A stretch of 64,000 bases of DNA, taken from the IMG/VR virus record IMGVR_UViG_3300028423_001099, positions 1 through 64,000 of that record. One strand, 5' to 3'. The position numbers were made by a program, and so were the translations under genes. This stretch comes from a virus. Shown here piece after piece: positions 1 to 64,000 of the stretch (within the stretch, counting starts at the first letter, position 1; every line of letters starts with the position of its first letter). The notes below the pieces were generated by a model that saw only the letters and a list, made by a program, of their open reading frames with translations, was not told where the DNA came from and made no database searches.

Positions 1-26
1 CCTTGTTCTGGGGGTAGACTCATCAT
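1..26 (-). CDS. Start of a gene running off the left edge
   Basis: Only the first eight or so codons are inside the window, reading MMSLPPEQ. A GGAG-type ribosome site lies about nine bases before the first ATG. Too little is visible to assign a function. It follows the 55-residue gene on the same strand and probably shares its transcript. Confidence 0.5.
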
Positions 27-44
27 CGTATTATTCTCCTAGTT

Positions 45-212
45 TTACTGATTTAACCATTCGTCGAAACTCAGCAACGGTTCACCAGTAAAACGATCTG
101 TGCCATCACCTTCGTCTGATATCTGAACATAGCTTTTGTAGCGTTCTTCCAGTGTGCCGTTGTAGTACCAGTCAGCATAATCGCCGGCAGTGGTAAACTT
201 TAGATCATCCAT
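45..212 (-). CDS. Small acidic hypothetical protein, 55 aa
   Basis: An open frame from ATG at 212 to TAA at 45, beginning MDDLKFTTAGDYADWYYNG. A GGAG site lies nine bases upstream of the ATG. The protein is acidic and aromatic-rich, with no membrane segment. It is the first gene after the sigma-70-like promoter at 247-274, so it is probably expressed early. I do not recognise the family. Confidence 0.65.
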   Translation of the reverse strand: MDDLKFTTAGDYADWYYNGTLEERYKSYVQISDEGDGTDRFTGEPLLSFDEWLNQ

Positions 213-246
213 GTGAGTGCGCTCCGTTTTCTGTTATAAAAAACTT

Positions 247-274
247 ATAATAGCATATCAATGCACAAAGTCAA
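247..274 (-). promoter_or_regulatory. Sigma-70-like (early) promoter
   Basis: On the minus strand a TTGACT box (269-274), 16 bases, then TATTAT (247-252). It sits in the AT-rich gap upstream of the 55-aa gene and has the same architecture as other promoters in this window. Confidence 0.65.
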
Positions 275-296
275 TGGTTTTATTGTAGTTGAGTTT

Positions 297-512
297 TTAG
301 GTAATTGTGTAACCCTGTGAGTCAACATCTGCTCGTTCAGCGGCTTCTGCAAGTCGATCTAGGTCCCAGTAATGACCCAGTGTGCTAACTGCGGTCAACA
401 GCATTTCACGCATCTGTGCTGGTGTATAATGACCCTGCTCTAGATTGTTCATGAGATGCTGTCTGAGAGTAATAGCTTGATTTGCGCCGTACAAGGGTCT
501 GTCTTCGCACAT
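297..512 (-). CDS. Hypothetical protein, 71 aa
   Basis: Start set at the ATG at 512 (MCEDRPLYGANQ), which has AAGGAG at good spacing, rather than the longer frame from 533 that overlaps the reductase gene. Predicted mostly helical and soluble. It is the last gene of the MazG-reductase operon. I do not recognise the family. Confidence 0.65.
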   Translation of the reverse strand: MCEDRPLYGANQAITLRQHLMNNLEQGHYTPAQMREMLLTAVSTLGHYWDLDRLAEAAERADVDSQGYTIT

Positions 513-522
513 TTTGTTCTCC

Positions 523-1242
523 TTAGTCTGCAAACGCTCTTTCTAATAGGAATGATCCCATCTCACCCTGGTTGCCTTCTGTCCAGCCGCCGTCTGTGAA
601 CTGTTCACGAGTGATACGATTGAGCTCAGGCGAACCGCATACCATAATAGCATCCTGCTCAGGATCTAAACTATGACCCAGTGTAGGCTCAATGTACTGC
701 CAGAATCTGCCTGGTCGCTGATAGGATTCTCTGGTAACAGTTTCCACGTAGTGAAACCCTGGTATAAGCCCTTCCAGTTGTCTGAGATCTTCTAGGTAGC
801 TGAGTTCAGCAACTTCTCGCACTGTGTGATACAGGAACACCTGTGAGTACTTGTCATAGGTTTCTGGATCTCTCACGATACTCATGAAGGGTGCAATGCC
901 TGTGCCTGTGCTCAACAACACCAAGTTGGGTCTCTGCTCTAAGTAGTCAATGCATAGACTGCCTGTGGTCTTGGGTTTTACAAGAATCTCGTCGCCGACC
1001 TGAATATGCTGAAGTCTGCTGGTGAGAGGCCCGTCCGGAACCTTGATGCTGAGAAACTCCAGTTCTTCTTCATAGCAGGTGCTCACCATGCTGTAGGCAC
1101 GGAAGATGGGTCTAGGCTCTGCATCCAGTCCAATCAACGCAAACTCGCCGTTCTTGAAACGAAAGCCCTGGTCTCTGGTGGTGCGGAAACTGAACAACCG
1201 ATCGCTGTAGTGCTTGATAGATGTTACTGTTTCACGATTCAT
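523..1242 (-). CDS. fpr: Ferredoxin/flavodoxin-NADP+ reductase
   Basis: A 239-residue FAD enzyme that moves electrons between NADPH and ferredoxin or flavodoxin. The FAD-binding R-x-Y-S motif is at residues 48-51 (RAYS) and GPLTSRL, which contacts the flavin phosphates, at 71-77. The NADP-binding STGTGIAPF is at 111-119. Length and motifs fit the bacterial Fpr type, not the plant type with an N-terminal thylakoid domain. The start overlaps the stop of the MazG gene (TAATG), so the two are translationally coupled. In a phage it could supply reducing power for ribonucleotide reduction or Fe-S assembly; that role is inference. Confidence 0.92.
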   Translation of the reverse strand: MNRETVTSIKHYSDRLFSFRTTRDQGFRFKNGEFALIGLDAEPRPIFRAYSMVSTCYEEELEFLSIKVPDGPLTSRLQHIQVGDEILVKPKTTGSLCIDYLEQRPNLVLLSTGTGIAPFMSIVRDPETYDKYSQVFLYHTVREVAELSYLEDLRQLEGLIPGFHYVETVTRESYQRPGRFWQYIEPTLGHSLDPEQDAIMVCGSPELNRITREQFTDGGWTEGNQGEMGSFLLERAFAD

Positions 1243-1688
1243 TATAGATCGCCCTCCTGTCTGTTCTCACTGTAGTGTACGTCAAACTTGCCTCCTGGGT
1301 ATCTATTTTCCAGCTTGCGTACATTTTCTTGGATAACATCATTTGGATCCAGATCTAGTGCACGACAGGCATTGATCCAGTACCAAATAATATCACCAAG
1401 TTCTCGCTTCATGTGAAAAACTGTGTCTTCATCCAGTGGCTTGCCCTGGAACAACAGTTTTTTGACAATCTCCTGCAGTTCACCTGTTTCGCTGCCTAGG
1501 CCAATGGCGCCACATAGCAACAGTGGCACATTGATGTCTGGTCCATGATGTAACTCACCGTCTACGCCATGTGCTTCACAGTTGGCATCGAGCCTATCTA
1601 GTCTGGCCATAAAGTCAGTGAGACTTTCGCTGTCACTGCTGGTTACTTCTCCGACAAATTCCTGATATTTTTTGAGATCTATTGACAT
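1242..1688 (-). CDS. MazG-like nucleotide pyrophosphohydrolase
   Basis: A 148-residue all-alpha NTP pyrophosphatase-type protein. Acidic metal ligands are visible as E67-T-G-E70 with E73 and, one helix later, R-E-L-G-D ending near residue 99, as in the MazG/MazG-like fold. Phage MazG proteins hydrolyse (d)NTPs; a role in lowering ppGpp has been proposed but is disputed. AGAGGA lies before the ATG at 1688. It sits at the head of a two-gene overlap with the ferredoxin-NADP reductase. Confidence 0.87.
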   Translation of the reverse strand: MSIDLKKYQEFVGEVTSSDSESLTDFMARLDRLDANCEAHGVDGELHHGPDINVPLLLCGAIGLGSETGELQEIVKKLLFQGKPLDEDTVFHMKRELGDIIWYWINACRALDLDPNDVIQENVRKLENRYPGGKFDVHYSENRQEGDL

Positions 1689-1749
1689 TTATTTTCCTCT
1701 GTGTGTTGTAGAGACCACAAGTGCGTGTTTGTTTTTACAGTTTGTTATG

Positions 1750-2124
1750 CTAGGTGTCCCAGCTCACAGTCTGTTCTTTGCCGCCGGCGATTTGTGTTGC
1801 ACCTTGATATTCGTGAACATCTGGAATATAGTATATCCATGCGGTGCCTGCTGTAGTTGCAATTTTTATTCTGTGATAAAAATCCGGATAACCTTCGATC
1901 TGATCAAGCACAGCAAAAGTTTCGTCGTCAACATTCCACACTTCACCTTGAATTTTGTTGTGCCCGGCCAAGCTGACAGCGGGAAATGCTCCTAGGTCGT
2001 AGAGGCTATATGTGGACTCAGCAGTGACAGCACGGTCAACAAGTTCAGCGTTTCCAAAGCGATCAAGCCCCCTGATGCTATTGCCTTTTTTCAGTGTGCC
2101 ATACACAAAAACTCTGTGGCTCAT
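1750..2124 (-). CDS. Gamma-glutamylcyclotransferase-fold protein
   Basis: A 124-residue protein with the family signature VYGTLKKG at residues 7-14 and LDQIEGYP around 73-80, whose glutamate (E77) corresponds to the catalytic acid of AIG2/GGCT-like enzymes. Members release 5-oxoproline from gamma-glutamyl amines or dipeptides; the substrate here cannot be told. The start overlaps the stop of the upstream coiled-coil gene by four bases. Confidence 0.85.
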   Translation of the reverse strand: MSHRVFVYGTLKKGNSIRGLDRFGNAELVDRAVTAESTYSLYDLGAFPAVSLAGHNKIQGEVWNVDDETFAVLDQIEGYPDFYHRIKIATTAGTAWIYYIPDVHEYQGATQIAGGKEQTVSWDT

Positions 2125-2333
2125 TTGTTTAGCCTCTCTTCCAGTGCTCGAATTCGTTGATTCATCACAGTGAGCAATCGACTGCTGTCTGCGTCCAATG
2201 GCACTGCAGCACTGCTAACAGCCATATTTTCCAGTTCGTCGATTTTTTCATGCAGTTCTGCAATTTGCTGATCTTTTTCTTTGACAAGATTCAGCAACTC
2301 TGCTTTGGTCATCTGTGTGGTGCTTTTTTTCAT
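2121..2333 (-). CDS. Small coiled-coil protein, 70 aa
   Basis: Start placed at the ATG at 2333 (MKKSTTQMTKAELL). A heptad-rich coiled coil covers about residues 8-35 and a second helix ends the protein (residues 50-70). No clear ribosome site. It is the first gene behind the strong promoter at 2364-2392 and is coupled to the GGCT-like gene. Function unknown. Confidence 0.65.
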   Translation of the reverse strand: MKKSTTQMTKAELLNLVKEKDQQIAELHEKIDELENMAVSSAAVPLDADSSRLLTVMNQRIRALEERLNK

Positions 2334-2363
2334 GGTCAACAGAGAATCAGCGGTAGAAGTTTA

Positions 2364-2392
2364 ATTTTAGCATGTCACAATATAACTGTCAA
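2364..2392 (-). promoter_or_regulatory. Sigma-70-like (early) promoter
   Basis: Minus-strand TTGACA (2387-2392), 17 bases, TAAAAT (2364-2369). It separates the sufB operon, which ends at 2406, from the downstream coiled-coil/GGCT genes. Confidence 0.75.
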
Positions 2393-2405
2393 ACAACAAG
2401 GTTGA

Positions 2406-3854
2406 TCAACCCACAGACCCTTCCAGTGAAACCTCCAGCAAGGCTTTGGCCTCCACAGCAAACTCCATGGGCAGTTCTTTGAAGACCTCTTTGCAGAAGC
2501 CGTCCACGATCATGCTTACTGCATCCTCTTCGCTCATGCCCCTAGACCGGCAGTAAAACAACTGGTCTTCGCCGATTCTGGATGTGGTGGCCTCATGCTC
2601 GATTTTGGATGTGGGGTTGGCGCTTTCAATATAAGGAAATGTGTTTGAACCGCAGGTCTTGCCAATCAACAAACTGTCGCACTGTGAAAAGTTCTTGATG
2701 CGATCTGCTTTTTTTGCTACCCGCACCAAGCCACGATAGCTGCTGTTGCTGTGGCCTGCACAAATACCTTTGGCAATGATTTTGCTCCGTGTATCCTTGC
2801 CCAAGTGAACCATTTTTGTACCGGTGTCCGCTTGCTGCATGTTATTGGTCAGTGCCACCGAATAAAACTCGCCTGTGCTGCGGTCACCGCGCAACATACA
2901 GCTGGGGTATTTCCAGGTGATAGCTGAACCTGTTTCCACCTGTGTCCAAGTGATCTTGCTGTCTGCCCCGCGGCAGTCGCCGCGCTTGGTCACAAAGTTA
3001 TAGATCCCACCTTTGCCGTTTTCATCACCCGGGTACCAGTTTTGGACGGTGGAGTATTTGATCTGTGCTTTTTCCAGCGCCACCAGCTCAACCACTGCTG
3101 CGTGCAGCTGGTTCTCATCGCGCATGGGCGCGGTGCACCCTTCCAAGTAGCTCACATAGGCATCATCTTCTGCAATGATCAGGGTGCGCTCAAACTGGCC
3201 TGTGTCACGAGCGTTGATGCGGAAGTAGGTGCTGAGCTCCATGGGACACACTGTGCCTTTGGGCACGTATACAAATGAGCCGTCTGAGAACACTGCTGAG
3301 TTGAGTGCTGCAAAATAGTTGTCTCTGTTGCTGATCACTGTGCCCAAATACTGCTTGACCAGTTCTGGGTGTTCCTGCACTGCTTCTGAGAAACTGCAGA
3401 ATATCACGCCCGCTTCTTCCAGCTCTTTTTGGAAGGTGGTGCCGACCGAGACCGAGTCAAAGACCGCATCCACAGCCACCCCAGCCAAACGCGCCCGCTC
3501 GTGCAGCGGCACACCCAGCTTATCGAAGGTCTCCAACAACTTTGGATCGACCTCGTCCAAGCTCTTGGGACGATTTTTTTGCTTCGGTGAGGCGTAGTAG
3601 TGAATGGCATCTAGGTCAATTTCAGGGATATCCAACAGTGCCCAGTCTGGCTGAGTCATTTTTAACCAGTGCCTGTATGATTCAAGTCGCCACTCTAACA
3701 GCCACTCAGGCTCATTTTTCTTGGCTGAGATCATAGCAATAACTTCTTCGTCGAGACCAGGACGAATCATGTCCGACTCGATGTCAGTCTCAAATCCTGC
3801 TGCATACTTGCTGTTGAGCTTGTTTTCTACTGCAATGTCGACGTCTTTGCTCAT
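2406..3854 (-). CDS. sufB: Fe-S cluster assembly protein SufB
   Basis: A 482-residue protein, full length compared with bacterial SufB. The beta-helix scaffold core and the C-terminal block ([19 protein letters not shown], then the conserved region around [19 protein letters not shown]) are intact, including the cysteine used for cluster building. In bacteria SufB works in a SufBC2D complex, accepting sulfur from SufS. No sufC, sufD or sufE is visible here, so the phage protein would have to use host SufC/SufD. ATGA overlap with the Nfu gene upstream. Expression is probably from the late promoter at 6813. Confidence 0.95.
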
Positions 3855-4441
3855 GCTTCTCCTTGTTTGAAATAGGCATTATCTGTGATGCTGTGGTCTG
3901 TGACATCTTCTAATCCAGCAAGTTCTGGAACACCTGCAAGAAGCTCTTTTTCCACAGCAAATTTCATTGTGAGAGGCACTGCTGCGCAACCCTGGCACCC
4001 TCCGCCAAATGTGAGAACAGCAATATTTTCGTCTGTTACACGTATGAGATTTGCTTCTCCGCCGTGCATGGCCAACTTGGGGTTTACTGTGGTCCACAGA
4101 ACATAGTTTACACGATCTTCGATGGTAGCATCTTCAGGCAAGTTGGGTGTTTTGCTGTTGGGTGCTTTGATGGTGAGTTGTCCTCCCATGCGACTCTGGT
4201 CATAGTTGATTTCAGCATCTTCTAAAAAAGGTTCACTTTTGTTTTCGATGTATGCTGTCAGCTCACCAAACTTTTTCATGGTGTTCTCTGTGAGATCCGG
4301 CTCTTCTCGACAATAACTTAGAGTTGTTTCTGCTTTGGGTGTGCCTGGATTATTCACAAAAATATAAACACCCAGCACGGATTCCTGCTTGCTCAGCAGC
4401 TCCAATAGGTATTCTTGCGCTGATTCTGTTATGTTAATCAT
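3851..4441 (-). CDS. nfuA: NfuA-like Fe-S cluster carrier
   Basis: A 196-residue two-domain protein: an A-type-like N-terminal domain (about 1-95), which lacks the usual A-type cysteine triad, and a C-terminal Nfu domain with the cluster-binding C149-Q-G-C152 in [13 protein letters not shown]. NfuA proteins receive Fe-S clusters from Isc/Suf scaffolds and deliver them to client proteins, also under oxidative stress. It is coupled to sufB downstream and dCMP deaminase upstream by short overlaps. Confidence 0.92.
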
Positions 4442-4901
4442 GTGTATCCTCGGTTATTTGTGATACAATTATACCGCATTTTTCCAAAAAATGCAAGCCT
4501 GCCTGCGACTTATACTTATCACGATAGTACACAGCAGTGATGCCACTCTGGTGTATGAGCTTGGCACAGTCCAAGCAGGGTGCATGTGTGCAGAACAAGA
4601 TGGCACCTGTACTGCTCTCTGAACCCTGTGCCACTTTGGCAATCGCGTTGGTTTCTGCATGCAAAACTTCTGGCTTGGTTATCAGCTGTGCCGGCGTAAC
4701 AGTTCTAGTGTCTGCATCAATTTCTTCGGGCAGATCGTGCTCACATGCATTGTCCCAGCCGTGCGGTGTGCCATTCCAGCCAAATGCTAGAATGTTATCG
4801 TTTTTAACAATCAAGCAGCCAACTTGAAGCCTTTTTGCTGATGATATTTGAGCTATGCGATCACATAAGCCTATGTATAATGTTAACATTTTGCTCTTCA
4901 T
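4434..4901 (-). CDS. Deoxycytidylate (dCMP) deaminase
   Basis: A 155-residue zinc deaminase. The catalytic H81-A-E83 motif (LHAETNAI) and the zinc cysteines C109 and C112 (PCLDC) are present, as is an N-terminal region typical of T4 Cd-like enzymes (GCLIVKNDNIL, GWNGTPHGWDN). It converts dCMP to dUMP for dTMP synthesis. It overlaps the neighbouring genes on both sides within one operon. Confidence 0.9.
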   Translation of the reverse strand: MKSKMLTLYIGLCDRIAQISSAKRLQVGCLIVKNDNILAFGWNGTPHGWDNACEHDLPEEIDADTRTVTPAQLITKPEVLHAETNAIAKVAQGSESSTGAILFCTHAPCLDCAKLIHQSGITAVYYRDKYKSQAGLHFLEKCGIIVSQITEDTHD

Positions 4902-5611
4902 TGTTCTATTACCAGCATGCCCTGTAGGCTAGGCTGAAGGGGAGCAGCATATCTAGCCATTATGTTATCCTGCTGGAGTCTCTGCTTGAGCCATTCAATG
5001 TTGTAGTATGCAATCAAAAAATCACTGTCTCGGGGTATATCACTGCTGTTATACACCACAGTGTCGTTGTCCACAAAATACAGCACATCCTTGGGATTCT
5101 GCAGCACAGAAAAATCCACAGCAGACCCGTAGTCTTCTGTTCTTTTACGATGTATTAACCTTAGAAAATCTTCTGTGATCACAGATGTGCACACAACACC
5201 ACCGGGCTTGACAACTCGTGACATCTCTTTTAGGTCAAACAGATAGTCTTCAAAACTGGAATGTGTATTCACACTATGTGAAAACACAATGTCCACTGAG
5301 TCATCTTTCAGGGGAAAGGGAATAAATTTTTCTCCTGTGATGTTATACACAGGATTGAACCTGTTATAGTGTACAGCCTCAGCATCAGGAAACATATCTT
5401 GAAAATAATCCAAGGACTCTTTGTCAACATCCATGTTGATATAGCTAGAGAGCTCTAGGTTTCTGTTGGTAATGTCTGCTAGCAGATTACCACGATTACC
5501 ACCATAGTCTAGAATGACTTTGTCCGAAACATCGATGCCGGGCACGCTAAAGCACAGTTGTCTCAATCCTAGGCCGTTGGCCCTCGGTACAACTCGTGAC
5601 ATTGTTTTCAA
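4898..5611 (-). CDS. SAM-dependent methyltransferase
   Basis: A 237-residue class I Rossmann methyltransferase of the Methyltransf_11 type. Motif I is at residues 33-42 (ILDYGGNRGN), the acidic motif II near 58 (NMDVD), and the post-motif segment VKPGGVV near 152. The acceptor is unknown. It is coupled to the 2OG-oxygenase/sporadic-carbohydrate fusion immediately upstream, which hints at work on a sugar or other small molecule rather than DNA; this is inference. Confidence 0.85.
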   Translation of the reverse strand: MKTMSRVVPRANGLGLRQLCFSVPGIDVSDKVILDYGGNRGNLLADITNRNLELSSYINMDVDKESLDYFQDMFPDAEAVHYNRFNPVYNITGEKFIPFPLKDDSVDIVFSHSVNTHSSFEDYLFDLKEMSRVVKPGGVVCTSVITEDFLRLIHRKRTEDYGSAVDFSVLQNPKDVLYFVDNDTVVYNSSDIPRDSDFLIAYYNIEWLKQRLQQDNIMARYAAPLQPSLQGMLVIEQ

Positions 5612-6771
5612 TACCAGCCGTAGGAGAAGTTGGTGCTGTGTTCAATGCCCAGCGTCTCGTTGGGGTTGGTGTTTTCACCAAAGAACCCCATAATGCGTTC
5701 AATGTGGGCAATATCTTCAGCAGATCTAACACTGCATAATTCGTTAGCAAAGTGCAGTTCTACATTGTGGTCAACAGCCAATTCCAGCATGTAGCGTCTG
5801 CGTCGTGGATCTTCTGGAAGGCACAGCAAGCTGCACAGCACAATACCGCCCACGTTATAACCGCTGATATATTTTTCTAGGCCGGGTTGCCAATCCAAGA
5901 ACTCATTTTCAAACTGATAGTCATTGATGCGAATGCCGTGCTTGTCACAGTACTGATCAATGATAGCGCGTTGCATGGGCAGCGGAATCGGGTTGCTGAA
6001 CTTGCTGTTCCAGCCAGCATATGTGATCCATGTCTTGCTGGTATCAATGGCTCTTTGATCTTCTCTTTCCTCTGGAAAGCGGAAATAACCTCCGGGCAGT
6101 TTTCTACCATAGCTGCCCCCTTTGACCAGCACCCGGCCATCCATGCTCCAGCGTGTGATGTCTGTTTCATTGTTGAAGTTGCCGTGAATGTGATGTTGCT
6201 GGAACAGGTGTGCTTGGCCAGGCTCCAGTTCCACAGGCCAACAGTGTTTGGCACATTCTGCTTGCAGTTCGTCATAGCTGAGATGCTCGTTGTAGGTCTT
6301 CTGTGTGAGCTTTGTGCTCTTGTCCCAGTCCATGATCCACATGGTATTGGAATCGTAGCATCGAGTAAACGGTGTCCACAGTGTGCGCAAACCCAGGCCG
6401 TTGCCAACCCAGATGCCTTGATGGAATGCCAAGAGTCGACCTGCTTTCTCTTGATTAGGAATCACAATGCGAATTGTGAAAAAACGCTGAATCATCCAAT
6501 CCTCACCACCAACTAGATCTGGAATATGCTCACCATAGTAAGCATCTGCTCTCTTTTGAAATTCTTCTGTGTCACAGGCCTTTTGGCAGTGACGCCCCAA
6601 TTGTGAAATTTCCTGTGGAGTCAAGATCTTGTGAATGGTTTCCAGACTGTCGATCTGCGGAAACAATTCCTGTGCTACACCCAGCCAATACGCTGGCCAG
6701 TTGTGTTTTTCTAGATCATAGTTGAGAGTTTGGTTGTCCCAGCGTGAATCAAGAGCATTGGGGTTTTGCAT
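5608..6771 (-). CDS. 2OG-Fe(II) oxygenase fused to sporadic carbohydrate cluster protein
   Basis: A 387-residue protein. Residues 1 to about 240 resemble the 2OG-Fe(II) oxygenases found in the sporadic carbohydrate cluster (candidate iron or cosubstrate residues around H117, H194/H196 and R207). Residues about 250-362 match the small LIC12192-type sporadic carbohydrate cluster protein (GGIVLCSLLCLPEDPRRR and the HFANELCSVRS stretch). In bacteria these are usually separate genes in surface-polysaccharide loci. Start taken at 6771, which has AGGACA upstream; the longer frame would begin before the predicted transcription start. The methyltransferase follows with a four-base overlap. Confidence 0.75.
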   Translation of the reverse strand: MQNPNALDSRWDNQTLNYDLEKHNWPAYWLGVAQELFPQIDSLETIHKILTPQEISQLGRHCQKACDTEEFQKRADAYYGEHIPDLVGGEDWMIQRFFTIRIVIPNQEKAGRLLAFHQGIWVGNGLGLRTLWTPFTRCYDSNTMWIMDWDKSTKLTQKTYNEHLSYDELQAECAKHCWPVELEPGQAHLFQQHHIHGNFNNETDITRWSMDGRVLVKGGSYGRKLPGGYFRFPEEREDQRAIDTSKTWITYAGWNSKFSNPIPLPMQRAIIDQYCDKHGIRINDYQFENEFLDWQPGLEKYISGYNVGGIVLCSLLCLPEDPRRRRYMLELAVDHNVELHFANELCSVRSAEDIAHIERIMGFFGENTNPNETLGIEHSTNFSYGWY

Positions 6772-6812
6772 GGCGTGTCCTATTTCTGTGTTTTGCCTGT
6801 AAATGCACATGA

Positions 6813-6820
6813 TATTTATA
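6813..6820 (-). promoter_or_regulatory. T4-type late promoter box TATAAATA
   Basis: A perfect TATAAATA on the minus strand, 41 bases before the ATG at 6771, with a ribosome site between them. It heads the oxygenase-methyltransferase-deaminase-nfuA-sufB operon. Confidence 0.75.
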
Positions 6821-6838
6821 GAGCTATTAAATATCTGT

Positions 6839-7300
6839 GTGAAGATTCAGAAAATCACATTCGACGAGATACTTGTGCCTTGGCGCACACACCTATGGCC
6901 CGATCGACACAGTGCCATTGAGACTCACAGTGCCATGACTTGGCCGTTTGAGGCCGATCCTGAGCCTATCGACATGAGCATATTTGACTATGAACCCACA
7001 TTCTGGGGCGTGATCATCAACAACAATCTCGTTGGCGTCAATAGCGGACATCGCACCTGTGACATGCACTATCGCAGTCGCGGCCTGTGGGTAGATCCAG
7101 AGTACCGGGGCAAAGGTCTTGCACAACTGCTGTTCACAGTCACACACTGGCAAGCTCGGCAAGAAAAGTGCGAAATGGTCTGGAGTATGCCTAGGCAGAG
7201 TGCACTGAAAAGTTATATCGGTTTTGGTTTTGAGACTGTGGCAGGTTTCTTTGGCACTGAGACCTCAGACAGCAACATCTATGTGAAATTACTGCTGTGA
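6839..7300 (+). CDS. GNAT-family N-acetyltransferase
   Basis: About 153 residues from a GTG at 6839 (MKIQKITFDEIL); the longer frame from 6803 runs across the late promoter of the divergent gene. The acetyl-CoA-binding segment is clear: LWVDPEYRGKGLAQLL, with the R/Q-x-x-G-x-G/A type loop, followed by the C-terminal alpha/beta part ending YIGFGFETVAGFFG. Acceptor unknown. A lone plus-strand gene between minus-strand operons, ending 12 bases inside the convergent peroxiredoxin gene. Confidence 0.8.
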   Translation: MKIQKITFDEILVPWRTHLWPDRHSAIETHSAMTWPFEADPEPIDMSIFDYEPTFWGVIINNNLVGVNSGHRTCDMHYRSRGLWVDPEYRGKGLAQLLFTVTHWQARQEKCEMVWSMPRQSALKSYIGFGFETVAGFFGTETSDSNIYVKLLL

Positions 7301-7846
7301 CTGAGATTGCTGCTCTTGCTGTGCCTGGTGTGCAGTTTCTAGATACTTGATCATGGTTTCCGCATCACTGGTAACAAAAGGATCCTCTTCGGCATTGTCT
7401 GACATGCCCGGCTCAGCAAACAGTGCTTCCACCATGCCGTCCCTCACACACATACTGTAACGCCAGCTGCGCATGCCCATGCCATAATTGCTTTTGTCTA
7501 CCAGGAAACCCATTTTGCGTGTGAACTCGCCTGACCCGTCTGGCAAAGATTTCACGTGTGTGACACCCTGTGACCCAAGCCAAGCATTCATGGTATAGCT
7601 GTCATTGACACTGAGGCAGTAGATATCATCAATGCCATAGTCAGAGATTCGAGCATGTGCTGCTTCATAGCCAGGCAGATGATTGCTGGTACATGTGGGA
7701 GTATAACAGCCAGGCACAGCAAATATCACCACTCTACGATTAGCAAATACGTCTCTGCTGGTGAGCTTGCGCCATTCGTAGCCCGGTGCTTGTGAAATCT
7801 GTGCCCTAACGTGAAACGTAACTTCTGGTACTCTGATATAAAACAT
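7289..7846 (-). CDS. Peroxiredoxin (Prx5-like)
   Basis: A 185-residue thiol peroxidase. The Prx5-type active site is at residues 45-59, P-G-C-Y-T-P-T-C-T-S-x-H-L-P-G, with C52 as the peroxidatic cysteine. C47, an alanine in most relatives, gives an unusual extra thiol two turns away. The glutamine/serine-rich tail (about 172-185) is low complexity. It reduces peroxides using glutaredoxin or thioredoxin. Downstream of sufS in the clpS-sufS-prx operon; TCTCC (GGAGA on the coding strand) lies upstream of the ATG. Confidence 0.9.
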   Translation of the reverse strand: MFYIRVPEVTFHVRAQISQAPGYEWRKLTSRDVFANRRVVIFAVPGCYTPTCTSNHLPGYEAAHARISDYGIDDIYCLSVNDSYTMNAWLGSQGVTHVKSLPDGSGEFTRKMGFLVDKSNYGMGMRSWRYSMCVRDGMVEALFAEPGMSDNAEEDPFVTSDAETMIKYLETAHQAQQEQQSQSQQ

Positions 7847-7866
7847 CGGTTTCTCCTGTGTGGTAT

Positions 7867-9078
7867 TTACTCAAGCATTCTCAGCACACGATGTAAATCT
7901 GATACCAATGTTTCACAGTCTTCCTGACTGTTATAGGGTGCTATGCTGATTCTCACAACACCACGGTTGCTGAGCTTGTCTACATAAGGGTGTGCACACA
8001 GTTTGCCCGATCTCACAGCACTGTTGGTGTTTGACAACAATGCTGCCACATCACTGCTATGTCCTGATCTAGGCACAAAACTGTAAATAGTGCGCCTGTG
8101 TGGCCAGTGGTCGCTTCTATCGCTTGAACCCAAGATCCAATCCACAGGCAACTCATTGATGCCAGCCTCAAACAACCAATCATTCACACAGTCCTCTATA
8201 TATCTGATGCGATCATAACCTTCGTAGTCGATGAGATCAGCAGCGGCGCCAAAACCAATAATGCCTGCTGTGTTGGGCGTGCCCGGTTCATGTTTGTATA
8301 CACCCGGCAAGAACTTGACATCATCAAAACTTACGTGCTCTACTGCACCTCCTCCGTACTGCATGGCTTTGAGCTCAGTGAAATCAAACGCACTGTAGAG
8401 TGCACCTATGCCTGTGGGGCCATACATCTTGTGCGCACTGAATACGGCCCACTCAACTTCGTTTTCTGTGAGATCGATTTGATCATGTGCCACAGTCTGA
8501 CAGAAATCCATGCACACACTGTGGTTGTGATAGTGTGCCATCTTGGCCAACAGTTCCCAGGGCTGTGTGATGCCTGTGACATTGCTGGTGCCTATGATGC
8601 TGACCAGACTGCGTGGCTCACACTCTGAAAATATGTCATCGGCTGCTGTGACGTCAATTTCGCCGGTGTATGGCTCCATGGGCAATACTCTGAGACGACC
8701 GTTTTCCACGGTGCGACCTTGCTGTAGCCAGGGCACAATGTTGGCATGATGTTCTGCTTCGCTGATAATAACTGTGGGTGCATTGCGATGCCACTCTGCA
8801 ATCCAGTTTAGGCCCTGCGTGGTGCCTGAGGTAAACAATATCTGTGAAGGATTAACTTTGATGAGTTCAGCAACGGCACTTCTCGCCTGATAGGTGCAAT
8901 GATCTGTTTGTGCAGCAATTTCGTACTCACCGCGTGCCGGCGAACTGCGATAGGTTGTATAGTATTGTTGCATAGCATCAAGCACATATTGATGGGTTTG
9001 GCTGGTGGCTGCGCTATCAAAATACGCTAGCTCTGGATTGTTCCACAGTGTGGGAAAATGCTCCTTGCCAAAAATCAT
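7867..9078 (-). CDS. sufS: Cysteine desulfurase, SufS type
   Basis: A 403-residue PLP enzyme. The Schiff-base lysine is K217 (SAHKMYGPTG), the PLP histidine lies in SEAEHHANIVPW (109-117), and the catalytic cysteine is C361 in VRSGKLCAHP. It takes sulfur from cysteine for Fe-S clusters. The N-terminus starts directly with a FGKEHFPTLW region, as in the shorter SufS/CsdA group. The start shares bases with the clpS stop (ATGTGATG), so they are translationally coupled. Together with SufB and Nfu it makes a partial Suf pathway. Confidence 0.93.
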   Translation of the reverse strand: MIFGKEHFPTLWNNPELAYFDSAATSQTHQYVLDAMQQYYTTYRSSPARGEYEIAAQTDHCTYQARSAVAELIKVNPSQILFTSGTTQGLNWIAEWHRNAPTVIISEAEHHANIVPWLQQGRTVENGRLRVLPMEPYTGEIDVTAADDIFSECEPRSLVSIIGTSNVTGITQPWELLAKMAHYHNHSVCMDFCQTVAHDQIDLTENEVEWAVFSAHKMYGPTGIGALYSAFDFTELKAMQYGGGAVEHVSFDDVKFLPGVYKHEPGTPNTAGIIGFGAAADLIDYEGYDRIRYIEDCVNDWLFEAGINELPVDWILGSSDRSDHWPHRRTIYSFVPRSGHSSDVAALLSNTNSAVRSGKLCAHPYVDKLSNRGVVRISIAPYNSQEDCETLVSDLHRVLRMLE

Positions 9079-9545
9079 CACATTGGCTCACAGAGTATTT
9101 CGAGTGGGTGTCCGCTGTGCTGGCATGCAAGCACAGCTTCGTGAGTTTTTTGCTCAGCAATCTCTCTGCTGTAGGTGCCTACCACTGCACTGCCTTCGTT
9201 GTGAATTGCCATGGTGATTTCTTGTGCTTGATCTATGTTTTTGTTGAAAATTTCCACCAACAACTGAATCACAAAATCCATGGGAGTGTAGTCGTCATTG
9301 AGAAATATCACATTGTAGCGTTTGGGATATGTGATCTCAGTGTCTGTGCGACTCTGTGTTTGTGTCTGTGAACCATTCACTGTGTGCACGTGAGATTGCT
9401 CATCGGCCATGCTGGCCAATATCTGCACCACAAGGTTGCTGAGTTCATCGTCACTGAGTCCGGCAATTTCTTCAGGAGTAAAAATACTGTTCAAGTTGAT
9501 GTGAACAGCACCCGATCTTGAATTTTTGGGATTTTGGTCGCTCAT
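9078..9545 (-). CDS. clpS: ClpS adaptor with long N-terminal extension
   Basis: A 155-residue protein whose C-terminal half (about 75-155) is a ClpS core: YNVIFLNDDYTPMDFVIQLL, then MAIHNEGSAVVGTYSREIAEQK. The acidic pocket D84-D85 and H115 for N-degron binding are kept. ClpS delivers N-end-rule substrates to ClpAP. The first 70 residues are a long hydrophilic extension; bacterial ClpS usually has only about 25 before the core. Start chosen at 9545 because AGGAAAT precedes it. Confidence 0.9.
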   Translation of the reverse strand: MSDQNPKNSRSGAVHINLNSIFTPEEIAGLSDDELSNLVVQILASMADEQSHVHTVNGSQTQTQSRTDTEITYPKRYNVIFLNDDYTPMDFVIQLLVEIFNKNIDQAQEITMAIHNEGSAVVGTYSREIAEQKTHEAVLACQHSGHPLEILCEPM

Positions 9546-9607
9546 GATATTTCCTGTCTGTGTATGTGAAAATGTTGTGGGGAGATGTCTCCCCACAACT
9601 ATGCGGT

Positions 9608-10078
9608 TTACTTGCTGTTGATGGCAATCTGCTTGGGCTTGTGCTCCTCAGGAATAATTTGCACAAGTGTGATCCGCAGTAGCCCATCTTTCAACTCTGC
9701 ACCTGTGACTTCCACATTTTCAGCCAACTGAAATGTACGACTGAAATTGCGTTCTGCAATGCCTTTGTGAATGTATTCCACAGTGGTATCCACGTCTTCG
9801 GCCAATGCAGCACTTTTGCCTTCTACTAGCAACTGATTTTTCTCCACAGTTACAGTGATATCTTCATCACGAAAACCGGCCACTGCTAGTGTGACTTCAT
9901 ACTTGACATTGTCATCGGTGTCTGTGATGCGAGCCACGTTGTAGGGCGGATAACCCGAAGTAGTAGAAAAAGTGGGGTTTTCCAACATATCGTTGAATAG
10001 TTGATCAAATCCCACACTCATTTTGTACAGTGGGGAGTTGAACAGGTCAGATGTAACACGTAGTTGTTTGCTTGTCAT
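9608..10078 (-). CDS. Small heat-shock protein (Hsp20/IbpA family)
   Basis: A 156-residue holdase chaperone. The alpha-crystallin domain spans about 35-135, with YPPYNVARITD at its start, VAGFRDEDITV and the end motif G-L-L-R-I-T-L. An ordinary leader with AAGGAG precedes the ATG; a late box lies 73 bases upstream of the start (10151-10158). Hsp20 genes are a hallmark of T4-like marine phages and are thought to help virion assembly. Confidence 0.93.
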   Translation of the reverse strand: MTSKQLRVTSDLFNSPLYKMSVGFDQLFNDMLENPTFSTTSGYPPYNVARITDTDDNVKYEVTLAVAGFRDEDITVTVEKNQLLVEGKSAALAEDVDTTVEYIHKGIAERNFSRTFQLAENVEVTGAELKDGLLRITLVQIIPEEHKPKQIAINSK

Positions 10079-10150
10079 TGTTTATCTCCTTTGTTAAGCA
10101 AGATTGTTGTGCAACCCTAACACCCTATCGGCGTGCCTGTGTTGCATGAG

Positions 10151-10158
10151 TATTTATC
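10151..10158 (-). promoter_or_regulatory. T4-type late promoter box GATAAATA
   Basis: Minus-strand GATAAATA, 73 bases upstream of the hsp20 start; the leader in between carries an AAGGAG site just before the hsp20 ATG. Confidence 0.6.
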
Positions 10159-10190
10159 ACAGATTTCATGCTGTGACAAAATCTTCTGAG

Positions 10191-10583
10191 TCATTGTGCA
10201 ACCCAGTGATTTATTAGGCCTGTGGTCAGCATGATAGTGACCACACTGTGTAGTAGTATAAGTGCTCTGTCGTTCCATTTCAAACTCACAAACAGCCATC
10301 CACATGCGCCAATCAAACTAAACGTGATATCCAGCCACTGTAGATCTACTGCACCACTGGATCGAATAGCAATAGCAATGAGCACCATAACACTGCTGAA
10401 CCACTTCACATACCAAGTTATATCGCCTTTGGGCGTGACACTCTTGGTGATGCGATTGCTGTTGCGTATTTCGCCAACTGCGTATCGTGTGCCATCGTGA
10501 CCCACAATAACATCATGGTCCTCCAACTGTGAGATCTTTTCTGGGGGTGCATCAAATGGTTCATTGTCCATGCTTGAATTCAC
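10191..10583 (-). CDS. Small membrane protein, 130 aa
   Basis: Start set at a GTG at 10583, which has GGAGATAACA directly before it; the upstream stop shares that stretch. A cytoplasmic N-terminal domain (about 1-50, containing DHDVIVGHDGTRYAVGEI) is followed by three hydrophobic segments at about 53-72, 78-96 and 103-122. Family unknown. It lies in the same operon as the basic protein upstream, behind the promoter at 11050-11077. Confidence 0.7.
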   Translation of the reverse strand: MNSSMDNEPFDAPPEKISQLEDHDVIVGHDGTRYAVGEIRNSNRITKSVTPKGDITWYVKWFSSVMVLIAIAIRSSGAVDLQWLDITFSLIGACGWLFVSLKWNDRALILLHSVVTIMLTTGLINHWVAQ

Positions 10584-10585
10584 TG

Positions 10586-11017
10586 TTATCTCCGCATCTT
10601 GGAAATGTCTTTGGCATGCTCGTCGTCGATCACAGGAACTGCATTGCTTTTGTGCATAGTGGCAATGCCCTTGACCAGGTCTCCTGTGTATTTGGGAGAC
10701 TCGCGTCGTGCACAATCTCCGCCAGACTTCTTGATGCCATGACTGGGAATACGTTTGTAAGCCTCCATGCGATCACTGTGCACAGAGGGAGACTGCTTGA
10801 GAGTGTCAGTACGCTTGGGTTGGGGTTCAGGTGAAATGCCGCGCACATAGTTTTCAAACTCATCATAGGAGATCTTCTCCATGTGATTTCTCTTGAGCCA
10901 GCGATTGTGTTCGTGCCACTCGGCTTTTAGATTCTGTAGACGTTTCTTGCTGAGCTTGGCTTTTTGTTTGCGGGTGCGAGTTGTGGTATATTCGGGGCCT
11001 AACAGATGCATGGTCAT
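10586..11017 (-). CDS. Conserved phage hypothetical protein, 143 aa
   Basis: Basic, helical protein with start at the ATG at 11017 behind GGAGAACACT. Its C-terminus has a pattern I know from many phage hypothetical proteins (KYTGDLVKGIATMHKSN followed by DISKMRR). The middle is rich in K/R and W (KAEWHEHNRWLKRN), compatible with nucleic-acid binding. No function is known. Confidence 0.75.
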   Translation of the reverse strand: MTMHLLGPEYTTTRTRKQKAKLSKKRLQNLKAEWHEHNRWLKRNHMEKISYDEFENYVRGISPEPQPKRTDTLKQSPSVHSDRMEAYKRIPSHGIKKSGGDCARRESPKYTGDLVKGIATMHKSNAVPVIDDEHAKDISKMRR

Positions 11018-11049
11018 AGTGTTCTCCAACAGTTTGCTATTACCCAAAT

Positions 11050-11077
11050 ATTATAGCACATATGTGTTGGATGTCAA
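11050..11077 (-). promoter_or_regulatory. Sigma-70-like (early) promoter
   Basis: Minus-strand TTGACA (11072-11077), 16 bases, TATAAT (11050-11055). Both hexamers match consensus. It lies between the SGNH-like gene and the 143-aa gene. Confidence 0.8.
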
Positions 11078-11078
11078 G

Positions 11079-11879
11079 TTACACAAGCTGATGGTTGCAC
11101 AAATATTCAGCTAGATGTTTGGCCACACACTGATGTCCTGCTTTACTGAGGTGAGCATTATCCCAGTGATCTGTATTCAGCTGATCAATGATTTTTCTAG
11201 CATCGTTTTTAGACTTTGTATGCCTTAGACGCCCAAGATACTGTCGAGCTTTGGCATAGCCAAGCTCATAGTCTTTCCTATTGTCGCCATGTAATTCTGT
11301 GAATTGTTTTTCACTGATTGTATATATATTGTCCGATGACTCCAAAAATTGCACAAAGCTATCATGCTGATAACAGATATATCTAACAACCAAAACTACC
11401 AATGTAATACCATGAAGTTTACACAGTGCTTCAAATTGGCTATGTCTAAATCTAGCATAGTCTTCATCAAACCCAGTGTAGGTGCTGCAATTCTGATATG
11501 CTTGATGCAATTCAGCGTCATATGCGTCATCCATCCAGGTGTAACTGTCAATTTTATAATCACTCACAGCATAGGATTTGTGCATGTCAGACATGCTTTC
11601 AACCACTTCCGTGCCTACGTGTGCCGATTTGAGATTGTTGCTGGGAAACTCACGTCGATTTAGATCAGTGTATTGAACCAACAGAATGTCATCGGAATCA
11701 ATTTGACCTCTGAGAATCATCTCGGTGGCTTTTCTCCAGGCGCGATCGTTGCTGGCTCCTTTCTTGGCCAAATGCACATACTGTTTGTCTAGCATCTCGC
11801 TGAGATAGTCCCCATAGCACCTGTCAACAAAGGTGCGATCTGAATAACTGCAACCACAGACAATCAGTTTGTTTGCCAT
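11079..11879 (-). CDS. SGNH/GDSL-like protein (paralogue 1)
   Basis: A 266-residue protein starting MANKLIVCGCSYSDRTF. The strand-turn G-C-S near residues 9-11 sits where GDSL/SGNH hydrolases carry the nucleophile serine; DxxH-like residues near the C-terminus (DHWDNAHLSKAGHQ) fit the D-x-x-H dyad. It is clearly homologous to the next gene upstream (12693 start), so a tandem duplication. Related proteins lie at 32350 and 34315. Substrate unknown; SGNH enzymes are esterases or acyl-hydrolases. Confidence 0.7.
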   Translation of the reverse strand: MANKLIVCGCSYSDRTFVDRCYGDYLSEMLDKQYVHLAKKGASNDRAWRKATEMILRGQIDSDDILLVQYTDLNRREFPSNNLKSAHVGTEVVESMSDMHKSYAVSDYKIDSYTWMDDAYDAELHQAYQNCSTYTGFDEDYARFRHSQFEALCKLHGITLVVLVVRYICYQHDSFVQFLESSDNIYTISEKQFTELHGDNRKDYELGYAKARQYLGRLRHTKSKNDARKIIDQLNTDHWDNAHLSKAGHQCVAKHLAEYLCNHQLV

Positions 11880-11895
11880 ACTAGACCTCCCTTTG

Positions 11896-12693
11896 TTAAA
11901 CTAAACTGTGTCGCTGAAGATATGCAGCTATGTATTTGCCTATGGTACTGTGACCTAGATCGCTGAGATGGCTCAAGTCCCAGACATTGCAGTCTGCTAG
12001 TTCATCTAAATTTTCTGCTGTTCTTTGATTGAGGCCAAGCTCGTATTTGTAGCACATGGGAGGAGTTGTGGGAATAATATTTTCTTCGTTGATGAGATAT
12101 TTTCGAGCATATGGCCCAAGAATATTGTACTCATCCAGGAGGTCTGACAGTCTGCACCACAGCATCACCAACTTGATGTTGTTTGCTTCACAGAAACTCT
12201 CAAACTGCTTGTGCCTGGTGATAAAATACTCGTTGTCAAACTCATCGATCACACATGTGTTCTGATAGGTTCTGTGTAGAGTCTTGTCAGGTTCAAAATT
12301 GTACCATATATAGCTGTCCATTTTGTAGTTGCTGGTGTAGAAAGTTCCACATTCGGTGTGTGACCTGTCTAAATGATGTATGTGATTTTTATCCGGCTCG
12401 TCGATGCGAGCATGTTCTATGCGTTCCTGTATGTGATCATAGCCTATGCCGTGGCTGCCAAACTCGCGTCTGTGCCGATCTGTGTACTGAACTATTACGA
12501 CATCGTTGGGGGTAATTTCGCCATCAATGATCATGCGAGTGGCCATGCGCCATGTGCGATCATTGGATGTGGCGCCTTTGGCACAGTGATGATATTCCAG
12601 CCCTGTGATTTCACTGACATAGTCGCCATAGGCCTTTTCCACTTCTGTTCGGTCAGAATAACTGCATCCAAACACAAACAGTTTCTTGCTCAT
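11896..12693 (-). CDS. SGNH/GDSL-like protein (paralogue 2)
   Basis: A 265-residue paralogue of the downstream gene. Both share the N-terminal GCSYSDRT, a YGDYxSE segment, SNDRxWR and VQYTDxxRREF, and a C-terminal DLSHLSDLGH that supplies the Asp-His of an SGNH triad. The two copies have diverged mainly in the central 100 residues. It lies in the clpX-bS21 operon, which has a late promoter. Confidence 0.7.
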   Translation of the reverse strand: MSKKLFVFGCSYSDRTEVEKAYGDYVSEITGLEYHHCAKGATSNDRTWRMATRMIIDGEITPNDVVIVQYTDRHRREFGSHGIGYDHIQERIEHARIDEPDKNHIHHLDRSHTECGTFYTSNYKMDSYIWYNFEPDKTLHRTYQNTCVIDEFDNEYFITRHKQFESFCEANNIKLVMLWCRLSDLLDEYNILGPYARKYLINEENIIPTTPPMCYKYELGLNQRTAENLDELADCNVWDLSHLSDLGHSTIGKYIAAYLQRHSLV

Positions 12694-12695
12694 GA

Positions 12696-13007
12696 CTATC
12701 TCTTTTTGCGATGAGACCGTGAACTCTGTGCCTTGAGCACAGGGTCTCGCTTGATCTGCTCTTTGTGAGCTCGTTTTACTGCTTGTGCTCGTTCACGTTT
12801 TCTCACAGCACTGGGCTTTTCATAGTACTCATGCTTGGCCAGCTCTTTTTGACGATTGCTGGTTTCTAGAATTTTTTTCAGGCGTCTCAGTGCTCCATTG
12901 ACATCGTCATTTCTCACTTCAACGTTTGCCCCTGGGATGCGCACTGGCACACCACTGTGTTCTCTGTTGCTGAATTTTCTATTTTTTCCTCTGTGATTAT
13001 TCTTCAT
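12696..13007 (-). CDS. rpsU: Ribosomal protein bS21 homologue
   Basis: A 103-residue, strongly basic protein. Residues about 26-80 match bS21: VEVRNDDVNGALRRLKKILE then HEYYEKPSAVRKRERAQA. An N-terminal extension (about 25 residues) and a basic tail are added. bS21 is a loosely bound small-subunit protein needed for initiation, and phage copies can assemble into host ribosomes. Start at 13007 (AGGA upstream), overlapping the clpX end by 11 bases. Confidence 0.9.
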   Translation of the reverse strand: MKNNHRGKNRKFSNREHSGVPVRIPGANVEVRNDDVNGALRRLKKILETSNRQKELAKHEYYEKPSAVRKRERAQAVKRAHKEQIKRDPVLKAQSSRSHRKKR

Positions 13008-14268
13008 CCGTTCCTCTGTACAAACGATAGTCTGTGTCCTCTGATTGTGTGCCATCAGTGTAGATCAACTGTGGTTTTGTGTTTGAGTTTACAGGGTACT
13101 TATCAAAAATCACAGAAACCACGCCCGATTCCTGAAGTTCTGGAGCACGGTACATGATGTTGATGAGGCTCTGTTCCACAAGAGTTTTCAGTGATCTGGC
13201 GCCCAGGTTAGTGCCAATAGCCAGGTGTGCAATTGAATCTATGTATTCCTCAGAGAATTCCAGATCAATGCCGTCGATCATCAACAGCTCCTGTGATTGC
13301 TTCAACACATTGTTTTTCACAGACATCATGATCATTTTCAACTGTGATTCTGTGAGTGTGTCCAGCACGCCTAAAATTGGCAGACGTCCTATCAACTCGG
13401 GAATAATGCCATAGTCTACAATATCCTGTGCTATGACTTTTTGCAGAATGGATTGACGCTGATCTTCTGTGACGATCTGTGCGCCAAACCCAATAGCAGA
13501 AGATCTGCGAAGTCTGTGCTCAATCTGCTTTTCAAGGCCAACAAAAGAACCACCTAGAATAAACAGCACGCTACTGGTATCAAACTCTACAAAATCTTCG
13601 GTGTATTTCCTGTTGTTGGCTACTTTGACCTTGGTGGTGGTGCCTTCGATCAATCTCAGCAGTGCCTGCTGAACGCCTTCACCGGAAACATCGCGACTGT
13701 TGGTGTTGCTCTCTGACTTGCGACTTTTTTTGTCGATTTCGTCGATGTACACAATGCCTTTTTGTGCCGATTCTAGATCAAAGTCAGCAGTGACCAAGAG
13801 TCGTTCGAGCACGCTTTCAACATCTTCGCCAACGTAGCCTGCTTCAGTGAGTGTGGTAGCATCAGCGATAGCAAACGGCACACTCATTTTTCTTGCCAGT
13901 GTTTTGGCAAACAGGGTTTTGCCCGAGCCTGTGGGACCAATCAGCAACACATTGCTTTTTTCTGGCTCGCAATCCAGCTGGTTGCCTATGCGTTTATAGT
14001 GATTGTAGGCACTGACACTGAGCATTTCCTTGACATCGTTGTGGCCAACGATGTAATCGTCTAAGTGTGCCTTGATTTCACTGGGCACAGGCACACTGTC
14101 AAGTTGTGGTTTGTCAGTGTCATCCTCAAGTTCCTGTGACACAATTTTGTAAGACACAGAAACACACTCGTTGCAGATGTATACACTGGGACCGGCAATG
14201 AGCTTTTCAACTTGGTCGCGACTTTTACCGCAGAAACTGCAGTTGAGTTTTTTGTTATCGTCTGACAT
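12997..14268 (-). CDS. clpX: ClpX AAA+ unfoldase
   Basis: A full-length, 423-residue ClpX. The zinc-binding domain has C10-x2-C13 and C32-x2-C35; Walker A GPTGSGKT is at 111-118, the pore loop GYVG at 144-147, Walker B VYIDE at 173-177. The loop region that contacts ClpP (IGF motif; here S-A-I-G-F-G near 279-284) is present, so it could partner with host ClpP. No clpP is in the window. It heads a transcript behind a perfect late box and is followed by bS21 and two SGNH-like genes. Confidence 0.96.
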
Positions 14269-14291
14269 CAATAGACCTATGCATGTTGTTG

Positions 14292-14299
14292 TATTTATA
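14292..14299 (-). promoter_or_regulatory. T4-type late promoter box TATAAATA
   Basis: Perfect TATAAATA on the minus strand, 23 bases ahead of the clpX ATG, with AGGTC in the short leader. Confidence 0.75.
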
Positions 14300-14301
14300 T
14301 G

Positions 14302-14668
14302 TTATTTTTTCTTGCTTGTGTATTTTATGTTCGATGTGTCAGTGTCAGCATCACTGTGAGGCAACGGCATTGCCCAAAAACCCATGCGACTTTTTACTTC
14401 ATCTTCTGAGACTTTTTGTAATAGATCAAAGATTTCCTGTGCACTGAGATCTTCTTTGTTGAACTCGCTGTTGGCCAACAGACGAGCAGCTTCATGGAGG
14501 TCTCCTGTGGCAGCACGCTCAACCTCCACTGGTTTTTCTACTTCAACAACTTTTTCCACAGGAACTTCAATGATCTTTTCAACTTCCACAGGTTTTTCTA
14601 CAATGCGTTCAACAATTTCAGGAGGTTGACCAAGTGCCTGCTCTAGTTGTTGTTCGAGTTCAGCGATC
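14302..14668 (-). CDS. Frame -1 extension of the membrane coiled-coil protein
   Basis: An open frame continuing the coiled-coil gene from 15491 after a run of nine A on the coding strand. It has no ATG and no ribosome site at its beginning. It reads KIAELEQQLEQ, then a repeated V-E-K/V-P-V-E segment, a helical domain (GDLHEAARLLANSEF) and a lysine-rich end. Coiled-coil phase carries across the shift, which argues that it is translated as one protein with the upstream part by -1 slippage, or that the reference has a one-base homopolymer error. Fused length would be about 396 residues. Confidence 0.6.
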
Positions 14669-15491
14669 TTTTTTTTTCAGCCGTGTTGCTGTCAGTGGAT
14701 TCACTGATGTCAGATGTTGGCGTTTTTGGATTTGGCTGGTACACTGTTTCTAGATGAACTCCTCTCTGCATCAAGCTGAAGTTTGCAGCCATCAGCAATA
14801 GAATAGCCATGGGATCAAACACAAAAATAAACGCAATGATTACCCATCTCACTGCCTCTTCTAGGCGATCTTCGCCTGCACCATATACCAGTTCAGCAAT
14901 ATATTTCACTGGACCTACTTCCAGTGCCACAGCCTGCAGCTCTTGGTTGAGATCAAGGCGCTGGTCTTCTAGCTCAGCAATTTTCTGCTGACTTTCTGTG
15001 ATAATTTGCTGTAGACTGTCTCTTTCGGTTTGCTGTGCTTCGCGTGCTTCTAAGCCGCGTGTGACAAATCCTCGTTCCACATACTCGTTGATTGCCGAAT
15101 CCAGTTGTTCTAGTGCAGTTTCCGCTCGTGTAATATCCAGCTCTGCTCTGCTGATCTGTTGGTCCAATCGCTCAACCACAGCAGTATTTGAATCCACGCT
15201 GGCAGTTTGTTCAAGGTGTGCTTTGGAGAGGAGACCAAAAATGCCCATGGAAGTCAACAGCATGGCAACAATTACCAAAGGCACCATGGCATACTTGATT
15301 TTGGTGGGTGCTTGCCAGTTGCGGTACAGCCAGCTTACACCTACTACTTTGCCAAGTTCGATCACACAGCCCATAATCAAAGCATGATAAGGCAAACCAG
15401 CAAAGATGGCCATGATGCCCATGATAGCAAACGTGGCTGCAGTGCCTGCCATGGCCAGTGCTGTAAACAATGTCATTATCGAAAAGATCAT
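14643..15491 (-). CDS. Membrane protein with coiled coil, 282 aa
   Basis: Start set at the ATG at 15491, five bases behind a late box. Two or three membrane segments at about 5-32, 38-55 and 70-90, a long periplasmic or cytoplasmic coiled coil at about 95-190, and a further membrane segment near 215-240. The architecture resembles inner-membrane coiled-coil proteins of T4-like marine phages of unknown role. The zero-frame end after the A9 run is short and unlike coiled coil (RSLNSNNN). An alternative frame extends it (see 14302-14668). Confidence 0.75.
   Translation of the reverse strand: MIFSIMTLFTALAMAGTAATFAIMGIMAIFAGLPYHALIMGCVIELGKVVGVSWLYRNWQAPTKIKYAMVPLVIVAMLLTSMGIFGLLSKAHLEQTASVDSNTAVVERLDQQISRAELDITRAETALEQLDSAINEYVERGFVTRGLEAREAQQTERDSLQQIITESQQKIAELEDQRLDLNQELQAVALEVGPVKYIAELVYGAGEDRLEEAVRWVIIAFIFVFDPMAILLLMAANFSLMQRGVHLETVYQPNPKTPTSDISESTDSNTAEKKRSLNSNNN
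14669..14677 (-). other. A9 run: probable -1 slippery site
   Basis: Nine T on the plus strand, so GAA AAA AAA AGA on the coding strand. A slip back of one base over A-AAA-AAA places the ribosome in the long downstream frame. Confidence 0.55.
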
Positions 15492-15496
15492 ACTTG

Positions 15497-15504
15497 TATT
15501 TATT
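15497..15504 (-). promoter_or_regulatory. Late box AATAAATA, five bases before a start codon
   Basis: Minus strand AATAAATA, then CAAGT, then the ATG at 15491. The transcription start expected for a T4-type late promoter would fall on the A of the ATG. Confidence 0.65.
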
Positions 15505-15541
15505 ACAAACATAGAATGTTTTTGGTTGGGCACAAGGACCA

Positions 15542-15549
15542 TATAAATA
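15542..15549 (+). promoter_or_regulatory. Late box TATAAATA, five bases before a GTG
   Basis: Plus strand TATAAATA, then TCCCT, then GTG at 15555. Divergent to the box at 15497-15504, giving a back-to-back late promoter pair. Confidence 0.6.
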
Positions 15550-15554
15550 TCCCT

Positions 15555-16670
15555 GTGCACATAGAAAAAATAAAAAACAACATCAAACAGGGTGCTTTTC
15601 CTGGATTAGTTGACCTTTTTGTTGGCGATGCTTCAAAATCATATCTTCCTGGACCAGCAAAGCATGTGAAAGCCATATACGGCAGTGAAATAACCAACCA
15701 GCTGGCAAATCACAGCATATTTCTAGCACGAAAATTCGGACCCACAGGCATTGACATCTATGACCTGCTTTTACAGTCACCTACAAATTTTGCTGACACC
15801 GTGTTTGAACTGGACTGTCAAACCTATGGATCATACCCTGCCGCAATAAAAAAACGCCTGGAACACTACAATGTTGTGGTACACGATTTCATGGAAGGCG
15901 GTTTTTGTTTGCAAGACATCGATGTACTTCCAGGCACAGCATCAGTTACGGGCTCAGTTAATGACCTGCCTATTTTTATGTTGAGCACTCTTGCTGAATC
16001 AATTAGAACCAATAACCTTTGCAGTGAATTTCCTGTGTGCACAGAGAAAAAGTTGGCTATCGTGCCGGTTCACAAACCGAGATCTATTAGGCTGGATCTT
16101 CTACATGCGCTGGACCAAAATAATTTGCTTGAGCACTGTGATTGGTCTTTGTGGTTTAACACAGGAGACATAGGCAAGCTGGGCGACTTTGCACACAGCC
16201 CAAATGTCAGCAAAGATAGATGGATAGATCAACTACAACATCCATTTGTGCAGAAGCACTGGCACGCTCTGCCGAAGCAACTGGATCACATCGAAACCTT
16301 TGAGGAGTGTGTGCCTTTGCACAAACAGTATCACGGCAAATACCGATGGCATATTGTCTGTGAGACCTACACGAATCTGTGTTTTGCCACAGAAAAAACC
16401 TTCAAGGCATTTGTTGCAGGACATGTTCCGCTTACCGTGGCACCGCCTGGATTCAATTGTCTTGTAGAAGAGTTAGGATTTGTTATGCCAGGCGACTATG
16501 ACAATCTCAAAGGCGAAAGCAGAATCACTAGAATCATAGAAATATTAAAAGGTGATCACAGCGACCGCACAGAGATAGCAAAACACAACTATCAGCTGGC
16601 TACATCAGTTGAATCAACCTCAGCTATCATAGTAAACAGGATAAGAAGACTCATCAACCTTCATAGATAG
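15555..16670 (+). CDS. Glycosyltransferase-like (exostosin-type) protein
   Basis: About 371 residues from a GTG at 15555 (39 bases longer from an ATG at 15516). The C-terminal half contains a segment seen in exostosin/GT47-like phage proteins: ATEKTFKAFVAGHVPLTVAPPG followed by a helix and a GFVMPGDYDN loop. A paralogue lies at 24730-25842 with the same SEKTF...GIPGL block. It probably transfers a sugar, but donor and acceptor are not readable. Ends 17 bases inside the convergent PTPS-like gene. Confidence 0.65.
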   Translation: MHIEKIKNNIKQGAFPGLVDLFVGDASKSYLPGPAKHVKAIYGSEITNQLANHSIFLARKFGPTGIDIYDLLLQSPTNFADTVFELDCQTYGSYPAAIKKRLEHYNVVVHDFMEGGFCLQDIDVLPGTASVTGSVNDLPIFMLSTLAESIRTNNLCSEFPVCTEKKLAIVPVHKPRSIRLDLLHALDQNNLLEHCDWSLWFNTGDIGKLGDFAHSPNVSKDRWIDQLQHPFVQKHWHALPKQLDHIETFEECVPLHKQYHGKYRWHIVCETYTNLCFATEKTFKAFVAGHVPLTVAPPGFNCLVEELGFVMPGDYDNLKGESRITRIIEILKGDHSDRTEIAKHNYQLATSVESTSAIIVNRIRRLINLHR

Positions 16671-17148
16671 CACTGTTGCCAGCATGTTCAAACACTTCTG
16701 CACTTTTTACACGAACTGTGGGATTGAGAGCAGAACCGTCTTTGATGCTGTTGCGAATAATCTCACTCATTTTGTTGTAGGCCATTTCAGCAAATCGCTC
16801 ACACCCTACAGCGGGCACAATCCTCAGATCACACAGTGCAGAGTTCTCATCACCGTTGATCTCGCCAATGTCTGCCATCTGCTTGAAGAACTCCAGATGT
16901 GGATCATCCTCTGCTACAACTAGTGTGTGGTCAAACATGTATGATGCCCAGCTCTTGAAGTCTCTGAGACCACCAAAGTCCATGACCCAGTTGCGTTCAT
17001 CCAAACCGTCACATTCAAAGGTTAGTTTGATGCCAATACTGTAGCCATGCAAGAAACTGCAGTGTGAATGCTTGCTACGCCACTGGCGGAAACAGCAACT
17101 GAGTCCGCGATCGTTGCCAAGTGTTTTGGTTGAGTAGAATTTTGCCAT
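16654..17148 (-). CDS. Divergent 6-pyruvoyl-tetrahydropterin synthase/QueD-like protein
   Basis: A 164-residue T-fold protein. It keeps C30-S-F-L-H34-G and the D57-F-G-G-L and DHTL segments of the PTPS/QueD family, but the second zinc histidine of the usual H-G-H is a tyrosine (Y36), and the N-terminal F-S-x-x-H is replaced. The canonical QueD paralogue is at 18235. Either the metal site is rebuilt or the enzyme has another reaction. GGAGAATATC lies just before the start. Confidence 0.75.
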   Translation of the reverse strand: MAKFYSTKTLGNDRGLSCCFRQWRSKHSHCSFLHGYSIGIKLTFECDGLDERNWVMDFGGLRDFKSWASYMFDHTLVVAEDDPHLEFFKQMADIGEINGDENSALCDLRIVPAVGCERFAEMAYNKMSEIIRNSIKDGSALNPTVRVKSAEVFEHAGNSAIYEG

Positions 17149-17157
17149 GATATTCTC

Positions 17158-17421
17158 CTATTTGCTCAGTCTGTATGTGACTTGCTCTGGACCGTGACTG
17201 GTGAATTCCATGCCGCTCACTGAGCCAATGTAGAGGCCATCATAGTCAAAGTTTTTGTTGGGAGCAGGTTGCCACCGCATCGATATTTTCACACTGCGGT
17301 CAACGCTGACATCAAGCAGTTTTTGAGGTACAAAGTTTAAGATCTCTCCTGTGACTGTGCGGCCGCGATCAGTGTTGGTAACTTCGCAGGTGTCTGCATA
17401 TTCTGTGCGTGTTTGTGTCAT
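17158..17421 (-). CDS. Hypothetical protein, 87 aa
   Basis: Start at the ATG at 17421, with AAGGAA upstream. Beta-rich composition (VTNTDRGRTVTGEIL, DVSVDRSVKISMRWQ, YIGSVSGMEFTS). It lies between the nuclease and the PTPS-like gene in one operon. Family not recognised. Confidence 0.65.
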   Translation of the reverse strand: MTQTRTEYADTCEVTNTDRGRTVTGEILNFVPQKLLDVSVDRSVKISMRWQPAPNKNFDYDGLYIGSVSGMEFTSHGPEQVTYRLSK

Positions 17422-17425
17422 TGAT

Positions 17426-17851
17426 TCATTCCTTTGGTTTGAATCCTTGTTCTGCAAGTATTCGTTGGTTAGCTAGGTGTTGTTCCTGCATGCCTGTGCG
17501 GTTATCTGGATTCCAGTGCACAGCATGATGTGATTGTAACAGAACCGATACAAGACTGCGACCATCTTCCAGTTGAAAATCACCTAATACTCTGCCAAAA
17601 GCATCAGTGGCATTGAATTCTTTGCTGAACAACACATACTGCTTGCCTAGCGTTAAATTCTGCTCCACAAACTGAGTGGCTAGGTTTCCATAGTACTTTT
17701 CAGTGAGGTCTCTGGTGCGAGACTCTGGAGCATCAATGCCGGGCAATCTCACTCGCACATTGTGCAACCATGTGTCAAACCCAAGGTCAATGTCCACATC
17801 AACTGTGTCGCCGTCGACAATCCTCTTGATAATGCAGTTGTAGGTATACAT
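17426..17851 (-). CDS. Thermonuclease (SNase) family protein
   Basis: A 141-residue staphylococcal-nuclease fold. The start at 17851 has AGGTTAACTA upstream; the longer frame overlaps the next gene. Active-site residues are present: VDGDTVDVD (10-20, calcium site), R33/R35 in NVRVRLPGIDAPE, E43, and R87 in FGRVLG. It cleaves DNA or RNA. There is no signal peptide, so it acts inside the cell. Host DNA breakdown is a likely use but not shown. Confidence 0.88.
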   Translation of the reverse strand: MYTYNCIIKRIVDGDTVDVDIDLGFDTWLHNVRVRLPGIDAPESRTRDLTEKYYGNLATQFVEQNLTLGKQYVLFSKEFNATDAFGRVLGDFQLEDGRSLVSVLLQSHHAVHWNPDNRTGMQEQHLANQRILAEQGFKPKE

Positions 17852-17861
17852 GTTAGTTAAC

Positions 17862-18224
17862 CTATTGATAATTGAGATAGATTTCTTGGTGCCAATGTAT
17901 GTGTTGGGGCCATGCTTTGTCTGAAGCCAACACTGTGGCAAGAGCACCTGGTATAAAAGGCAAGTATTTTTCCAAAAACTCTGTTTTGCTGAAAACACGG
18001 CAACCCTTGGCTTGCCAGTCACCAAATACATTTGCAAACTGTTCTTTTGCCACGCTAAGGGGTGTTACACCAACATGCAGCATGCCCTCATTGTAGATAG
18101 GATCGCCGTCGGGAGTAAAACTCCAATGCGGAGGCTCACTCCAGTGATGGTCTTGAAGTTTGGGCGTGCACACCATCATATACAAAGGACTTGCGGCGCC
18201 ATGATTGTGACGATCGCTTACCAT
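17862..18224 (-). CDS. Hypothetical protein, about 120 aa
   Basis: Start uncertain: the frame opens at 18254, but 18224 (MVSDRHNHGAASP) lies just after the QueD stop and would allow re-initiation. No clear ribosome site for either. The protein is rich in H, W and P with no membrane segment. Not recognised. Confidence 0.55.
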   Translation of the reverse strand: MVSDRHNHGAASPLYMMVCTPKLQDHHWSEPPHWSFTPDGDPIYNEGMLHVGVTPLSVAKEQFANVFGDWQAKGCRVFSKTEFLEKYLPFIPGALATVLASDKAWPQHIHWHQEIYLNYQ

Positions 18225-18234
18225 GAAAACGGGA

Positions 18235-18666
18235 TCATTGCTCCACATGCACATCTACACTACACTTGCGGGTTTCTTGAATATTCACGCTGATCAACTT
18301 TGCTCCTGTGCCTTTAAGCTGTTCGGGCGCCACAGTGTTGAGCAGATAGTTGCCCATGTTTTCAGCAGTGGGATTGAACTCCACAATCACTGTGCCCTCA
18401 GAATCAAGCTGCTTGAGGCCCTGTGCCCAAGGGTCCTGTGACCAGATCAGGAATCGGTGATCCCAGTGTTCTTCCAACCACTCGCAAAGAAGATCTTTGA
18501 TCACTGAGAAGTCTAGCACGCGACCTACATGGTCCAATTCATCTGCTTGCACTGTGAAATACACACGATAATTGTGTCCGTGCAGGTGCGCACATTTGCT
18601 CTCGTGACCGTACACACGATGTCCTGTGCTGAAGTCGTGATATCTGGTTGCTGTGATTTTATTCAT
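18235..18666 (-). CDS. queD: 6-carboxytetrahydropterin synthase (QueD)
   Basis: A 143-residue canonical member: zinc ligands H16, H29 and H31 (FSTGHR, LHGHNY), catalytic C25, and the E/P block EFNPTAENMGNYL near 95-108. In bacteria it makes carboxytetrahydropterin, the first branch-point to queuosine and 7-deazaguanine. No queC, queE or queF is visible, so a link to a 7-deazaguanine DNA modification is only a suggestion. It overlaps sleB by four bases. Confidence 0.92.
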   Translation of the reverse strand: MNKITATRYHDFSTGHRVYGHESKCAHLHGHNYRVYFTVQADELDHVGRVLDFSVIKDLLCEWLEEHWDHRFLIWSQDPWAQGLKQLDSEGTVIVEFNPTAENMGNYLLNTVAPEQLKGTGAKLISVNIQETRKCSVDVHVEQ

Positions 18667-19304
18667 CGATAAGTGCTCACATAAAAGTTATGATTGCCTA
18701 CCACTGCCACACGATCGTATACCTGCTGCCAGTGTGGATCAGCAAGATCAGGATTGAAGTAGTGTGTGGCACCACCTGTGTTGTCTGGGTAGATGCCCTC
18801 TAGTGCTCCTCTTGCAATGCTCAAACTCTCCTGCCAGGCTTTGACGTTGGGCTCAATGGGTGTGCCTTGGTTGTCCACAAGCACAACATTATCAGACTTG
18901 CCATCGCAGTACCAGCTAAACTGGCATTGGTGTCTTCGGGGCATTCTGTTGCCTCTCCAGTTTACAAAATACCTAGCATCATAGACCACGTCGCACACTT
19001 TGTCAGGATATCGATGATGCCAAACGCGATTGATGGTCACGTGGGCTACAGCAATCCTGCCTGCTCGGTTTTCTCCGCGCGCTTCATGATAGATGTTTGT
19101 TGCCAAACATTTGACTTCTTCTGGGGTCATCTCAATGGGATTTTTTGGTGCTAGGCTAGGTGCATCAACCAGAGGAAGCTGTTTGACTTCAATGTCTGCT
19201 GTGCGTTTGCCCGAGTCAATGACTGCTGTCACTGACACTGTGGTAGCACAAACAGCAATGCCATATAACACCAGTGATGCCAGTTTGTTGAAATCCAAAT
19301 TCAT
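18663..19304 (-). CDS. SleB-type cell wall hydrolase (membrane anchored)
   Basis: A 213-residue protein. An N-terminal membrane anchor or uncleaved signal (about 8-30) precedes a Hydrolase_2/SleB domain (about 60-210), with catalytic E74 in IYHEARGE and the conserved NRVWHHRYP, CQFSWYCDG and GATHYFNP blocks. It is predicted to cut peptidoglycan as a lytic transglycosylase in the periplasm. A phage could use it for lysis or for local wall opening. Confidence 0.9.
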   Translation of the reverse strand: MNLDFNKLASLVLYGIAVCATTVSVTAVIDSGKRTADIEVKQLPLVDAPSLAPKNPIEMTPEEVKCLATNIYHEARGENRAGRIAVAHVTINRVWHHRYPDKVCDVVYDARYFVNWRGNRMPRRHQCQFSWYCDGKSDNVVLVDNQGTPIEPNVKAWQESLSIARGALEGIYPDNTGGATHYFNPDLADPHWQQVYDRVAVVGNHNFYVSTYR

Positions 19305-19326
19305 GTTGACCTCCTCTGAGTCGACA

Positions 19327-19617
19327 CTACTGTGCTAGCTGAATGTCTGTGGTTGCTTCTGTGTAGGATTTAGCAATGCCTTCGTCTGTGAGAGCACAGG
19401 CAACAACTGTGTTTCTATTTAGTCGCAGTTTGTCGGGTTTGGCAGTCATCATATAGGGAATAATGCCCATGCCCTGCTGATTGGCTGCAATGGTGGCTGG
19501 CTTTGAAACCACCACCTGCTCATCTGTGGTTTCTATGTAGTTTGCAATAACTTCTTCGCCCGTGATGAGCTTGAGGCTGACAATGTCGTTTTCTTTGAGA
19601 GGCTTTTCAATAAGCAT
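19327..19617 (-). CDS. Small Sm-like beta-barrel protein (paralogue A)
   Basis: A 96-residue protein with strands matching a Sm/LSM-like pattern: VSLKLITGEEVIANYIE, then VVVSKPATIA and IIPYMMTA. It resembles the protein at 41902-42195 (TGEEIIAELLG, VLMPYVLTA), so the phage has two copies. An RNA-binding role would be inference. It is the first gene after the early promoter at 19642-19670 and starts the sleB-queD-nuclease operon. Confidence 0.6.
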   Translation of the reverse strand: MLIEKPLKENDIVSLKLITGEEVIANYIETTDEQVVVSKPATIAANQQGMGIIPYMMTAKPDKLRLNRNTVVACALTDEGIAKSYTEATTDIQLAQ

Positions 19618-19641
19618 GTTGATCTCCTGTTTGTATAGTGT

Positions 19642-19670
19642 ATTTTATCTGAAAAACACAGTGCAGTCAA
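19642..19670 (-). promoter_or_regulatory. Sigma-70-like (early) promoter
   Basis: Minus-strand TTGACT (19665-19670), 17 bases, TAAAAT (19642-19647). An AGGAG site follows in the leader of the Sm-like gene. Confidence 0.75.
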
Positions 19671-19740
19671 GTTTTTTGTGAAATTCGCCAAAAATAACCG
19701 TTTCTGCCTGGTATATTAACTTGGTTTGTAAATACAACAG

Positions 19741-19841
19741 TGGACAGCGCACTGTTCAGTCTAACAAGTAATTGAACACTGCGTCCCTCTTAGAATACGC
19801 TATATAGAAGCAGAGAACTGCAACTTTGGCTGTCCATTTTT
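19741..19841 (+). ncRNA. Candidate structured small RNA, about 100 nt
   Basis: In the 262-base gap between two genes. TGGACAG (19741-19747) pairs perfectly with CTGTCCA (19830-19836) to close a multi-branched fold. Inside are a 10-bp stem with one mismatch (19749-19758 with 19773-19782) and a GCAG/CTGC hairpin with an AGAA loop (19810-19821). The closing stem is followed at once by TTTTT (19837-19841), like a terminator, which indicates plus-strand transcription. No tRNA T-loop is present, and no open frame. I do not match it to a known family. Confidence 0.5.
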
Positions 19842-19851
19842 AATTATACAA

Positions 19852-19863
19852 TGCCGGCCGGCA
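19852..19863. repeat. Perfect 12-bp GC palindrome
   Basis: TGCCGGCCGGCA lies between the RNA candidate and the end of the UvdE gene, standing out in an AT-rich gap. Possibly a protein site or part of a terminator; function unknown. The rest of the gap 19671-19740 shows no gene. Confidence 0.45.
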
Positions 19864-19879
19864 CACACACATGATTGGA

Positions 19880-20932
19880 TTATACTAGCTCGTGCTCTGA
19901 AAACTTCACAGTTTCCAGCAGTTGATCTACGGCCAAGTTCTTCATCTTGCTCTCACACTCTACGTCTGCATAAGGCCAATAGCTCATGGCCCACTGATTG
20001 GCCACGGGGTTGGGATAGTAGTCTGAGTGTGCACGCAGTTTGGTTTTCTTAGCGCCTTGATCAATGAGATGGTCTCGGTCATGCAGTGCTTGATGTTTGT
20101 TATCAATGTCGGGGATGTGCTCGTCACGACTGTAGCTGTAGTGTATTAAAGGACGCACGCCGCGCCAACTGTCCACGACCTGTTGAAACCTAAGGTCTGT
20201 GGGCTGTATGTATTCGCCCTCTCTGACCCAGTGATGGTGAATGTCAAGCACCAGTGCCACGTGATCTCGAAGTTTGAGGCTCTCATCTAAGCCCCAGCCA
20301 AACTCGTCATTTTCAATGGTGATGGTGTTGCGGGCCTCTGGACTCAAATGCGGTAGCACATCAATGATGCCTTGAGCACCCAGTCGACCCGATATGTGCA
20401 CATTGCAACAGAAATCTTGGAACTGTTGACCATAGCCCATCCAGCGAATCATGTCACAGTGATATTCGAATTCGTCGATGCTGCGTTCTACCACATCGGG
20501 CTTGTCAGAAGCTAACACACAGAACTGACCGGGATGCATGTCCAATCTCACATCCAGTCTCCGTGCGGCTTCGCCTACTTGTGCAAAGCCCTGTTCCAGC
20601 CATCGTCTAGTATCTGAGTCTTCCCATAGGTAACGCCAAGTGGGTTCAGTGGCCATGGGTATTTGATGACTGCCCAGTCTTACCATGCGTTTGTGCTTTG
20701 GGAGGCTACCTACCCACTCAACCAATCGCAGTGCGGATGCCATGTTGTGCTCAACCAGTTCATGGAGGCGCTGTTCGGCATCCTGTTGTGCTTGACGGTT
20801 CAGCCAGGCCACGGTAGTACTACGTTCTGTGTACTGCTGTTGTTTTTCATGGAGTATCTTTTTGGGCTGATCTTGGTTAGGATCCATGTATTTGCAACAG
20901 AAACCTATGCGCTGTGTGCTTTGGTCAAACAT
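19880..20932 (-). CDS. uvdE: UV damage endonuclease (UvdE)
   Basis: A 350-residue TIM-barrel nuclease. Family metal ligands are visible: RLDMHPGQFCVLAS, ITIENDEFGW, LVLDIHHHW and KLRAHSDYY, and the N-terminal RIGFCCKYM signature. It nicks DNA 5' to UV photoproducts. Start overlaps the upstream 100-aa gene, and both are behind the promoter at 21235-21263. A DNA-repair gene suits a phage of sunlit water. Confidence 0.92.
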   Translation of the reverse strand: MFDQSTQRIGFCCKYMDPNQDQPKKILHEKQQQYTERSTTVAWLNRQAQQDAEQRLHELVEHNMASALRLVEWVGSLPKHKRMVRLGSHQIPMATEPTWRYLWEDSDTRRWLEQGFAQVGEAARRLDVRLDMHPGQFCVLASDKPDVVERSIDEFEYHCDMIRWMGYGQQFQDFCCNVHISGRLGAQGIIDVLPHLSPEARNTITIENDEFGWGLDESLKLRDHVALVLDIHHHWVREGEYIQPTDLRFQQVVDSWRGVRPLIHYSYSRDEHIPDIDNKHQALHDRDHLIDQGAKKTKLRAHSDYYPNPVANQWAMSYWPYADVECESKMKNLAVDQLLETVKFSEHELV

Positions 20933-21227
20933 CTGAATCCTTTTTTATCATGTTGAGAGCACGGTTTATGCTCTCTGAGGAATTGTTGGTGTTTGCAAAC
21001 ATTGTAATGTCCAGCACCGGCTGTGTCAATGCACTCTGCATGTGTATCATGGCATTGCTGAGCTCTTCTGTGGATTCACCGTATGGAGCAACACCAGATT
21101 CTGTGCATGCCACAGGCGTGCCCTCATGATCATAGTATACCTCATGAATCTCAAAATATTCACCAGAGTCGCTGTGGTGTTTGATCACACGATAATTCCA
21201 GTGTTTGGCGGTTTTTTCTGCTGTCAT
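20925..21227 (-). CDS. Hypothetical protein, 100 aa
   Basis: Start at the ATG at about 21227 (MTAEKTAKHWNYRVIKH); a TTG start at 21263 would overlap the -35 box. Contains a beta-type segment FEIHEVYYDHEGTPVACTE, similar to many small phage proteins of the W-N-Y-R-V type. No ribosome site is visible, and the ATG falls where transcription would start. It is coupled to uvdE. Confidence 0.65.
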   Translation of the reverse strand: MTAEKTAKHWNYRVIKHHSDSGEYFEIHEVYYDHEGTPVACTESGVAPYGESTEELSNAMIHMQSALTQPVLDITMFANTNNSSESINRALNMIKKDSDV

Positions 21228-21234
21228 GCGTGTA

Positions 21235-21263
21235 ATTGTACAGGTTTTTGTGTGATAGGTCAA
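21235..21263 (-). promoter_or_regulatory. Sigma-70-like promoter, possibly leaderless
   Basis: Minus-strand TTGACC (21258-21263), 17 bases, TACAAT (21235-21240), then seven bases to the ATG. Transcription would begin at or next to the start codon. Confidence 0.6.
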
Positions 21264-21273
21264 CTCTGGTTCT

Positions 21274-21281
21274 GATAAATA
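21274..21281 (+). promoter_or_regulatory. T4-type late promoter box GATAAATA
   Basis: Plus strand, 37 bases upstream of the ATG at 21318, with GGGGAGA in the leader. Head of the plus-strand virion-type operon. Confidence 0.7.
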
Positions 21282-21317
21282 TAATTTATAAAAACTGCCA
21301 AACTATGGGGAGAAACC

Positions 21318-21929
21318 ATGGCTTCTGTTAAAAAATACAATCTCGCCGGTGTTGCAGCAAATGTGGAACTGGGCAAAAAAGGCTCATACATTGCAGGCAC
21401 TGCAAACTCTATCGGATTTTACACTTCAGGCAATGCACTGCAAAAACTGTCAATTGCCAATGCAACTGCCAGCACACAAGCTGTTACCAAAGCACAACTG
21501 GATGAACTCAGTGAAGACCTCCTGCAGCATATCACTGTGGATGTTGCACATGACTCGGCCACAGGATCACTTGCAACCATTGCAGAAGGATCACGTGTGA
21601 TCAGTGTCACTGTTGATATCCCAGCTGTGTGGCAGGGAACTGCTGACAACACAACCACTTACATTGAAGTAGGCGATGAAGACAACAGCAGTAGATTTAT
21701 ACGATCGCAGGATGTCGATGTGCTCAAAGTAGGTCAGTACCACAGTCAATTTCAATATGAATACCTATCTGAAACAGACCTCTCCTATTCGGTGACACAG
21801 GGCACAGCCACCAGCGGGTCGGCAACAATCAGTATTGTGGTAGCCAGCGACAGTGTTGATGTCACAGACTATGGTTCAATCAACGAAGCACAAACTGAAA
21901 ACGAAGATCTCGGCAACATCACACTGTGA
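21318..21929 (+). CDS. Structural protein candidate (paralogue 1)
   Basis: A 203-residue protein. The N-terminal 30 residues (KKYNLAGVAANVELGKKG) match the next gene. The rest is Thr/Ser/Val/Asp-rich and predicted all beta, without membrane segments. Repeated strands (SYSVTQGTATSGSATISIVV) have a counterpart at the same place in the paralogue. Strong GGGGAG site. The composition fits a virion surface or fibre-associated protein; no defined family recognised. Confidence 0.7.
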   Translation: MASVKKYNLAGVAANVELGKKGSYIAGTANSIGFYTSGNALQKLSIANATASTQAVTKAQLDELSEDLLQHITVDVAHDSATGSLATIAEGSRVISVTVDIPAVWQGTADNTTTYIEVGDEDNSSRFIRSQDVDVLKVGQYHSQFQYEYLSETDLSYSVTQGTATSGSATISIVVASDSVDVTDYGSINEAQTENEDLGNITL

Positions 21930-21944
21930 TGACAGGATATTGAT

Positions 21945-22484
21945 ATGGTAGATTCAGTAAAAAATTATGGCATTGCTGGCGTGGCAGCCAATGTGCAGCT
22001 AGGCAAAGGCGGAGCAAAGATTGTCGGCAGTAACAGCGATCAAGTCAGTTTCGAAGACCCCGATGGCAACCCAGTGGGCATTGACATTGCAGAAGGCACA
22101 GCCCCCGAACATGCTGTGGCACAAACTCAACTCACCGAAGCTGCAGAAGGCAAGGTGTCTTTTGCAAAAGCCACTGCAAACTTTGATGATGCTAGTGCAT
22201 CGTTTGGCACTGCCAGTGCAAATACCAAAATACTCAGCATTAGCATAACTCCAGGAAACAGCTGGAGTGGTGCCGACGGAGAAACACTGCTCACTGTGGG
22301 CGACGACGCCGATCAAGATCGTCTGTACACCATCACTGACTTCAGCCAGCTGGACACACAATTTCAAGAAGAAATTGGTTTCACATACAGCAGTGCCACT
22401 GAAGTCAAGGTGTATGTCACACAAGGCAATGCATCAGCAGGCAGTGCAAAAATTACTCTGCAGTATGTGGGCACAATACAATGA
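21945..22484 (+). CDS. Structural protein candidate (paralogue 2)
   Basis: A 179-residue paralogue of the preceding gene: KNYGIAGVAANVQLGKGG at the N-terminus and VYVTQGNASAGSAKITL near the C-terminus align with it. AGGATATTGAT gives a ribosome site. The TGA stop overlaps the ATG of the following 53-aa gene. A tandem duplication of a beta-rich virion-type protein. Confidence 0.7.
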   Translation: MVDSVKNYGIAGVAANVQLGKGGAKIVGSNSDQVSFEDPDGNPVGIDIAEGTAPEHAVAQTQLTEAAEGKVSFAKATANFDDASASFGTASANTKILSISITPGNSWSGADGETLLTVGDDADQDRLYTITDFSQLDTQFQEEIGFTYSSATEVKVYVTQGNASAGSAKITLQYVGTIQ

Positions 22485-22642
22485 TAATCAGTGAGATTGT
22501 TAACGTCACAGAAGCACGCAAAAAGAAGAGCAAGCGTAAACCTGATCAAGTGCGCGCTGGCGAGAAAAAACCAAAAAAATCAAAACCCACCAGCGGCGGC
22601 GAATCACCGCATCCGTATCAGGGTCGTTTGGTAGGCAACTAA
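22481..22642 (+). CDS. Small basic protein with shared N-terminus, 53 aa
   Basis: Missed by length filters. Reads MIISEIVNVTEARKKKSKRK, then a lysine-rich stretch and SGGESPHPYQGRLVGN. The first eleven residues end in V-T-E and match the putative virion-targeting N-terminus of other genes here (see findings). ATGA overlap with the upstream gene supports translation. Likely nucleic-acid-binding and packaged; this is inference. Confidence 0.65.
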   Translation: MIISEIVNVTEARKKKSKRKPDQVRAGEKKPKKSKPTSGGESPHPYQGRLVGN

Positions 22643-22656
22643 GAGAATACACAGAT

Positions 22657-23286
22657 ATGAAACTATGGCATTTAATAGAAGCTAGATTGGAAAATCACCC
22701 CGATGTGTCCTATGACCTAGAAGGCGAAACCAAAGCAAAAACCCTTTCCGAAGAGTTTAGCAAGATCACTGCAACAGTTACAGGCCCATCTAGTGCCCAG
22801 TTTACTCGTCTTGCAAACAAGTTTAAAAAGATCGACGAGTTTAACAAAGAAATAAAAGAGCTCAGAGACGATGCTAATGCAGAAGCCAAACAGCACATTG
22901 AAGAACTGTTTGATGCTGAAGATGCTGTGCTCACCAGGTATATTGACACAGTGAGTCTTAGCATCACCATGGCCAAAGATACACCGGAGCGTGAAGAAGA
23001 AGATGAAGTTTTTGAAGTGGAAGATTTCTTAGAAGAGCTCTATGAAATGGTTGATGGTGATCTAGTGCCTATGATACAGCAACTAAAAGAAAAGCACACC
23101 AAAATAGAGAAAACAGTGATGTCAGGCAGAAAAGGCACGCTCAAAGTCAAGACCAAAGAAGCTGCGGGCGCAGTAGACTATTCCAAGCTGGAACAGCTTG
23201 CTGACACCCTGGGAGAAATTGTTGACATAAAAATGTCACAGTATGACCAGAAACTACAACAGTTGAAGTCGGCTTTTTTGCCATAA
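22657..23286 (+). CDS. Coiled-coil protein with shared N-terminus, 209 aa
   Basis: Begins MKLWHLIEARLENHPD; L-I-E at 6-8 fits a gp21-type cleavage site. The body is highly charged and helical: a coiled coil at about 35-110, an acidic patch (EREEEDEVFEVEDF) at about 115 and a second helix to the end. Possibly an internal head or scaffold-like protein. No family recognised. Confidence 0.7.
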   Translation: MKLWHLIEARLENHPDVSYDLEGETKAKTLSEEFSKITATVTGPSSAQFTRLANKFKKIDEFNKEIKELRDDANAEAKQHIEELFDAEDAVLTRYIDTVSLSITMAKDTPEREEEDEVFEVEDFLEELYEMVDGDLVPMIQQLKEKHTKIEKTVMSGRKGTLKVKTKEAAGAVDYSKLEQLADTLGEIVDIKMSQYDQKLQQLKSAFLP

Positions 23287-23295
23287 GGAGTTAAC

Positions 23296-23493
23296 ATGAA
23301 CGTTTTTGCACAACTAGAAGCAGCAAAACAATGGATCAAACAACGCTTTGCAGAACGCACCACCTGGGACGGCAGTGTGATCATTGGCATCAGTGTACTT
23401 GCACTAGCAGCAGCACCGTTGATCAAATGGATTGCATGGGCAGGCATTGCATATGGTATCTGGACCATCTGGAAATCAGAACAAGGCCAATAA
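23296..23493 (+). CDS. Small membrane protein, 65 aa
   Basis: An amphipathic N-terminal helix (about 1-28) then a single hydrophobic segment at about 31-55 (VIIGISVLALAAAPLIKWI...). AAGGAG-like site (taaggagttaac) before the ATG. Might be a holin-like or virion membrane-interacting protein; evidence is only the membrane segment. Confidence 0.65.
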   Translation: MNVFAQLEAAKQWIKQRFAERTTWDGSVIIGISVLALAAAPLIKWIAWAGIAYGIWTIWKSEQGQ

Positions 23494-23505
23494 AGGATTA
23501 GAACC

Positions 23506-23790
23506 ATGAACGATATGAGAAAACTATTAGAAGCAGTCGAATCTGCACAGAGTGACAATGCTAGCAGCGCACTGGTTCGTAAAATTGGAACCCATATGTC
23601 CGAGATACTCGAAGATTTTTATTCATACTATGATTTAGAATCCGAAGACCCAGATATCGGCAACAATTTTGAAAACCATGGTGGTACAAATGATTACACC
23701 AGAGAGCAATTTGCGTGGTTGCAAGCCTACAGTGCGTTTATCGGAGCATCAGGAAGGCTGTTTGATAAACTAATTGACATAAAATTCTAG
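23506..23790 (+). CDS. MNxMRKL-family protein 1, 94 aa
   Basis: Begins MNDMRKLLEAVESAQ. The start region, including the GGATT-type ribosome site and the first eight codons, is repeated in the next two genes. L-L-E at 7-9 fits a processing site. The rest is acidic and aromatic (DFYSYYDLESEDPDIG). Function unknown. Confidence 0.7.
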   Translation: MNDMRKLLEAVESAQSDNASSALVRKIGTHMSEILEDFYSYYDLESEDPDIGNNFENHGGTNDYTREQFAWLQAYSAFIGASGRLFDKLIDIKF

Positions 23791-23808
23791 AAGAAAAGGA
23801 CTGGAATT

Positions 23809-24213
23809 ATGAACGAAATGAGAAAATTGATGGAAACTACAGCTCAGCTGTTTGATGACAGAGTGGAATCAGACACCGATCGCTACTATGCTGATCAGGA
23901 TCGCAGTGAACAAGAAGCAGCAGAGAATCTGCCCTATGACATTGAAGATGCAGAGAACTATTTTCTCAATGACCCTGCAGGCAAGACAGAGTTTGCAGAC
24001 TTCTTCTTGGACAATCTAGTAGAAAATCCTAGGGAGGTCGACATTGATCTCATGATAGACATTGTGAAAAACTATTTTGACAGTGTGGTTGCAGATCAAT
24101 CTCTGCCAGCTCAGTTTGCAGAATCAGAAACCATGAATGAGGTTCTAGCAAACTATTTGGAAGGTCGTGGATACAACTTAGATGCCAGCCAAATCGAACA
24201 ATATAGAAGATAG
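23809..24213 (+). CDS. MNxMRKL-family protein 2, 134 aa
   Basis: Begins MNEMRKLMETTAQLFDD. Strongly acidic, helical, no membrane segment. Shares only the N-terminal peptide with its neighbours, so the common part acts as a tag rather than the whole gene being duplicated. AAGGA ribosome site. Confidence 0.7.
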   Translation: MNEMRKLMETTAQLFDDRVESDTDRYYADQDRSEQEAAENLPYDIEDAENYFLNDPAGKTEFADFFLDNLVENPREVDIDLMIDIVKNYFDSVVADQSLPAQFAESETMNEVLANYLEGRGYNLDASQIEQYRR

Positions 24214-24222
24214 GATATTATT

Positions 24223-24708
24223 ATGAATGACATGAGAAAACTGATTGATGCAGCAACACCGCTGTTTGAATCACATAAAAAAACACCCGTGGCAGAAGCC
24301 ATTGACGGCCCAGATTACGGACACGAAGGCTCAGCTGACATGGCCCTGACACAGTTGCATTTTATCGAGTATGCTGCACAGGAAGTACGCGAATGCCTGG
24401 AAGCAGGTACCATGATGGAAGAATGGTATCAGAACAAGCTGGCCAAAATCCACGGCGACATGGAAGGCCTGCACTCTCACATGGAAGGTCAAAAGCGACG
24501 CAGAGAGATGTGTGGCCCTGATGAGATAATGCCAGATGACATGGCAGATGATGCTGGCCTGGCAATGACCGAGAAGAAAAAAGACAAAAGCCCAGGCAAG
24601 ATCGACAAAGACGAAGATCCCTGCTGGAAAGGCTACAAAATGGTAGGCACCAAGAAGAAAAATGGCAAAGAAGTGCCCAACTGTGTGCCTGGCAAAAAAG
24701 GCAAGTAA
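24223..24708 (+). CDS. MNxMRKL-family protein 3 with two-cysteine tail, 161 aa
   Basis: Begins MNDMRKLIDAATPLFES. A central helical part (about 35-90) is followed by a lysine-rich linker and a C-terminal module DEDPCWKGYKMVGTKKK...NCVPG with two cysteines. I recall this tail from several T4-like marine phage proteins. Likely an internal or virion-associated protein. Confidence 0.7.
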   Translation: MNDMRKLIDAATPLFESHKKTPVAEAIDGPDYGHEGSADMALTQLHFIEYAAQEVRECLEAGTMMEEWYQNKLAKIHGDMEGLHSHMEGQKRRREMCGPDEIMPDDMADDAGLAMTEKKKDKSPGKIDKDEDPCWKGYKMVGTKKKNGKEVPNCVPGKKGK

Positions 24709-24729
24709 ACAAATCAACGAGAAAAAAGG

Positions 24730-25842
24730 ATGGAAATTGTTGAAGACCCCAATCTTATTACAATATTTCATCCTTATGGAATAGACAGCAGCAGTCCTAA
24801 CGGTCCCTGGAAATTCATAGAATTCCTGCAGACAATAAAAAATAAAAAAGTCGTTGTTTTTAATCCAGAAGAATTCAATCCTTTTTTTCGCTCTGATCAA
24901 GGCGGCATAAACAGCCGTGAAGCCTACTGGAATTATGTAAACCAGTTTAACTCTGTGATCACAGAAAATAACATCACATTGGAGTACTGGATCAGCATCC
25001 ACGATGATCAAAATCTAGAATGGCGCAACGAGTTCAAGGTAAAAGCAATTAACTGGCCTGCATATCAGCTTCACTGTACAGCACACGATCTACAAAAAGA
25101 CTCTATTCAACAAGTGAAGCATATCAACAAGCTGGCAATCAGCATGAATTCCAAACCCACGCATCACCGTTGTATGCTGATAGAATCCATTTATAAAGAG
25201 CAACTGAAGAATGATTTTTGTTTAAGCTGGCTAATGCCCGATGCTGTTGAAGATTTTCATTTTGAACATTTTAACAACCAACAGCATGTGTTAGACTATG
25301 ACCCGGGTCCGGAACCTGATCCTAGAACAATATATCCTCCGAACGTACAAAATCCAACAGAGTTTTACACTTGCTTGTTCAACATAGTAGCAGAAACCAC
25401 AGTGGACCTGCCGGATATCAGCGAAAAGACATTTGTGCCTTTGCTCTGCGGAAAACCATTCTTGGTTTTGGGAATTCCTGGGTTACATCGGATGCTTGTT
25501 GATCATTATGGGATAAAACTGTTCGAAGAACACATCGACTATGGTTTTGATGATGTAGAGGATACCCAGACTAGAATCAATCTAATATTGAAACAAATTG
25601 CTAAATATCGTGGAGAAAACTACAACGACCTCTACAGAGAAATGTTGCCGGTCATAGAGCACAACAAAAAACTATGTTGGGATATTGTGCATTCTAAATC
25701 TATGTTTCCAGAAGATTTATCTCAGAGGGTAAAACATTTGTCGCAGTCCACACACTGGCTTGCTGACACAATCACAACACAGACACACAAAGGTAATACT
25801 TATGCCAAAGAAAACCACACTCAACGGCAAGCTCAACAATAA
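24730..25842 (+). CDS. Glycosyltransferase-like (exostosin-type) protein
   Basis: 370 residues, with the same C-terminal block as the gene at 15555: SEKTFVPLLCGKPFLVLGIPG and a following YGIKLFEEHIDYGFDD. The N-terminus is a Rossmann-like strand-helix (LITIFHPYGIDSSSP...KKVVVFNPEEFN). Predicted sugar transferase; acceptor unknown. It overlaps the next small gene by 41 bases. Confidence 0.65.
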   Translation: MEIVEDPNLITIFHPYGIDSSSPNGPWKFIEFLQTIKNKKVVVFNPEEFNPFFRSDQGGINSREAYWNYVNQFNSVITENNITLEYWISIHDDQNLEWRNEFKVKAINWPAYQLHCTAHDLQKDSIQQVKHINKLAISMNSKPTHHRCMLIESIYKEQLKNDFCLSWLMPDAVEDFHFEHFNNQQHVLDYDPGPEPDPRTIYPPNVQNPTEFYTCLFNIVAETTVDLPDISEKTFVPLLCGKPFLVLGIPGLHRMLVDHYGIKLFEEHIDYGFDDVEDTQTRINLILKQIAKYRGENYNDLYREMLPVIEHNKKLCWDIVHSKSMFPEDLSQRVKHLSQSTHWLADTITTQTHKGNTYAKENHTQRQAQQ

Positions 25843-25945
25843 TCCGCCCAAAGGCACCAGCATTGGCTCTGGCAATGTTAAAACCAGCAGCATGAACAAA
25901 AGCAAGAAGCGCAGTCACAAACGCTATCGCGGGCAAGGCAAATAA
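25802..25945 (+). CDS. Small basic protein, 47 aa
   Basis: Start at the ATG at 25802, behind AAGGTAATACTT. Composition is K/S/G/N-rich with MNKSKKRSHKRYRGQGK at the end. This basic tail resembles tails on other T4-like phage virion proteins. Probably nucleic-acid-binding; no fold predicted. Confidence 0.6.
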   Translation: MPKKTTLNGKLNNNPPKGTSIGSGNVKTSSMNKSKKRSHKRYRGQGK

Positions 25946-25956
25946 GCACAATAAAA

Positions 25957-26793
25957 ATGATGGTGTGCTTCTACGATCACAAAAAAAATCTGTTGCTGTT
26001 GCCTATTAACAGATGCGGCGCAGGAATGTTTTCTGAGATTGCATCAGCAAGCACAGACCTAACAGTAACCACTGTTGAAGAATTTTTTGGAGGTGCCAGT
26101 CCGGACCAGATACCAGAGATTGTTGCTATTGTGCGGCACCCTACTCGTGCATTTGTCAGTGGTGTCTCAGAGATTTTTGACGTCAATGGAGTTAGGCCAA
26201 AAATAAATCACATAGATCATCGAGCATATCATCTCGGCAGCAGGCATCTATCGCATCGCCTTGCTATTCCTATGATTTTTGCATCAGCAGGCTGTACACT
26301 AACCATGTGGTTACTTGATGAACTCAGTGAAAAAATGATTGAGCTTTATCCCGAGCACAGTGAAATTATCAATCAGCATCACAGTGAAGATGCGTGTTCT
26401 ATGAGAACCAGCAATGTTCGACAGGTGCTATGTTGGCTCAGATATGAAGAATATATCAACAGTGTAAATGTCCAACATGCGTCCGAGTTGACCTGGGAAC
26501 AGTGGATGGAGCCCGAATTGGACCTATACAAGCATTGTGTGGGTTTCAGGAGATGCCAGCAACACTCAAACGACCATGACCCAAAAAGTGTTGGTGAGGG
26601 TTGCGTTAGACGGCTGTTTGACACAGAAGCATATTGGTGTGATAGAGCCCCGTCTTATCTAGCGCACGAACTGCCTCTCAACCTCATTGCTAAACTTTCG
26701 TCACTCGACCCCCACTGTTTTGATCCCAAAATAGTAGAGCTTAACAATAGCACAATGTCACGACTTAGCACAGACAAAAAAATTAACATTTGA
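25957..26793 (+). CDS. Sulfotransferase-like P-loop protein
   Basis: 278 residues. The N-terminal strand-loop LLLLPINRCGAGMFSEIA and the IVAIVRHPTRAFVSGV segment correspond to the 5' and 3' phosphosulfate-binding motifs of the sulfotransferase family. A second such protein is at 43605-44159. It is more diverged than that copy. Acceptor unknown. Confidence 0.6.
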   Translation: MMVCFYDHKKNLLLLPINRCGAGMFSEIASASTDLTVTTVEEFFGGASPDQIPEIVAIVRHPTRAFVSGVSEIFDVNGVRPKINHIDHRAYHLGSRHLSHRLAIPMIFASAGCTLTMWLLDELSEKMIELYPEHSEIINQHHSEDACSMRTSNVRQVLCWLRYEEYINSVNVQHASELTWEQWMEPELDLYKHCVGFRRCQQHSNDHDPKSVGEGCVRRLFDTEAYWCDRAPSYLAHELPLNLIAKLSSLDPHCFDPKIVELNNSTMSRLSTDKKINI

Positions 26794-26799
26794 TAAATA
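26792..26799 (+). promoter_or_regulatory. Late box GATAAATA, eight bases before ATG
   Basis: Plus strand GATAAATA at the stop of the upstream gene, eight bases before the ATG at 26808. The predicted leader would be about three bases. Confidence 0.55.
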
Positions 26800-26807
26800 C
26801 AACTGTT

Positions 26808-28361
26808 ATGCGCAAAGCTGTGATCTATCCGGGACGTTTTCAGCCTATGCTGAGACACCACGCAGAAGTGTTTCAAACACTGCGGGCACAATTTCCTGAT
26901 GCTGAAGTTTACCTGTCTAGCACAAACAAAACTGACAGCGATTCTAGCCCTTTTAGCTTTCGGGAAAAACAACAAATAGCTTCTCAGATGTATGGCATTG
27001 ATTCGAGTAAGATGCTGGAAATTCCAGTGCCCTACAATGTAGACATGTATGACTTTGACCCAGATAACACACTGTTGATCATGGCAGTGGGAGGCAAAGA
27101 CTATGATCGCTTTCCTGTAAAAAACGTCAACGACGAAACAGGATTGGTCATGAAGAAAACAGCAGATGAACCCGCACGATTACAGCCAATAGATACTATG
27201 AAGGGCGATCCGTTGCCAATGAAACAGAGAGCATATATTGCTTATGCTCCTACAGTAGAAGACCAGCAGGGCGATGTACGCAGTGCCAGTGCATTTCGTC
27301 AACAGTTCAAGTCGGCACCAGATAAACAAACAGCACAAAAAGTATTCACCAGACATTTCGGAGAATACAACGAAGAAATTTTCAATTTGGTCTATGACCG
27401 ACTAGTGGAGCAGGATATGAATGAATCAATAAACACTGTGAGAAAGCTGGCAGGACTGCCAGAAGTCCACAGAGAGCAAGAGGTCACACAGGAAGCAGCT
27501 CCTGTGGACTATGCAATGACTGATGCAGAGAAACAGCTGGCAGAGCTAGGCAGAACACTCATGGACAATGCCATGCAGGAAAACAGTGACAAGCTATCCA
27601 ACTACATGAGTTTGGTTGGTCGCATGTTCACAGAATATGGCACAAACGAGGGTGCAAAATCTCTGCCTGAACTTGCTGACAAGTTGAAAATGTCCGAGGA
27701 AGAGGTGTTGAAATTTGCAGCTTATGCTCAAAAATTACAACAAGAAAAAGAAGGCACACCAGACAACGAAACCGAAATTGACCTCAGTGACTTCTACGAG
27801 GGCGAAGTGCCCAAAGACGAATTCGACGAAGCATCGCCGTTGGTGGGTGCAGCAGCGAGTGTTGCAGGGCGCATGGCTTCTAAATCTGCAGCACGCCGTG
27901 GTGCAGGCAAAACTCTCAGCAGGGCTGCAGGCAGTGTTGCAGGCGCTGCGGCCAAATCGGCATTGTCCAAGGCATCGGGCACAGCAAGGAAGAAATCAGG
28001 CAACAAGGACAGCGACATGGAAGAGGGTTCTGTTGCAGACTTTCATGCTGGCCAAGACACAGAGTCGGGCCCGGGCTGTGACTACTATGATCGGGAAACA
28101 CCTGTGGCAGATACATTTAGCCACAAAACAGTTGGAGATCTGTCGCCCATCGAAGCCACTGCTCGTCTGAGCACAACTGCAGTAAACGATGCAATGGGCC
28201 GGCTGGACATGATCAAAGAAAAGCTCTGTGATGACTCTGAGTTGCACACAGAAGTGCACAATGACATACAAGATATCATGGACATGCTACGTGATTATCG
28301 CAGAGAAATTGTAAATATAGCAGATGACGCAATGAGTCATCAAGGAGATAAAAATGTCTAA
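26808..28361 (+). CDS. Nucleotidyltransferase fused to internal-protein-like domain
   Basis: 517 residues. Residues 1 to about 175 are a cytidylyltransferase/NMN-adenylyltransferase-like domain: YPGRFQPMLRHHAEVF (HxGH-type site altered to RHHAE), then R-S-A-S-A-F-R in the second motif. From about 205 a new start-like peptide appears (MNESINTVRKLAGLPEV), followed by helical, Ala-rich (about 345-400) and acidic segments. So an enzyme joined to a virion-type protein. Start at 26808; the longer frame begins before the promoter box. Confidence 0.75.
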   Translation: MRKAVIYPGRFQPMLRHHAEVFQTLRAQFPDAEVYLSSTNKTDSDSSPFSFREKQQIASQMYGIDSSKMLEIPVPYNVDMYDFDPDNTLLIMAVGGKDYDRFPVKNVNDETGLVMKKTADEPARLQPIDTMKGDPLPMKQRAYIAYAPTVEDQQGDVRSASAFRQQFKSAPDKQTAQKVFTRHFGEYNEEIFNLVYDRLVEQDMNESINTVRKLAGLPEVHREQEVTQEAAPVDYAMTDAEKQLAELGRTLMDNAMQENSDKLSNYMSLVGRMFTEYGTNEGAKSLPELADKLKMSEEEVLKFAAYAQKLQQEKEGTPDNETEIDLSDFYEGEVPKDEFDEASPLVGAAASVAGRMASKSAARRGAGKTLSRAAGSVAGAAAKSALSKASGTARKKSGNKDSDMEEGSVADFHAGQDTESGPGCDYYDRETPVADTFSHKTVGDLSPIEATARLSTTAVNDAMGRLDMIKEKLCDDSELHTEVHNDIQDIMDMLRDYRREIVNIADDAMSHQGDKNV

Positions 28362-28746
28362 ACACAATCAAATTGAAGAACTACAACGACTGGCCGGTCT
28401 AAGCGTCAGCGAAAATCACGAAGAAAGCGGCAAAGACATCACCAAAACTGTGGTGGGGCACGTTGATGATGAAGTGCACAATCTAAAAAAACTATCCTAT
28501 CAAATGGGTTCATACTGTGTGGAACTTTTTAAAATTCTTGACAGTTTGCCTGAAAACTCAGATATCCCCCATTGGGTGCAGGCAAAGTTGGTAAAAGCAC
28601 AGGATTATGTGAGCACATGCAAGCATTGGATGGAAAACGAGATTGCGGTTCCCGATCATGGTGCTGAACCTATTCTAGGTGCCAACCCAGACTCCATGGT
28701 ATCACCAGATGCACAAGATTTCTCGGATCCCAGTGGACTGAGCTAA
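28354..28746 (+). CDS. Hypothetical protein with shared N-terminus, 130 aa
   Basis: Begins MSKHNQIEELQRLAGLSVSE, similar to the internal MNESINTVRKLAGLPEV of the upstream gene, so the two share a short module. Helical, one conserved-looking HVDDEVHNLKKL stretch. AAGGAG site and an eight-base overlap with the upstream gene. The 60 bases after it, between convergent genes, show no gene or clear hairpin. Confidence 0.7.
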   Translation: MSKHNQIEELQRLAGLSVSENHEESGKDITKTVVGHVDDEVHNLKKLSYQMGSYCVELFKILDSLPENSDIPHWVQAKLVKAQDYVSTCKHWMENEIAVPDHGAEPILGANPDSMVSPDAQDFSDPSGLS

Positions 28747-28806
28747 CTCTGGCTTTTCTGCTCTGGTTGTCGCCTGCTAATAAGATTTTTTTCATGATGA
28801 CTTCGT

Positions 28807-29661
28807 TTATTTGATCCAACTGGTGTTAATTACCAGATCTCTGGCATATTCCAGCCAGAACTTTCCTGCAGGCGGTCCACCGTTGCAGGTGCCGTCGCTT
28901 TCTCCGGGCACCTTGATCCACAAGTAAGCATCACAGTGTTCAAGTTGAGTGTGTGTGGTAGGCGGTATGCCCAATGCGCGCTCGGGCGGATTGCACCACT
29001 CGTTGCCATAAGGACCTGCACCGTTGCGGCTGGTATCTACCACATAATAATCAACATCTGCATATTCCCTGACTCGTTCGGCCCACTTTACACTCTCTTT
29101 GGTGGTGCGATAGTTGCTCACATTCACACTAAAGCCTCTGGTCTCAGAATTGCACACACTGTTGAGCAGTTTGCCTGCTGTTTCGGGATCAAGCCAATTG
29201 CTGTGCCCGATGTCAGCATACACATGAGCATTGCAGTTTTCTCTCAAAATTGACAGAGATTGTTTCATGAGTTCAAGACGTTTTTGCGCAGGTTTTTTCT
29301 CCATCAATGTGGTGTGTGGCAATCCGTCGGGCTCATATATCACAATGGGCTGTCGATCTCCCAGTGTTTTTGCAAATGTTTCTATGAACTGTAGATATGT
29401 GTCATCACTAGAAGCGCCGCCTTTGCTGTAATTACCCATGTCGCGGTTGGGCAAATTGTAGATCACCATGATAGGTAGCAGCGGGTCAGCTCTGTTGAGA
29501 AGACGTGTGATCCGACTGTGTACCTTGAAAAGATCTTTTTTGCCTTTTTTTACTCCAAACCAAAAGGCCACAGGATATTCAAAGATTTTGCCTGCCACAG
29601 GATATTTCTCTCTGTGATTGCGAATACGATCAAAGTCGTTGACGTAGAAAGGATAATCCAT
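28807..29661 (-). CDS. Glycoside hydrolase family 6 (cellulase) protein
   Basis: 284 residues matching the GH6 barrel through most of its length: YNLPNRD at 68-74, the catalytic-acid motif E110-P-D112-G-L, YADIGHSNWL at 148-157, GFSVNVSNY at 176-184, VDTSRNG at 208-214, NEWCNPPERALG at 220-231 and WIKVPGESDG at 248-257. GH6 enzymes are inverting endoglucanases or cellobiohydrolases on beta-1,4-glucan. No signal peptide and no carbohydrate-binding module. It follows the deformylase gene by eight bases and shares its late promoter. Confidence 0.88.
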   Translation of the reverse strand: MDYPFYVNDFDRIRNHREKYPVAGKIFEYPVAFWFGVKKGKKDLFKVHSRITRLLNRADPLLPIMVIYNLPNRDMGNYSKGGASSDDTYLQFIETFAKTLGDRQPIVIYEPDGLPHTTLMEKKPAQKRLELMKQSLSILRENCNAHVYADIGHSNWLDPETAGKLLNSVCNSETRGFSVNVSNYRTTKESVKWAERVREYADVDYYVVDTSRNGAGPYGNEWCNPPERALGIPPTTHTQLEHCDAYLWIKVPGESDGTCNGGPPAGKFWLEYARDLVINTSWIK

Positions 29662-29669
29662 ATGAGGAT

Positions 29670-30254
29670 CTAGCGAACGCTGCGATACAGCTTTTTAAAC
29701 AGTTTGTCTCGCTTTTGCTTGGCATGCTTGAGTTTGAATTCACTCACATGGTCCAAGAACACTTGTCCTTGTAGGTGATCATACTCATGCAGGAAACAGC
29801 GAGCATCCATGCCATCCATCCAGGTTTCAACTTGAGTTTTGCCGTCAGTCTTGTAATACCTTACTTTGATTTCTGCCGGACGTTCGACCAATAGATACAA
29901 CAGTGGCCATGTGAGGCAGCCTTCTTTGATTTTTGCTGATCCCTGTGTTTCTAGGATTTCCGGTTTGTAGACACCAATGTCGCCAAGCATGCTATGTGTC
30001 ATCACAAACATATTATAACTACTGCCCAGTTGGTTGGCTGCTAGGCCAATGCCCATGTTGTCGTGCATCAAAGCAAGCATTTCCTGTTCTCGCTGATGCC
30101 AGTCGACGTCGCTGCTAAACGGATCAGTGGTAGCTTTGCGATACAGTGCAGGATGACTGGGCTCTACTAGCTCGCAGTGCCACTCGTCTACACTGAGACT
30201 GCTTGTGCGCACCGAACTACTGCTGGCATATCGATCGTAGGGATTATATTGCAT
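29670..30254 (-). CDS. def: Peptide deformylase
   Basis: 194 residues with all three family motifs: G68-I-G-L-A-A-N-Q, E111-G-C113-L-T-W-P and H156-E-Y-D-H160. It removes the formyl group from nascent proteins, using Fe or Zn. The EGCLTWP form and a 30-residue N-terminal extension differ from host Def. Start codon lies five bases after a late box, so the message is probably leaderless. Confidence 0.93.
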   Translation of the reverse strand: MQYNPYDRYASSSSVRTSSLSVDEWHCELVEPSHPALYRKATTDPFSSDVDWHQREQEMLALMHDNMGIGLAANQLGSSYNMFVMTHSMLGDIGVYKPEILETQGSAKIKEGCLTWPLLYLLVERPAEIKVRYYKTDGKTQVETWMDGMDARCFLHEYDHLQGQVFLDHVSEFKLKHAKQKRDKLFKKLYRSVR

Positions 30255-30259
30255 AACTG

Positions 30260-30267
30260 TATTTATT
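30260..30267 (-). promoter_or_regulatory. Late box AATAAATA, five bases before ATG
   Basis: Minus strand AATAAATA, CAGTT, then the def ATG at 30254. A second AATAAATA on the same strand is at 30288-30295. Confidence 0.65.
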
Positions 30268-30313
30268 TGAAATTTCTGAGACTGCGATATTTATTTGAAG
30301 AGATATCAATCAA

Positions 30314-30321
30314 GATAAATA
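30314..30321 (+). promoter_or_regulatory. Late box GATAAATA, five bases before ATG
   Basis: Plus strand GATAAATA, CCATT, then ATG at 30327. Divergent to the def box; the two starts are 73 bases apart. Confidence 0.65.
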
Positions 30322-30326
30322 CCATT

Positions 30327-31175
30327 ATGAGCAAAGTGCCCGACAACAACACAGTTTATCTCACTGATGTACTGCCTTTGAATCGCTGGGAGTTGGTTGA
30401 TCTATACACAAGAGCCTGGGCGCAAAGAAATGAAAATGCGTGGTACGGATATATTCCTAAAACAGCACTATACTTTGATGACCCACTGAGTGTCACAAAA
30501 CAGACCCTTGACAATTATTTTTCGGGTCATAGATATCAAAAACATCCTGACGAAATACTTGAATATGATCGAGGAGAAGATTCTAGCACGGAATATTTTG
30601 CCAAGCTGGTATGGCTCACACACGATTATTTTAGATACAATGGTTTTCAGACCCCGATATGTGCACATTACAATCCTAGACTTGATTGCAATGTGATTCA
30701 CCCCGGAGGTTCTAGGAATCAAATTCTCAATCTATTTGGAGACGATAAACTAGAAGCCATGTATTTCAACACAGGCGGCGTTGAACCGCCCTGGCTAGCA
30801 GATATGAAAAAAATAGACATTGCGGATTTTATGTTGAATCGAGGCTGGGCCGCTGGTGCAGTTCCAGACCACGGTAGTCTGATTCCGCACTTTGTTAAAA
30901 AGACACATTGGATACCCTTGGGTATTCGTAGATTTCAGAGATATTTGTACAAGCTGATGCATGCATCTTCGGTTCCGTTGCAAATCAAAAGCAACACAGA
31001 CCTAGAGTATCTTGGGCCGTGGCAAGTATCGGATGCATCTGAGCACGACGTCAGAGTCGATGCTCACCATCAACTAGATCAAATAGACCAAATAAAAATC
31101 ACACTTTTGGCTTGTGCAAAAGTGAATTATCAGTATAAAAATTACAAAATAACATGCAAGAAACCTATCAACTAG
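30327..31175 (+). CDS. Hypothetical protein, 282 aa
   Basis: Start at 30327 (MSKVPDNNTVYLTDVLP) by promoter position. Soluble; contains ICAHYNPRLDCNVIHPGGSRNQIL, which could be a nucleotide- or sugar-binding loop, and a basic region near 200. It overlaps the radical SAM gene by 22 bases, so the two probably work together, perhaps as partner or substrate-binding protein. Not recognised. Confidence 0.65.
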   Translation: MSKVPDNNTVYLTDVLPLNRWELVDLYTRAWAQRNENAWYGYIPKTALYFDDPLSVTKQTLDNYFSGHRYQKHPDEILEYDRGEDSSTEYFAKLVWLTHDYFRYNGFQTPICAHYNPRLDCNVIHPGGSRNQILNLFGDDKLEAMYFNTGGVEPPWLADMKKIDIADFMLNRGWAAGAVPDHGSLIPHFVKKTHWIPLGIRRFQRYLYKLMHASSVPLQIKSNTDLEYLGPWQVSDASEHDVRVDAHHQLDQIDQIKITLLACAKVNYQYKNYKITCKKPIN

Positions 31176-32131
31176 AGAGGGCAGTGATAGAAATAGCAGG
31201 GGGCTGTAACTACAGTTGCAGTATGTGTCCTCAGAGCACAGGCCGCGGCAAAGACTTTACCAAACTGATGCCACTGGATCTATTTGAGGAGATACTGGAT
31301 CAAATCACACCCCGTTACGGCTATCCTGTGATTAACATGGAAGGCTCAGGAGAGCCCACACTAGTAAAGAATCTTGCCCAGTATGTGGAAGCATGCACAC
31401 GCAGAGGTTGTGCAAGTTTTATCTACACCAATGGCTCTTATATGACAGGTGACTACATGCAGGATGCTGTGGATGCTGGACTCAGCTTTGTGAGATTTAG
31501 CTGCATTGGCTATACACCAGAGCTCTATCATCAGTGGATGAGCCAAGACAACTTTTATCGGATTCGGGACAATGCATGTGAAACACAGGCATATATCAAG
31601 CAAAACGGCAGTGACTGTGTGGTCAGCAGCTATCACCTCATACTAGACAACAATCAGATTGATCATGAAGTCAAACAGTATCAGAAAAACTTCATTGAGC
31701 CTGTGGGCAGTGTAGGGTATATCTGGAAAATGCACAACTGGAGTGGCAACTATCAGCCGCTGTATATCAGAGATCCTGCAGAGAAACGCACCTGTGGCAG
31801 ACCGTTTGCACCTGAGATCACTGTGAGAGCAGGTGGCCTAGATGGCAAGCAAGGTGCAGTAACACCCTGCTGTCAGACTATGGGGCCTCCAAACGAAGCA
31901 CTCAGTGTGCTAGGACACATGGACACACAAACATTTGAGGATGTGTTCTGGGGAGAAGCATATGAGGACCTGCGACAAGCTCACAATGATGGCGAGTTTG
32001 ACAGAATAGATTACTGCAAGAACTGTGATTTCTTGTACGAAGATCCAGAGGTATTGGTGTGGAGCAACGACCCCGATGCCCGTGTGGATCACATGTTAGG
32101 AACCGGTTTTGATTTATCAGATTACAAATAA
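31154..32131 (+). CDS. Radical SAM protein with C-terminal cysteines
   Basis: 325 residues. The 4Fe-4S-SAM motif is C18-x3-C22-x2-C25 (GGCNYSCSMC). E-G-S-G-E-P follows (SAM-binding GGE-like motif). The C-terminal part has further cysteines (ACGRPFAPE region, TPCCQT, YCKNC) as in SPASM-type domains that bind auxiliary clusters. Possible roles are peptide or sugar modification; the overlapping upstream gene may supply the target. Confidence 0.87.
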   Translation: MQETYQLERAVIEIAGGCNYSCSMCPQSTGRGKDFTKLMPLDLFEEILDQITPRYGYPVINMEGSGEPTLVKNLAQYVEACTRRGCASFIYTNGSYMTGDYMQDAVDAGLSFVRFSCIGYTPELYHQWMSQDNFYRIRDNACETQAYIKQNGSDCVVSSYHLILDNNQIDHEVKQYQKNFIEPVGSVGYIWKMHNWSGNYQPLYIRDPAEKRTCGRPFAPEITVRAGGLDGKQGAVTPCCQTMGPPNEALSVLGHMDTQTFEDVFWGEAYEDLRQAHNDGEFDRIDYCKNCDFLYEDPEVLVWSNDPDARVDHMLGTGFDLSDYK

Positions 32132-32132
32132 T

Positions 32133-32357
32133 CTATTTCTTAGAAAGCATATATTGTGCTATAGATGCTGAAAACTCATTGGCACGCAACACTTTAAAAT
32201 CTGTCACGGGCTCAATGTTTGAAATTTCAAGACGGTTGGTGTTCCGGTCGAAGCGCTCTTCAATCATATAGCATTCATGACAAATTTTTTCTAGCATTTC
32301 CATGGGCACTGCTAGTCTACCATAACCGCCTATTATCACATAGTCTTTATCAGCCAT
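32133..32357 (-). CDS. Hypothetical protein, 74 aa
   Basis: Small soluble protein (MADKDYVIIGGYGRLAVPMEMLEKI). Starts eight bases inside the end of the SGNH-like gene. End lies one base from the convergent radical SAM stop. Not recognised; similar small proteins are common in T4-like phages. Confidence 0.6.
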   Translation of the reverse strand: MADKDYVIIGGYGRLAVPMEMLEKICHECYMIEERFDRNTNRLEISNIEPVTDFKVLRANEFSASIAQYMLSKK

Positions 32358-33132
32358 TGTGATAACCAGTAGAATTGAAGTAGCGCATGGATCTCATGAT
32401 ATAGGGCAACACAAACTCATCTACAAATTGACGATGTGCATCACTGCTGGGATGATCATCGTTGGGGCGCGAAAAAGGTATTTGTTTGTATTCTACCCAT
32501 TGACTCATGTTTGTGTCGCAGGGCCATTTTGAAAAGTCAATCTCTGCATACATAGGTGCTAGGTCAGGCATTGCAATCAAGTCATCTGTGCCTTCTCTGA
32601 TGCAATCATGACTGTATTCCAGCATAAAATAGTCAATGCCTTTGGCACGTAAAAACCATTGTGTTTTCAGCACACTCTCAAGGGTCAGCAACATACCACC
32701 CACACTATCATAAAAGTGTTCAAAGTACATCACACTGGTTGGATCTTCCCAGTTTACGTTTATGAGATATTGATAGCGATTTTGATCTCTAAGCCATGTG
32801 GGATTCTGATAGTTTTTGTGTTCGTGGTCTGTCACTGGTATACTGGTGTGCGGAAAATTAGGGTTGGTGCTGTAAGCATCCATGCGGTTTCGACCACTCC
32901 ACATAATTCCCACAAGCACGTCACTGGGATCATAGCCTTGATCCAGTGCGTCAAGAACTGCATATATAATCAGCCGACTAATCACAGTGTTACCTGCAGC
33001 ACCAATGCCTGTGTGCACAGTTTTTTCAAACTCCAGTGATTCAGCAACATGGGCAGGCCAAGTCTTATCAGCATTGGGCACTTGGCTAAAACTACAGCCT
33101 CCGCTGATGAATATTTTTTTATCAGTCTTCAT
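32350..33132 (-). CDS. SGNH/GDSL-like protein (paralogue 3)
   Basis: 260 residues from the ATG at 33132, which lies directly after the exonuclease stop (TGAT ATG). IFISGGCSFSQV holds the G-G-C-S turn and SRPNDDHPSSDAHRQFVDE near the end the D-x-H pair. Same arrangement as the proteins at 11079, 11896 and 34315. Substrate unknown. Confidence 0.7.
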   Translation of the reverse strand: MKTDKKIFISGGCSFSQVPNADKTWPAHVAESLEFEKTVHTGIGAAGNTVISRLIIYAVLDALDQGYDPSDVLVGIMWSGRNRMDAYSTNPNFPHTSIPVTDHEHKNYQNPTWLRDQNRYQYLINVNWEDPTSVMYFEHFYDSVGGMLLTLESVLKTQWFLRAKGIDYFMLEYSHDCIREGTDDLIAMPDLAPMYAEIDFSKWPCDTNMSQWVEYKQIPFSRPNDDHPSSDAHRQFVDEFVLPYIMRSMRYFNSTGYHNG

Positions 33133-33133
33133 A

Positions 33134-33673
33134 TCAGAGATTATGCACATTAAAGGCCTTATAAGTGCGCTGAACGCACACTGCCTGCCAGTATGCATCG
33201 TCGTCAGCACTGTGTAGATTTTGCTGAACTTCTTTGCGCGGGTCTTTGGGCATCATGTTAAAAATAGTGCGACAGTCCATGATCTGCCAGAATGCCCAGT
33301 TTCTGTGATGCTGAAACTGGTCATAGAGATTTTCCAAGATAACCATATCAAACTGTGGTCCTTGACACCAAATTTTGTTGACACCCACTAGGTACTTGTT
33401 GAGTTCGCCAAAAAACTGCTCCAGTGGTATTCTGCCCTCTTCAGTGAACGTGCTTTCTCGTATCTTTTCGTCCTGCTTGCCCCACCATGCCAGTGTGTCC
33501 TCACCAACTGCTCTTCCTGCTTGCAACTGCTGTTCCACAGCTGGTCTCCACAACTGTTTGCTGTTGGGCTCTGTGAGCACATATGGATCAAATTTACATG
33601 CACCCACAGTGAGCACTGCTGCACCAGGTGATGTGTCAAGTGTCTCGATGTCAATCATTGCATGTGTTGTCAT
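33134..33673 (-). CDS. 3'-5' exonuclease (DEDD family)
   Basis: 179 residues. Exo I motif MIDIETLDTSP (D8, E10), Exo II around GPQFDMVILENL, Exo III HSADDDAYWQA. It resembles the small Rv2179c/ExoVIII-type DnaQ-like nucleases in phages that trim DNA or RNA. First gene behind the promoter at 33709-33737, so probably early. Confidence 0.85.
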   Translation of the reverse strand: MTTHAMIDIETLDTSPGAAVLTVGACKFDPYVLTEPNSKQLWRPAVEQQLQAGRAVGEDTLAWWGKQDEKIRESTFTEEGRIPLEQFFGELNKYLVGVNKIWCQGPQFDMVILENLYDQFQHHRNWAFWQIMDCRTIFNMMPKDPRKEVQQNLHSADDDAYWQAVCVQRTYKAFNVHNL

Positions 33674-33708
33674 CTACAAACCTTTCTAAACTTTAACTGT
33701 GTGCATGC

Positions 33709-33737
33709 ATTTTATATGATATTGTTGCCTGTGTCAA
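33709..33737 (-). promoter_or_regulatory. Sigma-70-like (early) promoter
   Basis: Minus-strand TTGACA (33732-33737), 17 bases, TAAAAT (33709-33714), heading the exonuclease operon. Confidence 0.75.
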
Positions 33738-33764
33738 CACAGATTTCAGAAACGGTCACAGTAG

Positions 33765-34322
33765 CTAGCACCTGATATCAGGAGGTTTTGCTATGTCATA
33801 CTTCATGGACAACGCATGAAACACACTGTTTGTGCCTCGTGCTATTTTCCAATTTATCACAGGGTCACTGAGAATTCTCTGCTTTGTTGTGGGCTGACAG
33901 CCTTCGAGCCACACAATATCTTCGTGTGTGTATACTCTAATGTCTTGTTGTAACCAATGCACAAATCCCAAGCTACGCCAATGCACACATGATAGCCAGG
34001 AAAGTCCTCCTATTAGGATGCTCGGCGATTTTTTTAGTGATTCACTGAAATCAAACATGGTAAAAACCTGTGGCAATGTGTATGCATTTACACAGTTGAG
34101 ATTTTTTCCCATGTTTGCACTTTGAATATTTTCCACAATATATGGATCGGTAGGTCCGTTATCTCTGCCGTATGTGGCAAACACCACTGTGTCAAAGTTT
34201 AATCTGCTGAGCATTTTCACAAGACGTTTATAAAAATCCAAACCATGATCAACTTTATAAACTGTGTGATCCCAGCAATCAATGAGAACCACAAGATCAT
34301 AGTTGTTGGGCTCGTCAATCAT
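33765..34322 (-). CDS. Hypothetical protein, 185 aa
   Basis: Start taken at 34322 (MIDEPNNYDLVVLIDCWDH), with AAAGGAAAG just upstream; the longer frame only shadows the neighbouring SGNH-like gene. A strand-loop-helix start (YDLVVLIDCWD), then RLNFDTVVFATYGRDNGPTD and a later IRVYTHEDIVWLEGC strand suggest an alpha/beta domain. Not recognised. Overlap with the upstream SGNH-like gene suggests a joint function. Confidence 0.65.
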   Translation of the reverse strand: MIDEPNNYDLVVLIDCWDHTVYKVDHGLDFYKRLVKMLSRLNFDTVVFATYGRDNGPTDPYIVENIQSANMGKNLNCVNAYTLPQVFTMFDFSESLKKSPSILIGGLSWLSCVHWRSLGFVHWLQQDIRVYTHEDIVWLEGCQPTTKQRILSDPVINWKIARGTNSVFHALSMKYDIAKPPDIRC

Positions 34323-35058
34323 GGGCTTTCCTTTGAATGAGATCAACAAGTCTGTTGGCAAAAAATCTATGAGCCTCTGCACTAGGGTGACCATTTGGCA
34401 TTTGACCCAATCTCTGACTGCCTTTAAATACCAGCGAAGGTGAAATATTATTCCAGTGGTTACAGAGTCTAAAACAGGTTTTGCTGAATTCTGCGTCAAC
34501 ATCTTCATTGAATATACCATACCATCTGCGACGACTTGATATATCACTCAATGTGTTGCATCGAGATTGTTCATGTCCGGGCACACTGGTATGTATGTAT
34601 CGAACTCCCAGATTCTTCAAATAGATATCAGCATGCTGAATATAGATCACATTGTTGAAAATACCATCTACAATGGTTTGAAGTCCAGGGTCTGCATAGT
34701 ATGCATAATTGGCACGATCGATCCATGAACCCTGACTGCTAAAATGAGGGTTATCGCTGTCAATGCTCCAGTGTGTTAGGTCTACAGCCTTGTTATCATC
34801 TGTGATCACACAGTGCCTGTTGAAAAAACTCCACATGACTATTACTATATCAGACTCTTGAAAATCGAATGTCATTATTTCGTGGAGTATGTGCTTGTTG
34901 CCGATGCTGCTTATGCCCTGATTAACACATTCAAGTCCTAGGATGTCCGCAGCAATCTGAGGCCATGCATGCTTGCTTGGATTATTTGTGCCTGACACAC
35001 AGCCAGGTAACTCGTCGCCGTATGTGAAACTACAGCCAAATGCAACCAGGCGACTCAT
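34315..35058 (-). CDS. SGNH/GDSL-like protein (paralogue 4)
   Basis: 247 residues. LVAFGCSFTYGDELPG gives the nucleophile turn (G-C-S with F-T-Y-G-D following, like classic GDS-L), INQGISSIGNKH the block with conserved glycine, VIVMWSF the third, and GHPSAEAHRFFA near the end the D/H pair. Closest to standard SGNH among the four paralogues. Overlaps the glycosyltransferase by four bases; acyl-ester trimming of a glycan is possible but inferred. Confidence 0.72.
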   Translation of the reverse strand: MSRLVAFGCSFTYGDELPGCVSGTNNPSKHAWPQIAADILGLECVNQGISSIGNKHILHEIMTFDFQESDIVIVMWSFFNRHCVITDDNKAVDLTHWSIDSDNPHFSSQGSWIDRANYAYYADPGLQTIVDGIFNNVIYIQHADIYLKNLGVRYIHTSVPGHEQSRCNTLSDISSRRRWYGIFNEDVDAEFSKTCFRLCNHWNNISPSLVFKGSQRLGQMPNGHPSAEAHRFFANRLVDLIQRKAHD

Positions 35059-35906
35059 AGCACCAGTTTTTCATCGTCCTCGGCTTTATTCTTGGATTCC
35101 AACTGCCCTGCACCTTTCACAGATTTGTCCCAGACCATTTTTTCAAATGGATCCTGCTCGCCTGCTTGAACTCGATTCCACCATTCTGAGGGCTGACCAA
35201 TCTTTTCCAAAAACCAAGCAATCTTGTATGCACTTCTCACACGCGCTTGTTGCATCTCTGAGTGACCAAAGTCTCTGGGGTCATCGGGGTTTCCTTCCAT
35301 ATATTTGCGATTGTGAAAGGTTTCATCGTCGTTGTTGCCTGTGATGTCTGCACGGTCGTGTGTGATATGCACTTCAGTTCTCTCAAAGATGTCCAACATG
35401 TAGGCAATGTGGCTTACCCAGGCATCATTTTGTGCATTGAGGCTGATGTGATCCATCAAGCGGAACCAATCTGCAGGTACGATGGGCAAGATAGCATAGG
35501 GGTGGCCATCATGGTTGTCAGTGGGTGCCAGCAGCTTGAACTCACCGTTGTGGCCCTCAATGATGTTGTCCCAGCCCGGTGTGTCCATGAGTGCATCGTC
35601 GTTCCAGATGAATAGCCACTGACCCGATGCTGCACTAGCCAGTGTGTTCACATAGGTGTGCAGGTTCTCATAGCCCAGTGGCTGAAAGATCTGTGCACGG
35701 CATTCTACCCCGTGTTCCGTGAGATAGGGAGCAACTTCTGATTGCAGATACTCTTTGACCTCTGTGTCATCATCGTCGATGCCCAGCATGATCTCTACCC
35801 TAGTGGGGTCAGTGGCATTGTCGATCAAGCTAACCAGACTGTTTTTCAGTGTTTGAGTTCTGCCTCTGGTGGGCAGCAGGATGCTTATGGTAGTTTTGTC
35901 AGTCAT
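35055..35906 (-). CDS. Glycosyltransferase family 2-like protein
   Basis: 283 residues with a GT-A start: ISILLPTRGRTQTLKNSL, then the D-x-D-like IDDDDTE (about 44-50) and a second FIWNDDALMDTPGW (about 98-111) for metal-nucleotide binding. Soluble. It overlaps the SGNH-like gene by four bases and is followed upstream by another GT-like gene. Confidence 0.8.
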   Translation of the reverse strand: MTDKTTISILLPTRGRTQTLKNSLVSLIDNATDPTRVEIMLGIDDDDTEVKEYLQSEVAPYLTEHGVECRAQIFQPLGYENLHTYVNTLASAASGQWLFIWNDDALMDTPGWDNIIEGHNGEFKLLAPTDNHDGHPYAILPIVPADWFRLMDHISLNAQNDAWVSHIAYMLDIFERTEVHITHDRADITGNNDDETFHNRKYMEGNPDDPRDFGHSEMQQARVRSAYKIAWFLEKIGQPSEWWNRVQAGEQDPFEKMVWDKSVKGAGQLESKNKAEDDEKLVL

Positions 35907-36103
35907 TGTGTATTCCTGTTATTTGTTATTGAGCTTGAGCAAACTGTATTGATGTTAAGATCATAGAACACAATGTTGCCTGTTAGTCTCTCATATGGTG
36001 TGTAGACATCATTGTTAAAGTCATACACTATGCGCTGGCCTTCCAGAAAGGCTATAGCAATTTCTGTTTGTTCCTCACTTGTCGGTTTTCTTGGAGGTGT
36101 CAT
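35903..36103 (-). CDS. Small hypothetical protein, 66 aa
   Basis: Start set at the ATG at 36103 (MTPPRKPTSEEQTEIAIAFL), 29 bases inside the upstream gene. Contains GQRIVYDFNNDVYTPYERL. Not recognised; position between two glycosyltransferase-like genes is the only clue. Confidence 0.5.
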   Translation of the reverse strand: MTPPRKPTSEEQTEIAIAFLEGQRIVYDFNNDVYTPYERLTGNIVFYDLNINTVCSSSITNNRNTQ

Positions 36104-37007
36104 TTTTGCCTGTGAACAGTTTTCTGATGTTGCCACGAAATGTGTAGTGACCTACGTGGTTCAGTGCAGTCCTCGGATCAAGATACACATCGCCGCCCAG
36201 GTTTTGCCACAGTCTGCAGAAAGTGTAGTCTTCACTGAGATAGCGACGGCTCTCTGGATCAATCATAGTATCAAACAGTGCATACATGTAAGGCTCAAAC
36301 TTTTGATCCACGTTGATATCATTGACATATTTGAGCTCTGGGTGTGCATCAAACAGTTGCTGGATGGCCTCTTTTTTGATGCACATAAATCCTGTGCCAG
36401 CATCTTTAAGCTTTACTAAATTGTCTACGATCTGGACCTGTCCAGTTTTAGCGCCCGATTCGTCTTCCACAAAATCAAAGTTCACCACATAGTTGGAACT
36501 ATGTCCTTCAATGGTATCAGCAGTTTCACTGGGGTCATTTCTAGCAGCAGTGATTATGCTGTTCCAGTTCACTGCCTTCTTGGGATAAGCACCCACAATC
36601 ACAGGCTTGTCATAGGCCACCATTCTGAGCAGGTCTTCTGCATTGAATTCAATGTCTGCATCAATGAAGAACAGATGTGTGGCTTCGGAGTTTTCCATGA
36701 AGAAACTGGTCAGTGTGTTACGGCCTCTGGTAACCAAGCTCTCGTTGGCCAGTGTGCTCACAGTAAAAGGAATATCATACTTGTTGCATAGGATGCTGAG
36801 GCGCATCATGCTGCGAAAGTAAGGCTCTCCAATCTGTCCACCATAGCATGGTGTAGCAATAAAAATATGCTTGCTGCGCAGGAGACCCACTGGAATCTCA
36901 ATCTTGGAATCGAGCAGTTGATGTAAAACATCACTGTTTGATGTTGTGGTCTGTGAGTTATGGTTTTTCTTGTTTTTTTTGGTTTTTTTCTGTGTGTTTT
37001 TGGGCAT
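36075..37007 (-). CDS. Glycosyltransferase-like protein (GT-A fold)
   Basis: 310 residues from the ATG at 37007 (MPKNTQKKTKKNKK, a very basic start). IFIATPCYGGQIGEPYF is the first strand-loop; ATHLFFIDADIEFNAEDLLRM carries D-x-D-x-E for metal and donor; CGxGFMCI-like and EDYTFCRLW segments later fit GT2/GT-A proteins widespread in T4-like marine phages. Sugar unknown. Confidence 0.78.
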   Translation of the reverse strand: MPKNTQKKTKKNKKNHNSQTTTSNSDVLHQLLDSKIEIPVGLLRSKHIFIATPCYGGQIGEPYFRSMMRLSILCNKYDIPFTVSTLANESLVTRGRNTLTSFFMENSEATHLFFIDADIEFNAEDLLRMVAYDKPVIVGAYPKKAVNWNSIITAARNDPSETADTIEGHSSNYVVNFDFVEDESGAKTGQVQIVDNLVKLKDAGTGFMCIKKEAIQQLFDAHPELKYVNDINVDQKFEPYMYALFDTMIDPESRRYLSEDYTFCRLWQNLGGDVYLDPRTALNHVGHYTFRGNIRKLFTGKNDTSKKTDK

Positions 37008-37096
37008 CTGTGTACTCTCAAGTATGTGGTTATGCAAAACAACCTGGTTTAGAGATGTAAATCAACTTTAGCTGTCTTAGTCACAGAGTATTTACA

Positions 37097-37130
37097 GTGC
37101 CGAACATGTCCATGTGTTTGTTTTCGGCAC
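37097..37130. repeat. Eight-base-pair hairpin
   Basis: GTGCCGAA (37097-37104) pairs with TTCGGCAC (37123-37130), loop of 18. It sits between a terminator-like hairpin and the leader of the 36075 gene. Confidence 0.5.
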
Positions 37131-37136
37131 ACAAAA

Positions 37137-37158
37137 ACACGGACATAATTGTCCGTGT
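37137..37158 (-). terminator. Intrinsic terminator for the 55-aa gene
   Basis: ACACGGACA (37137-37145) pairs with TGTCCGTGT (37150-37158) around a TAAT loop; on the minus strand it is followed by TTTTTGTG. It lies 26 bases after the stop of the gene at 37184. Confidence 0.7.
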
Positions 37159-37183
37159 CTGTTTTACAATAATTTTCTGGGGA

Positions 37184-37351
37184 TTATCTTTCGTTAGGAC
37201 GTTTGCTCACAAACTGATTAAGGCTTTCTGCTTCGTCGAGCACTTCTTCAGTGGTAGGCATGTCTTCGGGGTTTTTGGCTCGTGCTTGAAGTATTTCTCT
37301 GGCTTCACGCACAAGATCCAAACGAATTTCGTAAGGAGTTTTGTTTGACAT
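37184..37351 (-). CDS. Small helical protein, 55 aa
   Basis: Begins MSNKTPYEIRLDLVREAREI, charged and helical throughout, with AAGGAT before the ATG and a late box 49 bases further upstream. It has its own promoter and terminator, which suggests a monocistronic, well expressed message. T4-like marine phages often carry such a small protein; no function known. Confidence 0.7.
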   Translation of the reverse strand: MSNKTPYEIRLDLVREAREILQARAKNPEDMPTTEEVLDEAESLNQFVSKRPNER

Positions 37352-37399
37352 TTTTCTAATCCTTTATTACACGCCGGCTTCAGCGCATTAACTTAGTAA

Positions 37400-37407
37400 T
37401 ATTTATT
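37400..37407 (-). promoter_or_regulatory. T4-type late promoter box AATAAATA
   Basis: Minus strand AATAAATA, about 50 bases upstream of the 55-aa gene, with a normal leader and AAGGAT site. Confidence 0.6.
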
Positions 37408-37448
37408 AAAAAAATGTCAAAAAGTTATAACTGTACATTGAGAAGATT

Positions 37449-37907
37449 CTAGTGACATTTTTGGTCGATCCAGTGTTTCACATACAGCCTGGTTTCCAAG
37501 GTGTGTGCTTCTGCTTCCCAAGGCAAATGTCTGTACACCGTGCCTTCCTTGACACCTTTGCCGGTCTGGGTCCAAACTGTACCGTCGCTGGATAACTGTC
37601 CTTTTATAAGCTGCTTGGCATGAACCAACTCATGTGCTAGACTGATCAACACAGTGGAATAATCGTATGCTATGTATGTGCCAGTTTGTAGATCAGTGTA
37701 GCCTTTGGCAACATCGATCCATACTTCATTTTTGTCGCCATGACAAAATCCATAAACACCAGACCCTAAACAGCGACGAAAATGTATCCACACATCCACA
37801 GGTCGCTGAAATCGCCGTGTAAAGAAACTTGATAGTACATCACGAGCATACTCAGTGACCTGATGTTTGTTTTTGATAGTACCACTTATTGTTACTTCAA
37901 AGCACAC
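37449..37907 (-). CDS. SprT-like zinc metalloprotein
   Basis: 152 residues starting at a GTG with GGAGATAGAC upstream. The H-E-x-x-H motif is visible as AHELVHAKQL, with a W-E-x-E-A-H segment (LPWEAEAHTLE) downstream that may give the third ligand. Such small HExxH proteins in phages are predicted proteases of unknown target. Confidence 0.7.
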   Translation of the reverse strand: MCFEVTISGTIKNKHQVTEYARDVLSSFFTRRFQRPVDVWIHFRRCLGSGVYGFCHGDKNEVWIDVAKGYTDLQTGTYIAYDYSTVLISLAHELVHAKQLIKGQLSSDGTVWTQTGKGVKEGTVYRHLPWEAEAHTLETRLYVKHWIDQKCH

Positions 37908-37937
37908 AGTCTATCTCCTGAAAATTCCTACTAAATT

Positions 37938-37966
37938 ATGATAACACATTGTGTATTTTATAGCAA
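37938..37966 (-). promoter_or_regulatory. Weaker sigma-70-like promoter
   Basis: Minus-strand TTGCTA (37961-37966), 17 bases, TATCAT (37938-37943), upstream of the HExxH gene. Less close to consensus than the others. Confidence 0.5.
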
Positions 37967-37976
37967 GTTCAACAAA

Positions 37977-39014
37977 TTACCAGTCAAAGCTGTAGGAATT
38001 TATGTCAATAAGGCAGTTATTGTCAATGATATCTTGTGCCTGTTTGAGCACATCTTCAGCTTCTGTGCTAAAAACTGGCATGGAAAGGCTTTTGTCGTCG
38101 GGTATATTTAGATGGAACAAAGGATATCTGTATCGACAGTCAAAATCATTGTATCGCCCGGTTTGCATAGCTAAATGAACTTTGAGCCTCTCAAATCCAG
38201 TGAATTTTTTCAATGGCATCATAAAATCAAAGCCAAAGCTGTTGTAAAATGCCTGCTTGTATTCGTCTACACTTGACTTCAACGTGTCGCCAAAGTTGGC
38301 AATTATTTTTTTGTTTTCAAGCACCCAAAAGTTTTGTTTTAACGCTTTGTAATAGATTTCACTGCTCATGAGAAAGGGATCTCTGATAAGTGTCATGTGG
38401 TTGTCTGATGCCATTTTCACATATGGCATGACCAGTCTTCGAAAATGTGTTACTTGACTATTCACAACTCCATCGGTCAGCGATGAAGGCCACCTGAATG
38501 GCAGAACCGCAACGTTATTTTGGTGTCCTATCACAGGAAATTCGCCTCCCATGAGAACTGGCAGATTTTGATCTGCTAGATGCTGCTCTATGGCATATAG
38601 ATGGCAAGCAATCTGTGGGCTCAATGCATAATACTTTTTTGCTACGCTGGTCAGCTCATTGTCTAAAAAATGCTTTAAATCAATGTCGACAACATGATGT
38701 GTGATTTGATGTTTTTGACAAAACCGCGTGGCCATCAGCACATCACTGGAGTTTACAACGTCATCATTCCAGAAATACTGGAATGTATATGCTTGCATGC
38801 TTTTGCAGTGCTTTTTTGCAAGATGCGCAGAAAATTGACTGTCAAGACCCCCACTGAGACACAGCAAAATTTCTGGATACTCTGCAAACTGCTCAGCCCA
38901 CATACTCTCCAACGACCTATTGGTTTTTTCTAGGCACACATGCACTGTTTTTGCCTGTAGATCAAAGGTCACTGCTTCGGGCTTTCCCAGTGAGAATGTG
39001 TTCTTTGCAGTCAA
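37977..39014 (-). CDS. Asparagine-synthetase-like PP-loop protein
   Basis: About 345 residues. The PP-loop S-G-G-L-D-S (residues 54-59 from the chosen start) binds ATP for adenylation. No N-terminal glutaminase domain or catalytic Cys, so it cannot be a classical AsnB. Start at a TTG (39014) behind AAAGG is a guess; longer frames run across the divergent late promoter. Similar stand-alone domains make amide bonds or adenylate carboxylates, including in lasso-peptide and sugar pathways. Confidence 0.68.
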   Translation of the reverse strand: MTAKNTFSLGKPEAVTFDLQAKTVHVCLEKTNRSLESMWAEQFAEYPEILLCLSGGLDSQFSAHLAKKHCKSMQAYTFQYFWNDDVVNSSDVLMATRFCQKHQITHHVVDIDLKHFLDNELTSVAKKYYALSPQIACHLYAIEQHLADQNLPVLMGGEFPVIGHQNNVAVLPFRWPSSLTDGVVNSQVTHFRRLVMPYVKMASDNHMTLIRDPFLMSSEIYYKALKQNFWVLENKKIIANFGDTLKSSVDEYKQAFYNSFGFDFMMPLKKFTGFERLKVHLAMQTGRYNDFDCRYRYPLFHLNIPDDKSLSMPVFSTEAEDVLKQAQDIIDNNCLIDINSYSFDW

Positions 39015-39042
39015 TATTTTGCCTTTGTTATAACATAGATTT

Positions 39043-39050
39043 GATAAATA
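39043..39050 (+). promoter_or_regulatory. T4-type late promoter box GATAAATA
   Basis: Plus strand, 46 bases upstream of the ATG at 39097, with GGAG in the leader. Confidence 0.65.
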
Positions 39051-39096
39051 CTTATTGATAAAACATCGCAAACCCACGATTTCACGGAGATCTCGA

Positions 39097-40617
39097 ATGT
39101 CATTGTATATTGTTAAACTAGATAAAGCCAATTACCCAGGCGGAGACACAGAAGCTCGTTCTGCCATGTCTTCAGCAGGAATTGCGGTTGAAAAAGCATT
39201 TCAACTATCACCATTGATGTACTTAGTAAACGGAGATGCCAATGACATCGACTCCCTGCCGGGATTGATGCACAAAGAGCAACATTCAACTGGATACAAT
39301 GTTAGCCTGGAAAATCTCAACACTGATCATTTGAAACTCACTGTTGACAGTGCCGGAACCACAGAGTTTAATCCAAAATACACAGGCAACAATGTTGACA
39401 TTTATCTAGTTGACACAGGTGTTAATCAGTCGCATACAGAATTTCAAGGCTCTACCATCAATGACTTGTACACCAACTTTGAAAACAATTACAGCGATGA
39501 TGTTGGACACGGCACTGCAATGGCAAGTCTGCTGGTAGGGCAAAACATCGGAGCTGCCAAAGATGCTCAATTGCACAATGTGAAGCTGTTTGGCAATAGC
39601 AACAGTACTGTTGTTATTGGAGAAATAATTGATGCACTAGAGTCTGTGCTAGTGCAGCATAATACCAGCTCAGGAAATAACATCGCAATTGTGTGCGCTC
39701 CGTGGGTAATTAATTTTAGTGCATTGTTGAATGACGTTGTCGAGAGCATGCTGTCACATGGTATAATTTTTGTATGTGCGGCAGGAAATTCAAGTGCCGA
39801 TGTTGAGAACTTTTCGCCAGCATCAGTGAAAGATGCTATCACTGTGGGAGCATACAACAGAAACTTTGAGGTTACATCATTTACAAATACACCGTGGACA
39901 AACAATGAGCCCACTGAGCCCACGTTGGTCAACTATGGTCGTTCTTTGGATATTTTTGCACTTGGTGTGGACGTAACAGCTGCTAGCATTGGAGCAAATG
40001 ATGATTATTTGCAGGCCACCGGTACCAGCACATCGGCCGCGATTGCTGCAGGAGTTCTAGCTCATTACATAGAAGCGCATCAGAACAGATCGTCAGCAGA
40101 AATCAAACAAATATTCTTGATGGAAGGTCATTATCTTGGCCGGACCAACCTGGTTTTTGACAACCAGAATTCAAATGTTGATTACAGTGAAGTTAATAGT
40201 TCTGTGGTGACTACAGAAAGAATCGATGAAAATAGTTTGACCACCAAACCTTCAGGCAGGCTTACAAATATCAAAGCTGGTGAGACAGCGCAAGTTGACC
40301 TAGGACTTAACAGCAACGCCACAGAAGTAGAGCTGTTGGATTTTGCACCAGCCCCAAGCTGGATAACAGTAGATTTAAGCACAGGAATAGTAACAGTTGA
40401 TGCAGGAAATTTGACCAACGAAACCGTGCCAGGAAATTATATTTTTGCATTAAAAGGCAATGTCAACGATCAAGTTCTGGTTGAAGAGTTTGCTGTAGGG
40501 GTTTATCAAGATAGCGAAGCAGAGTTAGCGAGCGAAGACGTGTCAGCGTTCTACTATGATGCTGACAGCGATGCATACGATGAAGTAGCAGACCTATCTC
40601 TTGCCTCAAAGTTCTAA
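39097..40617 (+). CDS. Subtilisin-like (S8) serine protease
   Basis: 506 residues from the ATG at 39097 (GGAG upstream). Residues 1 to about 75 look like an inhibitor-type propeptide. The triad is D106 (YLVDTGVNQSHTEF), H138 (GHGTAMASLLVG) and S311 (GTSTSAAIAAG), with the oxyanion N231 in AAGNSS. A C-terminal beta domain (about 385-506) follows. No signal peptide, so it acts in the cytoplasm or virion. A role in processing virion proteins is possible but not shown. Confidence 0.9.
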   Translation: MSLYIVKLDKANYPGGDTEARSAMSSAGIAVEKAFQLSPLMYLVNGDANDIDSLPGLMHKEQHSTGYNVSLENLNTDHLKLTVDSAGTTEFNPKYTGNNVDIYLVDTGVNQSHTEFQGSTINDLYTNFENNYSDDVGHGTAMASLLVGQNIGAAKDAQLHNVKLFGNSNSTVVIGEIIDALESVLVQHNTSSGNNIAIVCAPWVINFSALLNDVVESMLSHGIIFVCAAGNSSADVENFSPASVKDAITVGAYNRNFEVTSFTNTPWTNNEPTEPTLVNYGRSLDIFALGVDVTAASIGANDDYLQATGTSTSAAIAAGVLAHYIEAHQNRSSAEIKQIFLMEGHYLGRTNLVFDNQNSNVDYSEVNSSVVTTERIDENSLTTKPSGRLTNIKAGETAQVDLGLNSNATEVELLDFAPAPSWITVDLSTGIVTVDAGNLTNETVPGNYIFALKGNVNDQVLVEEFAVGVYQDSEAELASEDVSAFYYDADSDAYDEVADLSLASKF

Positions 40618-40632
40618 CAGGGCAATTGTGCG

Positions 40633-41640
40633 TTGACCTGCAATATCCTAGATGTAACTACATCAAATACTGTTTACAATCCAACTTCAGCACAGGGACA
40701 ATGGTTTCAGCACCGCTGGGGTCCTAGACAATATCCACAGTTATCAGTAGATCTCAAGTGGGTTAAAAGGTCAGTGCCCAGGGATCTAAAGTATGAGTTG
40801 CGCTGTATTTACGGCGATCCAATCTGCTGGAACGAATTGGTTTATTTTGCAGAATGGACCAAAGTCAAACCAGAGGTTTTCACATATGCTAACACGGACC
40901 AGCAAGATATATTGCATGCCCTCAACAGGATGGGCTGTTACACAGTAATAAGTCTTGACGGTGTTGGCGATCTCTGCGGCAAGGTAAACTTGGGTGCATC
41001 ATGGGACAATGTCCAACGTTCAATTGACGCTATATCTGGATGCGGCGCAGTTGAAATGCACACCTTTGAACACAACCTACATCAACTGCCTGAGTTATAT
41101 AAGATCTGCAAAAATCACGATATACAATTGTTTCTCAACTGTGACACCCGCAACGACAAGTTTGGAACATCTGTGATTGACAGCAAGTGTAACTGGCTCT
41201 ATGATGTCAAGCCCTGCGACACAGGAATACACGCAGTCAACGACAATAACATCGAACTCTTACAGGCGGATGCATACACAGACACAGAATCTGTGTTTTT
41301 AGACAAAAATCTCTGGGCGTTTACTTCACTCCGAACTTACATGCCAGTGTCAAGACATCGCAACATACTAGAGAATCCGTTGTTAGGCAACACAGAAATT
41401 CCCACAGAAATCAAAAAGAAATTTGACACAGAGTACGAGAGCCAAGAAGGCATGTTTGTAACGCCAGATGAAAAAATACTGTGGAATCACAAAGTGTACA
41501 CAATGTACATGTATCTGTTGGCCAATGACTGGAAGTTGGATAAAAATTACCTAGAGAAAAACAAAGACAATGTGTTTGTGCTCGAAGTGCTGCTGTATGC
41601 ACAGCACTTACACAGAGATGTCATTCTACAAACACAGTAG
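40633..41640 (+). CDS. Degenerate radical-SAM-like barrel protein
   Basis: 335 residues from a TTG (40633); start weakly supported. IYGDPICWNELVYFAEW, then FTYANTDQQDILHALN and VISLDGVGDLCGKVNLGASWDN follow the strand order of radical SAM barrels (GEPL-type turn, T-N-G-like, S-I-D-G). The C-x3-C-x2-C cluster motif is missing, so radical chemistry is not expected. It overlaps the end of the convergent PAAR gene. Confidence 0.55.
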   Translation: MTCNILDVTTSNTVYNPTSAQGQWFQHRWGPRQYPQLSVDLKWVKRSVPRDLKYELRCIYGDPICWNELVYFAEWTKVKPEVFTYANTDQQDILHALNRMGCYTVISLDGVGDLCGKVNLGASWDNVQRSIDAISGCGAVEMHTFEHNLHQLPELYKICKNHDIQLFLNCDTRNDKFGTSVIDSKCNWLYDVKPCDTGIHAVNDNNIELLQADAYTDTESVFLDKNLWAFTSLRTYMPVSRHRNILENPLLGNTEIPTEIKKKFDTEYESQEGMFVTPDEKILWNHKVYTMYMYLLANDWKLDKNYLEKNKDNVFVLEVLLYAQHLHRDVILQTQ

Positions 41641-41893
41641 GTGAACCGGTGCTCACAGGATGGCCACAGCTGGCCACGCTTCTTCCTGTGATGGACACCG
41701 GCCTACTTTGTGCAAATACTGTAACTGCTCCCGACACAACAACAGGATTACTGTGTGGTGGTGCACCATGGGGTGCTACAGTGTCACCAACTAAGCTGGC
41801 TGGTGCACCGTTGATCAGCACAGTAGGAGCGCCTGGGCCTGTGATCACGCCCGACGATACCAAATCAACTCCTACTCTTGCTTGTAGTCCCAT
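41621..41893 (-). CDS. PAAR-like spike tip protein
   Basis: 90 residues of Gly/Pro/Ala/Val-rich beta sequence with the PAAR-like pattern (GDTVAPHGAPPHSN, then S-G-S-V-F-V style turns, GRSVASCGHP and STGSPTVFVE at the end). In T4-like phages it caps the baseplate needle (gp5.4 type) and binds zinc. The start is five bases after a late box, so it is probably expressed on its own as a leaderless message. Confidence 0.85.
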   Translation of the reverse strand: MGLQARVGVDLVSSGVITGPGAPTVLINGAPASLVGDTVAPHGAPPHSNPVVVSGAVTVFAQSRPVSITGRSVASCGHPVSTGSPTVFVE

Positions 41894-41898
41894 ACTGT

Positions 41899-41906
41899 TA
41901 TTTATG
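41899..41906 (-). promoter_or_regulatory. Late box CATAAATA, five bases before ATG
   Basis: Minus strand CATAAATA, ACAGT, then the PAAR ATG at 41893. It lies at the stop of the preceding gene. Confidence 0.6.
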
Positions 41907-42195
41907 CTTGTGTTTCTTCGCTGATCATGTTTTGATACTCAACAGCAGTATTTTCTGCTGTTTCCAAAATGCTGAGAACATTGCGAGCATCAACGGTCAC
42001 AGACAGCGTCTCTGCTGTGAGCACATAGGGCATGAGTACCACTTGGTCGTTGTTCAAGCCTACAATTCTAGGGTTTTGCACGGTGAGCAGATGATTATCG
42101 GGATCAATACCAAGCAGTTCTGCAATAATTTCTTCTCCGGTTGCTGTGCGCAGTGTAACTGTCTTGCCCACAAATGATTGTGCATAATACATCAC
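41902..42195 (-). CDS. Small Sm-like beta-barrel protein (paralogue B)
   Basis: 97 residues; KTVTLRTATGEEIIAELLG, VTVQN-type strand and VVLMPYVLTAETL match the protein at 19327. Overlaps the glutaredoxin stop by four bases, inside the nrd operon. Possible RNA-binding protein; inference only. Confidence 0.6.
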   Translation of the reverse strand: MMYYAQSFVGKTVTLRTATGEEIIAELLGIDPDNHLLTVQNPRIVGLNNDQVVLMPYVLTAETLSVTVDARNVLSILETAENTAVEYQNMISEETQA

Positions 42196-42461
42196 TGTTG
42201 CTCCTCTGTTTGAGATATCAATTTTTCAAGTCCGTCTTTGCCCAGTACGGTAAGTCCACTACAACCATCGGGCACATACACACTGTTGTTGATGTATATC
42301 TGGGGCACAGTGCGATGACCAGCATCTTTGAGAAACTGCATGCCCTGTTGGTCATTGTTTACATCTATCACTGTGTATGTGAAACCCCACTTGTCTAGTT
42401 TTTCCATTGCTGATACACAGAACGGACATGTGTGCTTGGTATATAGTTTGAGTACAGTCAT
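42192..42461 (-). CDS. Glutaredoxin (NrdC/H-like)
   Basis: 89 residues from the ATG at 42461. Active site C-P-F-C (residues 12-15, TKHTCPFCVSA), the cis-proline TVPQIYINN and GCSGLTVL, the glutathione-binding turn. It would reduce the phage ribonucleotide reductase and probably the peroxiredoxin. Lies directly after nrdB. Confidence 0.93.
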   Translation of the reverse strand: MTVLKLYTKHTCPFCVSAMEKLDKWGFTYTVIDVNNDQQGMQFLKDAGHRTVPQIYINNSVYVPDGCSGLTVLGKDGLEKLISQTEEQQ

Positions 42462-42471
42462 AATTGGGCCT

Positions 42472-43608
42472 TTAGAGACTGAGTCCTTTGAAAGTGTCAT
42501 CATCAACATCCTGTTTGGTACCGCCGATCACATAGCTGCTCAGTTCTACTTCTTGTGGAGCAACTTGCACGTCAGAACCGGAAATCCATTTCTGTGTCCA
42601 CGGCAGAGGGTTGCTTCCTGGTGCGCTAAACGGCGGGGTGAGACCCACAGCACGCATGCGCTTAACTGCAATCCACTCCACATACTGCTTGAGCAGTTCT
42701 GCGTTGAGTCCAATCATTGAACCGTCTTTGAACAGGTATTCCGCCCACTGTTTTTCCTGCTCCATTGCACTCACAAACATGTCAATGGCCTCTTGCTCAC
42801 ATTCTGCAGCAATCTTAACAAAGTCCGGATCATCCTGTGGCAACAGTTTGAGCAACTGCTGTGTGCCACCCAAGTGCAGATTCTCATCTCGGCAGATAAA
42901 CTTGATAATCTTGGCGTTGCCTTCCATCTTTTTCACTTCTGCAAACGCCCAGCTACAAGCAAAGCTCACATAGAATCGAACACCTTCTAGGATATTCACA
43001 CTCATCATGCACAGATACAACAGTTTCTTGAGTTCATACAAATCGACCACAATCTTTTTGCCATTTACCTTGTGTTCGCCTTCGCCAAGAAGATTATACC
43101 AACTGGCCATTTCGATGAATGCATCATACTTTTCTGAGATGTCCGCGGCACAGTCCACGATCTCCTGAATATTCATCATTTCATCAAACACTTTGCTAGG
43201 GTCAGAGTACACGTTGCGGATGATGTGTGTGTAGCTGCGACTGTGGATGGTTTCGTTGAAACTCCAGGTCTCAATCCAAGTTTCCAGCTCTGGCAAGCTG
43301 ACAACAGGCAGGAAAGCCATGTTGGGAGAACGCCCTTGCACACTATCCAAGAGGATTTGTCGCTTGAGATTAGAGGTGAAGATGTGCTGTTCATGCTCTG
43401 TGAGATCGCGGAAGTCTTTGCTGTCTCGGCTCACATCTACTTCTTCGGGACGCCAAAAGAATCCCAATTGTTTGTCAGTGATCTTGTCAAACTGACGGTA
43501 CTTGAGTGTGTCATATCTCTGTATGGTTACACCGCCCTCCTCGTCAAAGAACATTTTGCTTTCTGCGTGGTTGGATTTGTTTTGTGAATCGAATACTGAT
43601 TGTGTCAT
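42472..43608 (-). CDS. nrdB: Ribonucleotide reductase beta subunit NrdB
   Basis: 378 residues with the ferritin-like iron ligands in [30 protein letters not shown] and the surrounding helices; tyrosine radical region intact. It overlaps the sulfotransferase-like stop by four bases, so a non-nrd gene separates nrdA and nrdB. Confidence 0.95.
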
Positions 43609-44159
43609 TTTGGTCCTCTGTTTATAAATGTTACGTTGTTGATTAACTCATAGTCTACATCATACAATGGTTTTACTCTATCTTTATCTATCATTTGCAC
43701 AAAATTTCCTGATGTATTTGTGAGCGGCATCCGTTGAAAACCTATGCCGTTGTAATATACATCTATTTCGTGAAAAACGTTTTTATTATAATAAAAATAC
43801 TTAATTTTTTCCGAGTGTGCTCTAATTATTCCGTGTATAAATGCCACTTGCTCCATTAGATGCACATCGGGCTTGTCAAAGAGTCTGTTAATATAGAAAG
43901 AATCAATATATGTGCTTTTTCCGGATAATATGTGAGTATTGAAAGCACTCAAAAACCTTTCTACTGGATCTCTGAGAATGATTATAATTTCTTCTGGCTC
44001 AGAAATTTGATGTAAATTCGAAACAACCCAGTCGTCTCGCTGCCTGCAAATTGTCCTCAATGAACTTGTTCCAACTTTAGGAATACCTACCAGAAATATA
44101 TTTTTTTTCTGATTATAAAACCCGTACCCCCTAGGATGTATTCCTTGAATTAAATGCAT
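43605..44159 (-). CDS. Sulfotransferase-like protein
   Basis: 184 residues. The 5' phosphosulfate loop is [17 protein letters not shown] and the 3' phosphate motif [17 protein letters not shown], as in the sulfotransferase family. Shorter than most (200-300), with compact C-terminus. Inserted between nrdA and nrdB; lower GC than its neighbours suggests recent acquisition. GGAAGG lies just before the ATG. The gap 44160-44266 upstream shows no gene. Confidence 0.8.
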
Positions 44160-44266
44160 TACTACCTTCCAATATTTTTAATATGTACATTATTATTTAA
44201 TTTGACCCTTTGTCTTGCATGTTCATATAAAACTAAAACCTAGATCGTCGATCGTATAGATAGGGT

Positions 44267-46564
44267 TCAAAGTTTACAGCTCTCACAATCATCGTCGTCG
44301 GGTGTCTCGCCTTGTGCCACCGGCTGGTCTTCCACCTGATACTCGCCTTGGCCGTCGTGTGTGTTAAAGTAGTACAACTGCTTGCCGCCGTATTTGTAAA
44401 ATGTCAATATGTCTTTGAGCAGCATGCTCATAGGAATCTTTTCATCTTCGTAGTATGCAGGATTGTATGACGTATTTACTGAGATACCTTGATCAATGTA
44501 CTTCTGCAACACTGCACAGATTTTCAAATAACCTTCTGGTGACCTGTGATCCCAGAGCAAATCATACTTGTTTTTGAGACGGCGATATTCAGGCACTACC
44601 TGTTTGAGAACGCCGTGCTTGCTTTGCTTGATGCTCACAAAACTTCTAGGCGGCTCAATGCCGTTGGTGCTATTTGAGATCTGCGCACTGGTTTCTGCAG
44701 GCATCAGTGCCATCAGAGTTGAGTTACGAATACCATGTTCTACCATGCGTTGTCTCAGCTCTTTCCAGGGCATGCGCTCTTGGTGCTTGACCAGCTCGTC
44801 TACGTCTTTCTTGTAGGTTTGATTTGGTGTGATGCCATACTCATATTTGGTTTCGCCGCAGCCCGCACAGCTCTCTTTTTCTTCAGCTAGGTCCACGCTG
44901 GCTTTGATCAAGTAGTAACTCCATGCCTCGGCCCATGTGTCTACCAGTTCTAAGTCGGGGTCTTGATAATTGGTGTCATGCTTGGCCAACCAGTACGCAA
45001 AGTTGATGATACCCACGCCCAGTGGACGACGTTTCTGTGTGCTCTGCTCTGCCGCTTTCACAGGATAGCTCTGATAGTCCAACAGCGCATCCAGTGCTCT
45101 CACTGCCAAGTCACAGGGCTTTTCAAAGTCTTCGGGGTTTTTGATATTGCCCCAGTTGATAGCACTCAGTGTACACAGGCTAATCTCACCATCGGGATCG
45201 TTGATGTTGTTGAGTGGCTTGGTGGGCAAGTTGATTTCACAGCAGAGATTGCTCATTTTCACAGGCGCCTCGCTTTCCACAAATGCTCCGTGATTGTTGG
45301 CATTGTCAACATTCATCAAGTACACACGACCAGTGTCTTTGCGTTCTTGCACAAAGGCACTGAACAGATCAATGGCCTTTACTGTTTTCTTGCGCAGTCG
45401 TGTGTTGCGCTCTGCTCTTTCATAGAGTTCTTTGAAGCGTTCTTGGTCGGAGAAAAATGCCTCATAGATCTCAGGAACATCATGAGGAGAAAACAGTGTG
45501 ATATCGCCGCCTGAAATCAATCTCTCATACATCAACTTGTTGAACTGCACACCATAGTCTAGATGTCGCACACGGTTGTCTTCTGTGCCTTTGTTGTTCT
45601 TTAGCACCAGCATGTCTTCGATTTCCATGTGCCAGATGGGATAGTACAGTGTGGCTGCACCACCTCTGACACCGCCCTGGCTACAGCTCTTCACAGCACT
45701 CTGGAACATTTTGTAGAATGGAATAACACCAGTGTGTGTGGCATCGCCACTGCGGATAGGAGATCCAATGGCGCGAATAGATCCTGCACCGATGCCAATG
45801 CCTGCTTTCTGGCTCACATAGTTCACAATAGCACTAGTCGTGGCATTGATGCTGTCCAAACTGTCGTCGGTTTCTATGAGCACACAACTTGAGAACTGAC
45901 GCTGCGGTGTTCGCACACCGGCCATAATAGGAGTAGGCAAACTGATGTCAAAGTTAGAAATGGCGTCATAGTAGTCTTTGACATACTTCATGCGTGTGTC
46001 TGCAGGATAGCGAGCAAACAGAGTAGCAGCAATCAAAATATATGCTACCTGTGGCGTTTCAAAGATTTCTCCGGTGGTGCGATTTTGTGCTAGGTATTTG
46101 CCACGAAACTGCTCCATGGCAGCATATGTGAGATTGAGATCTCGATCATGATCCACAAACTCTTCTAGCTTGTTGATTTCGTCGTGTGTGTAAAGCTCTA
46201 GAATCTCAGCATCGTAAAAACCCAGTTCGATGTTCTTTTTGATGATGTCAATCAGCCAACTGGGCTCATACTGTCCATACACTGTTTTGCGTAGATGATA
46301 GTTGATTAGCCTGCCTGCCACATACTGATAGTTTGGTGTTTCTTCTGAGATAAGATCTGCAGCACTCTTGATTAGGGTTTCTTGAATGTCCGTGCTGGAA
46401 ATGCCATTGTAAAACTGTAGCTGGCTGCGAATTTCCACTTCACTGGCACTCACACCTGTGATGCCTTCGCATGCAAAGAACACAACTTTGTGCAGTTTTT
46501 CTAGATCTAGTTCTTCTCGAGATCCGTCTCTTTTGGTGACAAAGATAGGCTTGGATTTGGTCAT
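44267..46564 (-). CDS. nrdA: Ribonucleotide reductase alpha subunit NrdA
   Basis: 765 residues, class Ia. An N-terminal ATP-cone (about 5-95) for allosteric control, the active site N-L-C-C-E (SNLCCEINLPTKP), the first redox cysteine in FSSCVLIETDDSL, and the C-terminal shuttle C-E-S-C-K-L. It converts NDPs to dNDPs with NrdB. Behind the early promoter at 46609-46637. Followed by sulfotransferase-like, nrdB, glutaredoxin and the Sm-like gene. Confidence 0.96.
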   Translation of the reverse strand: MTKSKPIFVTKRDGSREELDLEKLHKVVFFACEGITGVSASEVEIRSQLQFYNGISSTDIQETLIKSAADLISEETPNYQYVAGRLINYHLRKTVYGQYEPSWLIDIIKKNIELGFYDAEILELYTHDEINKLEEFVDHDRDLNLTYAAMEQFRGKYLAQNRTTGEIFETPQVAYILIAATLFARYPADTRMKYVKDYYDAISNFDISLPTPIMAGVRTPQRQFSSCVLIETDDSLDSINATTSAIVNYVSQKAGIGIGAGSIRAIGSPIRSGDATHTGVIPFYKMFQSAVKSCSQGGVRGGAATLYYPIWHMEIEDMLVLKNNKGTEDNRVRHLDYGVQFNKLMYERLISGGDITLFSPHDVPEIYEAFFSDQERFKELYERAERNTRLRKKTVKAIDLFSAFVQERKDTGRVYLMNVDNANNHGAFVESEAPVKMSNLCCEINLPTKPLNNINDPDGEISLCTLSAINWGNIKNPEDFEKPCDLAVRALDALLDYQSYPVKAAEQSTQKRRPLGVGIINFAYWLAKHDTNYQDPDLELVDTWAEAWSYYLIKASVDLAEEKESCAGCGETKYEYGITPNQTYKKDVDELVKHQERMPWKELRQRMVEHGIRNSTLMALMPAETSAQISNSTNGIEPPRSFVSIKQSKHGVLKQVVPEYRRLKNKYDLLWDHRSPEGYLKICAVLQKYIDQGISVNTSYNPAYYEDEKIPMSMLLKDILTFYKYGGKQLYYFNTHDGQGEYQVEDQPVAQGETPDDDDCESCKL

Positions 46565-46608
46565 AGATGGTTCCTGTGGTGTTTGATTTGTTATAGACGC
46601 ACTGTAAT

Positions 46609-46637
46609 ATAATACGTGCTTTTACTTATCAGGTCAA
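46609..46637 (-). promoter_or_regulatory. Sigma-70-like (early) promoter of nrd operon
   Basis: Minus-strand TTGACC (46632-46637), 17 bases, TATTAT (46609-46614). It overlaps the last codons of the upstream structural-region gene. AGGAAC precedes the nrdA ATG. Confidence 0.78.
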
Positions 46638-47068
46638 GAAAAAACTTTATCAGGCGCTATAATATGAGAGTCATAGAGTGTGCTGTTTTCTTCTAGGTGC
46701 TGTGCAGTAACAATTTCGCCGGGCAAAAAATTGTAGCACCTAGCGTTGTCAACCAACACAAGGCCTGTGTCTCCTGATGTGTGATTACTTATCACGTCAA
46801 AGCGAAGCGTTTCTTGATTTATGAGCTTGAAGTACCACAGAGTAGAAGCAAGCACCAGGCAGACACCACTGTAGCAGAACATGCCTTCCTGCACAATCTC
46901 AAAAACGTTGGGCCAGGATTCAGGTGTATAGAAATCAATATATCTGGGTTTGAGAGGAGCAGTGGAAAAATAATCGACAACATCCTGCGGCGCTGCAATG
47001 TGTGCACTGTGCCTGAGATCTCGCCAACTTTGTAATCGTTGCTCCCCGGTTTGCCTGGGTGCAAACAT
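46634..47068 (-). CDS. Conserved phage hypothetical protein, 144 aa
   Basis: Soluble alpha/beta protein. I recall similar T4-like phage proteins with the pattern seen here: PxYTPESWPNVFEIVQEG, then FDVISNHTSGDTGLVLVD and YNFLPGEIVT. Starts nine bases inside the fibre-like gene end. Probably co-transcribed with it. Confidence 0.7.
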   Translation of the reverse strand: MFAPRQTGEQRLQSWRDLRHSAHIAAPQDVVDYFSTAPLKPRYIDFYTPESWPNVFEIVQEGMFCYSGVCLVLASTLWYFKLINQETLRFDVISNHTSGDTGLVLVDNARCYNFLPGEIVTAQHLEENSTLYDSHIIAPDKVFS

Positions 47069-47076
47069 CAACTATC

Positions 47077-50000
47077 TCAGCTTGTGCCTGCCCAGCGCCT
47101 CAGCACATAACGCAAGGTCAACGTGCTATTTAAATTGTGTGCAATATCTGATATACCACCATTGGGTTCAGGTTGGCCTTCCAGCTTGACGTTGACGGTT
47201 GTGCCGGACATAGATGCACTGAACTTGGGTTCAACTGCTATGTTGGCTTCACTGTCTACATAACTGCTGTATGTGTCAGTGATAACCACTGCATTGGAGG
47301 TTCCAACGTCTGGTCTGGCAGATATCAGCATGGTGCCGGTGCGACTGTATTTGTCTGAGCCTGTGCCAGAGACTTCGTTGATGCTGTACTCAACAACAAA
47401 GTTATTGTAGAGTTCTGTTTCTAGGCCGAACACTGTGCTGTCCACTGTGGCAATGTCGCCGCGTAGTATGGTAGCAGTCTCCATGCTCAGATAGCTAAGA
47501 GTCTTCTGGCCCGAAGACGCAGCATCTGCTGTGAGAATTTCAATGTTGTTTTTGTAATTGACTAAGCCGCGAGCACCGCCCAATGCATCTTGTCTGCGAT
47601 CAAATGCACTGTCGCTGTAGATGTTGTTTACCAGATAATTGAAATTGTTGCACTCTTCTCTGGTGCAAAAAAGTATTTCCCCAAAGGTGTCGTCGATCTC
47701 CAGCTGATAGTTGCCTAGGTTGCTTACTAGATTGGAGTTGTTGGTGTAGGCATTGCCGCCCAACAACACCTGTTCAAAGAGATTTACACGTCTGTCAATC
47801 AGCATGCTGTTGAGCCACTTCTCTAGCTTGGCTCGCACAGTGTCATCTCTGTCATAGGCCCGCGGTTCCAGTTTGAGATTGCTGAGTGTGCCCTGTGAAT
47901 CTTCGAATAGCTCAAACTCAACCCCGCCGATGTCCACGCTGGAGTAACCACTGCGCTGTGTGACCACAACACGGTTGTCGTTGTTGGGCATCACAAACAT
48001 TTCAGGAAATATGCTCACTGTGCCCACACTGTTGGCATCCAGCGTGCTGATGCCGGCTGCAGGAATTGATATGTTGCGATCTTCACTGACAATGTCACTG
48101 GCTTCTTGCAGTGTGGTTGCTGATGATAGATCAATGCTGAGAATAGGATCAACTGTGACACCTTCTGCGTTATCTTGCAGCACAGGACGAACCTTTCCTG
48201 TTTCTTGTGTGTTGGACACATTAGCTAGATTGGTAACACTGTCTTCTACAACAATAGTGTCTGTGTCACGCACTATGAAGTTGGTGTTTGAATTTTCACC
48301 AAAATTTTCACTGAATACCACAACAGCATCAACGCCATTTTTATCTAGACTGTGATTTGGAATCAACACCTGAAACGTGTTCGATGAATCGCCTGTTGCA
48401 TGATTAACAAAGGTTACTGTGGTGTTTGACAAAGCAGAAACATTGGAAAGAGTAAACACATTGCTGGATACATTAACAACATCGCCAGAAATATTGCTGT
48501 CATGAGTAAACACCGTAACAGTGTCGTTGGGCTGAACTCCGCGCACATCCCCAGTAACTGTGAGCACATTGCTGTTGGTGTCTAGGTTGGCTTCTGCATT
48601 TCTCACAAACACAGCATTTTCAATATCAGGCACTTCTACTTCTACTGTGCCGGTTGCCGGCACACTGCTCACTGGATAGTATGCCACTGCCTGTTCAATG
48701 TAATGATCATTGCTTGTGGAAATTCTCAGATGATCATATCTGTACCGATCCTGTGGCCCACTGATATTAGCGCCGGGCACAGAAAACACAGCAAGGTTGT
48801 TGTTGAACTCCACAGACGAACCGCTGCTGAAATCTATCTCCACTGTGCTTGGCGTGCTTTCGGGTAAACTGTTTTCAATTTCGGTGTTTGTAGTGTCTAG
48901 CACACTGTCTGAGCGATGCACCAATAAATTGCCTAAGGCTACATTGCTAACATCAGCAGTGCTTTTTGCCAGCACAGAAATCTGATGTTGGTTGAATGCA
49001 ATATAACCCAGACCACTGGTATCACTGATTCTCAGTGATTCGGGATCAACTCTGAGAAAATCTTCGATATCATACTCGCTGTAAAACGACTCTTTGGGGA
49101 CTGTGCGAGATACGTATTTTTTGTTTGGGTCTTTGCCTGTGATTGGTACACCTTCTAGCGCGCCCAGCACAGCAGTATTACTATAGTAATTCAGTGTAAC
49201 AGTGTCCTGTGCGCTAGGCGCAGTGCGTAGTGTGAGTACATGGCTGCCTGATGTTGACACATTGCTAGCATCAAACACAAAGTCTGCAGTTGGACCAGGT
49301 AGATCTTTGACACTGTTGTCGTCAGGAACCAACTGTGTGCCATTTTTCTTGACCACAACATCACCATTGACAAATTCTCGCTGTGTTTCGTCTGGCCCTG
49401 TGTAACTGCTAAACAGGTTGGTTGTGGGATAACGAAAAAATTCCAACTCGGTGCCAGAGTCAATAACAGTGCCTTTGCCTCCAGCCAAAGTAACACGATA
49501 AGTGTTATTGTCAATGCGCTGAGAATTATCTATCCTCACAGGGCCCTCAAGGCCAGGCAAAGCTGAACCGTCGGCTTGACGAACAAAGTCGCCGTGTACT
49601 AAAGTATTGCCTCCGGCAGTGTCCTTGCCCAGTATGCGTGATAAATCAGAAGGCGCGCCTGTGATATTGAACGAACTACGCGCGCTGGCACTGTCGTCTT
49701 CCACTGTGGCTTTGATGCTAGCAGTGGCATTGACGCCAAACACTGGCTGAGTTGAACTGGTATATCTACAACGCGGTGATTGTGCGGAATTGATAATACT
49801 TCGGCTGGCATCTGGCTGCCAACTTTTGTTCTTCTTGAGGTTGTTGAATTCGCCAGGCGAAAACTTTATAAAAGGCACAGTGAAAGCAATTAGCTGATTG
49901 TCCACAATGCTCTCTGTGTGGGCGCGAGCATTTAAGGTATTTTCAAAATAGCTGATTGCGCTGTACTGTGAGCTGTTGGGATGTTGACTGTCAGCGCCTA

Positions 50001-50127
50001 TGTACACCTGGCGACTGTCTGTGGTAAAGCCAACTTCGCCTACCCTCAGAGGTTGTGGTAAATCTTGCTTGAGACCTCTGCGATTTTGAATTCTTGCTAC
50101 AATTGTTCTGTTATTGTCATCTGCCAC
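47077..50127 (-). CDS. Large tail-fibre or baseplate-like protein, 1016 aa
   Basis: The largest gene of the window. An N-terminal module, RRGLKQDLPQPLRVGEVGFT then S-R-Q-V-Y-I-G (about 16-44), is the short attachment domain found at the start of many phage fibre proteins. The remaining 950 residues are beta-rich with many S/T/N/V/D repeats and no cysteine-rich or enzymatic motif. A GTG start with GGAGATATAACA upstream; a late box lies 31 bases above. Probably a fibre or baseplate wedge-associated protein. Confidence 0.8.
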   Translation of the reverse strand: MADDNNRTIVARIQNRRGLKQDLPQPLRVGEVGFTTDSRQVYIGADSQHPNSSQYSAISYFENTLNARAHTESIVDNQLIAFTVPFIKFSPGEFNNLKKNKSWQPDASRSIINSAQSPRCRYTSSTQPVFGVNATASIKATVEDDSASARSSFNITGAPSDLSRILGKDTAGGNTLVHGDFVRQADGSALPGLEGPVRIDNSQRIDNNTYRVTLAGGKGTVIDSGTELEFFRYPTTNLFSSYTGPDETQREFVNGDVVVKKNGTQLVPDDNSVKDLPGPTADFVFDASNVSTSGSHVLTLRTAPSAQDTVTLNYYSNTAVLGALEGVPITGKDPNKKYVSRTVPKESFYSEYDIEDFLRVDPESLRISDTSGLGYIAFNQHQISVLAKSTADVSNVALGNLLVHRSDSVLDTTNTEIENSLPESTPSTVEIDFSSGSSVEFNNNLAVFSVPGANISGPQDRYRYDHLRISTSNDHYIEQAVAYYPVSSVPATGTVEVEVPDIENAVFVRNAEANLDTNSNVLTVTGDVRGVQPNDTVTVFTHDSNISGDVVNVSSNVFTLSNVSALSNTTVTFVNHATGDSSNTFQVLIPNHSLDKNGVDAVVVFSENFGENSNTNFIVRDTDTIVVEDSVTNLANVSNTQETGKVRPVLQDNAEGVTVDPILSIDLSSATTLQEASDIVSEDRNISIPAAGISTLDANSVGTVSIFPEMFVMPNNDNRVVVTQRSGYSSVDIGGVEFELFEDSQGTLSNLKLEPRAYDRDDTVRAKLEKWLNSMLIDRRVNLFEQVLLGGNAYTNNSNLVSNLGNYQLEIDDTFGEILFCTREECNNFNYLVNNIYSDSAFDRRQDALGGARGLVNYKNNIEILTADAASSGQKTLSYLSMETATILRGDIATVDSTVFGLETELYNNFVVEYSINEVSGTGSDKYSRTGTMLISARPDVGTSNAVVITDTYSSYVDSEANIAVEPKFSASMSGTTVNVKLEGQPEPNGGISDIAHNLNSTLTLRYVLRRWAGTS

Positions 50128-50157
50128 TGTTATATCTCCGCTAGGCGCATATAACAG

Positions 50158-50165
50158 TATTTATC
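50158..50165 (-). promoter_or_regulatory. T4-type late promoter box GATAAATA
   Basis: Minus strand, with a normal 30-base leader and a GGAGATATAACA-GTG start of the 1016-aa gene. Confidence 0.7.
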
Positions 50166-50168
50166 ACT

Positions 50169-50564
50169 TTAGTGTTTCTTCTTGTGATAGCTGCCGTAGA
50201 TACAGTGTAGCATTTCGTGCCCTAGTGTGAGAGTATAAGAATCATCTACTCTCGTTGGACGTACAATGTGTATTTCACAGGTATATGACTCGTTGTTGGG
50301 CTTGCCGCTGGGGAATTCATACCATACAGCAAAACCCTGAAGGCCTGTTAGATCATGTGAAATAGATAGATCGTGGACATCTCTATAGGCGTTGTGCATG
50401 TCTCTGAGACGATCATGAACATTGACACGGGTTTCTACCACTGTGCCACTGCGATCAAAAGTGGGTTCTACCCTCTCGCCGTTTTCACAGCTATTGAGCA
50501 AAAGTGCTGTGGCTACTATTACTAGAGCAAAAAGCACTCCGCCGAAGCGTTCAATTATTTTCAT
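50169..50564 (-). CDS. Lipoprotein-like HExxH protein
   Basis: 131 residues. Signal-type hydrophobic segment (about 8-24) ending L-L-N-S-C, a near-lipobox with C27. The C-terminus carries LTLGHEMLHCIYGSYH, an H-E-x-x-H metal site. Possibly a periplasmic or envelope-anchored peptidase, e.g. for exclusion or lysis. Upstream GGAGAACTCAC gives the start. Confidence 0.72.
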   Translation of the reverse strand: MKIIERFGGVLFALVIVATALLLNSCENGERVEPTFDRSGTVVETRVNVHDRLRDMHNAYRDVHDLSISHDLTGLQGFAVWYEFPSGKPNNESYTCEIHIVRPTRVDDSYTLTLGHEMLHCIYGSYHKKKH

Positions 50565-50592
50565 GTGAGTTCTCCGCTAAACAGTTTCACAG

Positions 50593-51270
50593 CTATTTAG
50601 CATGTTTGCGGTAATACTCAGCAACTCGCTCAGACCATAGCTCACAGTATCGAGGAAACTCTTCGTGATCCACCACAAAGTCCTGGTAGTTGCCGTCGCG
50701 GTCAACCATGAGAATAGCAATCTGTGCTATCTCTGTGCCAAACATCTCGTTGTGTGCCAGAGCATAGGCAGCACCTTGCATAAAATAATCCTCAATCCAC
50801 TCACGCTTCTTGATCTTTCGTGCTGTCTTGAAGTCAATGATGCTGTCAACACCACGGTAAACGCCTACACCGTCTGCGGTTCCTGCATAGAGACCATCTG
50901 CAATAAGCCCAACTTCTGTGCCCCAAAGCTCGTCTACTTTGGTCAAGCCCTGGTCGACCATCTCAGAGACCATTTTCTTTGCCATAGTGCTTATCAAATT
51001 GGTGCCTGTGATTTCCCAGTCCTCACCCAAGATATATTTTTCCAAACTGTTGTGAACTTTGGTGCCCAGATTAGCACTCTCTGTGCTGATACGCTGTGCT
51101 TCGGCTTCTCCTACACGCTTCCGCCAGGCATCTAAACCGCTTTTATCACCGGTCTTGCTGAGTATGGTGGTAACACTGGGCACAGGATCGTGCTGATCGT
51201 CACAGTACTGTCTGCCAGCATTTGTTTGTATTCTGCGAAGTTCGGGGTATTGATATTTTTCGATTAACAT
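50593..51270 (-). CDS. PD-(D/E)XK nuclease (RecB-like)
   Basis: 225 residues. Key features of the RecB/Cas4-like exonuclease superfamily: P-S-V-T-T-I-L at 30-36 (QPSVT-like), GTKVHNSLEKYI (helix with H), ELWGTEVGLIADGL...AGTAD and the core SIIDFKTARKIKKREW (D-x-K) near 140, then YFMQGAAYALA. Thought to act in phage DNA recombination or processing. Behind the early promoter at 51279-51307. Confidence 0.87.
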   Translation of the reverse strand: MLIEKYQYPELRRIQTNAGRQYCDDQHDPVPSVTTILSKTGDKSGLDAWRKRVGEAEAQRISTESANLGTKVHNSLEKYILGEDWEITGTNLISTMAKKMVSEMVDQGLTKVDELWGTEVGLIADGLYAGTADGVGVYRGVDSIIDFKTARKIKKREWIEDYFMQGAAYALAHNEMFGTEIAQIAILMVDRDGNYQDFVVDHEEFPRYCELWSERVAEYYRKHAK

Positions 51271-51278
51271 AGCTTACT

Positions 51279-51307
51279 ATGCTAGCACGCATCAAGTGTG
51301 CTGTCAA
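51279..51307 (-). promoter_or_regulatory. Sigma-70-like (early) promoter
   Basis: Minus-strand TTGACA (51302-51307), 17 bases, TAGCAT (51279-51284). It separates the nuclease operon from the structural block. Confidence 0.7.
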
Positions 51308-51310
51308 TGA

Positions 51311-51631
51311 TTACCAGCTGATGTTCCAGGCCAAAGTCATTGGATTTGAAGGGTTTTCTGTGATGCTAACGCCATAACCTAGGTCAGTGAAGTACTTGCT
51401 CACGTAGTCTAGTTGGTCTACCAGTGTGCGATTATCAGTGATACCCATATAGGCCTTGTAGTACACATTGCTGTCGGTAACAGGCGTACCTGAGGTTATA
51501 TTGGCATATAACACACCAGCATCAATGTTGGCCAGCACAGCAGTCTCAATGCTACGCACTTCACTGTGTATCACGCTATTGTTGCGTGTGTCTTGCCTTG
51601 CGGTGTGTGCGTTTGTAAAAATTGTTGCCAT
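51311..51631 (-). CDS. Structural protein candidate, 106 aa
   Basis: Begins MATIFTNAHTARQDTRNNSV. Mixed beta/alpha, with a V-Y-Y-K-A-Y-M-G and a C-terminal TLAWNISW strand. Marine T4-like phages have comparable small virion proteins, but I cannot name it. Directly follows the acidic 113-aa gene with no gap. Confidence 0.6.
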   Translation of the reverse strand: MATIFTNAHTARQDTRNNSVIHSEVRSIETAVLANIDAGVLYANITSGTPVTDSNVYYKAYMGITDNRTLVDQLDYVSKYFTDLGYGVSITENPSNPMTLAWNISW

Positions 51632-51973
51632 TTATAACTCGTCAGATATATCACTGCTTGCTTGATCTTGTGCCATGCTGGAGACGTCTACTTCGTCGCC
51701 GGTGTTGGTTGTTGACAGCGACATGTCATCTGGCAACTCGTCGCCAGGAACAATTGTTTCACGATCAACACTGCTGGCATATCCGCTTTGGTCCACTGCT
51801 TGTATCAGTTCTTGGATGGTTGTTACATATCCTTCTTGTGCAAGCAACTGTTGAAATTTTTCTGTCTGGATATTGTCGATGTCTTTGGCAATTAGCACAG
51901 AAAGCAGGTTACGAACCACTTCCACGAGTTCGTTCACATAGCTTTCTGTGATGACAATATCACGTATCAGCAT
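51632..51973 (-). CDS. Hypothetical protein with shared N-terminus, 113 aa
   Basis: Begins MLIRDIVITESYVNELVEVV; I-T-E at 8-10 fits the shared N-terminal cleavage pattern. A helical first half and an acidic, Ser/Asp-rich tail (about 75-113). Overlaps the start of the 530-aa gene stop by one base. Probably internal or scaffold-like. Confidence 0.65.
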   Translation of the reverse strand: MLIRDIVITESYVNELVEVVRNLLSVLIAKDIDNIQTEKFQQLLAQEGYVTTIQELIQAVDQSGYASSVDRETIVPGDELPDDMSLSTTNTGDEVDVSSMAQDQASSDISDEL

Positions 51974-53565
51974 TATACTGCAGATCTGCCCAGTGGTTCT
52001 TCTTCGCCTGCAGGCTCATCGAGATCATCTAGATCTAAATCCAAGTCGTCTGCGGGCTCTTCTGTGTCCATGCTGTCAAAATCCATGTCGGGCATGTCGT
52101 CGTTGCCTGCTAGACCCAATGACTCCTCCTCTCCTGTGAGTGTGCCGATGGCCTCATCCATGCCATCCTTGGCTTCACGTGCATGTTCGAGTTGTGTATT
52201 CACCAGTTCACTCACACGATCATAGAATTGACGAGCAGTATCTGCGCCCATTTCTGCCTTGATTTGATCTGCAATTGGTGGCAAATCTTCGTTGACCATG
52301 CGTCCTAGACGCTCAATTTGATCCTGAAGGTCGCTGGACAGAGCTCTCACTGCCATCACAACTTCTGCTTGCTCTACATCAACGTCTTCTGCAATCATCA
52401 TGTCGTCTAGACTCAGATAGTTTTCTTGCATGCTTGATTCCTTTAATCCTAGATCTCCTAGTACCTCGTCTACCAAGATGCTGACATCACTGCTACCCAG
52501 CTCGTCTATGCCGCCTTCTGCATGTCTTTCTGCCGCATCAAACACTGCTCGTTGAACTTCTGACGTAGGCACTGATTTAATCTCGTCTTGGTGGCTAACT
52601 CGCAGTCTGTAAAAAATTGCACTGGCAACAGCTTCTACGTCATCTTGGTAATCATTGTGATCCTTATCGTAGAAAAACCATTCGTTAACGCTACCCTTGA
52701 TGGCCCTCTTATTCTCTTTGACAGCGGATTCTTTGATGCTTTTGACTTCTTGCTTGTCAGCGCCTGTGACTGGATATGTTTCTCCGTTAATTTCGAATTC
52801 TTTTTTGCCCTTCTTAATAGCATCACGGCGAGCAGCAATAAATGCATTGGTCTCTGAGATCTTGCGACCAAACATTTTCACACCTTCGATCATGCTATCT
52901 TCATCAAGTTCATTGAGGAAGTTCACCACTGCATCACGCGGCTTGCCACTGACCTTGGAAAACATGTTGAGCTGGCGCTCAATGTTGTCGATGGCACTGA
53001 CACCGCTTTGCATTTTGATGCCACATTCTTTGGCAATACAACGTGTGACCTGTGCACTGGGCTTGGCAACACTTTGACCAGAAATTTCATCTAATTGCTG
53101 TTCTGCACTGCCACCATACTCTTTGACATAGTCTTTTGCGGCAGTGAGCACAATAGGCAACACAAATTCATCATCATAGGCATAACGGTTATCTCTGCGA
53201 TAGCGGTTCATGCACTCTGATGCTGCTTCATCAGCAGTGTAACCCGAATCCATTAGCTCTCTGACTGTTTCCTGCACATGGTTGCACATGCCTTCGTAGG
53301 CCGGGGATTGTGCATACATCTCACCTTCTAGGACGGTGTCGGCAATGTCTCTGATGCCCAGGAACTTGGCATAGTCGGGATCTAGATGAAATTTCTTGCT
53401 GCTGTTGCGCATGGTGATCAATGCCTGCTCTGCTGATTCACGCAGTTTTATCAACTGTGATTTGCTACTGCCTGGTTTCACAGTGATGCCAAACTGCTCA
53501 GATAGCATTTTGTTGATCTTGTTTATGCGTTTGAGTGGCGTTTGGTTGAATTCGTTCAGTTGCAT
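51973..53565 (-). CDS. Large internal or structural protein, 530 aa
   Basis: Begins MQLNEFNQTPLKRINKINKM. Helical throughout, with coiled-coil parts, two EF-hand-unlike acidic stretches and a very acidic C-terminus rich in D and E (about 490-522). A tyrosine/Arg segment (CMNRYRRDNRYAYDDEF) lies near 112. Similar large proteins occur in marine T4-like genomes without assigned function. Start has a late box 33 bases above. Confidence 0.7.
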   Translation of the reverse strand: MQLNEFNQTPLKRINKINKMLSEQFGITVKPGSSKSQLIKLRESAEQALITMRNSSKKFHLDPDYAKFLGIRDIADTVLEGEMYAQSPAYEGMCNHVQETVRELMDSGYTADEAASECMNRYRRDNRYAYDDEFVLPIVLTAAKDYVKEYGGSAEQQLDEISGQSVAKPSAQVTRCIAKECGIKMQSGVSAIDNIERQLNMFSKVSGKPRDAVVNFLNELDEDSMIEGVKMFGRKISETNAFIAARRDAIKKGKKEFEINGETYPVTGADKQEVKSIKESAVKENKRAIKGSVNEWFFYDKDHNDYQDDVEAVASAIFYRLRVSHQDEIKSVPTSEVQRAVFDAAERHAEGGIDELGSSDVSILVDEVLGDLGLKESSMQENYLSLDDMMIAEDVDVEQAEVVMAVRALSSDLQDQIERLGRMVNEDLPPIADQIKAEMGADTARQFYDRVSELVNTQLEHAREAKDGMDEAIGTLTGEEESLGLAGNDDMPDMDFDSMDTEEPADDLDLDLDDLDEPAGEEEPLGRSAV

Positions 53566-53598
53566 GGTTATATTCCCAGTGAATTTGCTTATTACACT

Positions 53599-53606
53599 TA
53601 TTTATC
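53599..53606 (-). promoter_or_regulatory. T4-type late promoter box GATAAATA
   Basis: Minus strand GATAAATA, normal leader with GGGAATAT before the 530-aa gene. Confidence 0.7.
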
Positions 53607-53631
53607 TATCTCAGTGAAAACACACACAGGA

Positions 53632-54054
53632 TCACACAGGCAATTTGAGGCTCAATAGAAGCTGTTCCATCTGCTGACGTGCATGCATTAGACGCATACG
53701 AGCTACACTGGCTCTGCTGTTGTCTTTGCTGTTGTAGGCAATATGACTGTACACAGTGGTGTCATTGTAGAGCTTGGTATACTGCTCAAGCACCTGCTGT
53801 GCCTTGGAAAAATAATATACTGTGCGATTTTTGGTGTTGCAATGCTCACAAACCATATCTGCTAGATGCTTGGTGGGTATTTGTGATAGCACAGGCTGCC
53901 TGCTATTATAGTCAACGAGATCATATCCGCAGTGTGCATTCTGTGCAATCACATACACAGGTCTGTTTTTCACAGTGTCCACAATGCCTTTGAGACTCTG
54001 TGTTACCTGTTTGCTATCAAAGTTTTTGTTTGTTGGGGTAGATTTTGTATCCAA
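53632..54054 (-). CDS. Zinc-ribbon-like hypothetical protein, 140 aa
   Basis: Contains N-A-H-C-G-Y-D near 40 and C-E-H-C near 73-76, a possible four-ligand zinc site. The last part is helical (SVARMRLMHARQQMEQLL). Overlaps the 73-aa gene by 38 bases. Not recognised. Confidence 0.65.
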   Translation of the reverse strand: MDTKSTPTNKNFDSKQVTQSLKGIVDTVKNRPVYVIAQNAHCGYDLVDYNSRQPVLSQIPTKHLADMVCEHCNTKNRTVYYFSKAQQVLEQYTKLYNDTTVYSHIAYNSKDNSRASVARMRLMHARQQMEQLLLSLKLPV

Positions 54055-54238
54055 TGCCTTTGCCTTTGTGTGTTTTGAAAAATATGTTTTTCTTGTAGAG
54101 TTCGTCAGCTATGTAATTTTCCCGTTCTGAGAGTTTGTCACACAGTAACTTGCCTTCCATCTCGGCACGACCATACAGAGCCGACTCGTCGCGACTTAGC
54201 AGACACAATACACCATTTTTGGCTGTTACTGCTCTCAC
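54017..54238 (-). CDS. Hypothetical protein, 73 aa
   Basis: Begins MRAVTAKNGVLCLLSRDESAL; basic C-terminus (KKNIFFKTHKGKGIGYKIY). It ends inside the following gene. Not recognised. Confidence 0.55.
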   Translation of the reverse strand: MRAVTAKNGVLCLLSRDESALYGRAEMEGKLLCDKLSERENYIADELYKKNIFFKTHKGKGIGYKIYPNKQKL

Positions 54239-54243
54239 AATAA

Positions 54244-54489
54244 TTATTTCTCAGGGATATCAGACAGTGGACTTTTTTCGCCGTCGGTTTTGCTGGCTTT
54301 TACACTGGTGTATTCATCAAAGCCCGGTACCAGTTCGAGGTCGAGACTCTGTGCCATTCGTAGAAGATTATTTTTGATACGCTCCGGTGAGTCCGGACCG
54401 TGCTCTTCAGAATTCAGATATTGATCGCTGTCTGCACTGGATACGTTGACTTGTGCCTTGCTCTCTGTGAAAAGTTCATGTAATCTCAT
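54244..54489 (-). CDS. Hypothetical protein with shared N-terminus, 81 aa
   Basis: Start at the ATG at 54489 (MRLHELFTESKAQVN); F-T-E at 7-9 fits the shared N-terminal pattern, and the longer frame is a shadow of the upstream gene. Acidic, hydrophilic, ends DGEKSPLSDIPEK. Possibly an internal virion protein. Confidence 0.62.
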   Translation of the reverse strand: MRLHELFTESKAQVNVSSADSDQYLNSEEHGPDSPERIKNNLLRMAQSLDLELVPGFDEYTSVKASKTDGEKSPLSDIPEK

Positions 54490-54496
54490 AATGACA

Positions 54497-55309
54497 TTAC
54501 CACTTCTTGCAACTCCAGTATCCTGCAGTTGTCTTGTCTTTTTTCTGATCACAGTTGTGTCTGGCACGAAAACTCTTGCGTGCTTCAGGATCGTCGCGTT
54601 TGATTTCCATGTCTGGGTCACCAAAGTTCACTTTTTTCACTTTGATTTTGCCATCTTTGGTTTTTTTGCCTGAGTTCACATAAACATGAAACTTTTTGGG
54701 ACCGTTGCTGCTGCGAATAGGCTTGTTGAGATCAACATCACGGCCTTGATATTCAGCTTCTGTGAGTTGATTGGATATCTCAATCCAGCCATACTTCTCA
54801 AAAAACTCATTGCCGTGTAAGGTTTCTTCAATGTTAGATCTGCGAGCATCTGTGGTGCTATCACGTTTGGGCACAATGGGCTCGCCATCAGCACCCATCA
54901 CAGGACCATAGCCTGCAAGAAGGCGTCCTTTGTGATTATGTATACGCTTTTTCAACTGCTTCATGGCTTCACGGTCTCCCGCTTCTTTGGCATCTTCATA
55001 GTAAGAGACCAGTGTCTGCATTTGCGTATCGTTATTTAATAGCTGCTTGGTGTTGTGGTCTAGACCAGCAATGCCTCCAAGCATGCCCATGGCTGCCAGT
55101 GCACCTATTACCCACTCTCTGCTGCCTTCATCAAGTTCAACCTCAGAGGGCACATCAGTGTTTTCACGAGCTTTTTTGCGTTTGTTTTTGCGTGTTTTTC
55201 TACTGATTGTGCTGCCCATGGGCTGTGCTACGCTTGCAACACCACCTGCGCTGGTGGTTTCCGCTATGGGCATCTGCATGTCTTGACCGATAATATCACT
55301 TAGTTTCAT
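54497..55309 (-). CDS. Internal-protein candidate with two-cysteine tail, 270 aa
   Basis: Start at the ATG at 55309 (MKLSDIIGQDMQMPIAET; I-A-E at 15-17). A short hydrophobic region (GWVIGALAAMGMLGGIAG-like, about 62-80) is followed by charged helices. The C-terminal module (KVNFGDPDMEIKRDD...RARHNC...YWSCKKW) is one I recall from prohead-associated T4-like phage proteins. A late box lies 30 bases upstream. Confidence 0.7.
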   Translation of the reverse strand: MKLSDIIGQDMQMPIAETTSAGGVASVAQPMGSTISRKTRKNKRKKARENTDVPSEVELDEGSREWVIGALAAMGMLGGIAGLDHNTKQLLNNDTQMQTLVSYYEDAKEAGDREAMKQLKKRIHNHKGRLLAGYGPVMGADGEPIVPKRDSTTDARRSNIEETLHGNEFFEKYGWIEISNQLTEAEYQGRDVDLNKPIRSSNGPKKFHVYVNSGKKTKDGKIKVKKVNFGDPDMEIKRDDPEARKSFRARHNCDQKKDKTTAGYWSCKKW

Positions 55310-55337
55310 AACAGTTTCCAACTTTTTGCTGTTACTG

Positions 55338-56234
55338 TTATTTATCTGATTCTGTGTCCCCACTTAGTGCCCGATAAATGTCGGCATCAACCATGTCCAT
55401 CACCGTTTGCCAGTGTTCTCTGGCGTTTTCCAGCAGTGTTTTTGCCCATCTAGCACGAGTCAGAGGATCTTGCTGCTGGAGTTCCTCCAAAGAGTGAATG
55501 GTTCTTTCCCATTCTCCTGCATACAGGTAACCTGCATAACGTGGGCTAACCGTTTCGACTCCTTGCTGTCTCAAGAAGTCTTGCTGTGATTCTGTGGTAA
55601 AACCCTTTTCTATGATGTCTTCGATTCGGCCTGCTGCAGCTAGTGCTTCTGCTCGCTGATCTCTTGAGTACGAATGCAGTCTATGGCCACGACTGTCTAG
55701 ATCTTTGGAGAGTTTTCTCAGATTGCTGAAGATTTCATCAACCATCTGTTCCAGCTGTGGCTTCAAATGTGGCAAATATGTTTTGTTCATGTAGTTCAAA
55801 ATGTCGCACATTCCGCCACTAAGCTGATCAGTTGCAGTTCTGTGTCTTTCCAGTTTAGCAGGAGTGGGCTTTTCTTCTCTGTGTCTGGAGTGAAAAACTC
55901 CCCCGTGATTTAGCATGTACATGGGTCCACGCTTGGTCATACCCGAGGTAGCTTCAGCAATGCTGTCGGTGTAGGTATACCTGAACTCACCGTCATGTGT
56001 ATAGCGGATTCCAGTAAACCTATATTCTCGGCGAGATTTATGACCAGCCAAGAAAGCAATCACTTCGCCCGATGGAAGTACGTTGATCAGCATGTCTCCG
56101 GCATATACATCTGTACTGAGTGGCTTGCCGTCAACCGGTTTGAGTTTGGCGTTGTGTTTTACACGAAACTCGCGAACCAGCTTTTCAGCAAAGTCTGTGG
56201 GAATGCCGTTTTTAGCAAAGTTTTTCACACTCAT
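55338..56234 (-). CDS. Hypothetical protein, 298 aa
   Basis: Start at the ATG at 56234 behind AGGTGATATAT (the frame from 56243 uses a GTG). Basic N-terminal half with beta character (DMLINVLPSGEVIAFLAGH), helical C-terminal half. Behind the early promoter at 56292-56319, so unlike the surrounding virion block it may be expressed early. Not recognised. Confidence 0.65.
   Translation of the reverse strand: MSVKNFAKNGIPTDFAEKLVREFRVKHNAKLKPVDGKPLSTDVYAGDMLINVLPSGEVIAFLAGHKSRREYRFTGIRYTHDGEFRYTYTDSIAEATSGMTKRGPMYMLNHGGVFHSRHREEKPTPAKLERHRTATDQLSGGMCDILNYMNKTYLPHLKPQLEQMVDEIFSNLRKLSKDLDSRGHRLHSYSRDQRAEALAAAGRIEDIIEKGFTTESQQDFLRQQGVETVSPRYAGYLYAGEWERTIHSLEELQQQDPLTRARWAKTLLENAREHWQTVMDMVDADIYRALSGDTESDK
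55339..55346 (-). promoter_or_regulatory. T4-type late promoter box GATAAATA
   Basis: Minus strand, overlapping the stop of the 298-aa gene and heading the 270-aa gene (30 bases to ATG). Confidence 0.65.
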
Positions 56235-56291
56235 ATATATCACCTAAGTCAGCCATAACGTGTGTTCTAGAACTTTTTGTTCTACACTGTT

Positions 56292-56319
56292 ATTATACGG
56301 TAAACTAGTGATATGTCAA
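56292..56319 (-). promoter_or_regulatory. Sigma-70-like (early) promoter
   Basis: Minus-strand TTGACA (56314-56319), 16 bases, TATAAT (56292-56297); both hexamers match consensus. About 100 bases of leader follow with a small GAAC/GTTC hairpin. Confidence 0.8.
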
Positions 56320-56352
56320 CACAAAAGCTGATGTGCTATAACCTATTGAATC

Positions 56353-57165
56353 TTATGATTTTTTCTTGCGACCTGATTTCATGTTGGCACACCAGTGAGC
56401 CATCTTCTGCTTCTCACCGGAACTGTTTTTGGCCATCTTTCTGAGATCAGTGATACTTTTGCTGCAGTCTACGCCTGCTCGTTTGGCTCTTCCTGGACGG
56501 CTTTTGCCTTTCTTTTTGCCATCTGCAAAGTTTTCTGCAACATCATCTTCGTTGGTGATCAGGTCTTTGCGAAATCCAAGCTCTTCTGGCATTTTGCCGT
56601 CTTTGATATGCCGATGCAGTTCTTGTTCCAGTCGGCGATAATCTATATCAGCCAACAAACTCAGCTGCCACAGCGTGCGCTGTAGTACATGGCTCCGTGA
56701 TTTGTTCTGAAACTGAGGATTTTTGCTGTTCCTGCGATAGAGTTTTACAAAATACTCCAACACGCGGTCAACTTTGCTTTCGTTGACCTGCTGTTCAGCA
56801 AACTCATCACTGGTTTTATGGTCATATTCTGCACACAGATCTAACACACTTGCATCAAGCACTTTGATCACGTCTACTGAGTTATAGCCCAGTTGCTGAT
56901 ATGCATCATATCTGTGATGACCATTGATGATGCGGTTATCCCGATCGATCACTATGGGCTTGACACCATCACTCTGTATGCGCTCTACAGTTTCTGCTGT
57001 GAGACCCGATACTCGCTCGCTCTGTGAAGGTACTAGTCTGCTCAGTGGCATGATGAGCTCTTTGGTGCGATGAGATTTTTCTAGATCCTGCGCATTTACC
57101 TGAGGCATTTTATCTCTGGGTATCTCTAGGGGCGTTACCGTCTTTGCAATCTCACTGAATCTCAT
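56353..57165 (-). CDS. ParB/Srx-like domain protein with two-cysteine tail, 270 aa
   Basis: Start at the ATG at 57165 (MRFSEIAKTVTPLEI), overlapping the upstream stop (ATGA). Residues about 45-110 form a ParB/sulfiredoxin-like domain with I-N-G-H-H-R-Y-D-A. The tail (about 225-270) is basic with two cysteines in AGVDCSKSITDLRK and AHWCANMKSG, a module known to me from other T4-like phage proteins. ParB-like folds can be CTP-dependent DNA binders or nucleases. Confidence 0.72.
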   Translation of the reverse strand: MRFSEIAKTVTPLEIPRDKMPQVNAQDLEKSHRTKELIMPLSRLVPSQSERVSGLTAETVERIQSDGVKPIVIDRDNRIINGHHRYDAYQQLGYNSVDVIKVLDASVLDLCAEYDHKTSDEFAEQQVNESKVDRVLEYFVKLYRRNSKNPQFQNKSRSHVLQRTLWQLSLLADIDYRRLEQELHRHIKDGKMPEELGFRKDLITNEDDVAENFADGKKKGKSRPGRAKRAGVDCSKSITDLRKMAKNSSGEKQKMAHWCANMKSGRKKKS

Positions 57166-59093
57166 TTTGAATACTTTTTCAGATAGTAGTTGACTGATTC
57201 TAGAACACGACCTACACGACCAGGTAACTGGTCTTGATCCTGCCATACATCACGACTGTCTTGTTGCGGCCACATATAGATATACTTGCCCATGTACTCA
57301 CCATCAACGCTGTCTTGTATCAGCATCCACCGCACACCACCAACATCATAAAGCTGATACTCTGCGGTATAACCCGGCATGACTCCCTCAAAATCAATGG
57401 TGCTGAGATCAGTAACAGGTACCCCGTTTTTCTTTACCCACCCAGCCACGCTGTTGACTTCAAGATGACTATTAGGACCCATGCCGCCTAAATCACCAAT
57501 CATGTAGATATCTTCAGTGGGGGTACGGGTGAATGAGCCAAACAGTTTTTTGCCCACGTGTCGTATCACACGAGACATATTGCCAGGCAAACTAGCTATT
57601 TGGTGAAATTTAGGACTCTGTACCCCATCGGTGGTTAGCTCTTTAGAGATCACCGCAGGAAGCGTGTCTGAGGTTATTTCAACTGGCTCATAACCCACGT
57701 CATCTGTGTCATCCAGTTCAATATCCTGCAATCTGCTCATAGCGCCTACCATAGTATCTGTGGGTCTGATATTGGTGGTGGCACGAGCGGTGTCTGCTGC
57801 AGTGGCCTTTTTCACAGAGACCTTTTGTGTGGAAGCCCGATTATTAGAGGTGGCAGCAGGCATGGTATCTGTTTTAGGATTTAACAAATCGTCAAGATTG
57901 TTTGTATTATTTTTTGTTTGAGTTTTTGTTTTTGTTTGTGTTTTTGTGTTTTCAGTGAATTTTTGTTTTATAGATGGATGCAGTTTTTCCATGTACTGCT
58001 TGACCACAGAGCGTAAATCTACACAGTCGCCGCCCTCGGCACGCATAAGACGAAACTGTAACAACATTTCTGGATCTGGCACTGCTATATATGCTTCCAT
58101 TTGAGAGCGTATGTCACTGGTGAGCAGCGGCTGACTCATTATCTGACGCAATTTGTACTCTGTGTCGTTGTCAGGCACAGCCTCATCAACTTGTGCACTC
58201 TCTGTGATCAGTGAACGCCAGTGGCGTTCGCCTACCTTTGAAAGTTTCTGCCAGTTTGCCTGGCTGGTATACCAGCTGCCATTGCGGGCTAATTTAAAGC
58301 CCAGCTTCCTTAGATCAGCGTCCTTCCAGCTACCACGCAGTTCGCCGGGCTTGAGAAAATAAGGTTTGGTGTTCTCTGAAGTTTTCTTCTTGCGTTTCTT
58401 TTTCTTTTTGTCCGGAGAACCATATGCTGTCAACAGTGCAGCCATGTCTTGCTCTGCTTCTATGGTCTCTGAGGTTTTTTTCTTCTTCTTTTTGCCTGCA
58501 CAATGCGCTCGTTGGCTAAAGCCTTTGGGATTTGAACAGTTGATAGAGTCTTTGTATTTTTTACTCCATGCTTCGTTGATCACATCGCTGTTCAATTCAG
58601 CCATAACTTGTAACTGTTCACCTAAACTGAGACGATCAAAACGATCAAACACACTCTCTTCTACTTGAGGTATAGCAACCTTGCTTTGTGGATCAAGTGC
58701 ATAGATTTTTTCAGTGCGCTCGTCCTGTACTATCACTGAATCTTCTGCGTCATTAGGTAGATCAGGATCAAGCTCATTGGCAGGGCTAATCACACGCACA
58801 CTATTTCCTTGCTCGCTGGGAAACACAGCATCTTTTTCCAGTTGATTGGCCTGCATTATCTGTGCTTCTGGCTCGTCTGATTCTTGATCGGTGCCTTGTG
58901 TGTTAGGGCTCGGCGATGGAGCACTACTAGGAGCGTTGCTGGGAGCAGTGCTTGGACTAGCACTGGGTTTTTGTGTGGTAGACCGGCTTTGAGCACTTGC
59001 ACCAGTTTGTTGCTGTGACACAGGCGTAGACTCACCGGAGGTCATGCCATACTCAAAAATGTCTTTTTGTCTGTTAAACTCTGACAGTTTCAT
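57162..59093 (-). CDS. Large virion-type protein with low-complexity linker, 643 aa
   Basis: Begins MKLSEFNRQKDIFEYGMTSG (I-F-E at 12-14). Residues about 20-75 are a Ser/Pro/Ala/Gln linker. A two-cysteine basic module (SINCSNPKGFSQRAHCAGKK) lies near 187-206, followed by Lys tracts. Residues about 250-300 have aromatic/beta content and about 480-643 a C-terminal globular domain (GYTAEYQLYDVGGVRWMLI). Modular build suggests an internal or head-associated protein. Confidence 0.7.
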   Translation of the reverse strand: MKLSEFNRQKDIFEYGMTSGESTPVSQQQTGASAQSRSTTQKPSASPSTAPSNAPSSAPSPSPNTQGTDQESDEPEAQIMQANQLEKDAVFPSEQGNSVRVISPANELDPDLPNDAEDSVIVQDERTEKIYALDPQSKVAIPQVEESVFDRFDRLSLGEQLQVMAELNSDVINEAWSKKYKDSINCSNPKGFSQRAHCAGKKKKKKTSETIEAEQDMAALLTAYGSPDKKKKKRKKKTSENTKPYFLKPGELRGSWKDADLRKLGFKLARNGSWYTSQANWQKLSKVGERHWRSLITESAQVDEAVPDNDTEYKLRQIMSQPLLTSDIRSQMEAYIAVPDPEMLLQFRLMRAEGGDCVDLRSVVKQYMEKLHPSIKQKFTENTKTQTKTKTQTKNNTNNLDDLLNPKTDTMPAATSNNRASTQKVSVKKATAADTARATTNIRPTDTMVGAMSRLQDIELDDTDDVGYEPVEITSDTLPAVISKELTTDGVQSPKFHQIASLPGNMSRVIRHVGKKLFGSFTRTPTEDIYMIGDLGGMGPNSHLEVNSVAGWVKKNGVPVTDLSTIDFEGVMPGYTAEYQLYDVGGVRWMLIQDSVDGEYMGKYIYMWPQQDSRDVWQDQDQLPGRVGRVLESVNYYLKKYSK

Positions 59094-59096
59094 GGA

Positions 59097-59375
59097 TCAC
59101 CTATTCAGTGTTTTTAATCTACGACTAGCAGGATTCATGCGCTTGGTCCTGCGTGCCTTGCGTGCCATTCTTTTGCCAAACTTGGCCTTTGACTTCTTCA
59201 ATGTGAGACGTTTTTTGATGTCGATGGGCGCACTGCATTGCGAAGCTTTGCTAACAACTCTGCCCTTGCGTCTGCCACTGGTACATCGCACTGCACGTTT
59301 GATCTTGTTGCCACTGCGACGCCACACCATTTTGGCTTCAACCAGCAAGCCTTCTGTGAGCTCTGCTACCTTCAT
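59097..59375 (-). CDS. Very basic protein with two-cysteine module, 92 aa
   Basis: Begins MKVAELTEGLLVEAKMVWRR (L-T-E at 6-8 and L-V-E at 11-13). The rest is Lys/Arg-rich, with AVRCTSGRRKGRVVSKASQC in the middle. Net charge and size resemble T4 internal protein or core peptides that enter the head with DNA. Start overlaps the 82-aa gene. Confidence 0.68.
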   Translation of the reverse strand: MKVAELTEGLLVEAKMVWRRSGNKIKRAVRCTSGRRKGRVVSKASQCSAPIDIKKRLTLKKSKAKFGKRMARKARRTKRMNPASRRLKTLNR

Positions 59376-59620
59376 ACTGCCAACATCCTAAACACAATAG
59401 ATCCCACTGTGGCCAACAGCGTGGTTACTGTGACACCCACAATGGCAACAATCCAGCTTTCCAGCTTGTCCAGTCTCTGTTTGGTGTACTGTTTAAACTC
59501 ACGCAACTCTGTGGTGATGTTCTCAATGCGCAACATATCAGCAATGATGTGTGCTTCCACGTTGCCTGATTCAATGTACAATTGAGCCTTGCGTTCAAAT
59601 TCGTTTTGTTTGTCAGACAT
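59372..59620 (-). CDS. Small membrane protein with coiled coil, 82 aa
   Basis: A charged coiled coil at about 25-52 (TELREFKQYTKQRLDKLE) and a C-terminal membrane helix at about 54-80 (WIVAIVGVTVTTLLATVGSI). Type II/III orientation with cytoplasmic coil. Holin, spanin or antiholin functions are common for this build, but nothing specific supports one. Confidence 0.65.
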   Translation of the reverse strand: MSDKQNEFERKAQLYIESGNVEAHIIADMLRIENITTELREFKQYTKQRLDKLESWIVAIVGVTVTTLLATVGSIVFRMLAV

Positions 59621-60027
59621 TATAGTAGATCCTGTTTGGTAAATTCTGTGTTCACAGAGCCAGAAGTGCTAATTGTGCCGCTGTTAAGCACAATGCCATC
59701 TAGTTCGTCAATCAGCGTGCCAACTGTGTGCACGTCTTCTCGTTCAAAAGCAAACTTGAAGATCCATCCGGCGCCTGTGAGACTGGGAGCACCAAAGCTC
59801 TCCAAAACATTGGCACCCACTCCGTTCAAGTATACAGGGTTATTCATGATCACAGGCATAGCACGCAGTGCAATAACCTGCACTACGCTTTCAAAGTCTT
59901 TTTGACTATCATCTGCAAAGTCGCCGGTCTGTGTGATGTCTAACTTGGTGTACAATGTGAAATACTCGATGTTGCCTGTGAGCACTTCCGAGCTTGCCAT
60001 TGCACCTGGTCGATCACTTAAAGCCAT
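59620..60027 (-). CDS. Structural protein candidate, 135 aa
   Basis: Begins MALSDRPGAMASSEVLTGNI. Beta-rich, with strands such as GAGWIFKFAFER and GTISTSGSVNTE. Own late box and GGAG leader, and a terminator lies 68 bases above its start. It probably forms part of the virion; not recognised. Confidence 0.68.
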   Translation of the reverse strand: MALSDRPGAMASSEVLTGNIEYFTLYTKLDITQTGDFADDSQKDFESVVQVIALRAMPVIMNNPVYLNGVGANVLESFGAPSLTGAGWIFKFAFEREDVHTVGTLIDELDGIVLNSGTISTSGSVNTEFTKQDLL

Positions 60028-60050
60028 AGTTGAAACTCCGTTATTGCTAG

Positions 60051-60058
60051 TATTTATC
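60051..60058 (-). promoter_or_regulatory. T4-type late promoter box GATAAATA
   Basis: Minus strand, 23 bases before the 135-aa gene ATG, with CGGAGTTTCA as ribosome site. Confidence 0.7.
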
Positions 60059-60094
60059 TATATCGGAGATTTCTATGTTGATGCCACAGCCAAG

Positions 60095-60120
60095 AAAAAG
60101 CCCTCCTAGGAGGGCTTTTT
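60095..60120. terminator. Perfect bidirectional terminator
   Basis: A 26-base palindrome: AAAAAGCCCTCC (60095-60106) with TAGGAGGGCTTTTT. On either strand it gives a GC stem followed by T5. It ends the transcript of the 107-aa gene and insulates the 135-aa gene, which has its own late box just below. Confidence 0.9.
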
Positions 60121-60141
60121 GCATTCTAGCAAGGTCTACGT

Positions 60142-60465
60142 TTACAGTGCAACAGCGAACACACCTTGTTGAACGTTTGCGCTGGCAAATTGACCTTGCA
60201 GTGCAGTTTCCAACACGCCTGCGCTTACACCGCCAACTTCTGTGGCAACGTACAAGATATTTGCGTCGTCTGCGTCTGCATCCAAGATCACCAAGTTAGC
60301 AACACTCTGTAGCAGCTGTGATGCAACTTCGCCGTCTTTGGGTTCGCCGTTTGCATGAAAGCCGAAATCACTGATGTCAGTCCCTGCGTCTACCCAAAAA
60401 AATGAAAGATCACCTGACAGAAACTGGTCTGATGCAGCTGATCCATTTACTCTAATCTGTGCCAT
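60142..60465 (-). CDS. Structural protein candidate, 107 aa
   Basis: Begins MAQIRVNGSAASDQFL. Beta-rich with Ala/Gly/Asp and no cysteine. It has its own late promoter, AGGAGAA site and strong terminator, an isolated strong expression unit typical of an abundant capsid decoration or tail protein. No family recognised. Confidence 0.68.
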   Translation of the reverse strand: MAQIRVNGSAASDQFLSGDLSFFWVDAGTDISDFGFHANGEPKDGEVASQLLQSVANLVILDADADDANILYVATEVGGVSAGVLETALQGQFASANVQQGVFAVAL

Positions 60466-60512
60466 TGTACTTCTCCTAAATGTTTACTAGGCAAACCTGT
60501 TGCCTTTGCTTT

Positions 60513-60520
60513 TATTTATC
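60513..60520 (-). promoter_or_regulatory. T4-type late promoter box GATAAATA
   Basis: Minus strand GATAAATA, followed by a leader with a GGCAA/TTGCC hairpin and AGGAGAAGTACA before the ATG at 60465. Confidence 0.7.
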
Positions 60521-60542
60521 TTTTTTGTTAATTTAGCTGGTG

Positions 60543-60980
60543 CTACTTTTTGGTAGCTTTGGTGAATTTGTCGCCAATTTTTTCGCCACGTTGCCAGGCT
60601 TTTTGCATAGTGCCTAGTGCGCCCTTGAATTGCTTGCCTCCGGCGTCAACAGCGCCCTTGAATTTGCTATCTTTGGGTACAGTCTTTTTTTGCTGGGGTT
60701 CAGCAGCTTGCATGGCATCTTGATACTCTTTGTCTCTGATTGCTTGCATTTTTTTACGCTGTTTTTCAATTTTCTTGCGTTCTTTTTCAGACTTTTTTTC
60801 GAGGTCTTTGCGTGCAAGGCGCTCAGCTGCTCTTTGTGCACTGTCAACTGTGGTGTGAGCTCGATTGTATCTTGTCTGCTGAAAATATTTTGCTGCAGGA
60901 TCGTTGGTTGCCACAAGGCTTCTGTACACTGCCTCTGCTTCTCCTTGATCTACCTCTTCAAATAATTCTTGAATCTTCAT
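60543..60980 (-). CDS. Internal-protein candidate, 145 aa
   Basis: Begins MKIQELFEEVDQGEAEAVY (L-F-E at 6-8). A Lys/Glu-rich helix (about 55-95, KKSEKERKKIEKQRKKM) and a lysine-rich tail (GDKFTKATKK). Highly charged and helical. Likely internal head protein. AGGTGG site and late box above. Confidence 0.65.
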   Translation of the reverse strand: MKIQELFEEVDQGEAEAVYRSLVATNDPAAKYFQQTRYNRAHTTVDSAQRAAERLARKDLEKKSEKERKKIEKQRKKMQAIRDKEYQDAMQAAEPQQKKTVPKDSKFKGAVDAGGKQFKGALGTMQKAWQRGEKIGDKFTKATKK

Positions 60981-61004
60981 GGATATACCACCTGTGATTT
61001 ACAA

Positions 61005-61697
61005 CTATTTATCAGTGTTGTTTGCTGTTGAAAGCAGTGGCTTGATGCCATATTTGACCAACTCGGCTCGTCTTGAACCTCCGGTGGTAATCCTCATCAT
61101 CTCAGTGTTTACCCGTTTGAAGAAAGACATTTTTTCCTTGTGGGCCATGGTGTGCCAGGTTATGGCCATGCGCCTGAGAGTCTTGTATCGTGGATTGCGT
61201 ATCTTGAGCTGTGTTTCCAATCTATATAGATAGCTTACTGCAAGCCCCGTGGTATCATCACCTGTGGCAATGCGTCTGAGAAAATCCACATGCTGACGAC
61301 GATTAAAGCTCAAAGAGTCCAAGAAATCTCTGCTGTCGGTGTGTTTTCTAAGACTTATCTGACTGCTGTGATCTACCAGTGCAGTATAAGCCAACAGATA
61401 GATGTCGGTGGCAAAAGTCCTAAACAAGGAGTAGGTGCCATACTGTATAGTGCGATAAGCATAGTCTCTGGCATACTGTTCGGTGTTTTGTTCTTGTGCT
61501 AACACATACAACAACATGGTGTGTATGAACAAGAGATCAGCAATATCTCTGCCTGAGAGTATGCCAAAACTGCGAGTGCTACGATACAACAATGCTTCGC
61601 ACAACTCGGTGTCAATAAGTTGAAAACGGTTGCTACTGCCTAGCACCTGTTTGCGAATGTCAGAGAAGCTATTGTTCATATCATTGCTCTGGGTCAT
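61005..61697 (-). CDS. Helical hypothetical protein, 230 aa
   Basis: Begins MTQSNDMNNSFSDIRKQVL. Mostly helical and Leu/Arg-rich with several Y-x-x-R segments. It overlaps the stop of the repeat gene by four bases. A diverged copy of its first codons, MSLSNDMNNSFTKV, follows the partial repeat copy at 63270-63303, showing that the duplication covered this start. Not recognised. Confidence 0.68.
   Translation of the reverse strand: MTQSNDMNNSFSDIRKQVLGSSNRFQLIDTELCEALLYRSTRSFGILSGRDIADLLFIHTMLLYVLAQEQNTEQYARDYAYRTIQYGTYSLFRTFATDIYLLAYTALVDHSSQISLRKHTDSRDFLDSLSFNRRQHVDFLRRIATGDDTTGLAVSYLYRLETQLKIRNPRYKTLRRMAITWHTMAHKEKMSFFKRVNTEMMRITTGGSRRAELVKYGIKPLLSTANNTDK
61006..61013 (-). promoter_or_regulatory. 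T4-type late promoter box GATAAATA
   Basis: Minus strand, overlapping the stop of the 230-aa gene, 25 bases before the ATG at 60980. Confidence 0.65.
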
Positions 61698-62491
61698 AGC
61701 TTGATTCCAAATAGTTGTTCATAGTCTTCTTGGTATTCACTACCACGAATGGCTGGTTCTCCTTCTGGGAACCTCTCTTCTAAGACACGTAGGGCATACA
61801 GATAGCTATACCATGCACTTGTTGCAATGGCTGGTTCGCCTTGGGGGAATCTCTCACTGAGGACATGTTTGGCATACCCGAAGCTATACTCTGCATCCCC
61901 AGCAATAGCTGGTTCTCCTTCTGGGAATCTCGCACCGAGGACATCTTCGGCATACCCGAGGCTATACCGTGCATCGTCAGCAATAGCTGGTTCTCCTTCT
62001 GGGAATCTCTCACCGAGGACATTTCTGGCATACAGATAGCTATACCGTGCATCGCCAGCTATGGCTGGTTCGCCTTCTGGGAATCTCGCTTCTAGGACAT
62101 CCAGGACATACCGATAGCTATGCCCTGCGCTCTCAGCTATGGCTGGTTCTCCTTCTGGGAATCTCCCACCGAGGACATTTCTGGCATACAGAAAGCTATA
62201 CGCTGCATCCCCAGCTATGGCTGGTTCGCCAGCTGGGAATCTTCCTTCCACAACACCTTCGGCATACCGATAGCTATACTTTGCATCTTCAGCTATGGCT
62301 GGTTCGCCAGCTGGGAATCTTCCTTCCACAACACCTTCGGCATACCGATAGCTATACTTTGCATCTTCAGCTATGGCTGGTTCTCCTGCTTGGAATCTCC
62401 CATGGAGGACTTGTCTGGCATACCGATAGCTATTGCTTGTGTTCTGGAAATCCACTGAGGAAATCAATATCTCTACTTTCAATAGGGTCAT
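61694..62491 (-). CDS. 26-residue repeat protein
   Basis: Nine tandem copies of a 26-residue unit, consensus YRYAxxVLxxRFPEGEPAIA and then xDAxYS, ending in a non-repeat tail QEDYEQLFGIKL. I recall such EPAIA/YARxVL repeats from other phage and bacterial hypothetical proteins; function unknown, probably helical solenoid. The reading frame extends to 62671, but the part above 62430 only shadows the neighbouring gene; the start (62491, ATG) is weakly supported. It may be made by frameshift from the upstream gene or be a remnant. Confidence 0.6.
   Translation of the reverse strand: MTLLKVEILISSVDFQNTSNSYRYARQVLHGRFQAGEPAIAEDAKYSYRYAEGVVEGRFPAGEPAIAEDAKYSYRYAEGVVEGRFPAGEPAIAGDAAYSFLYARNVLGGRFPEGEPAIAESAGHSYRYVLDVLEARFPEGEPAIAGDARYSYLYARNVLGERFPEGEPAIADDARYSLGYAEDVLGARFPEGEPAIAGDAEYSFGYAKHVLSERFPQGEPAIATSAWYSYLYALRVLEERFPEGEPAIRGSEYQEDYEQLFGIKL
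61748..62428 (-). repeat. 78-bp tandem repeats (8.7 units)
   Basis: A direct repeat of 78 bases that encodes the 26-residue protein unit. Two adjacent units (codons for YRYAEGVVEG and RFPAGEPAIAEDAKYS) are almost identical at DNA level, so recent unequal exchange is likely; others differ by several bases. Confidence 0.85.
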
Positions 62492-63224
62492 CTTGTTCAT
62501 CCATAAATTGACCCGATTCATAATGCAGCAAGAACTTTCTGGGATTTTCCTTGAACAAGTCCACACTGATCTGATATACTGTGCCATCTTTAGAATAACT
62601 ATCAAACCGTTCGCCACGTCCGGTGGTTGTGCACCATTCAATCGAGTCCTTGTCGGTGTTAAGCCAGGCAAGATAGTTCATGGCGGCTTGGCTTTTGGGC
62701 ACATGAACCCTGTACCTGCTGCCGTCAATGATGGCTTCTATCTCGCCTTCTCGATAATCAGCTTCTTTGTTGCGTTTACGTTCCTGCCGTGCACTAGTAG
62801 GAGCGTCTGCCTGTTGCAGTGGTTGCACTGCTCGACGAATATCACTGAGCCGCTTGTACTGATTGATGTCTTTGATTTCCAGACGATTTTGATATTGCTG
62901 AAATCCGCTCAGTGTCTGAAAAACAGCTTCACGATCTTCCACACTAAAATCGCCATCGATATATCTGTCAACTATCCAGTTTAAATATTTGCTATATTCA
63001 GTAGGATCAAAATCAGCAATGGCTCGCAACACTGGCTCTGCGGGATGAGATTCGGGATCTTCCTGATTATTGCTGGCCACAGTGCTGTCTACATCTGCAG
63101 CACGATCTGCCTGTGCAGCTTGTAACAGTTTGTCCATCTTCTGTTTGTTTTTGAGAATACCTTGAACTTTGGTCTCTGCATACTCAAGAAGAAGGTGTCC
63201 TCCTATGATCTCAAATATTTTCAT
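62430..63224 (-). CDS. Hypothetical protein with WCT domain, 264 aa
   Basis: Begins MKIFEIIGGHLLLEYAETKV (L-L-E at 12-14). A central region has SIEWCTTTGRGERF with VYQISVDLF and YESGQFMDEQDDPI, a small domain often placed beside EPAIA/YAR repeats in phages. Its TAG stop lies in the first codons of the repeat array, so repeats seem to have been joined to it in another frame. AGGAAA site; late box upstream. Confidence 0.68.
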   Translation of the reverse strand: MKIFEIIGGHLLLEYAETKVQGILKNKQKMDKLLQAAQADRAADVDSTVASNNQEDPESHPAEPVLRAIADFDPTEYSKYLNWIVDRYIDGDFSVEDREAVFQTLSGFQQYQNRLEIKDINQYKRLSDIRRAVQPLQQADAPTSARQERKRNKEADYREGEIEAIIDGSRYRVHVPKSQAAMNYLAWLNTDKDSIEWCTTTGRGERFDSYSKDGTVYQISVDLFKENPRKFLLHYESGQFMDEQDDPIESRDIDFLSGFPEHKQ

Positions 63225-63254
63225 AAAATGTTTCCTATATAGTGCTTTACGGTG

Positions 63255-63262
63255 TATTTATC
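63255..63262 (-). promoter_or_regulatory. T4-type late promoter box GATAAATA
   Basis: Minus strand, 30 bases before the ATG at 63224, with AGGAAACATTTT in the leader. The box lies inside the vestigial copy of the 230-aa gene start. Confidence 0.65.
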
Positions 63263-63303
63263 AAACACTTTAGTAAAACTATTATTCATATCATTGCTCA
63301 GGC

Positions 63304-63576
63304 TCATAACTTGATTCCAACTAGTTCTTCGTAGTCTTCTTGGTATTCACTACCACGGATGGCTGGTTCTCCTTGGGGGAATCTCTCTTCTAGGACATCT
63401 TCGGCATACAGATAGCTATACTCTGCGCTCTCAGCTATGGCTGGTTCTCCTTGGGGGAATCTCTCTTCTAGGACATCTTCGGCATACCGATAGCTATACT
63501 TTGCATCTTCAGCTATGGCTGGTTCTCCTGCTTGGAATCTCCCATGGAGGACTTGTCTGGCATACCGATAGCTATT
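63304..63576 (-). pseudogene. Truncated copy of the repeat gene
   Basis: Three repeat units and the C-terminal tail QEDYEELVGIKL in open frame, ending at a TGA at 63304, but with a TGA just before AATAGCTATCGG (63577-63579) and no start codon. Sequence to its 3' side (63270-63303) matches the flank of the intact copy. So the 3' part of the repeat gene plus the beginning of the next gene was duplicated here. Not expressed as a full protein unless by readthrough. Confidence 0.72.
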
Positions 63577-63585
63577 TCAGGCTCA

Positions 63586-64000
63586 CTATTCATCATCCTT
63601 TGAGAATATTTCCCCATATAACTCATCACGGAGTCTATCAAATGCAGACTCTTCGTGAAAACCGATCCAGCCATCGTGTGGTTCACGGAAACTGAAATTC
63701 CAAATGATTGCTTCCGATATGTCATCGTGTATGGCATCCAAAAAGTCATCAATGTCCTCATGTACATCAAACTCTAAATCAAATTCTCTGAGTGAATAGG
63801 TGATATAGTATTGATCAGCATGTAATATATTATCACCGTCATATCTCAGATATGGTATGTCTTCTAGTGCTGATTTGAAGTGTTTGTGCATGTCATTTTC
63901 GGCACCAACTGCAATCCCTTCAAAGTATGCACTATCCAAAGCACTGACAATTTCATCAATGTTATTGTCATATACAAAATCAAAGATATCTTGTTCACCA
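63586..64000 (-). CDS. Acidic protein, 5' end outside the window
   Basis: Open from the right edge to TAG at 63586; 138 residues visible, ending FDRLRDELYGEIFSKDDE. Strongly acidic, with DVHEDIDDFLDAIHDDI and a WNFSFREPHDGW segment. It ends ten bases before the repeat fragment. Function unknown. The frame may begin anywhere above 64000. Confidence 0.6.
   Translation of the reverse strand, partial: GEQDIFDFVYDNNIDEIVSALDSAYFEGIAVGAENDMHKHFKSALEDIPYLRYDGDNILHADQYYITYSLREFDLEFDVHEDIDDFLDAIHDDISEAIIWNFSFREPHDGWIGFHEESAFDRLRDELYGEIFSKDDE

Follow-up and report, generated by a model that had tools for sequence, protein, structure and literature searches.

Late mRNAs of T4-type phages are usually treated as leadered messages whose translation is driven by a Shine-Dalgarno site, and leaderless phage messages are known from elsewhere, namely from lambda cI and the Thermus phage P23-45. 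Those two likewise have no 5' leader, but they arise through other promoters and polymerase factors and not through T4-type late transcription. The gp55/gp33/gp45-dependent late promoters of T4-type phages carry an 8-bp box (TATAAATA, or NATAAATA in cyanophages) about one helical turn before the transcription start (PMC2988020, PMC2984593). Translation of the T4 genes e, soc, 49 and I-TevI is gated by a hairpin: transcripts begun late lack the upstream sequence and are the only ones to be translated, and they retain a leader with a Shine-Dalgarno site (PMC3014915). Leaderless genes with a -10 motif adjoining the open reading frame have been described in Deinococcus-Thermus (PMC12340547) and also in actinobacteria; there, a short and constant interval separates promoter and gene, so that transcription sets in on the start codon itself, and no Shine-Dalgarno site is present.

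Herein, a 64,000-nt stretch of viral DNA (the window) was analysed, in which five genes are preceded by a T4-type late box and then exactly 5 nt before the start codon. All five sites read as an earlier note on this DNA had claimed. On the minus strand, AATAAATA-CAAGT-ATG (15504-15491; box 15497..15504, ATG at 15491) opens a membrane-protein gene (14643..15491, N-terminus MIFSIMTLF), AATAAATA-CAGTT-ATG (30267-30254; box 30260..30267, ATG at 30254) opens the peptide deformylase gene def (29670..30254; phrog_2890, E 1.7e-28), and CATAAATA-ACAGT-ATG (41906-41893; box 41899..41906, ATG at 41893) opens the gene of a PAAR protein, the spike tip (41621..41893; phrog_281, E 2.9e-13). On the plus strand, TATAAATA-TCCCT-GTG (15542-15557; box 15542..15549) precedes a gene of unknown function with an exceptional GTG start at 15555 and no PHROG or Pfam match (15555..16670), while GATAAATA-CCATT-ATG (30314-30329; box 30314..30321) precedes the ATG at 30327 of another gene of unknown function, for which no relative was found (30327..31175). 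The def gene has a second late box on the same strand (30288..30295), whose spacing of 33 would give a 28-nt leader. Overall, ATAAATA occurs 20 times in the window against 5.9 +/- 2.0 in shuffled sequence, an excess of late boxes over chance, and about 0.1 spacing-5 starts would be expected by chance for these 20 boxes at the rate given by permuted boxes in ten records.

The other late genes had been described as leadered and supplied with a ribosome site, and most of the remaining boxes indeed lie 23-47 nt from starts with GGA/GGAG-like sites; a leadered comparator gene has its GATAAATA box at 50158..50165 on the minus strand, with a spacing of 30 and a GGAG. The accompanying statement that the five genes lack a usable GGAG holds, none being present at a usable distance, but this absence is weak evidence alone, since the box fills the place that the site would usually take. 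A few other genes have a spacing of 7-8, which would mean leaders of 2-3 nt.

According to the proposed mechanism, the five boxes would act as gp55-type late promoters from which transcription starts 5 nt downstream, on the first letter of the start codon (A in four genes, G in one). The resulting late transcript would have no 5' leader, which leaves leaderless translation as its only route. In these phages, the remaining late genes would have this promoter too, but followed by a leader of some 12-45 nt that carries the Shine-Dalgarno site. We regard this reading, gp55-type late promoters that start transcripts on the start codon of leaderless messages, as probable (roughly 85%), with both the transcript 5' end and leaderless initiation inferred and no 5' ends mapped. 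For the assignment to T4-type late transcription, partial support comes from homologues of the late sigma factor gp55 in a 340-kb near-complete relative (E 2.6e-12; tblastn 4e-13) and of the co-activator gp33 in another relative, G009 (E 1.6e-8), together with T4-like UvsX, gp32, gp41 and gp61 homologues in the window's own record. Neither gp55, gp33 nor gp45 was found in that 86.6-kb record, which is a fragment, and tblastn detected the sliding clamp gp45 in none of the relatives. As far as a sequence signature can tell, these promoters also have the purine that a T4-type promoter should carry at its start, roughly one helical turn past the middle of the box. They differ from known T4-type late promoters in that the first base of the box is mostly G and in that, for a large share of them, the predicted start base coincides with the start codon. 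The likeness to Deinococcus-Thermus ends at the promoter, a host sigma-70-type -10 motif there and a predicted phage late promoter within a temporal programme here.

The five window sites had been chosen by eye, and the motif is short and A+T-rich, so a compositional effect of A+T-rich phage DNA might be suspected. The spacing is not a chance result. A ten-record set, comprising the 86.6-kb record and nine relatives, contains 248 NATAAATA boxes; in 50 of them an ORF with an ATG or GTG start follows at a distance of exactly 5 nt, where permuted boxes predict 1.4. Among 375 further non-duplicate boxes, spacing 5 was found in 89 and spacing 6 in 21 (about 1.3 and 2.4 expected). When all 716 non-duplicate boxes were pooled, 153 had a spacing of 5 and 35 a spacing of 6, with 4 at 0-4, 19 at 7-14 and 219 at 15-35; intermediate spacings are thus nearly absent. 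With permuted boxes of like composition, each spacing collects 1-2 sites, and a reversed pattern gave 0 sites against 33 for the real one in 12 records. Chance clustering is rejected by the permuted boxes, the reversed patterns and the independent loci, and can be practically dismissed. The excess at spacing 5 that the earlier note had named as support is strong, and holds in independent loci.

A different possibility is that the ATG is merely part of a promoter initiator consensus (box-N4-T-ATG) and unrelated to translation. T at the base before the start and A at the start base are general in these promoters, and an A is hence expected at this place: among leadered boxes, A is present at offset 5 in 71% and T at offset 4 in 60%, against a background of about 30% each. 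These leadered boxes, however, carry the A without an ATG. Furthermore, ATG stands at offset 5 of 162 boxes and begins an ORF of 40 aa or more in 154 of them; in a pattern scan of the whole of IMG/VR, ORFs of 60 aa or longer were found at 108 of 117 GATAAATANTAGTATG sites (92%) but at only 13 of 42 sites of a permuted box (31%). In addition, orthologous proteins align from the Met at offset 5. On the grounds of ORF opening and the missing ATG in leadered boxes, the consensus explanation was rejected and retains very little credibility. The T-1/A+1 signature itself supports the start-codon reading, since it independently marks the offset-5 base as the putative transcription start in leadered genes, and the predicted start consequently does not rest on T4 alone; this support is confined to base composition, the 5' ends being unmapped.

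The choice of start codon bears on leaderless initiation, in which GTG is disfavoured. AUG and GUG stand at 188:4 at spacings 5-6 and at 329:37 at spacings 15-50 (Fisher p 3e-4), a strong AUG preference. One of the five window starts is GTG, which counts against the reading, as do the spacing of 8 at the window's nucleotidyltransferase box, the few other genes at spacing 7-8 and the missing gp55, gp33 and gp45 in the 86.6-kb fragment. The 5' folding energy differed only slightly between predicted leaderless and leadered genes.

Conservation across orthologues bears on the question of whether the short transcript is the one that is translated. In T4-like phages, late genes are frequently also covered by upstream transcripts, and the PAAR gene lies downstream of a same-strand gene; the boxes could then be true late promoters while translation proceeds mainly from longer read-through transcripts, the short transcript being a by-product. 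However, two of the window's gene pairs (15491/15555 and 30254/30327) are divergent with late boxes as the only obvious promoters between them, no Shine-Dalgarno site would serve a long transcript, and read-through would not hold the spacing at 5-6 across divergent orthologues. In relatives, orthologues of a nucleotidyltransferase-like gene (RKAVIYPGRFQPM; 26808..28361, plus strand; phrog_395, E 1.1e-5) with an in-frame exact box comprise about two dozen unique sites at spacing 5, nine at 6 and none at any other spacing, whereas the window's own GATAAATA box (26792..26799, plus strand) has a spacing of 8 from the start at 26808. PAAR orthologues have a spacing of 5 or 6 in G002, G003, G005, G007 and G010, and no exact box was found for those in G006, G008 and G009. 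Spacing 5 is kept for def homologues in G005, G006 and G010, with variant boxes in G001 and G003, and for membrane-protein relatives in G001 and G006, as well as in G002 with a variant box. The N-terminus of the membrane protein aligns from residue 1 in G001, G002, G006 and G010, and for PAAR, def and membrane-protein orthologues the spacing agrees, most of the proteins aligning from their first residue. The homologue of the gene at 15555 has an ATG at spacing 5 in G006; in G001, it starts MTHIEKL against MHIEKI, with a box spacing of 7. N-terminal conservation thus backs the start codon in four of the five genes, the gene at 30327 having no relative. Translation mainly from read-through transcripts appears improbable, and the freely varying spacing in relatives that would have refuted the start-codon reading was not seen. 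The earlier inference of leaderless late mRNAs for a subset of genes is supported as a prediction by the spacing excess, the orthologue spacing and the start-base signature; it remains a prediction in the absence of measured transcript 5' ends.

The 340-kb relative has the spacing pattern, even at its terminase, and its genes of leaderless layout include one with a tail-tube PHROG match, which makes a restriction to low-copy proteins doubtful. In the cultured pelagiphage HTVC008M, a different lineage (Kyanoviridae according to its record), nine ATAAATA-5 nt-ATG sites are present, 9/9 at annotated CDS starts, including those of DNA-end protector, tape measure and base plate genes; its annotation does not remark on the pattern. 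The spacing is not a general T4-family property. T4, KVP40, Syn9, P-SSM2 and phiM12 have 0-3 matches each and hardly exceed their reversed-pattern controls, if at all; this is also true of Phosso, XaC1, SCTP-2, GAP32, Vibrio 2.275.O and the Microcystis phages, jumbo relatives included, and Atu_ph07 has 5 matches against 2 in the reversed control. Searches of phage isolates with two structural proteins (tblastn) and a scan with the glycosyltransferase-like protein returned nothing useful. SufB resembles that of Gammaproteobacteria, and host assignment got no further.

It had also been suggested that phage-encoded bS21 remodels ribosomes for leaderless messages. Homology to this ribosomal protein is present at 12768..12923 on the minus strand (PF01165, E 4.4e-15), every tested carrier of the layout encodes it (the window's own record, six relatives and HTVC008M), and in other phages bS21 is transcribed along with structural genes (PMC9723584). 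Nevertheless, phage bS21 does not track the layout, given six counterexamples: Atu_ph07, Phosso, SCTP-2, Vibrio 2.275.O, Mel-JY01 and LR756508 encode bS21, and a spacing-5 excess is absent or weak there. The link is thus not supported, and this role of bS21 seems unlikely.

The likely use of the leaderless layout, by inference, is that a free 5' AUG would be available solely on messages initiated at the late promoter; read-through transcripts from upstream, without a Shine-Dalgarno site there, would then leave expression confined to late infection. In the open-access literature searched, no paper combined 'leaderless' with the TATAAATA box, and the start-codon-adjacent layout is apparently new for T4-type late promoters. 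If the reading is true for these widespread uncultured phages, much of the virion programme, essential assembly genes included, depends on leaderless initiation by the host. The spacing would provide a rule for start-codon calling in these genomes, the layout can be tested in the cultured marine phage HTVC008M, and these phages would offer a natural system for how and why leaderless translation serves late infection.

A broader reading, tentatively held, is that two translation programmes, leaderless and leadered, run off one late promoter in widespread T4-type phages. Both might act as gates that reserve translation for transcripts initiated late, some leadered ones by means of a hairpin with its 5' arm upstream of the start base, possibly with phage-altered ribosomes. 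The leaderless set in this broader reading includes terminase, head-tail adaptor, tail tube and tape-measure genes. At the leadered comparator gene, a perfect 9-bp inverted repeat (CTGTTATAT...ATATAACAG; 50127..50157, minus strand) has its 5' arm directly after the box, the GGAG in the loop and the GTG start at the 3' arm. Such hairpins are also present in related phages.

Direct reading of the window bore out, exact to the base, the earlier note's claim that T4-type late promoter boxes (core ATAAATA) lie 5 nt before five start codons, at 15491 (-), 15555 (+, GTG), 30254 (-, def), 30327 (+) and 41893 (-, PAAR). ATAAATA was found 20 times in the window, versus 5.9 expected, and the remaining late boxes mostly stand 20–47 nt ahead of a start with a GGA/GGAG-like site. 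The arrangement itself is thereby confirmed, and its interpretation as leaderless late mRNA, beginning at the start codon, is supported as a strong prediction without experimental 5' ends. The full 86.6-kb record is apparently a piece of a T4-related genome; it encodes homologues of UvsX, single-strand binding protein, replicative helicase and primase, and the UvsX proteins closest to its own come from large T4-like phages, among them Sinorhizobium phage Phosso and Agrobacterium phage Atu_ph07.

Spacing between box and start codon was counted in this record and nine relatives, retrieved via def and PAAR, using ORFs of at least 60 aa with an ATG or GTG start and an expectation derived from 20 permutations of the box. 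For 248 boxes, 50 ORFs lay at spacing 5 (1.4 expected) and 9 at spacing 6 (1.2 expected). The excess recurred in 375 other non-duplicate boxes from relatives, with 89 at spacing 5 versus 1.25 expected and 21 at spacing 6 versus 2.4 expected; across both sets combined, the distinct N-termini number 104 for spacing 5 and 24 for spacing 6. With the whole 340-kb relative IMGVR_UViG_3300024228_000554 included, the pool of 716 boxes yielded 153 at 5, 35 at 6, 4 at 0–4, 19 at 7–14 and 219 at 15–35. The distribution is bimodal: the leader is either 0 or 1 nt, or long enough for a Shine-Dalgarno (SD) site. Exact box matching undercounts the trait, because four one-base variants (TTAAATA, CTAAATA, GTAAATA and ATAAGTA) peak at spacing 5 too.

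In 84 leadered boxes, farther upstream of their genes, the position 5 nt past the box carries A in 71% and the one before it T in 60%, against a background of about 30%. Since these promoters have no ATG at that place, the signature does not derive from the leaderless set; as a sequence-based assignment, it puts the predicted +1 where leaderless genes have the A of their ATG. At spacing 6 the sixth base is usually T, followed by the A of ATG, as if the start would move by one base, onto the A. The ratio of AUG to GUG starts is 188:4 at spacing 5–6 and 329:37 in leadered genes, and position +4 is occupied by A in 51% of the former and by G in 46% of the latter. Leaderless initiation is expected to prefer AUG, so of the five starts the GTG at 15555 is the one least certain to be efficient; its position is backed by homologues.

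Orthologues of the nucleotidyltransferase gene were compared using alignment A1 and 80 loci. Relatives with an in-frame exact box showed spacing 5 or 6 and no other; those without a box had an SD or an upstream gene close by. The PAAR gene has spacing 5 or 6 in 6 of 9 records, and orthologues of def and of the membrane protein mostly fit the same picture once variant boxes are included; no relatives were found for the gene at 30327. Alignments of orthologous proteins start at predicted residue 1 in most cases, so the start codon is more than a guess of annotation. The window's own nucleotidyltransferase box (26792–26810, +) is an exception with spacing 8, possibly reflecting a leader of 3 nt or initiation at another base. 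A second box, GATAAATA, lies about 400 nt inside this gene at four related loci (L001 13901, L003 13582, L005 14199 and L006 14253, all -), followed at spacing 17–23 by an ATG opening a long ORF; an internal late promoter with a shorter product is possible.

Leadered genes were surveyed for perfect inverted repeats with a 5' arm starting immediately downstream of the box. Among 205 distinct promoters, 10 had arms of at least 8 bp (0.3 expected) and 14 of at least 7 bp (0.9 expected); the 3' arm often extends to the start codon, with GGAG in the loop. One example occupies 50127–50165 (-) together with its box (repeat 50157–50127), has GGAG in the loop and ends at a GTG start; its arms and those of relatives vary in matched pairs (CTGTTAAG/CTTAACAG, CTGTTATG/CATAACAG, CTGTTATAT/ATATAACAG). 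This repeat resembles the late-translation switch of T4 gene e, and it recurs at other leadered late genes. If +1 lies at box+5, most of the 5' arm would be missing from the late transcript, as has been documented for T4 gene e; similar sequestering structures are known for soc, 49 and I-TevI (PMC3014915). The layout agrees with the start-base assignment. Together, hairpins and leaderless layout suggest a common purpose, inferred to be the translation of late-initiated transcripts only.

Across phages, ATAAATAN5ATG occurs 9 times versus 1 for the reversed pattern in the cultured pelagiphage HTVC008M, all 9 at annotated starts. The corresponding counts are 2 v 0 in T4, 1 v 1 in Syn9, 3 v 3 in P-SSM2, 0 v 2 in KVP40, 10 v 8 in SCTP-2, 5 v 2 in Atu_ph07 and 0 in most other phages; the trait is therefore lineage-specific, in at least two lineages. 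An IMG/VR scan with one exact version of the pattern matched at least 120 stretches. Among the matches listed, an ORF of 60 aa or more begins at 108 of 117 unique sites (permuted-box control, 13 of 42), and these ORFs extend little further upstream in frame. The literature searched yielded no account of leaderless late messages of the T4 type; most subscription journals were outside coverage, so one may exist elsewhere. The closest idea is the -10 motif adjoining ORFs in Deinococcus-Thermus (PMC12340547).

A bS21 gene is carried by the window (12768–12923) and by all tested carriers of the spacing pattern. The earlier note's tentative link to bS21 is not upheld, as six phages without clear spacing excess encode it too; phage bS21 has been linked to late expression in other phages (PMC9723584), and a causal role here remains unproven. 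Adjoining the window's bS21 gene is a gene for a ClpX-like AAA protein (12997–14271, -), whose relative in record G010 (start 7906, -) is itself 5 nt from a late box.

With regard to late-transcription machinery, the 340-kb relative encodes a homologue of the late sigma factor gp55, and a homologue of the co-activator gp33 is present in G009, another relative; the sliding clamp gp45 was searched for with tblastn and not detected. Among its 121 boxes, the 340-kb relative has 17 spacing-5 and 6 spacing-6 genes; its leaderless products include terminase large subunit, a head-tail adaptor and a radical-SAM protein, besides a tail-tube match and a weak match to tape measure. Leaderless candidates at G010 4215 (-) and G003 13210 (+) encode, as judged by eye, IscU/NifU-like and fatty-acid-desaturase-like proteins, so the leaderless set is not confined to virion proteins. 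At G001 38552 (-) and G007 3257 (-), a late box (CATAAATA) precedes an apparent tRNA 5' end (GCGGGTGTAGCTCAG...) by about 7 nt, which would suggest that the tRNA is expressed late and nearly without a leader. The window also carries an apparent phage gene group for Fe-S cluster assembly, comprising a SufB homologue (2406–3854, -) that shares 78% identity with gammaproteobacterial SufB along most of its length, and a SufS-like class-V aminotransferase (7867–9081, -).

Follow-up and report, generated by a model that had tools for sequence, protein, structure and literature searches.

The window analysed here, a stretch of 64,000 nt, corresponds to positions 1-64,000 of the IMG/VR virus record IMGVR_UViG_3300028423_001099, whose parent fragment is 86.6 kb long. 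It contains an intergenic gap of 262 nt (19618-19879) flanked by two minus-strand genes, in which a preliminary description had located a structured RNA candidate and had found no reading frame; the longest ORF in the gap does not exceed 52 aa, in agreement with that description. The gap is plausibly the largest in the window, the ORF calling being crude. Elsewhere in the window, an apparent 400-nt gap likely holds an unlisted gene of 55 aa (37184-37351, minus strand). The locus comprises the following features, and one copy of the RNA element, taken together with its upstream box, spans 19728-19841 on the plus strand.

19327-19617, minus strand: gene for an Sm/LSm-like protein of 96 aa (PHROG 527), homologous to PDB 3by7; divergent neighbour
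19642-19670, minus strand: promoter of sigma-70 type (TTGACT-17-TAAAAT) belonging to the Sm-like gene, arranged back to back with the RNA
19690-19717, plus strand: A/T tracts conserved ahead of the box, with AAAA at about -38 and TTTT at about -26 and -14
19728-19734, plus strand: promoter-like (G/T)TAAATA box, conserved before the closing stem P1
19741-19836, plus strand: structured RNA body, from the 5' arm to the 3' arm of P1 (scored by model R3 at 63.9 bits, with E 1.5e-9 for the window)
19837-19841, plus strand: T5, terminator-like, directly after P1
19852-19863, no strand assigned: perfect palindrome TGCCGGCCGGCA, separating the RNA from its convergent neighbour
19880-20932, minus strand: gene for a UvdE-type UV endonuclease; convergent neighbour

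The 96-aa protein is predicted to have an Sm/LSm-like fold on the basis of a profile match to PDB 3by7 (E 2.4e-7) and of its AlphaFold model, for which 3by7 is the best match, followed by spliceosomal Sm proteins. This family (PHROG 527) is widespread in aquatic phages, including phages that do not carry the RNA.

Relatives of the element and their genomic setting

A search with the UvdE protein as query retrieved 80 viral contigs, in several of which part of the gap is 81-85% identical and is always found upstream of a gene homologous to the other neighbour. Scanning with a degenerate DNA pattern of the core identified 41 contigs, and a looser pattern 29 more (25 genuine, 4 chance). Chance pattern matches in contigs L140, L142, L143 and L147, as well as in L259 and L268, were discarded. 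After removal of duplicates, 44 distinct family-1 elements in the window plus orientation were aligned without reference to structure (alignment A3) and used to build the covariance model R1, which revealed a second, divergent family in contigs without an earlier known copy, on the same strand and nearly always adjoining UvdE. The family-2 elements were likewise aligned structure-free (A4), and a joint alignment (A5), containing a few spurious rows, was fitted to the structure of R2, a model built from family 2 only. The R2 model matches the window copy on the same strand (E 0.0022, E-values of covariance models being approximate) and recovers most family-1 elements where they were already known, in the known orientation, and thus the relation between the families is reciprocal: their stems differ in sequence and their fold is common to both. 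Altogether, pattern scans and covariance models matched the element in about 106 further IMG/VR contigs of aquatic viruses, drawn from collections of assembled metagenomes that contain duplicates. In 12 of 12 large records, R1 yielded exactly one match per record. The terminase of a related carrier contig shows 57% identity to Pseudomonas phage PA5oct, a 287-kb phage.

The element was absent from the more distant UvdE or Sm-like phages tested, and a blastn search of the element against a phage collection of isolates returned no related element. A single, sub-threshold match among eight selected isolate genomes, in Agrobacterium phage Atu_ph07 (R3, E 0.7), was rejected, as it lies inside a gene and lacks the P3 hairpin. 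In bacterial genomes, the family-1 pattern gave no match, and the 11 matches of the family-2 pattern were dismissed as chance, being without R3 support.

The two families occupy different settings. Family-1 elements have the divergent Sm-like gene on one side, 110-210 nt away (further in one clade), and various convergent genes on the other; family-2 elements lie between a divergent ferredoxin gene and a convergent UvdE gene, with the Sm-like gene approximately 2-3 kb away. The ferredoxin that is the 5' neighbour of the RNA in L235, L240, L249 and L261 is of the 7Fe type, as named from its cysteine pattern. In one clade (L125, L127-L129, L131, L136, L145, L149 and L152), an extra small ORF separates the RNA from the Sm-like gene. 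The constant position of the family-1 element upstream of the Sm-like gene could be read as that of a cis-acting leader or riboswitch, encoded on the minus strand and controlling this gene; however, a conserved sigma-70 promoter sits between the element and the Sm-like gene, the placement of G-U pairs (see below) favours the opposite strand, and the family-2 element adjoins ferredoxin and UvdE genes instead. A leader is therefore very improbable, and we rejected this reading once family 2 turned up elsewhere with different 5' neighbours.

Conserved fold and compensatory changes

Four parts make up the fold: the stem P1, which closes it; the hairpin P3, with 4 bp and a fixed loop; the joint CUANNUAG, also fixed; and the hairpin P2. 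In consensus order, P1 is followed by CAGUCUAACAAG (CCAGUUGACAA in family 2), by P3 with the loop CNCUC(A)UUARNAU, by the joint (C)UANNUAG, by P2 and by the 3' arm P1'. In the window, these parts are assigned as follows.

19741-19748 and 19829-19836, plus strand: closing stem P1 of 8 bp, a conserved helix with 5' arm TGGACAGC and 3' arm GCTGTCCA
19757-19768, plus strand: joining motif, conserved as CAGTCTAACAAG, in family 2 as CCAGTTGACAA
19781-19784 (GCGT) and 19797-19800 (ACGC), plus strand: conserved P3 hairpin with loop CCCTCTTAGAAT at 19785-19796
19800-19807, plus strand: conserved joint CTANNTAG, in the window CTATATAG
19810-19821, plus strand: P2 hairpin, a conserved helix of GCAG (19810-19813) and CTGC (19818-19821)

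The closing stem had been described as a perfect helix of 7 bp; its length is 8 bp. The GCAG/CTGC hairpin noticed earlier is present in the sequence and recurs in the relatives as P2. A further hairpin with 9 of 10 pairs, formed by GCACTGTTCA (19749-19758) and TGAACACTGC (19773-19782), can likewise be drawn in the window copy, but it is peculiar to that copy and is not conserved in the relatives. It would exclude P3, which the first reading of the sequence had missed, since its 3' arm shares nucleotides with GCGT (19781-19784), the P3 5' arm. A search for compensatory changes in related genomes had been suggested as a check on both the closing stem and the 10-bp stem; the former shows such changes, whereas the latter is not maintained. 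Taken singly, the window copy folds moderately better than chance (z = -2.8, with 1 to 3 of 200 shuffles equally good), and the whole gap folds no better than its shuffles (z = -1.2). In contig L133, the minimum-energy fold is exactly the consensus fold.

P3 is the best-conserved helix of the element. Its stem takes the forms GCGU/ACGC, GUGU/ACAC, GCCU/AGGC and GGGU/ACCC in A3, with no broken pair in 44 sequences, and further stems such as UCAC/GUGA and UCGC/GCGA are equally free of broken pairs; in the joint alignment, 100% of P3 cells are paired and 4 of 4 pairs covary. P1 reads GGACAG/CUGUCC in one form and is replaced by a wholly different ACUGAUUGG/CCAAUCAGU in family 2, in which the P3 stems also differ from those of family 1 and P2 has 5 bp. 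In A3, 96.6% of cells are paired, and the score for P1 and P3 together is 0.215 vs. 0.102 for shuffled alignments, none of 500 reaching the observed value, and no more than 0.069 for slid pairings. The corresponding covariation values are 96.1% and 0.326 vs. 0.131 shuffled and at most 0.094 slid for A4, and 93.3% and 0.680 vs. 0.191 shuffled and at most 0.065 slid for A5, in which compensatory two-sided changes occur at 18 of 18 pairs, this alignment being structure-fitted and containing a few spurious rows. The shuffles ignore phylogeny; the slid pairings keep relatedness, and they score far below the observed values.

Three unpaired segments are largely kept while the stems change. A kissing interaction CUAA/UUAG between the P3 loop and the joining motif was tried and rejected, as it is broken in L082, L094 and L098 with no compensation. 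The element has no conserved reading frame, indels between copies not being in multiples of three. The compensatory helix changes across relatives, together with this lack of a frame, identify the element as a predicted structured non-coding RNA, in support of the unassigned structured RNA proposed in the preliminary description.

Strand, promoter-like box and 3' end

All early matches lay upstream of the Sm-like gene, and for this reason the minus strand was considered first. However, wobble cells count 18 G-U vs. 5 A-C in A3 and 9 G-U vs. 6 A-C in A4, several of the A-C cells in these structure-free alignments coming from misaligned rows. P1 of L125 and L084 and P2 of L090 are perfect only on the window plus strand, across whole clades, and the mean stability of both P1 and P2 is higher on this strand; the exceptions are P1 of L088 and the P1 end of L009, which favour the opposite strand in one pair. 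The G-U placement, the U-runs after P1 and the box before P1 disfavour the minus strand and make it likely that the RNA is encoded on the window plus strand, as the T5 found directly after the closing stem had implied.

The TAAATA core of the box does not vary among the 25 representatives of family 1 and the 14 copies of family 2 compared, and its distance to P1 in family 1 is 6-8 nt, mostly 7. The other side of the element has no comparable promoter-like conservation. The A/T tracts at 19690-19717 are common to the RNA and the divergent promoter of the Sm-like gene. In the window, the starts of structural and other genes are preceded, at a distance of about 30 nt, by sites reading GATAAATA, and these constitute the predicted T4-type late promoters of its phage; examples are found at 50163, 53604, 55344, 60056, 60518, 61011 and 63260 on the minus strand and at 21276 and 39045 on the plus strand. 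The base preceding TAAATA is never A in 27 of 27 family-1 elements. Since the box imperfectly matches the phage's own late promoters, the timing of transcription is uncertain.

A U-run right after P1, such as the T5 in the window, also occurs in two divergent copies, L098 (T7) and L033 (T6), both without a palindrome; the window palindrome has no U-run behind it. Most copies have no U-run after P1 and carry a separate palindrome instead. A palindrome of at least 8 nt is located just past P1 in 41 of the 44 family-1 copies, and palindromes are present in family 2 too; shuffles lead one to expect at least 8 nt in 30% of cases and at least 10 nt in 9%, and many of those observed measure 14-24 nt. 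Their centres vary (GGCGCC, GGCC, GGGCCC, CCGG) with self-complementarity kept. The palindrome, which separates the RNA from the convergent gene, is a candidate terminator or protein site, and may possibly represent a bidirectional terminator common to the convergent pair, although the terminator scan is only mildly directional (34 vs. 21 of 68).

These features bear on two further readings. The whole element might merely serve two convergent genes as a large hairpin for termination or processing, with no product of its own, as would be consistent with the U-run that follows P1 in some copies and with the palindrome beside it; but most copies use the separate palindrome without any U-run after P1, and a terminator needs neither the conserved three-helix junction with its fixed loops nor an upstream box, which leaves this reading most unlikely. 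Alternatively, the locus could function at the DNA level, for example as a transcription-primed replication origin composed of promoter, phased A/T tracts, palindrome and primer transcript. The single copy, the conserved A/T tracts, the palindrome and a sign change of the GC skew near 20 kb are compatible with an origin; however, the skew change coincides with a switch of gene strand, and compensatory stems, the G-U preference and loops kept while stems change indicate a folded RNA, so that we attach little probability to an origin.

Interpretation and comparison with known systems

The element is not a tRNA, as had been stated before: ARAGORN found no tRNA over the window, and no tRNA model of Rfam matched. 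A search of Rfam 15 (4227 families) covering both element families gave no match at gathering thresholds, and the matches at relaxed thresholds are weak and far below the curated cut-offs. In the part of the literature searched, we found no description of this RNA; the family is previously undescribed and absent from Rfam 15.

Comparison across relatives establishes the predicted fold, its three unpaired segments, the fixed divergent and convergent placement and the presence of one copy per genome. An element that is divergent from the Sm-like or ferredoxin gene, convergent on its other side and single-copy points to an independent RNA gene, neither a tRNA nor a leader. As a whole, we consider it probable that 19741 to approximately 19841 on the plus strand forms a gene in its own right, encoding a structured non-coding RNA about 100-150 nt long, which would be transcribed and act in trans. 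The (G/T)TAAATA box, similar to a T4-type late promoter, would direct its transcription, possibly late in infection, and the 3' end of the transcript would lie either at the U-run following P1 or at the palindromic hairpin further on. The weakest step is the proposed action in trans via the conserved junction and loops, which would most likely consist in binding a host or phage protein.

A trans-acting antisense regulator, whose pyrimidine-rich P3 loop CCCUCUUAG would pair with ribosome-binding sites, is a less favoured mode of action: in its favour are the strong conservation and C/U-richness of this loop and the nearby Sm gene for an RNA-chaperone-like protein, but the loop becomes CAAUCUUAG and C-CUCAUUAAGAU in other copies, and the complementarity of the two conserved single-stranded segments to start sites in the window is no better than shuffled. 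Antisense pairing is thus improbable, and protein binding is preferred because three separate unpaired segments are largely kept while the stems change and because of this shuffled-level complementarity. A more specific version of protein binding, in which the RNA and the phage's own Sm/LSm-like protein would form a dedicated phage ribonucleoprotein with RNAs of the host or the phage as its targets in infected cells, is attractive since the Sm-like gene neighbours the RNA (back to back in family 1, no further than about 3 kb away in family 2); we regard it as a rather unlikely, speculative possibility.

Phage genomes are compact, and a single-copy RNA gene that persists although its neighbours and most of its sequence change must therefore be useful to the virus. 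Its carriers are large T4-related aquatic phages, the RNA biology of which is almost unstudied. The explicit fold and covariance model can be used on any cultured relative, and an RNA encoded beside an Sm-like protein thus offers a concrete handle on both.

Phage-encoded non-coding RNAs are known from large T4-related aquatic phages, namely CfrI of S-PM2 and the PhotoRC-II and wcaG motifs of cyanophages (PMC2984593, PMC9964418), and the RNA described here is likewise phage-encoded, non-coding and carried by phages of this kind. In contrast to these, it is matched by no Rfam model; moreover, CfrI, with a length of about 225 nt, is an antisense RNA to both psbA and a gene for a homing endonuclease, whereas the present RNA is intergenic and about 100 nt long. 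Its conservation pattern, that of a rigid junction, is also unlike that of a simple antisense sRNA. With Hfq/Sm-dependent sRNAs it shares being small, structured and probably U-rich at the 3' end, as well as a phage Sm-like gene adjoining or within a few kb, a likeness of genomic proximity alone; unlike in such pairings, the phage Sm-like genes also occur without the RNA. Among solved structures, PDB 3by7 is the one most closely related to the neighbouring protein, both in sequence profile and in fold, a likeness that concerns this protein and not the RNA, to which it is adjacent in family 1 only. T4-type late promoters read TATAAATA, or NATAAATA in cyanophages, and consist of a TATA-like octamer placed roughly one helical turn ahead of the start, with no conserved -35 element (PMC2988020, PMC2984593). 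The box of the RNA, KTAAATA at a fixed spacing before P1, is a candidate for a promoter of this kind, but it differs in reading (G/T)TAAATA, with ATAAATA in 0 of 27 elements tested.
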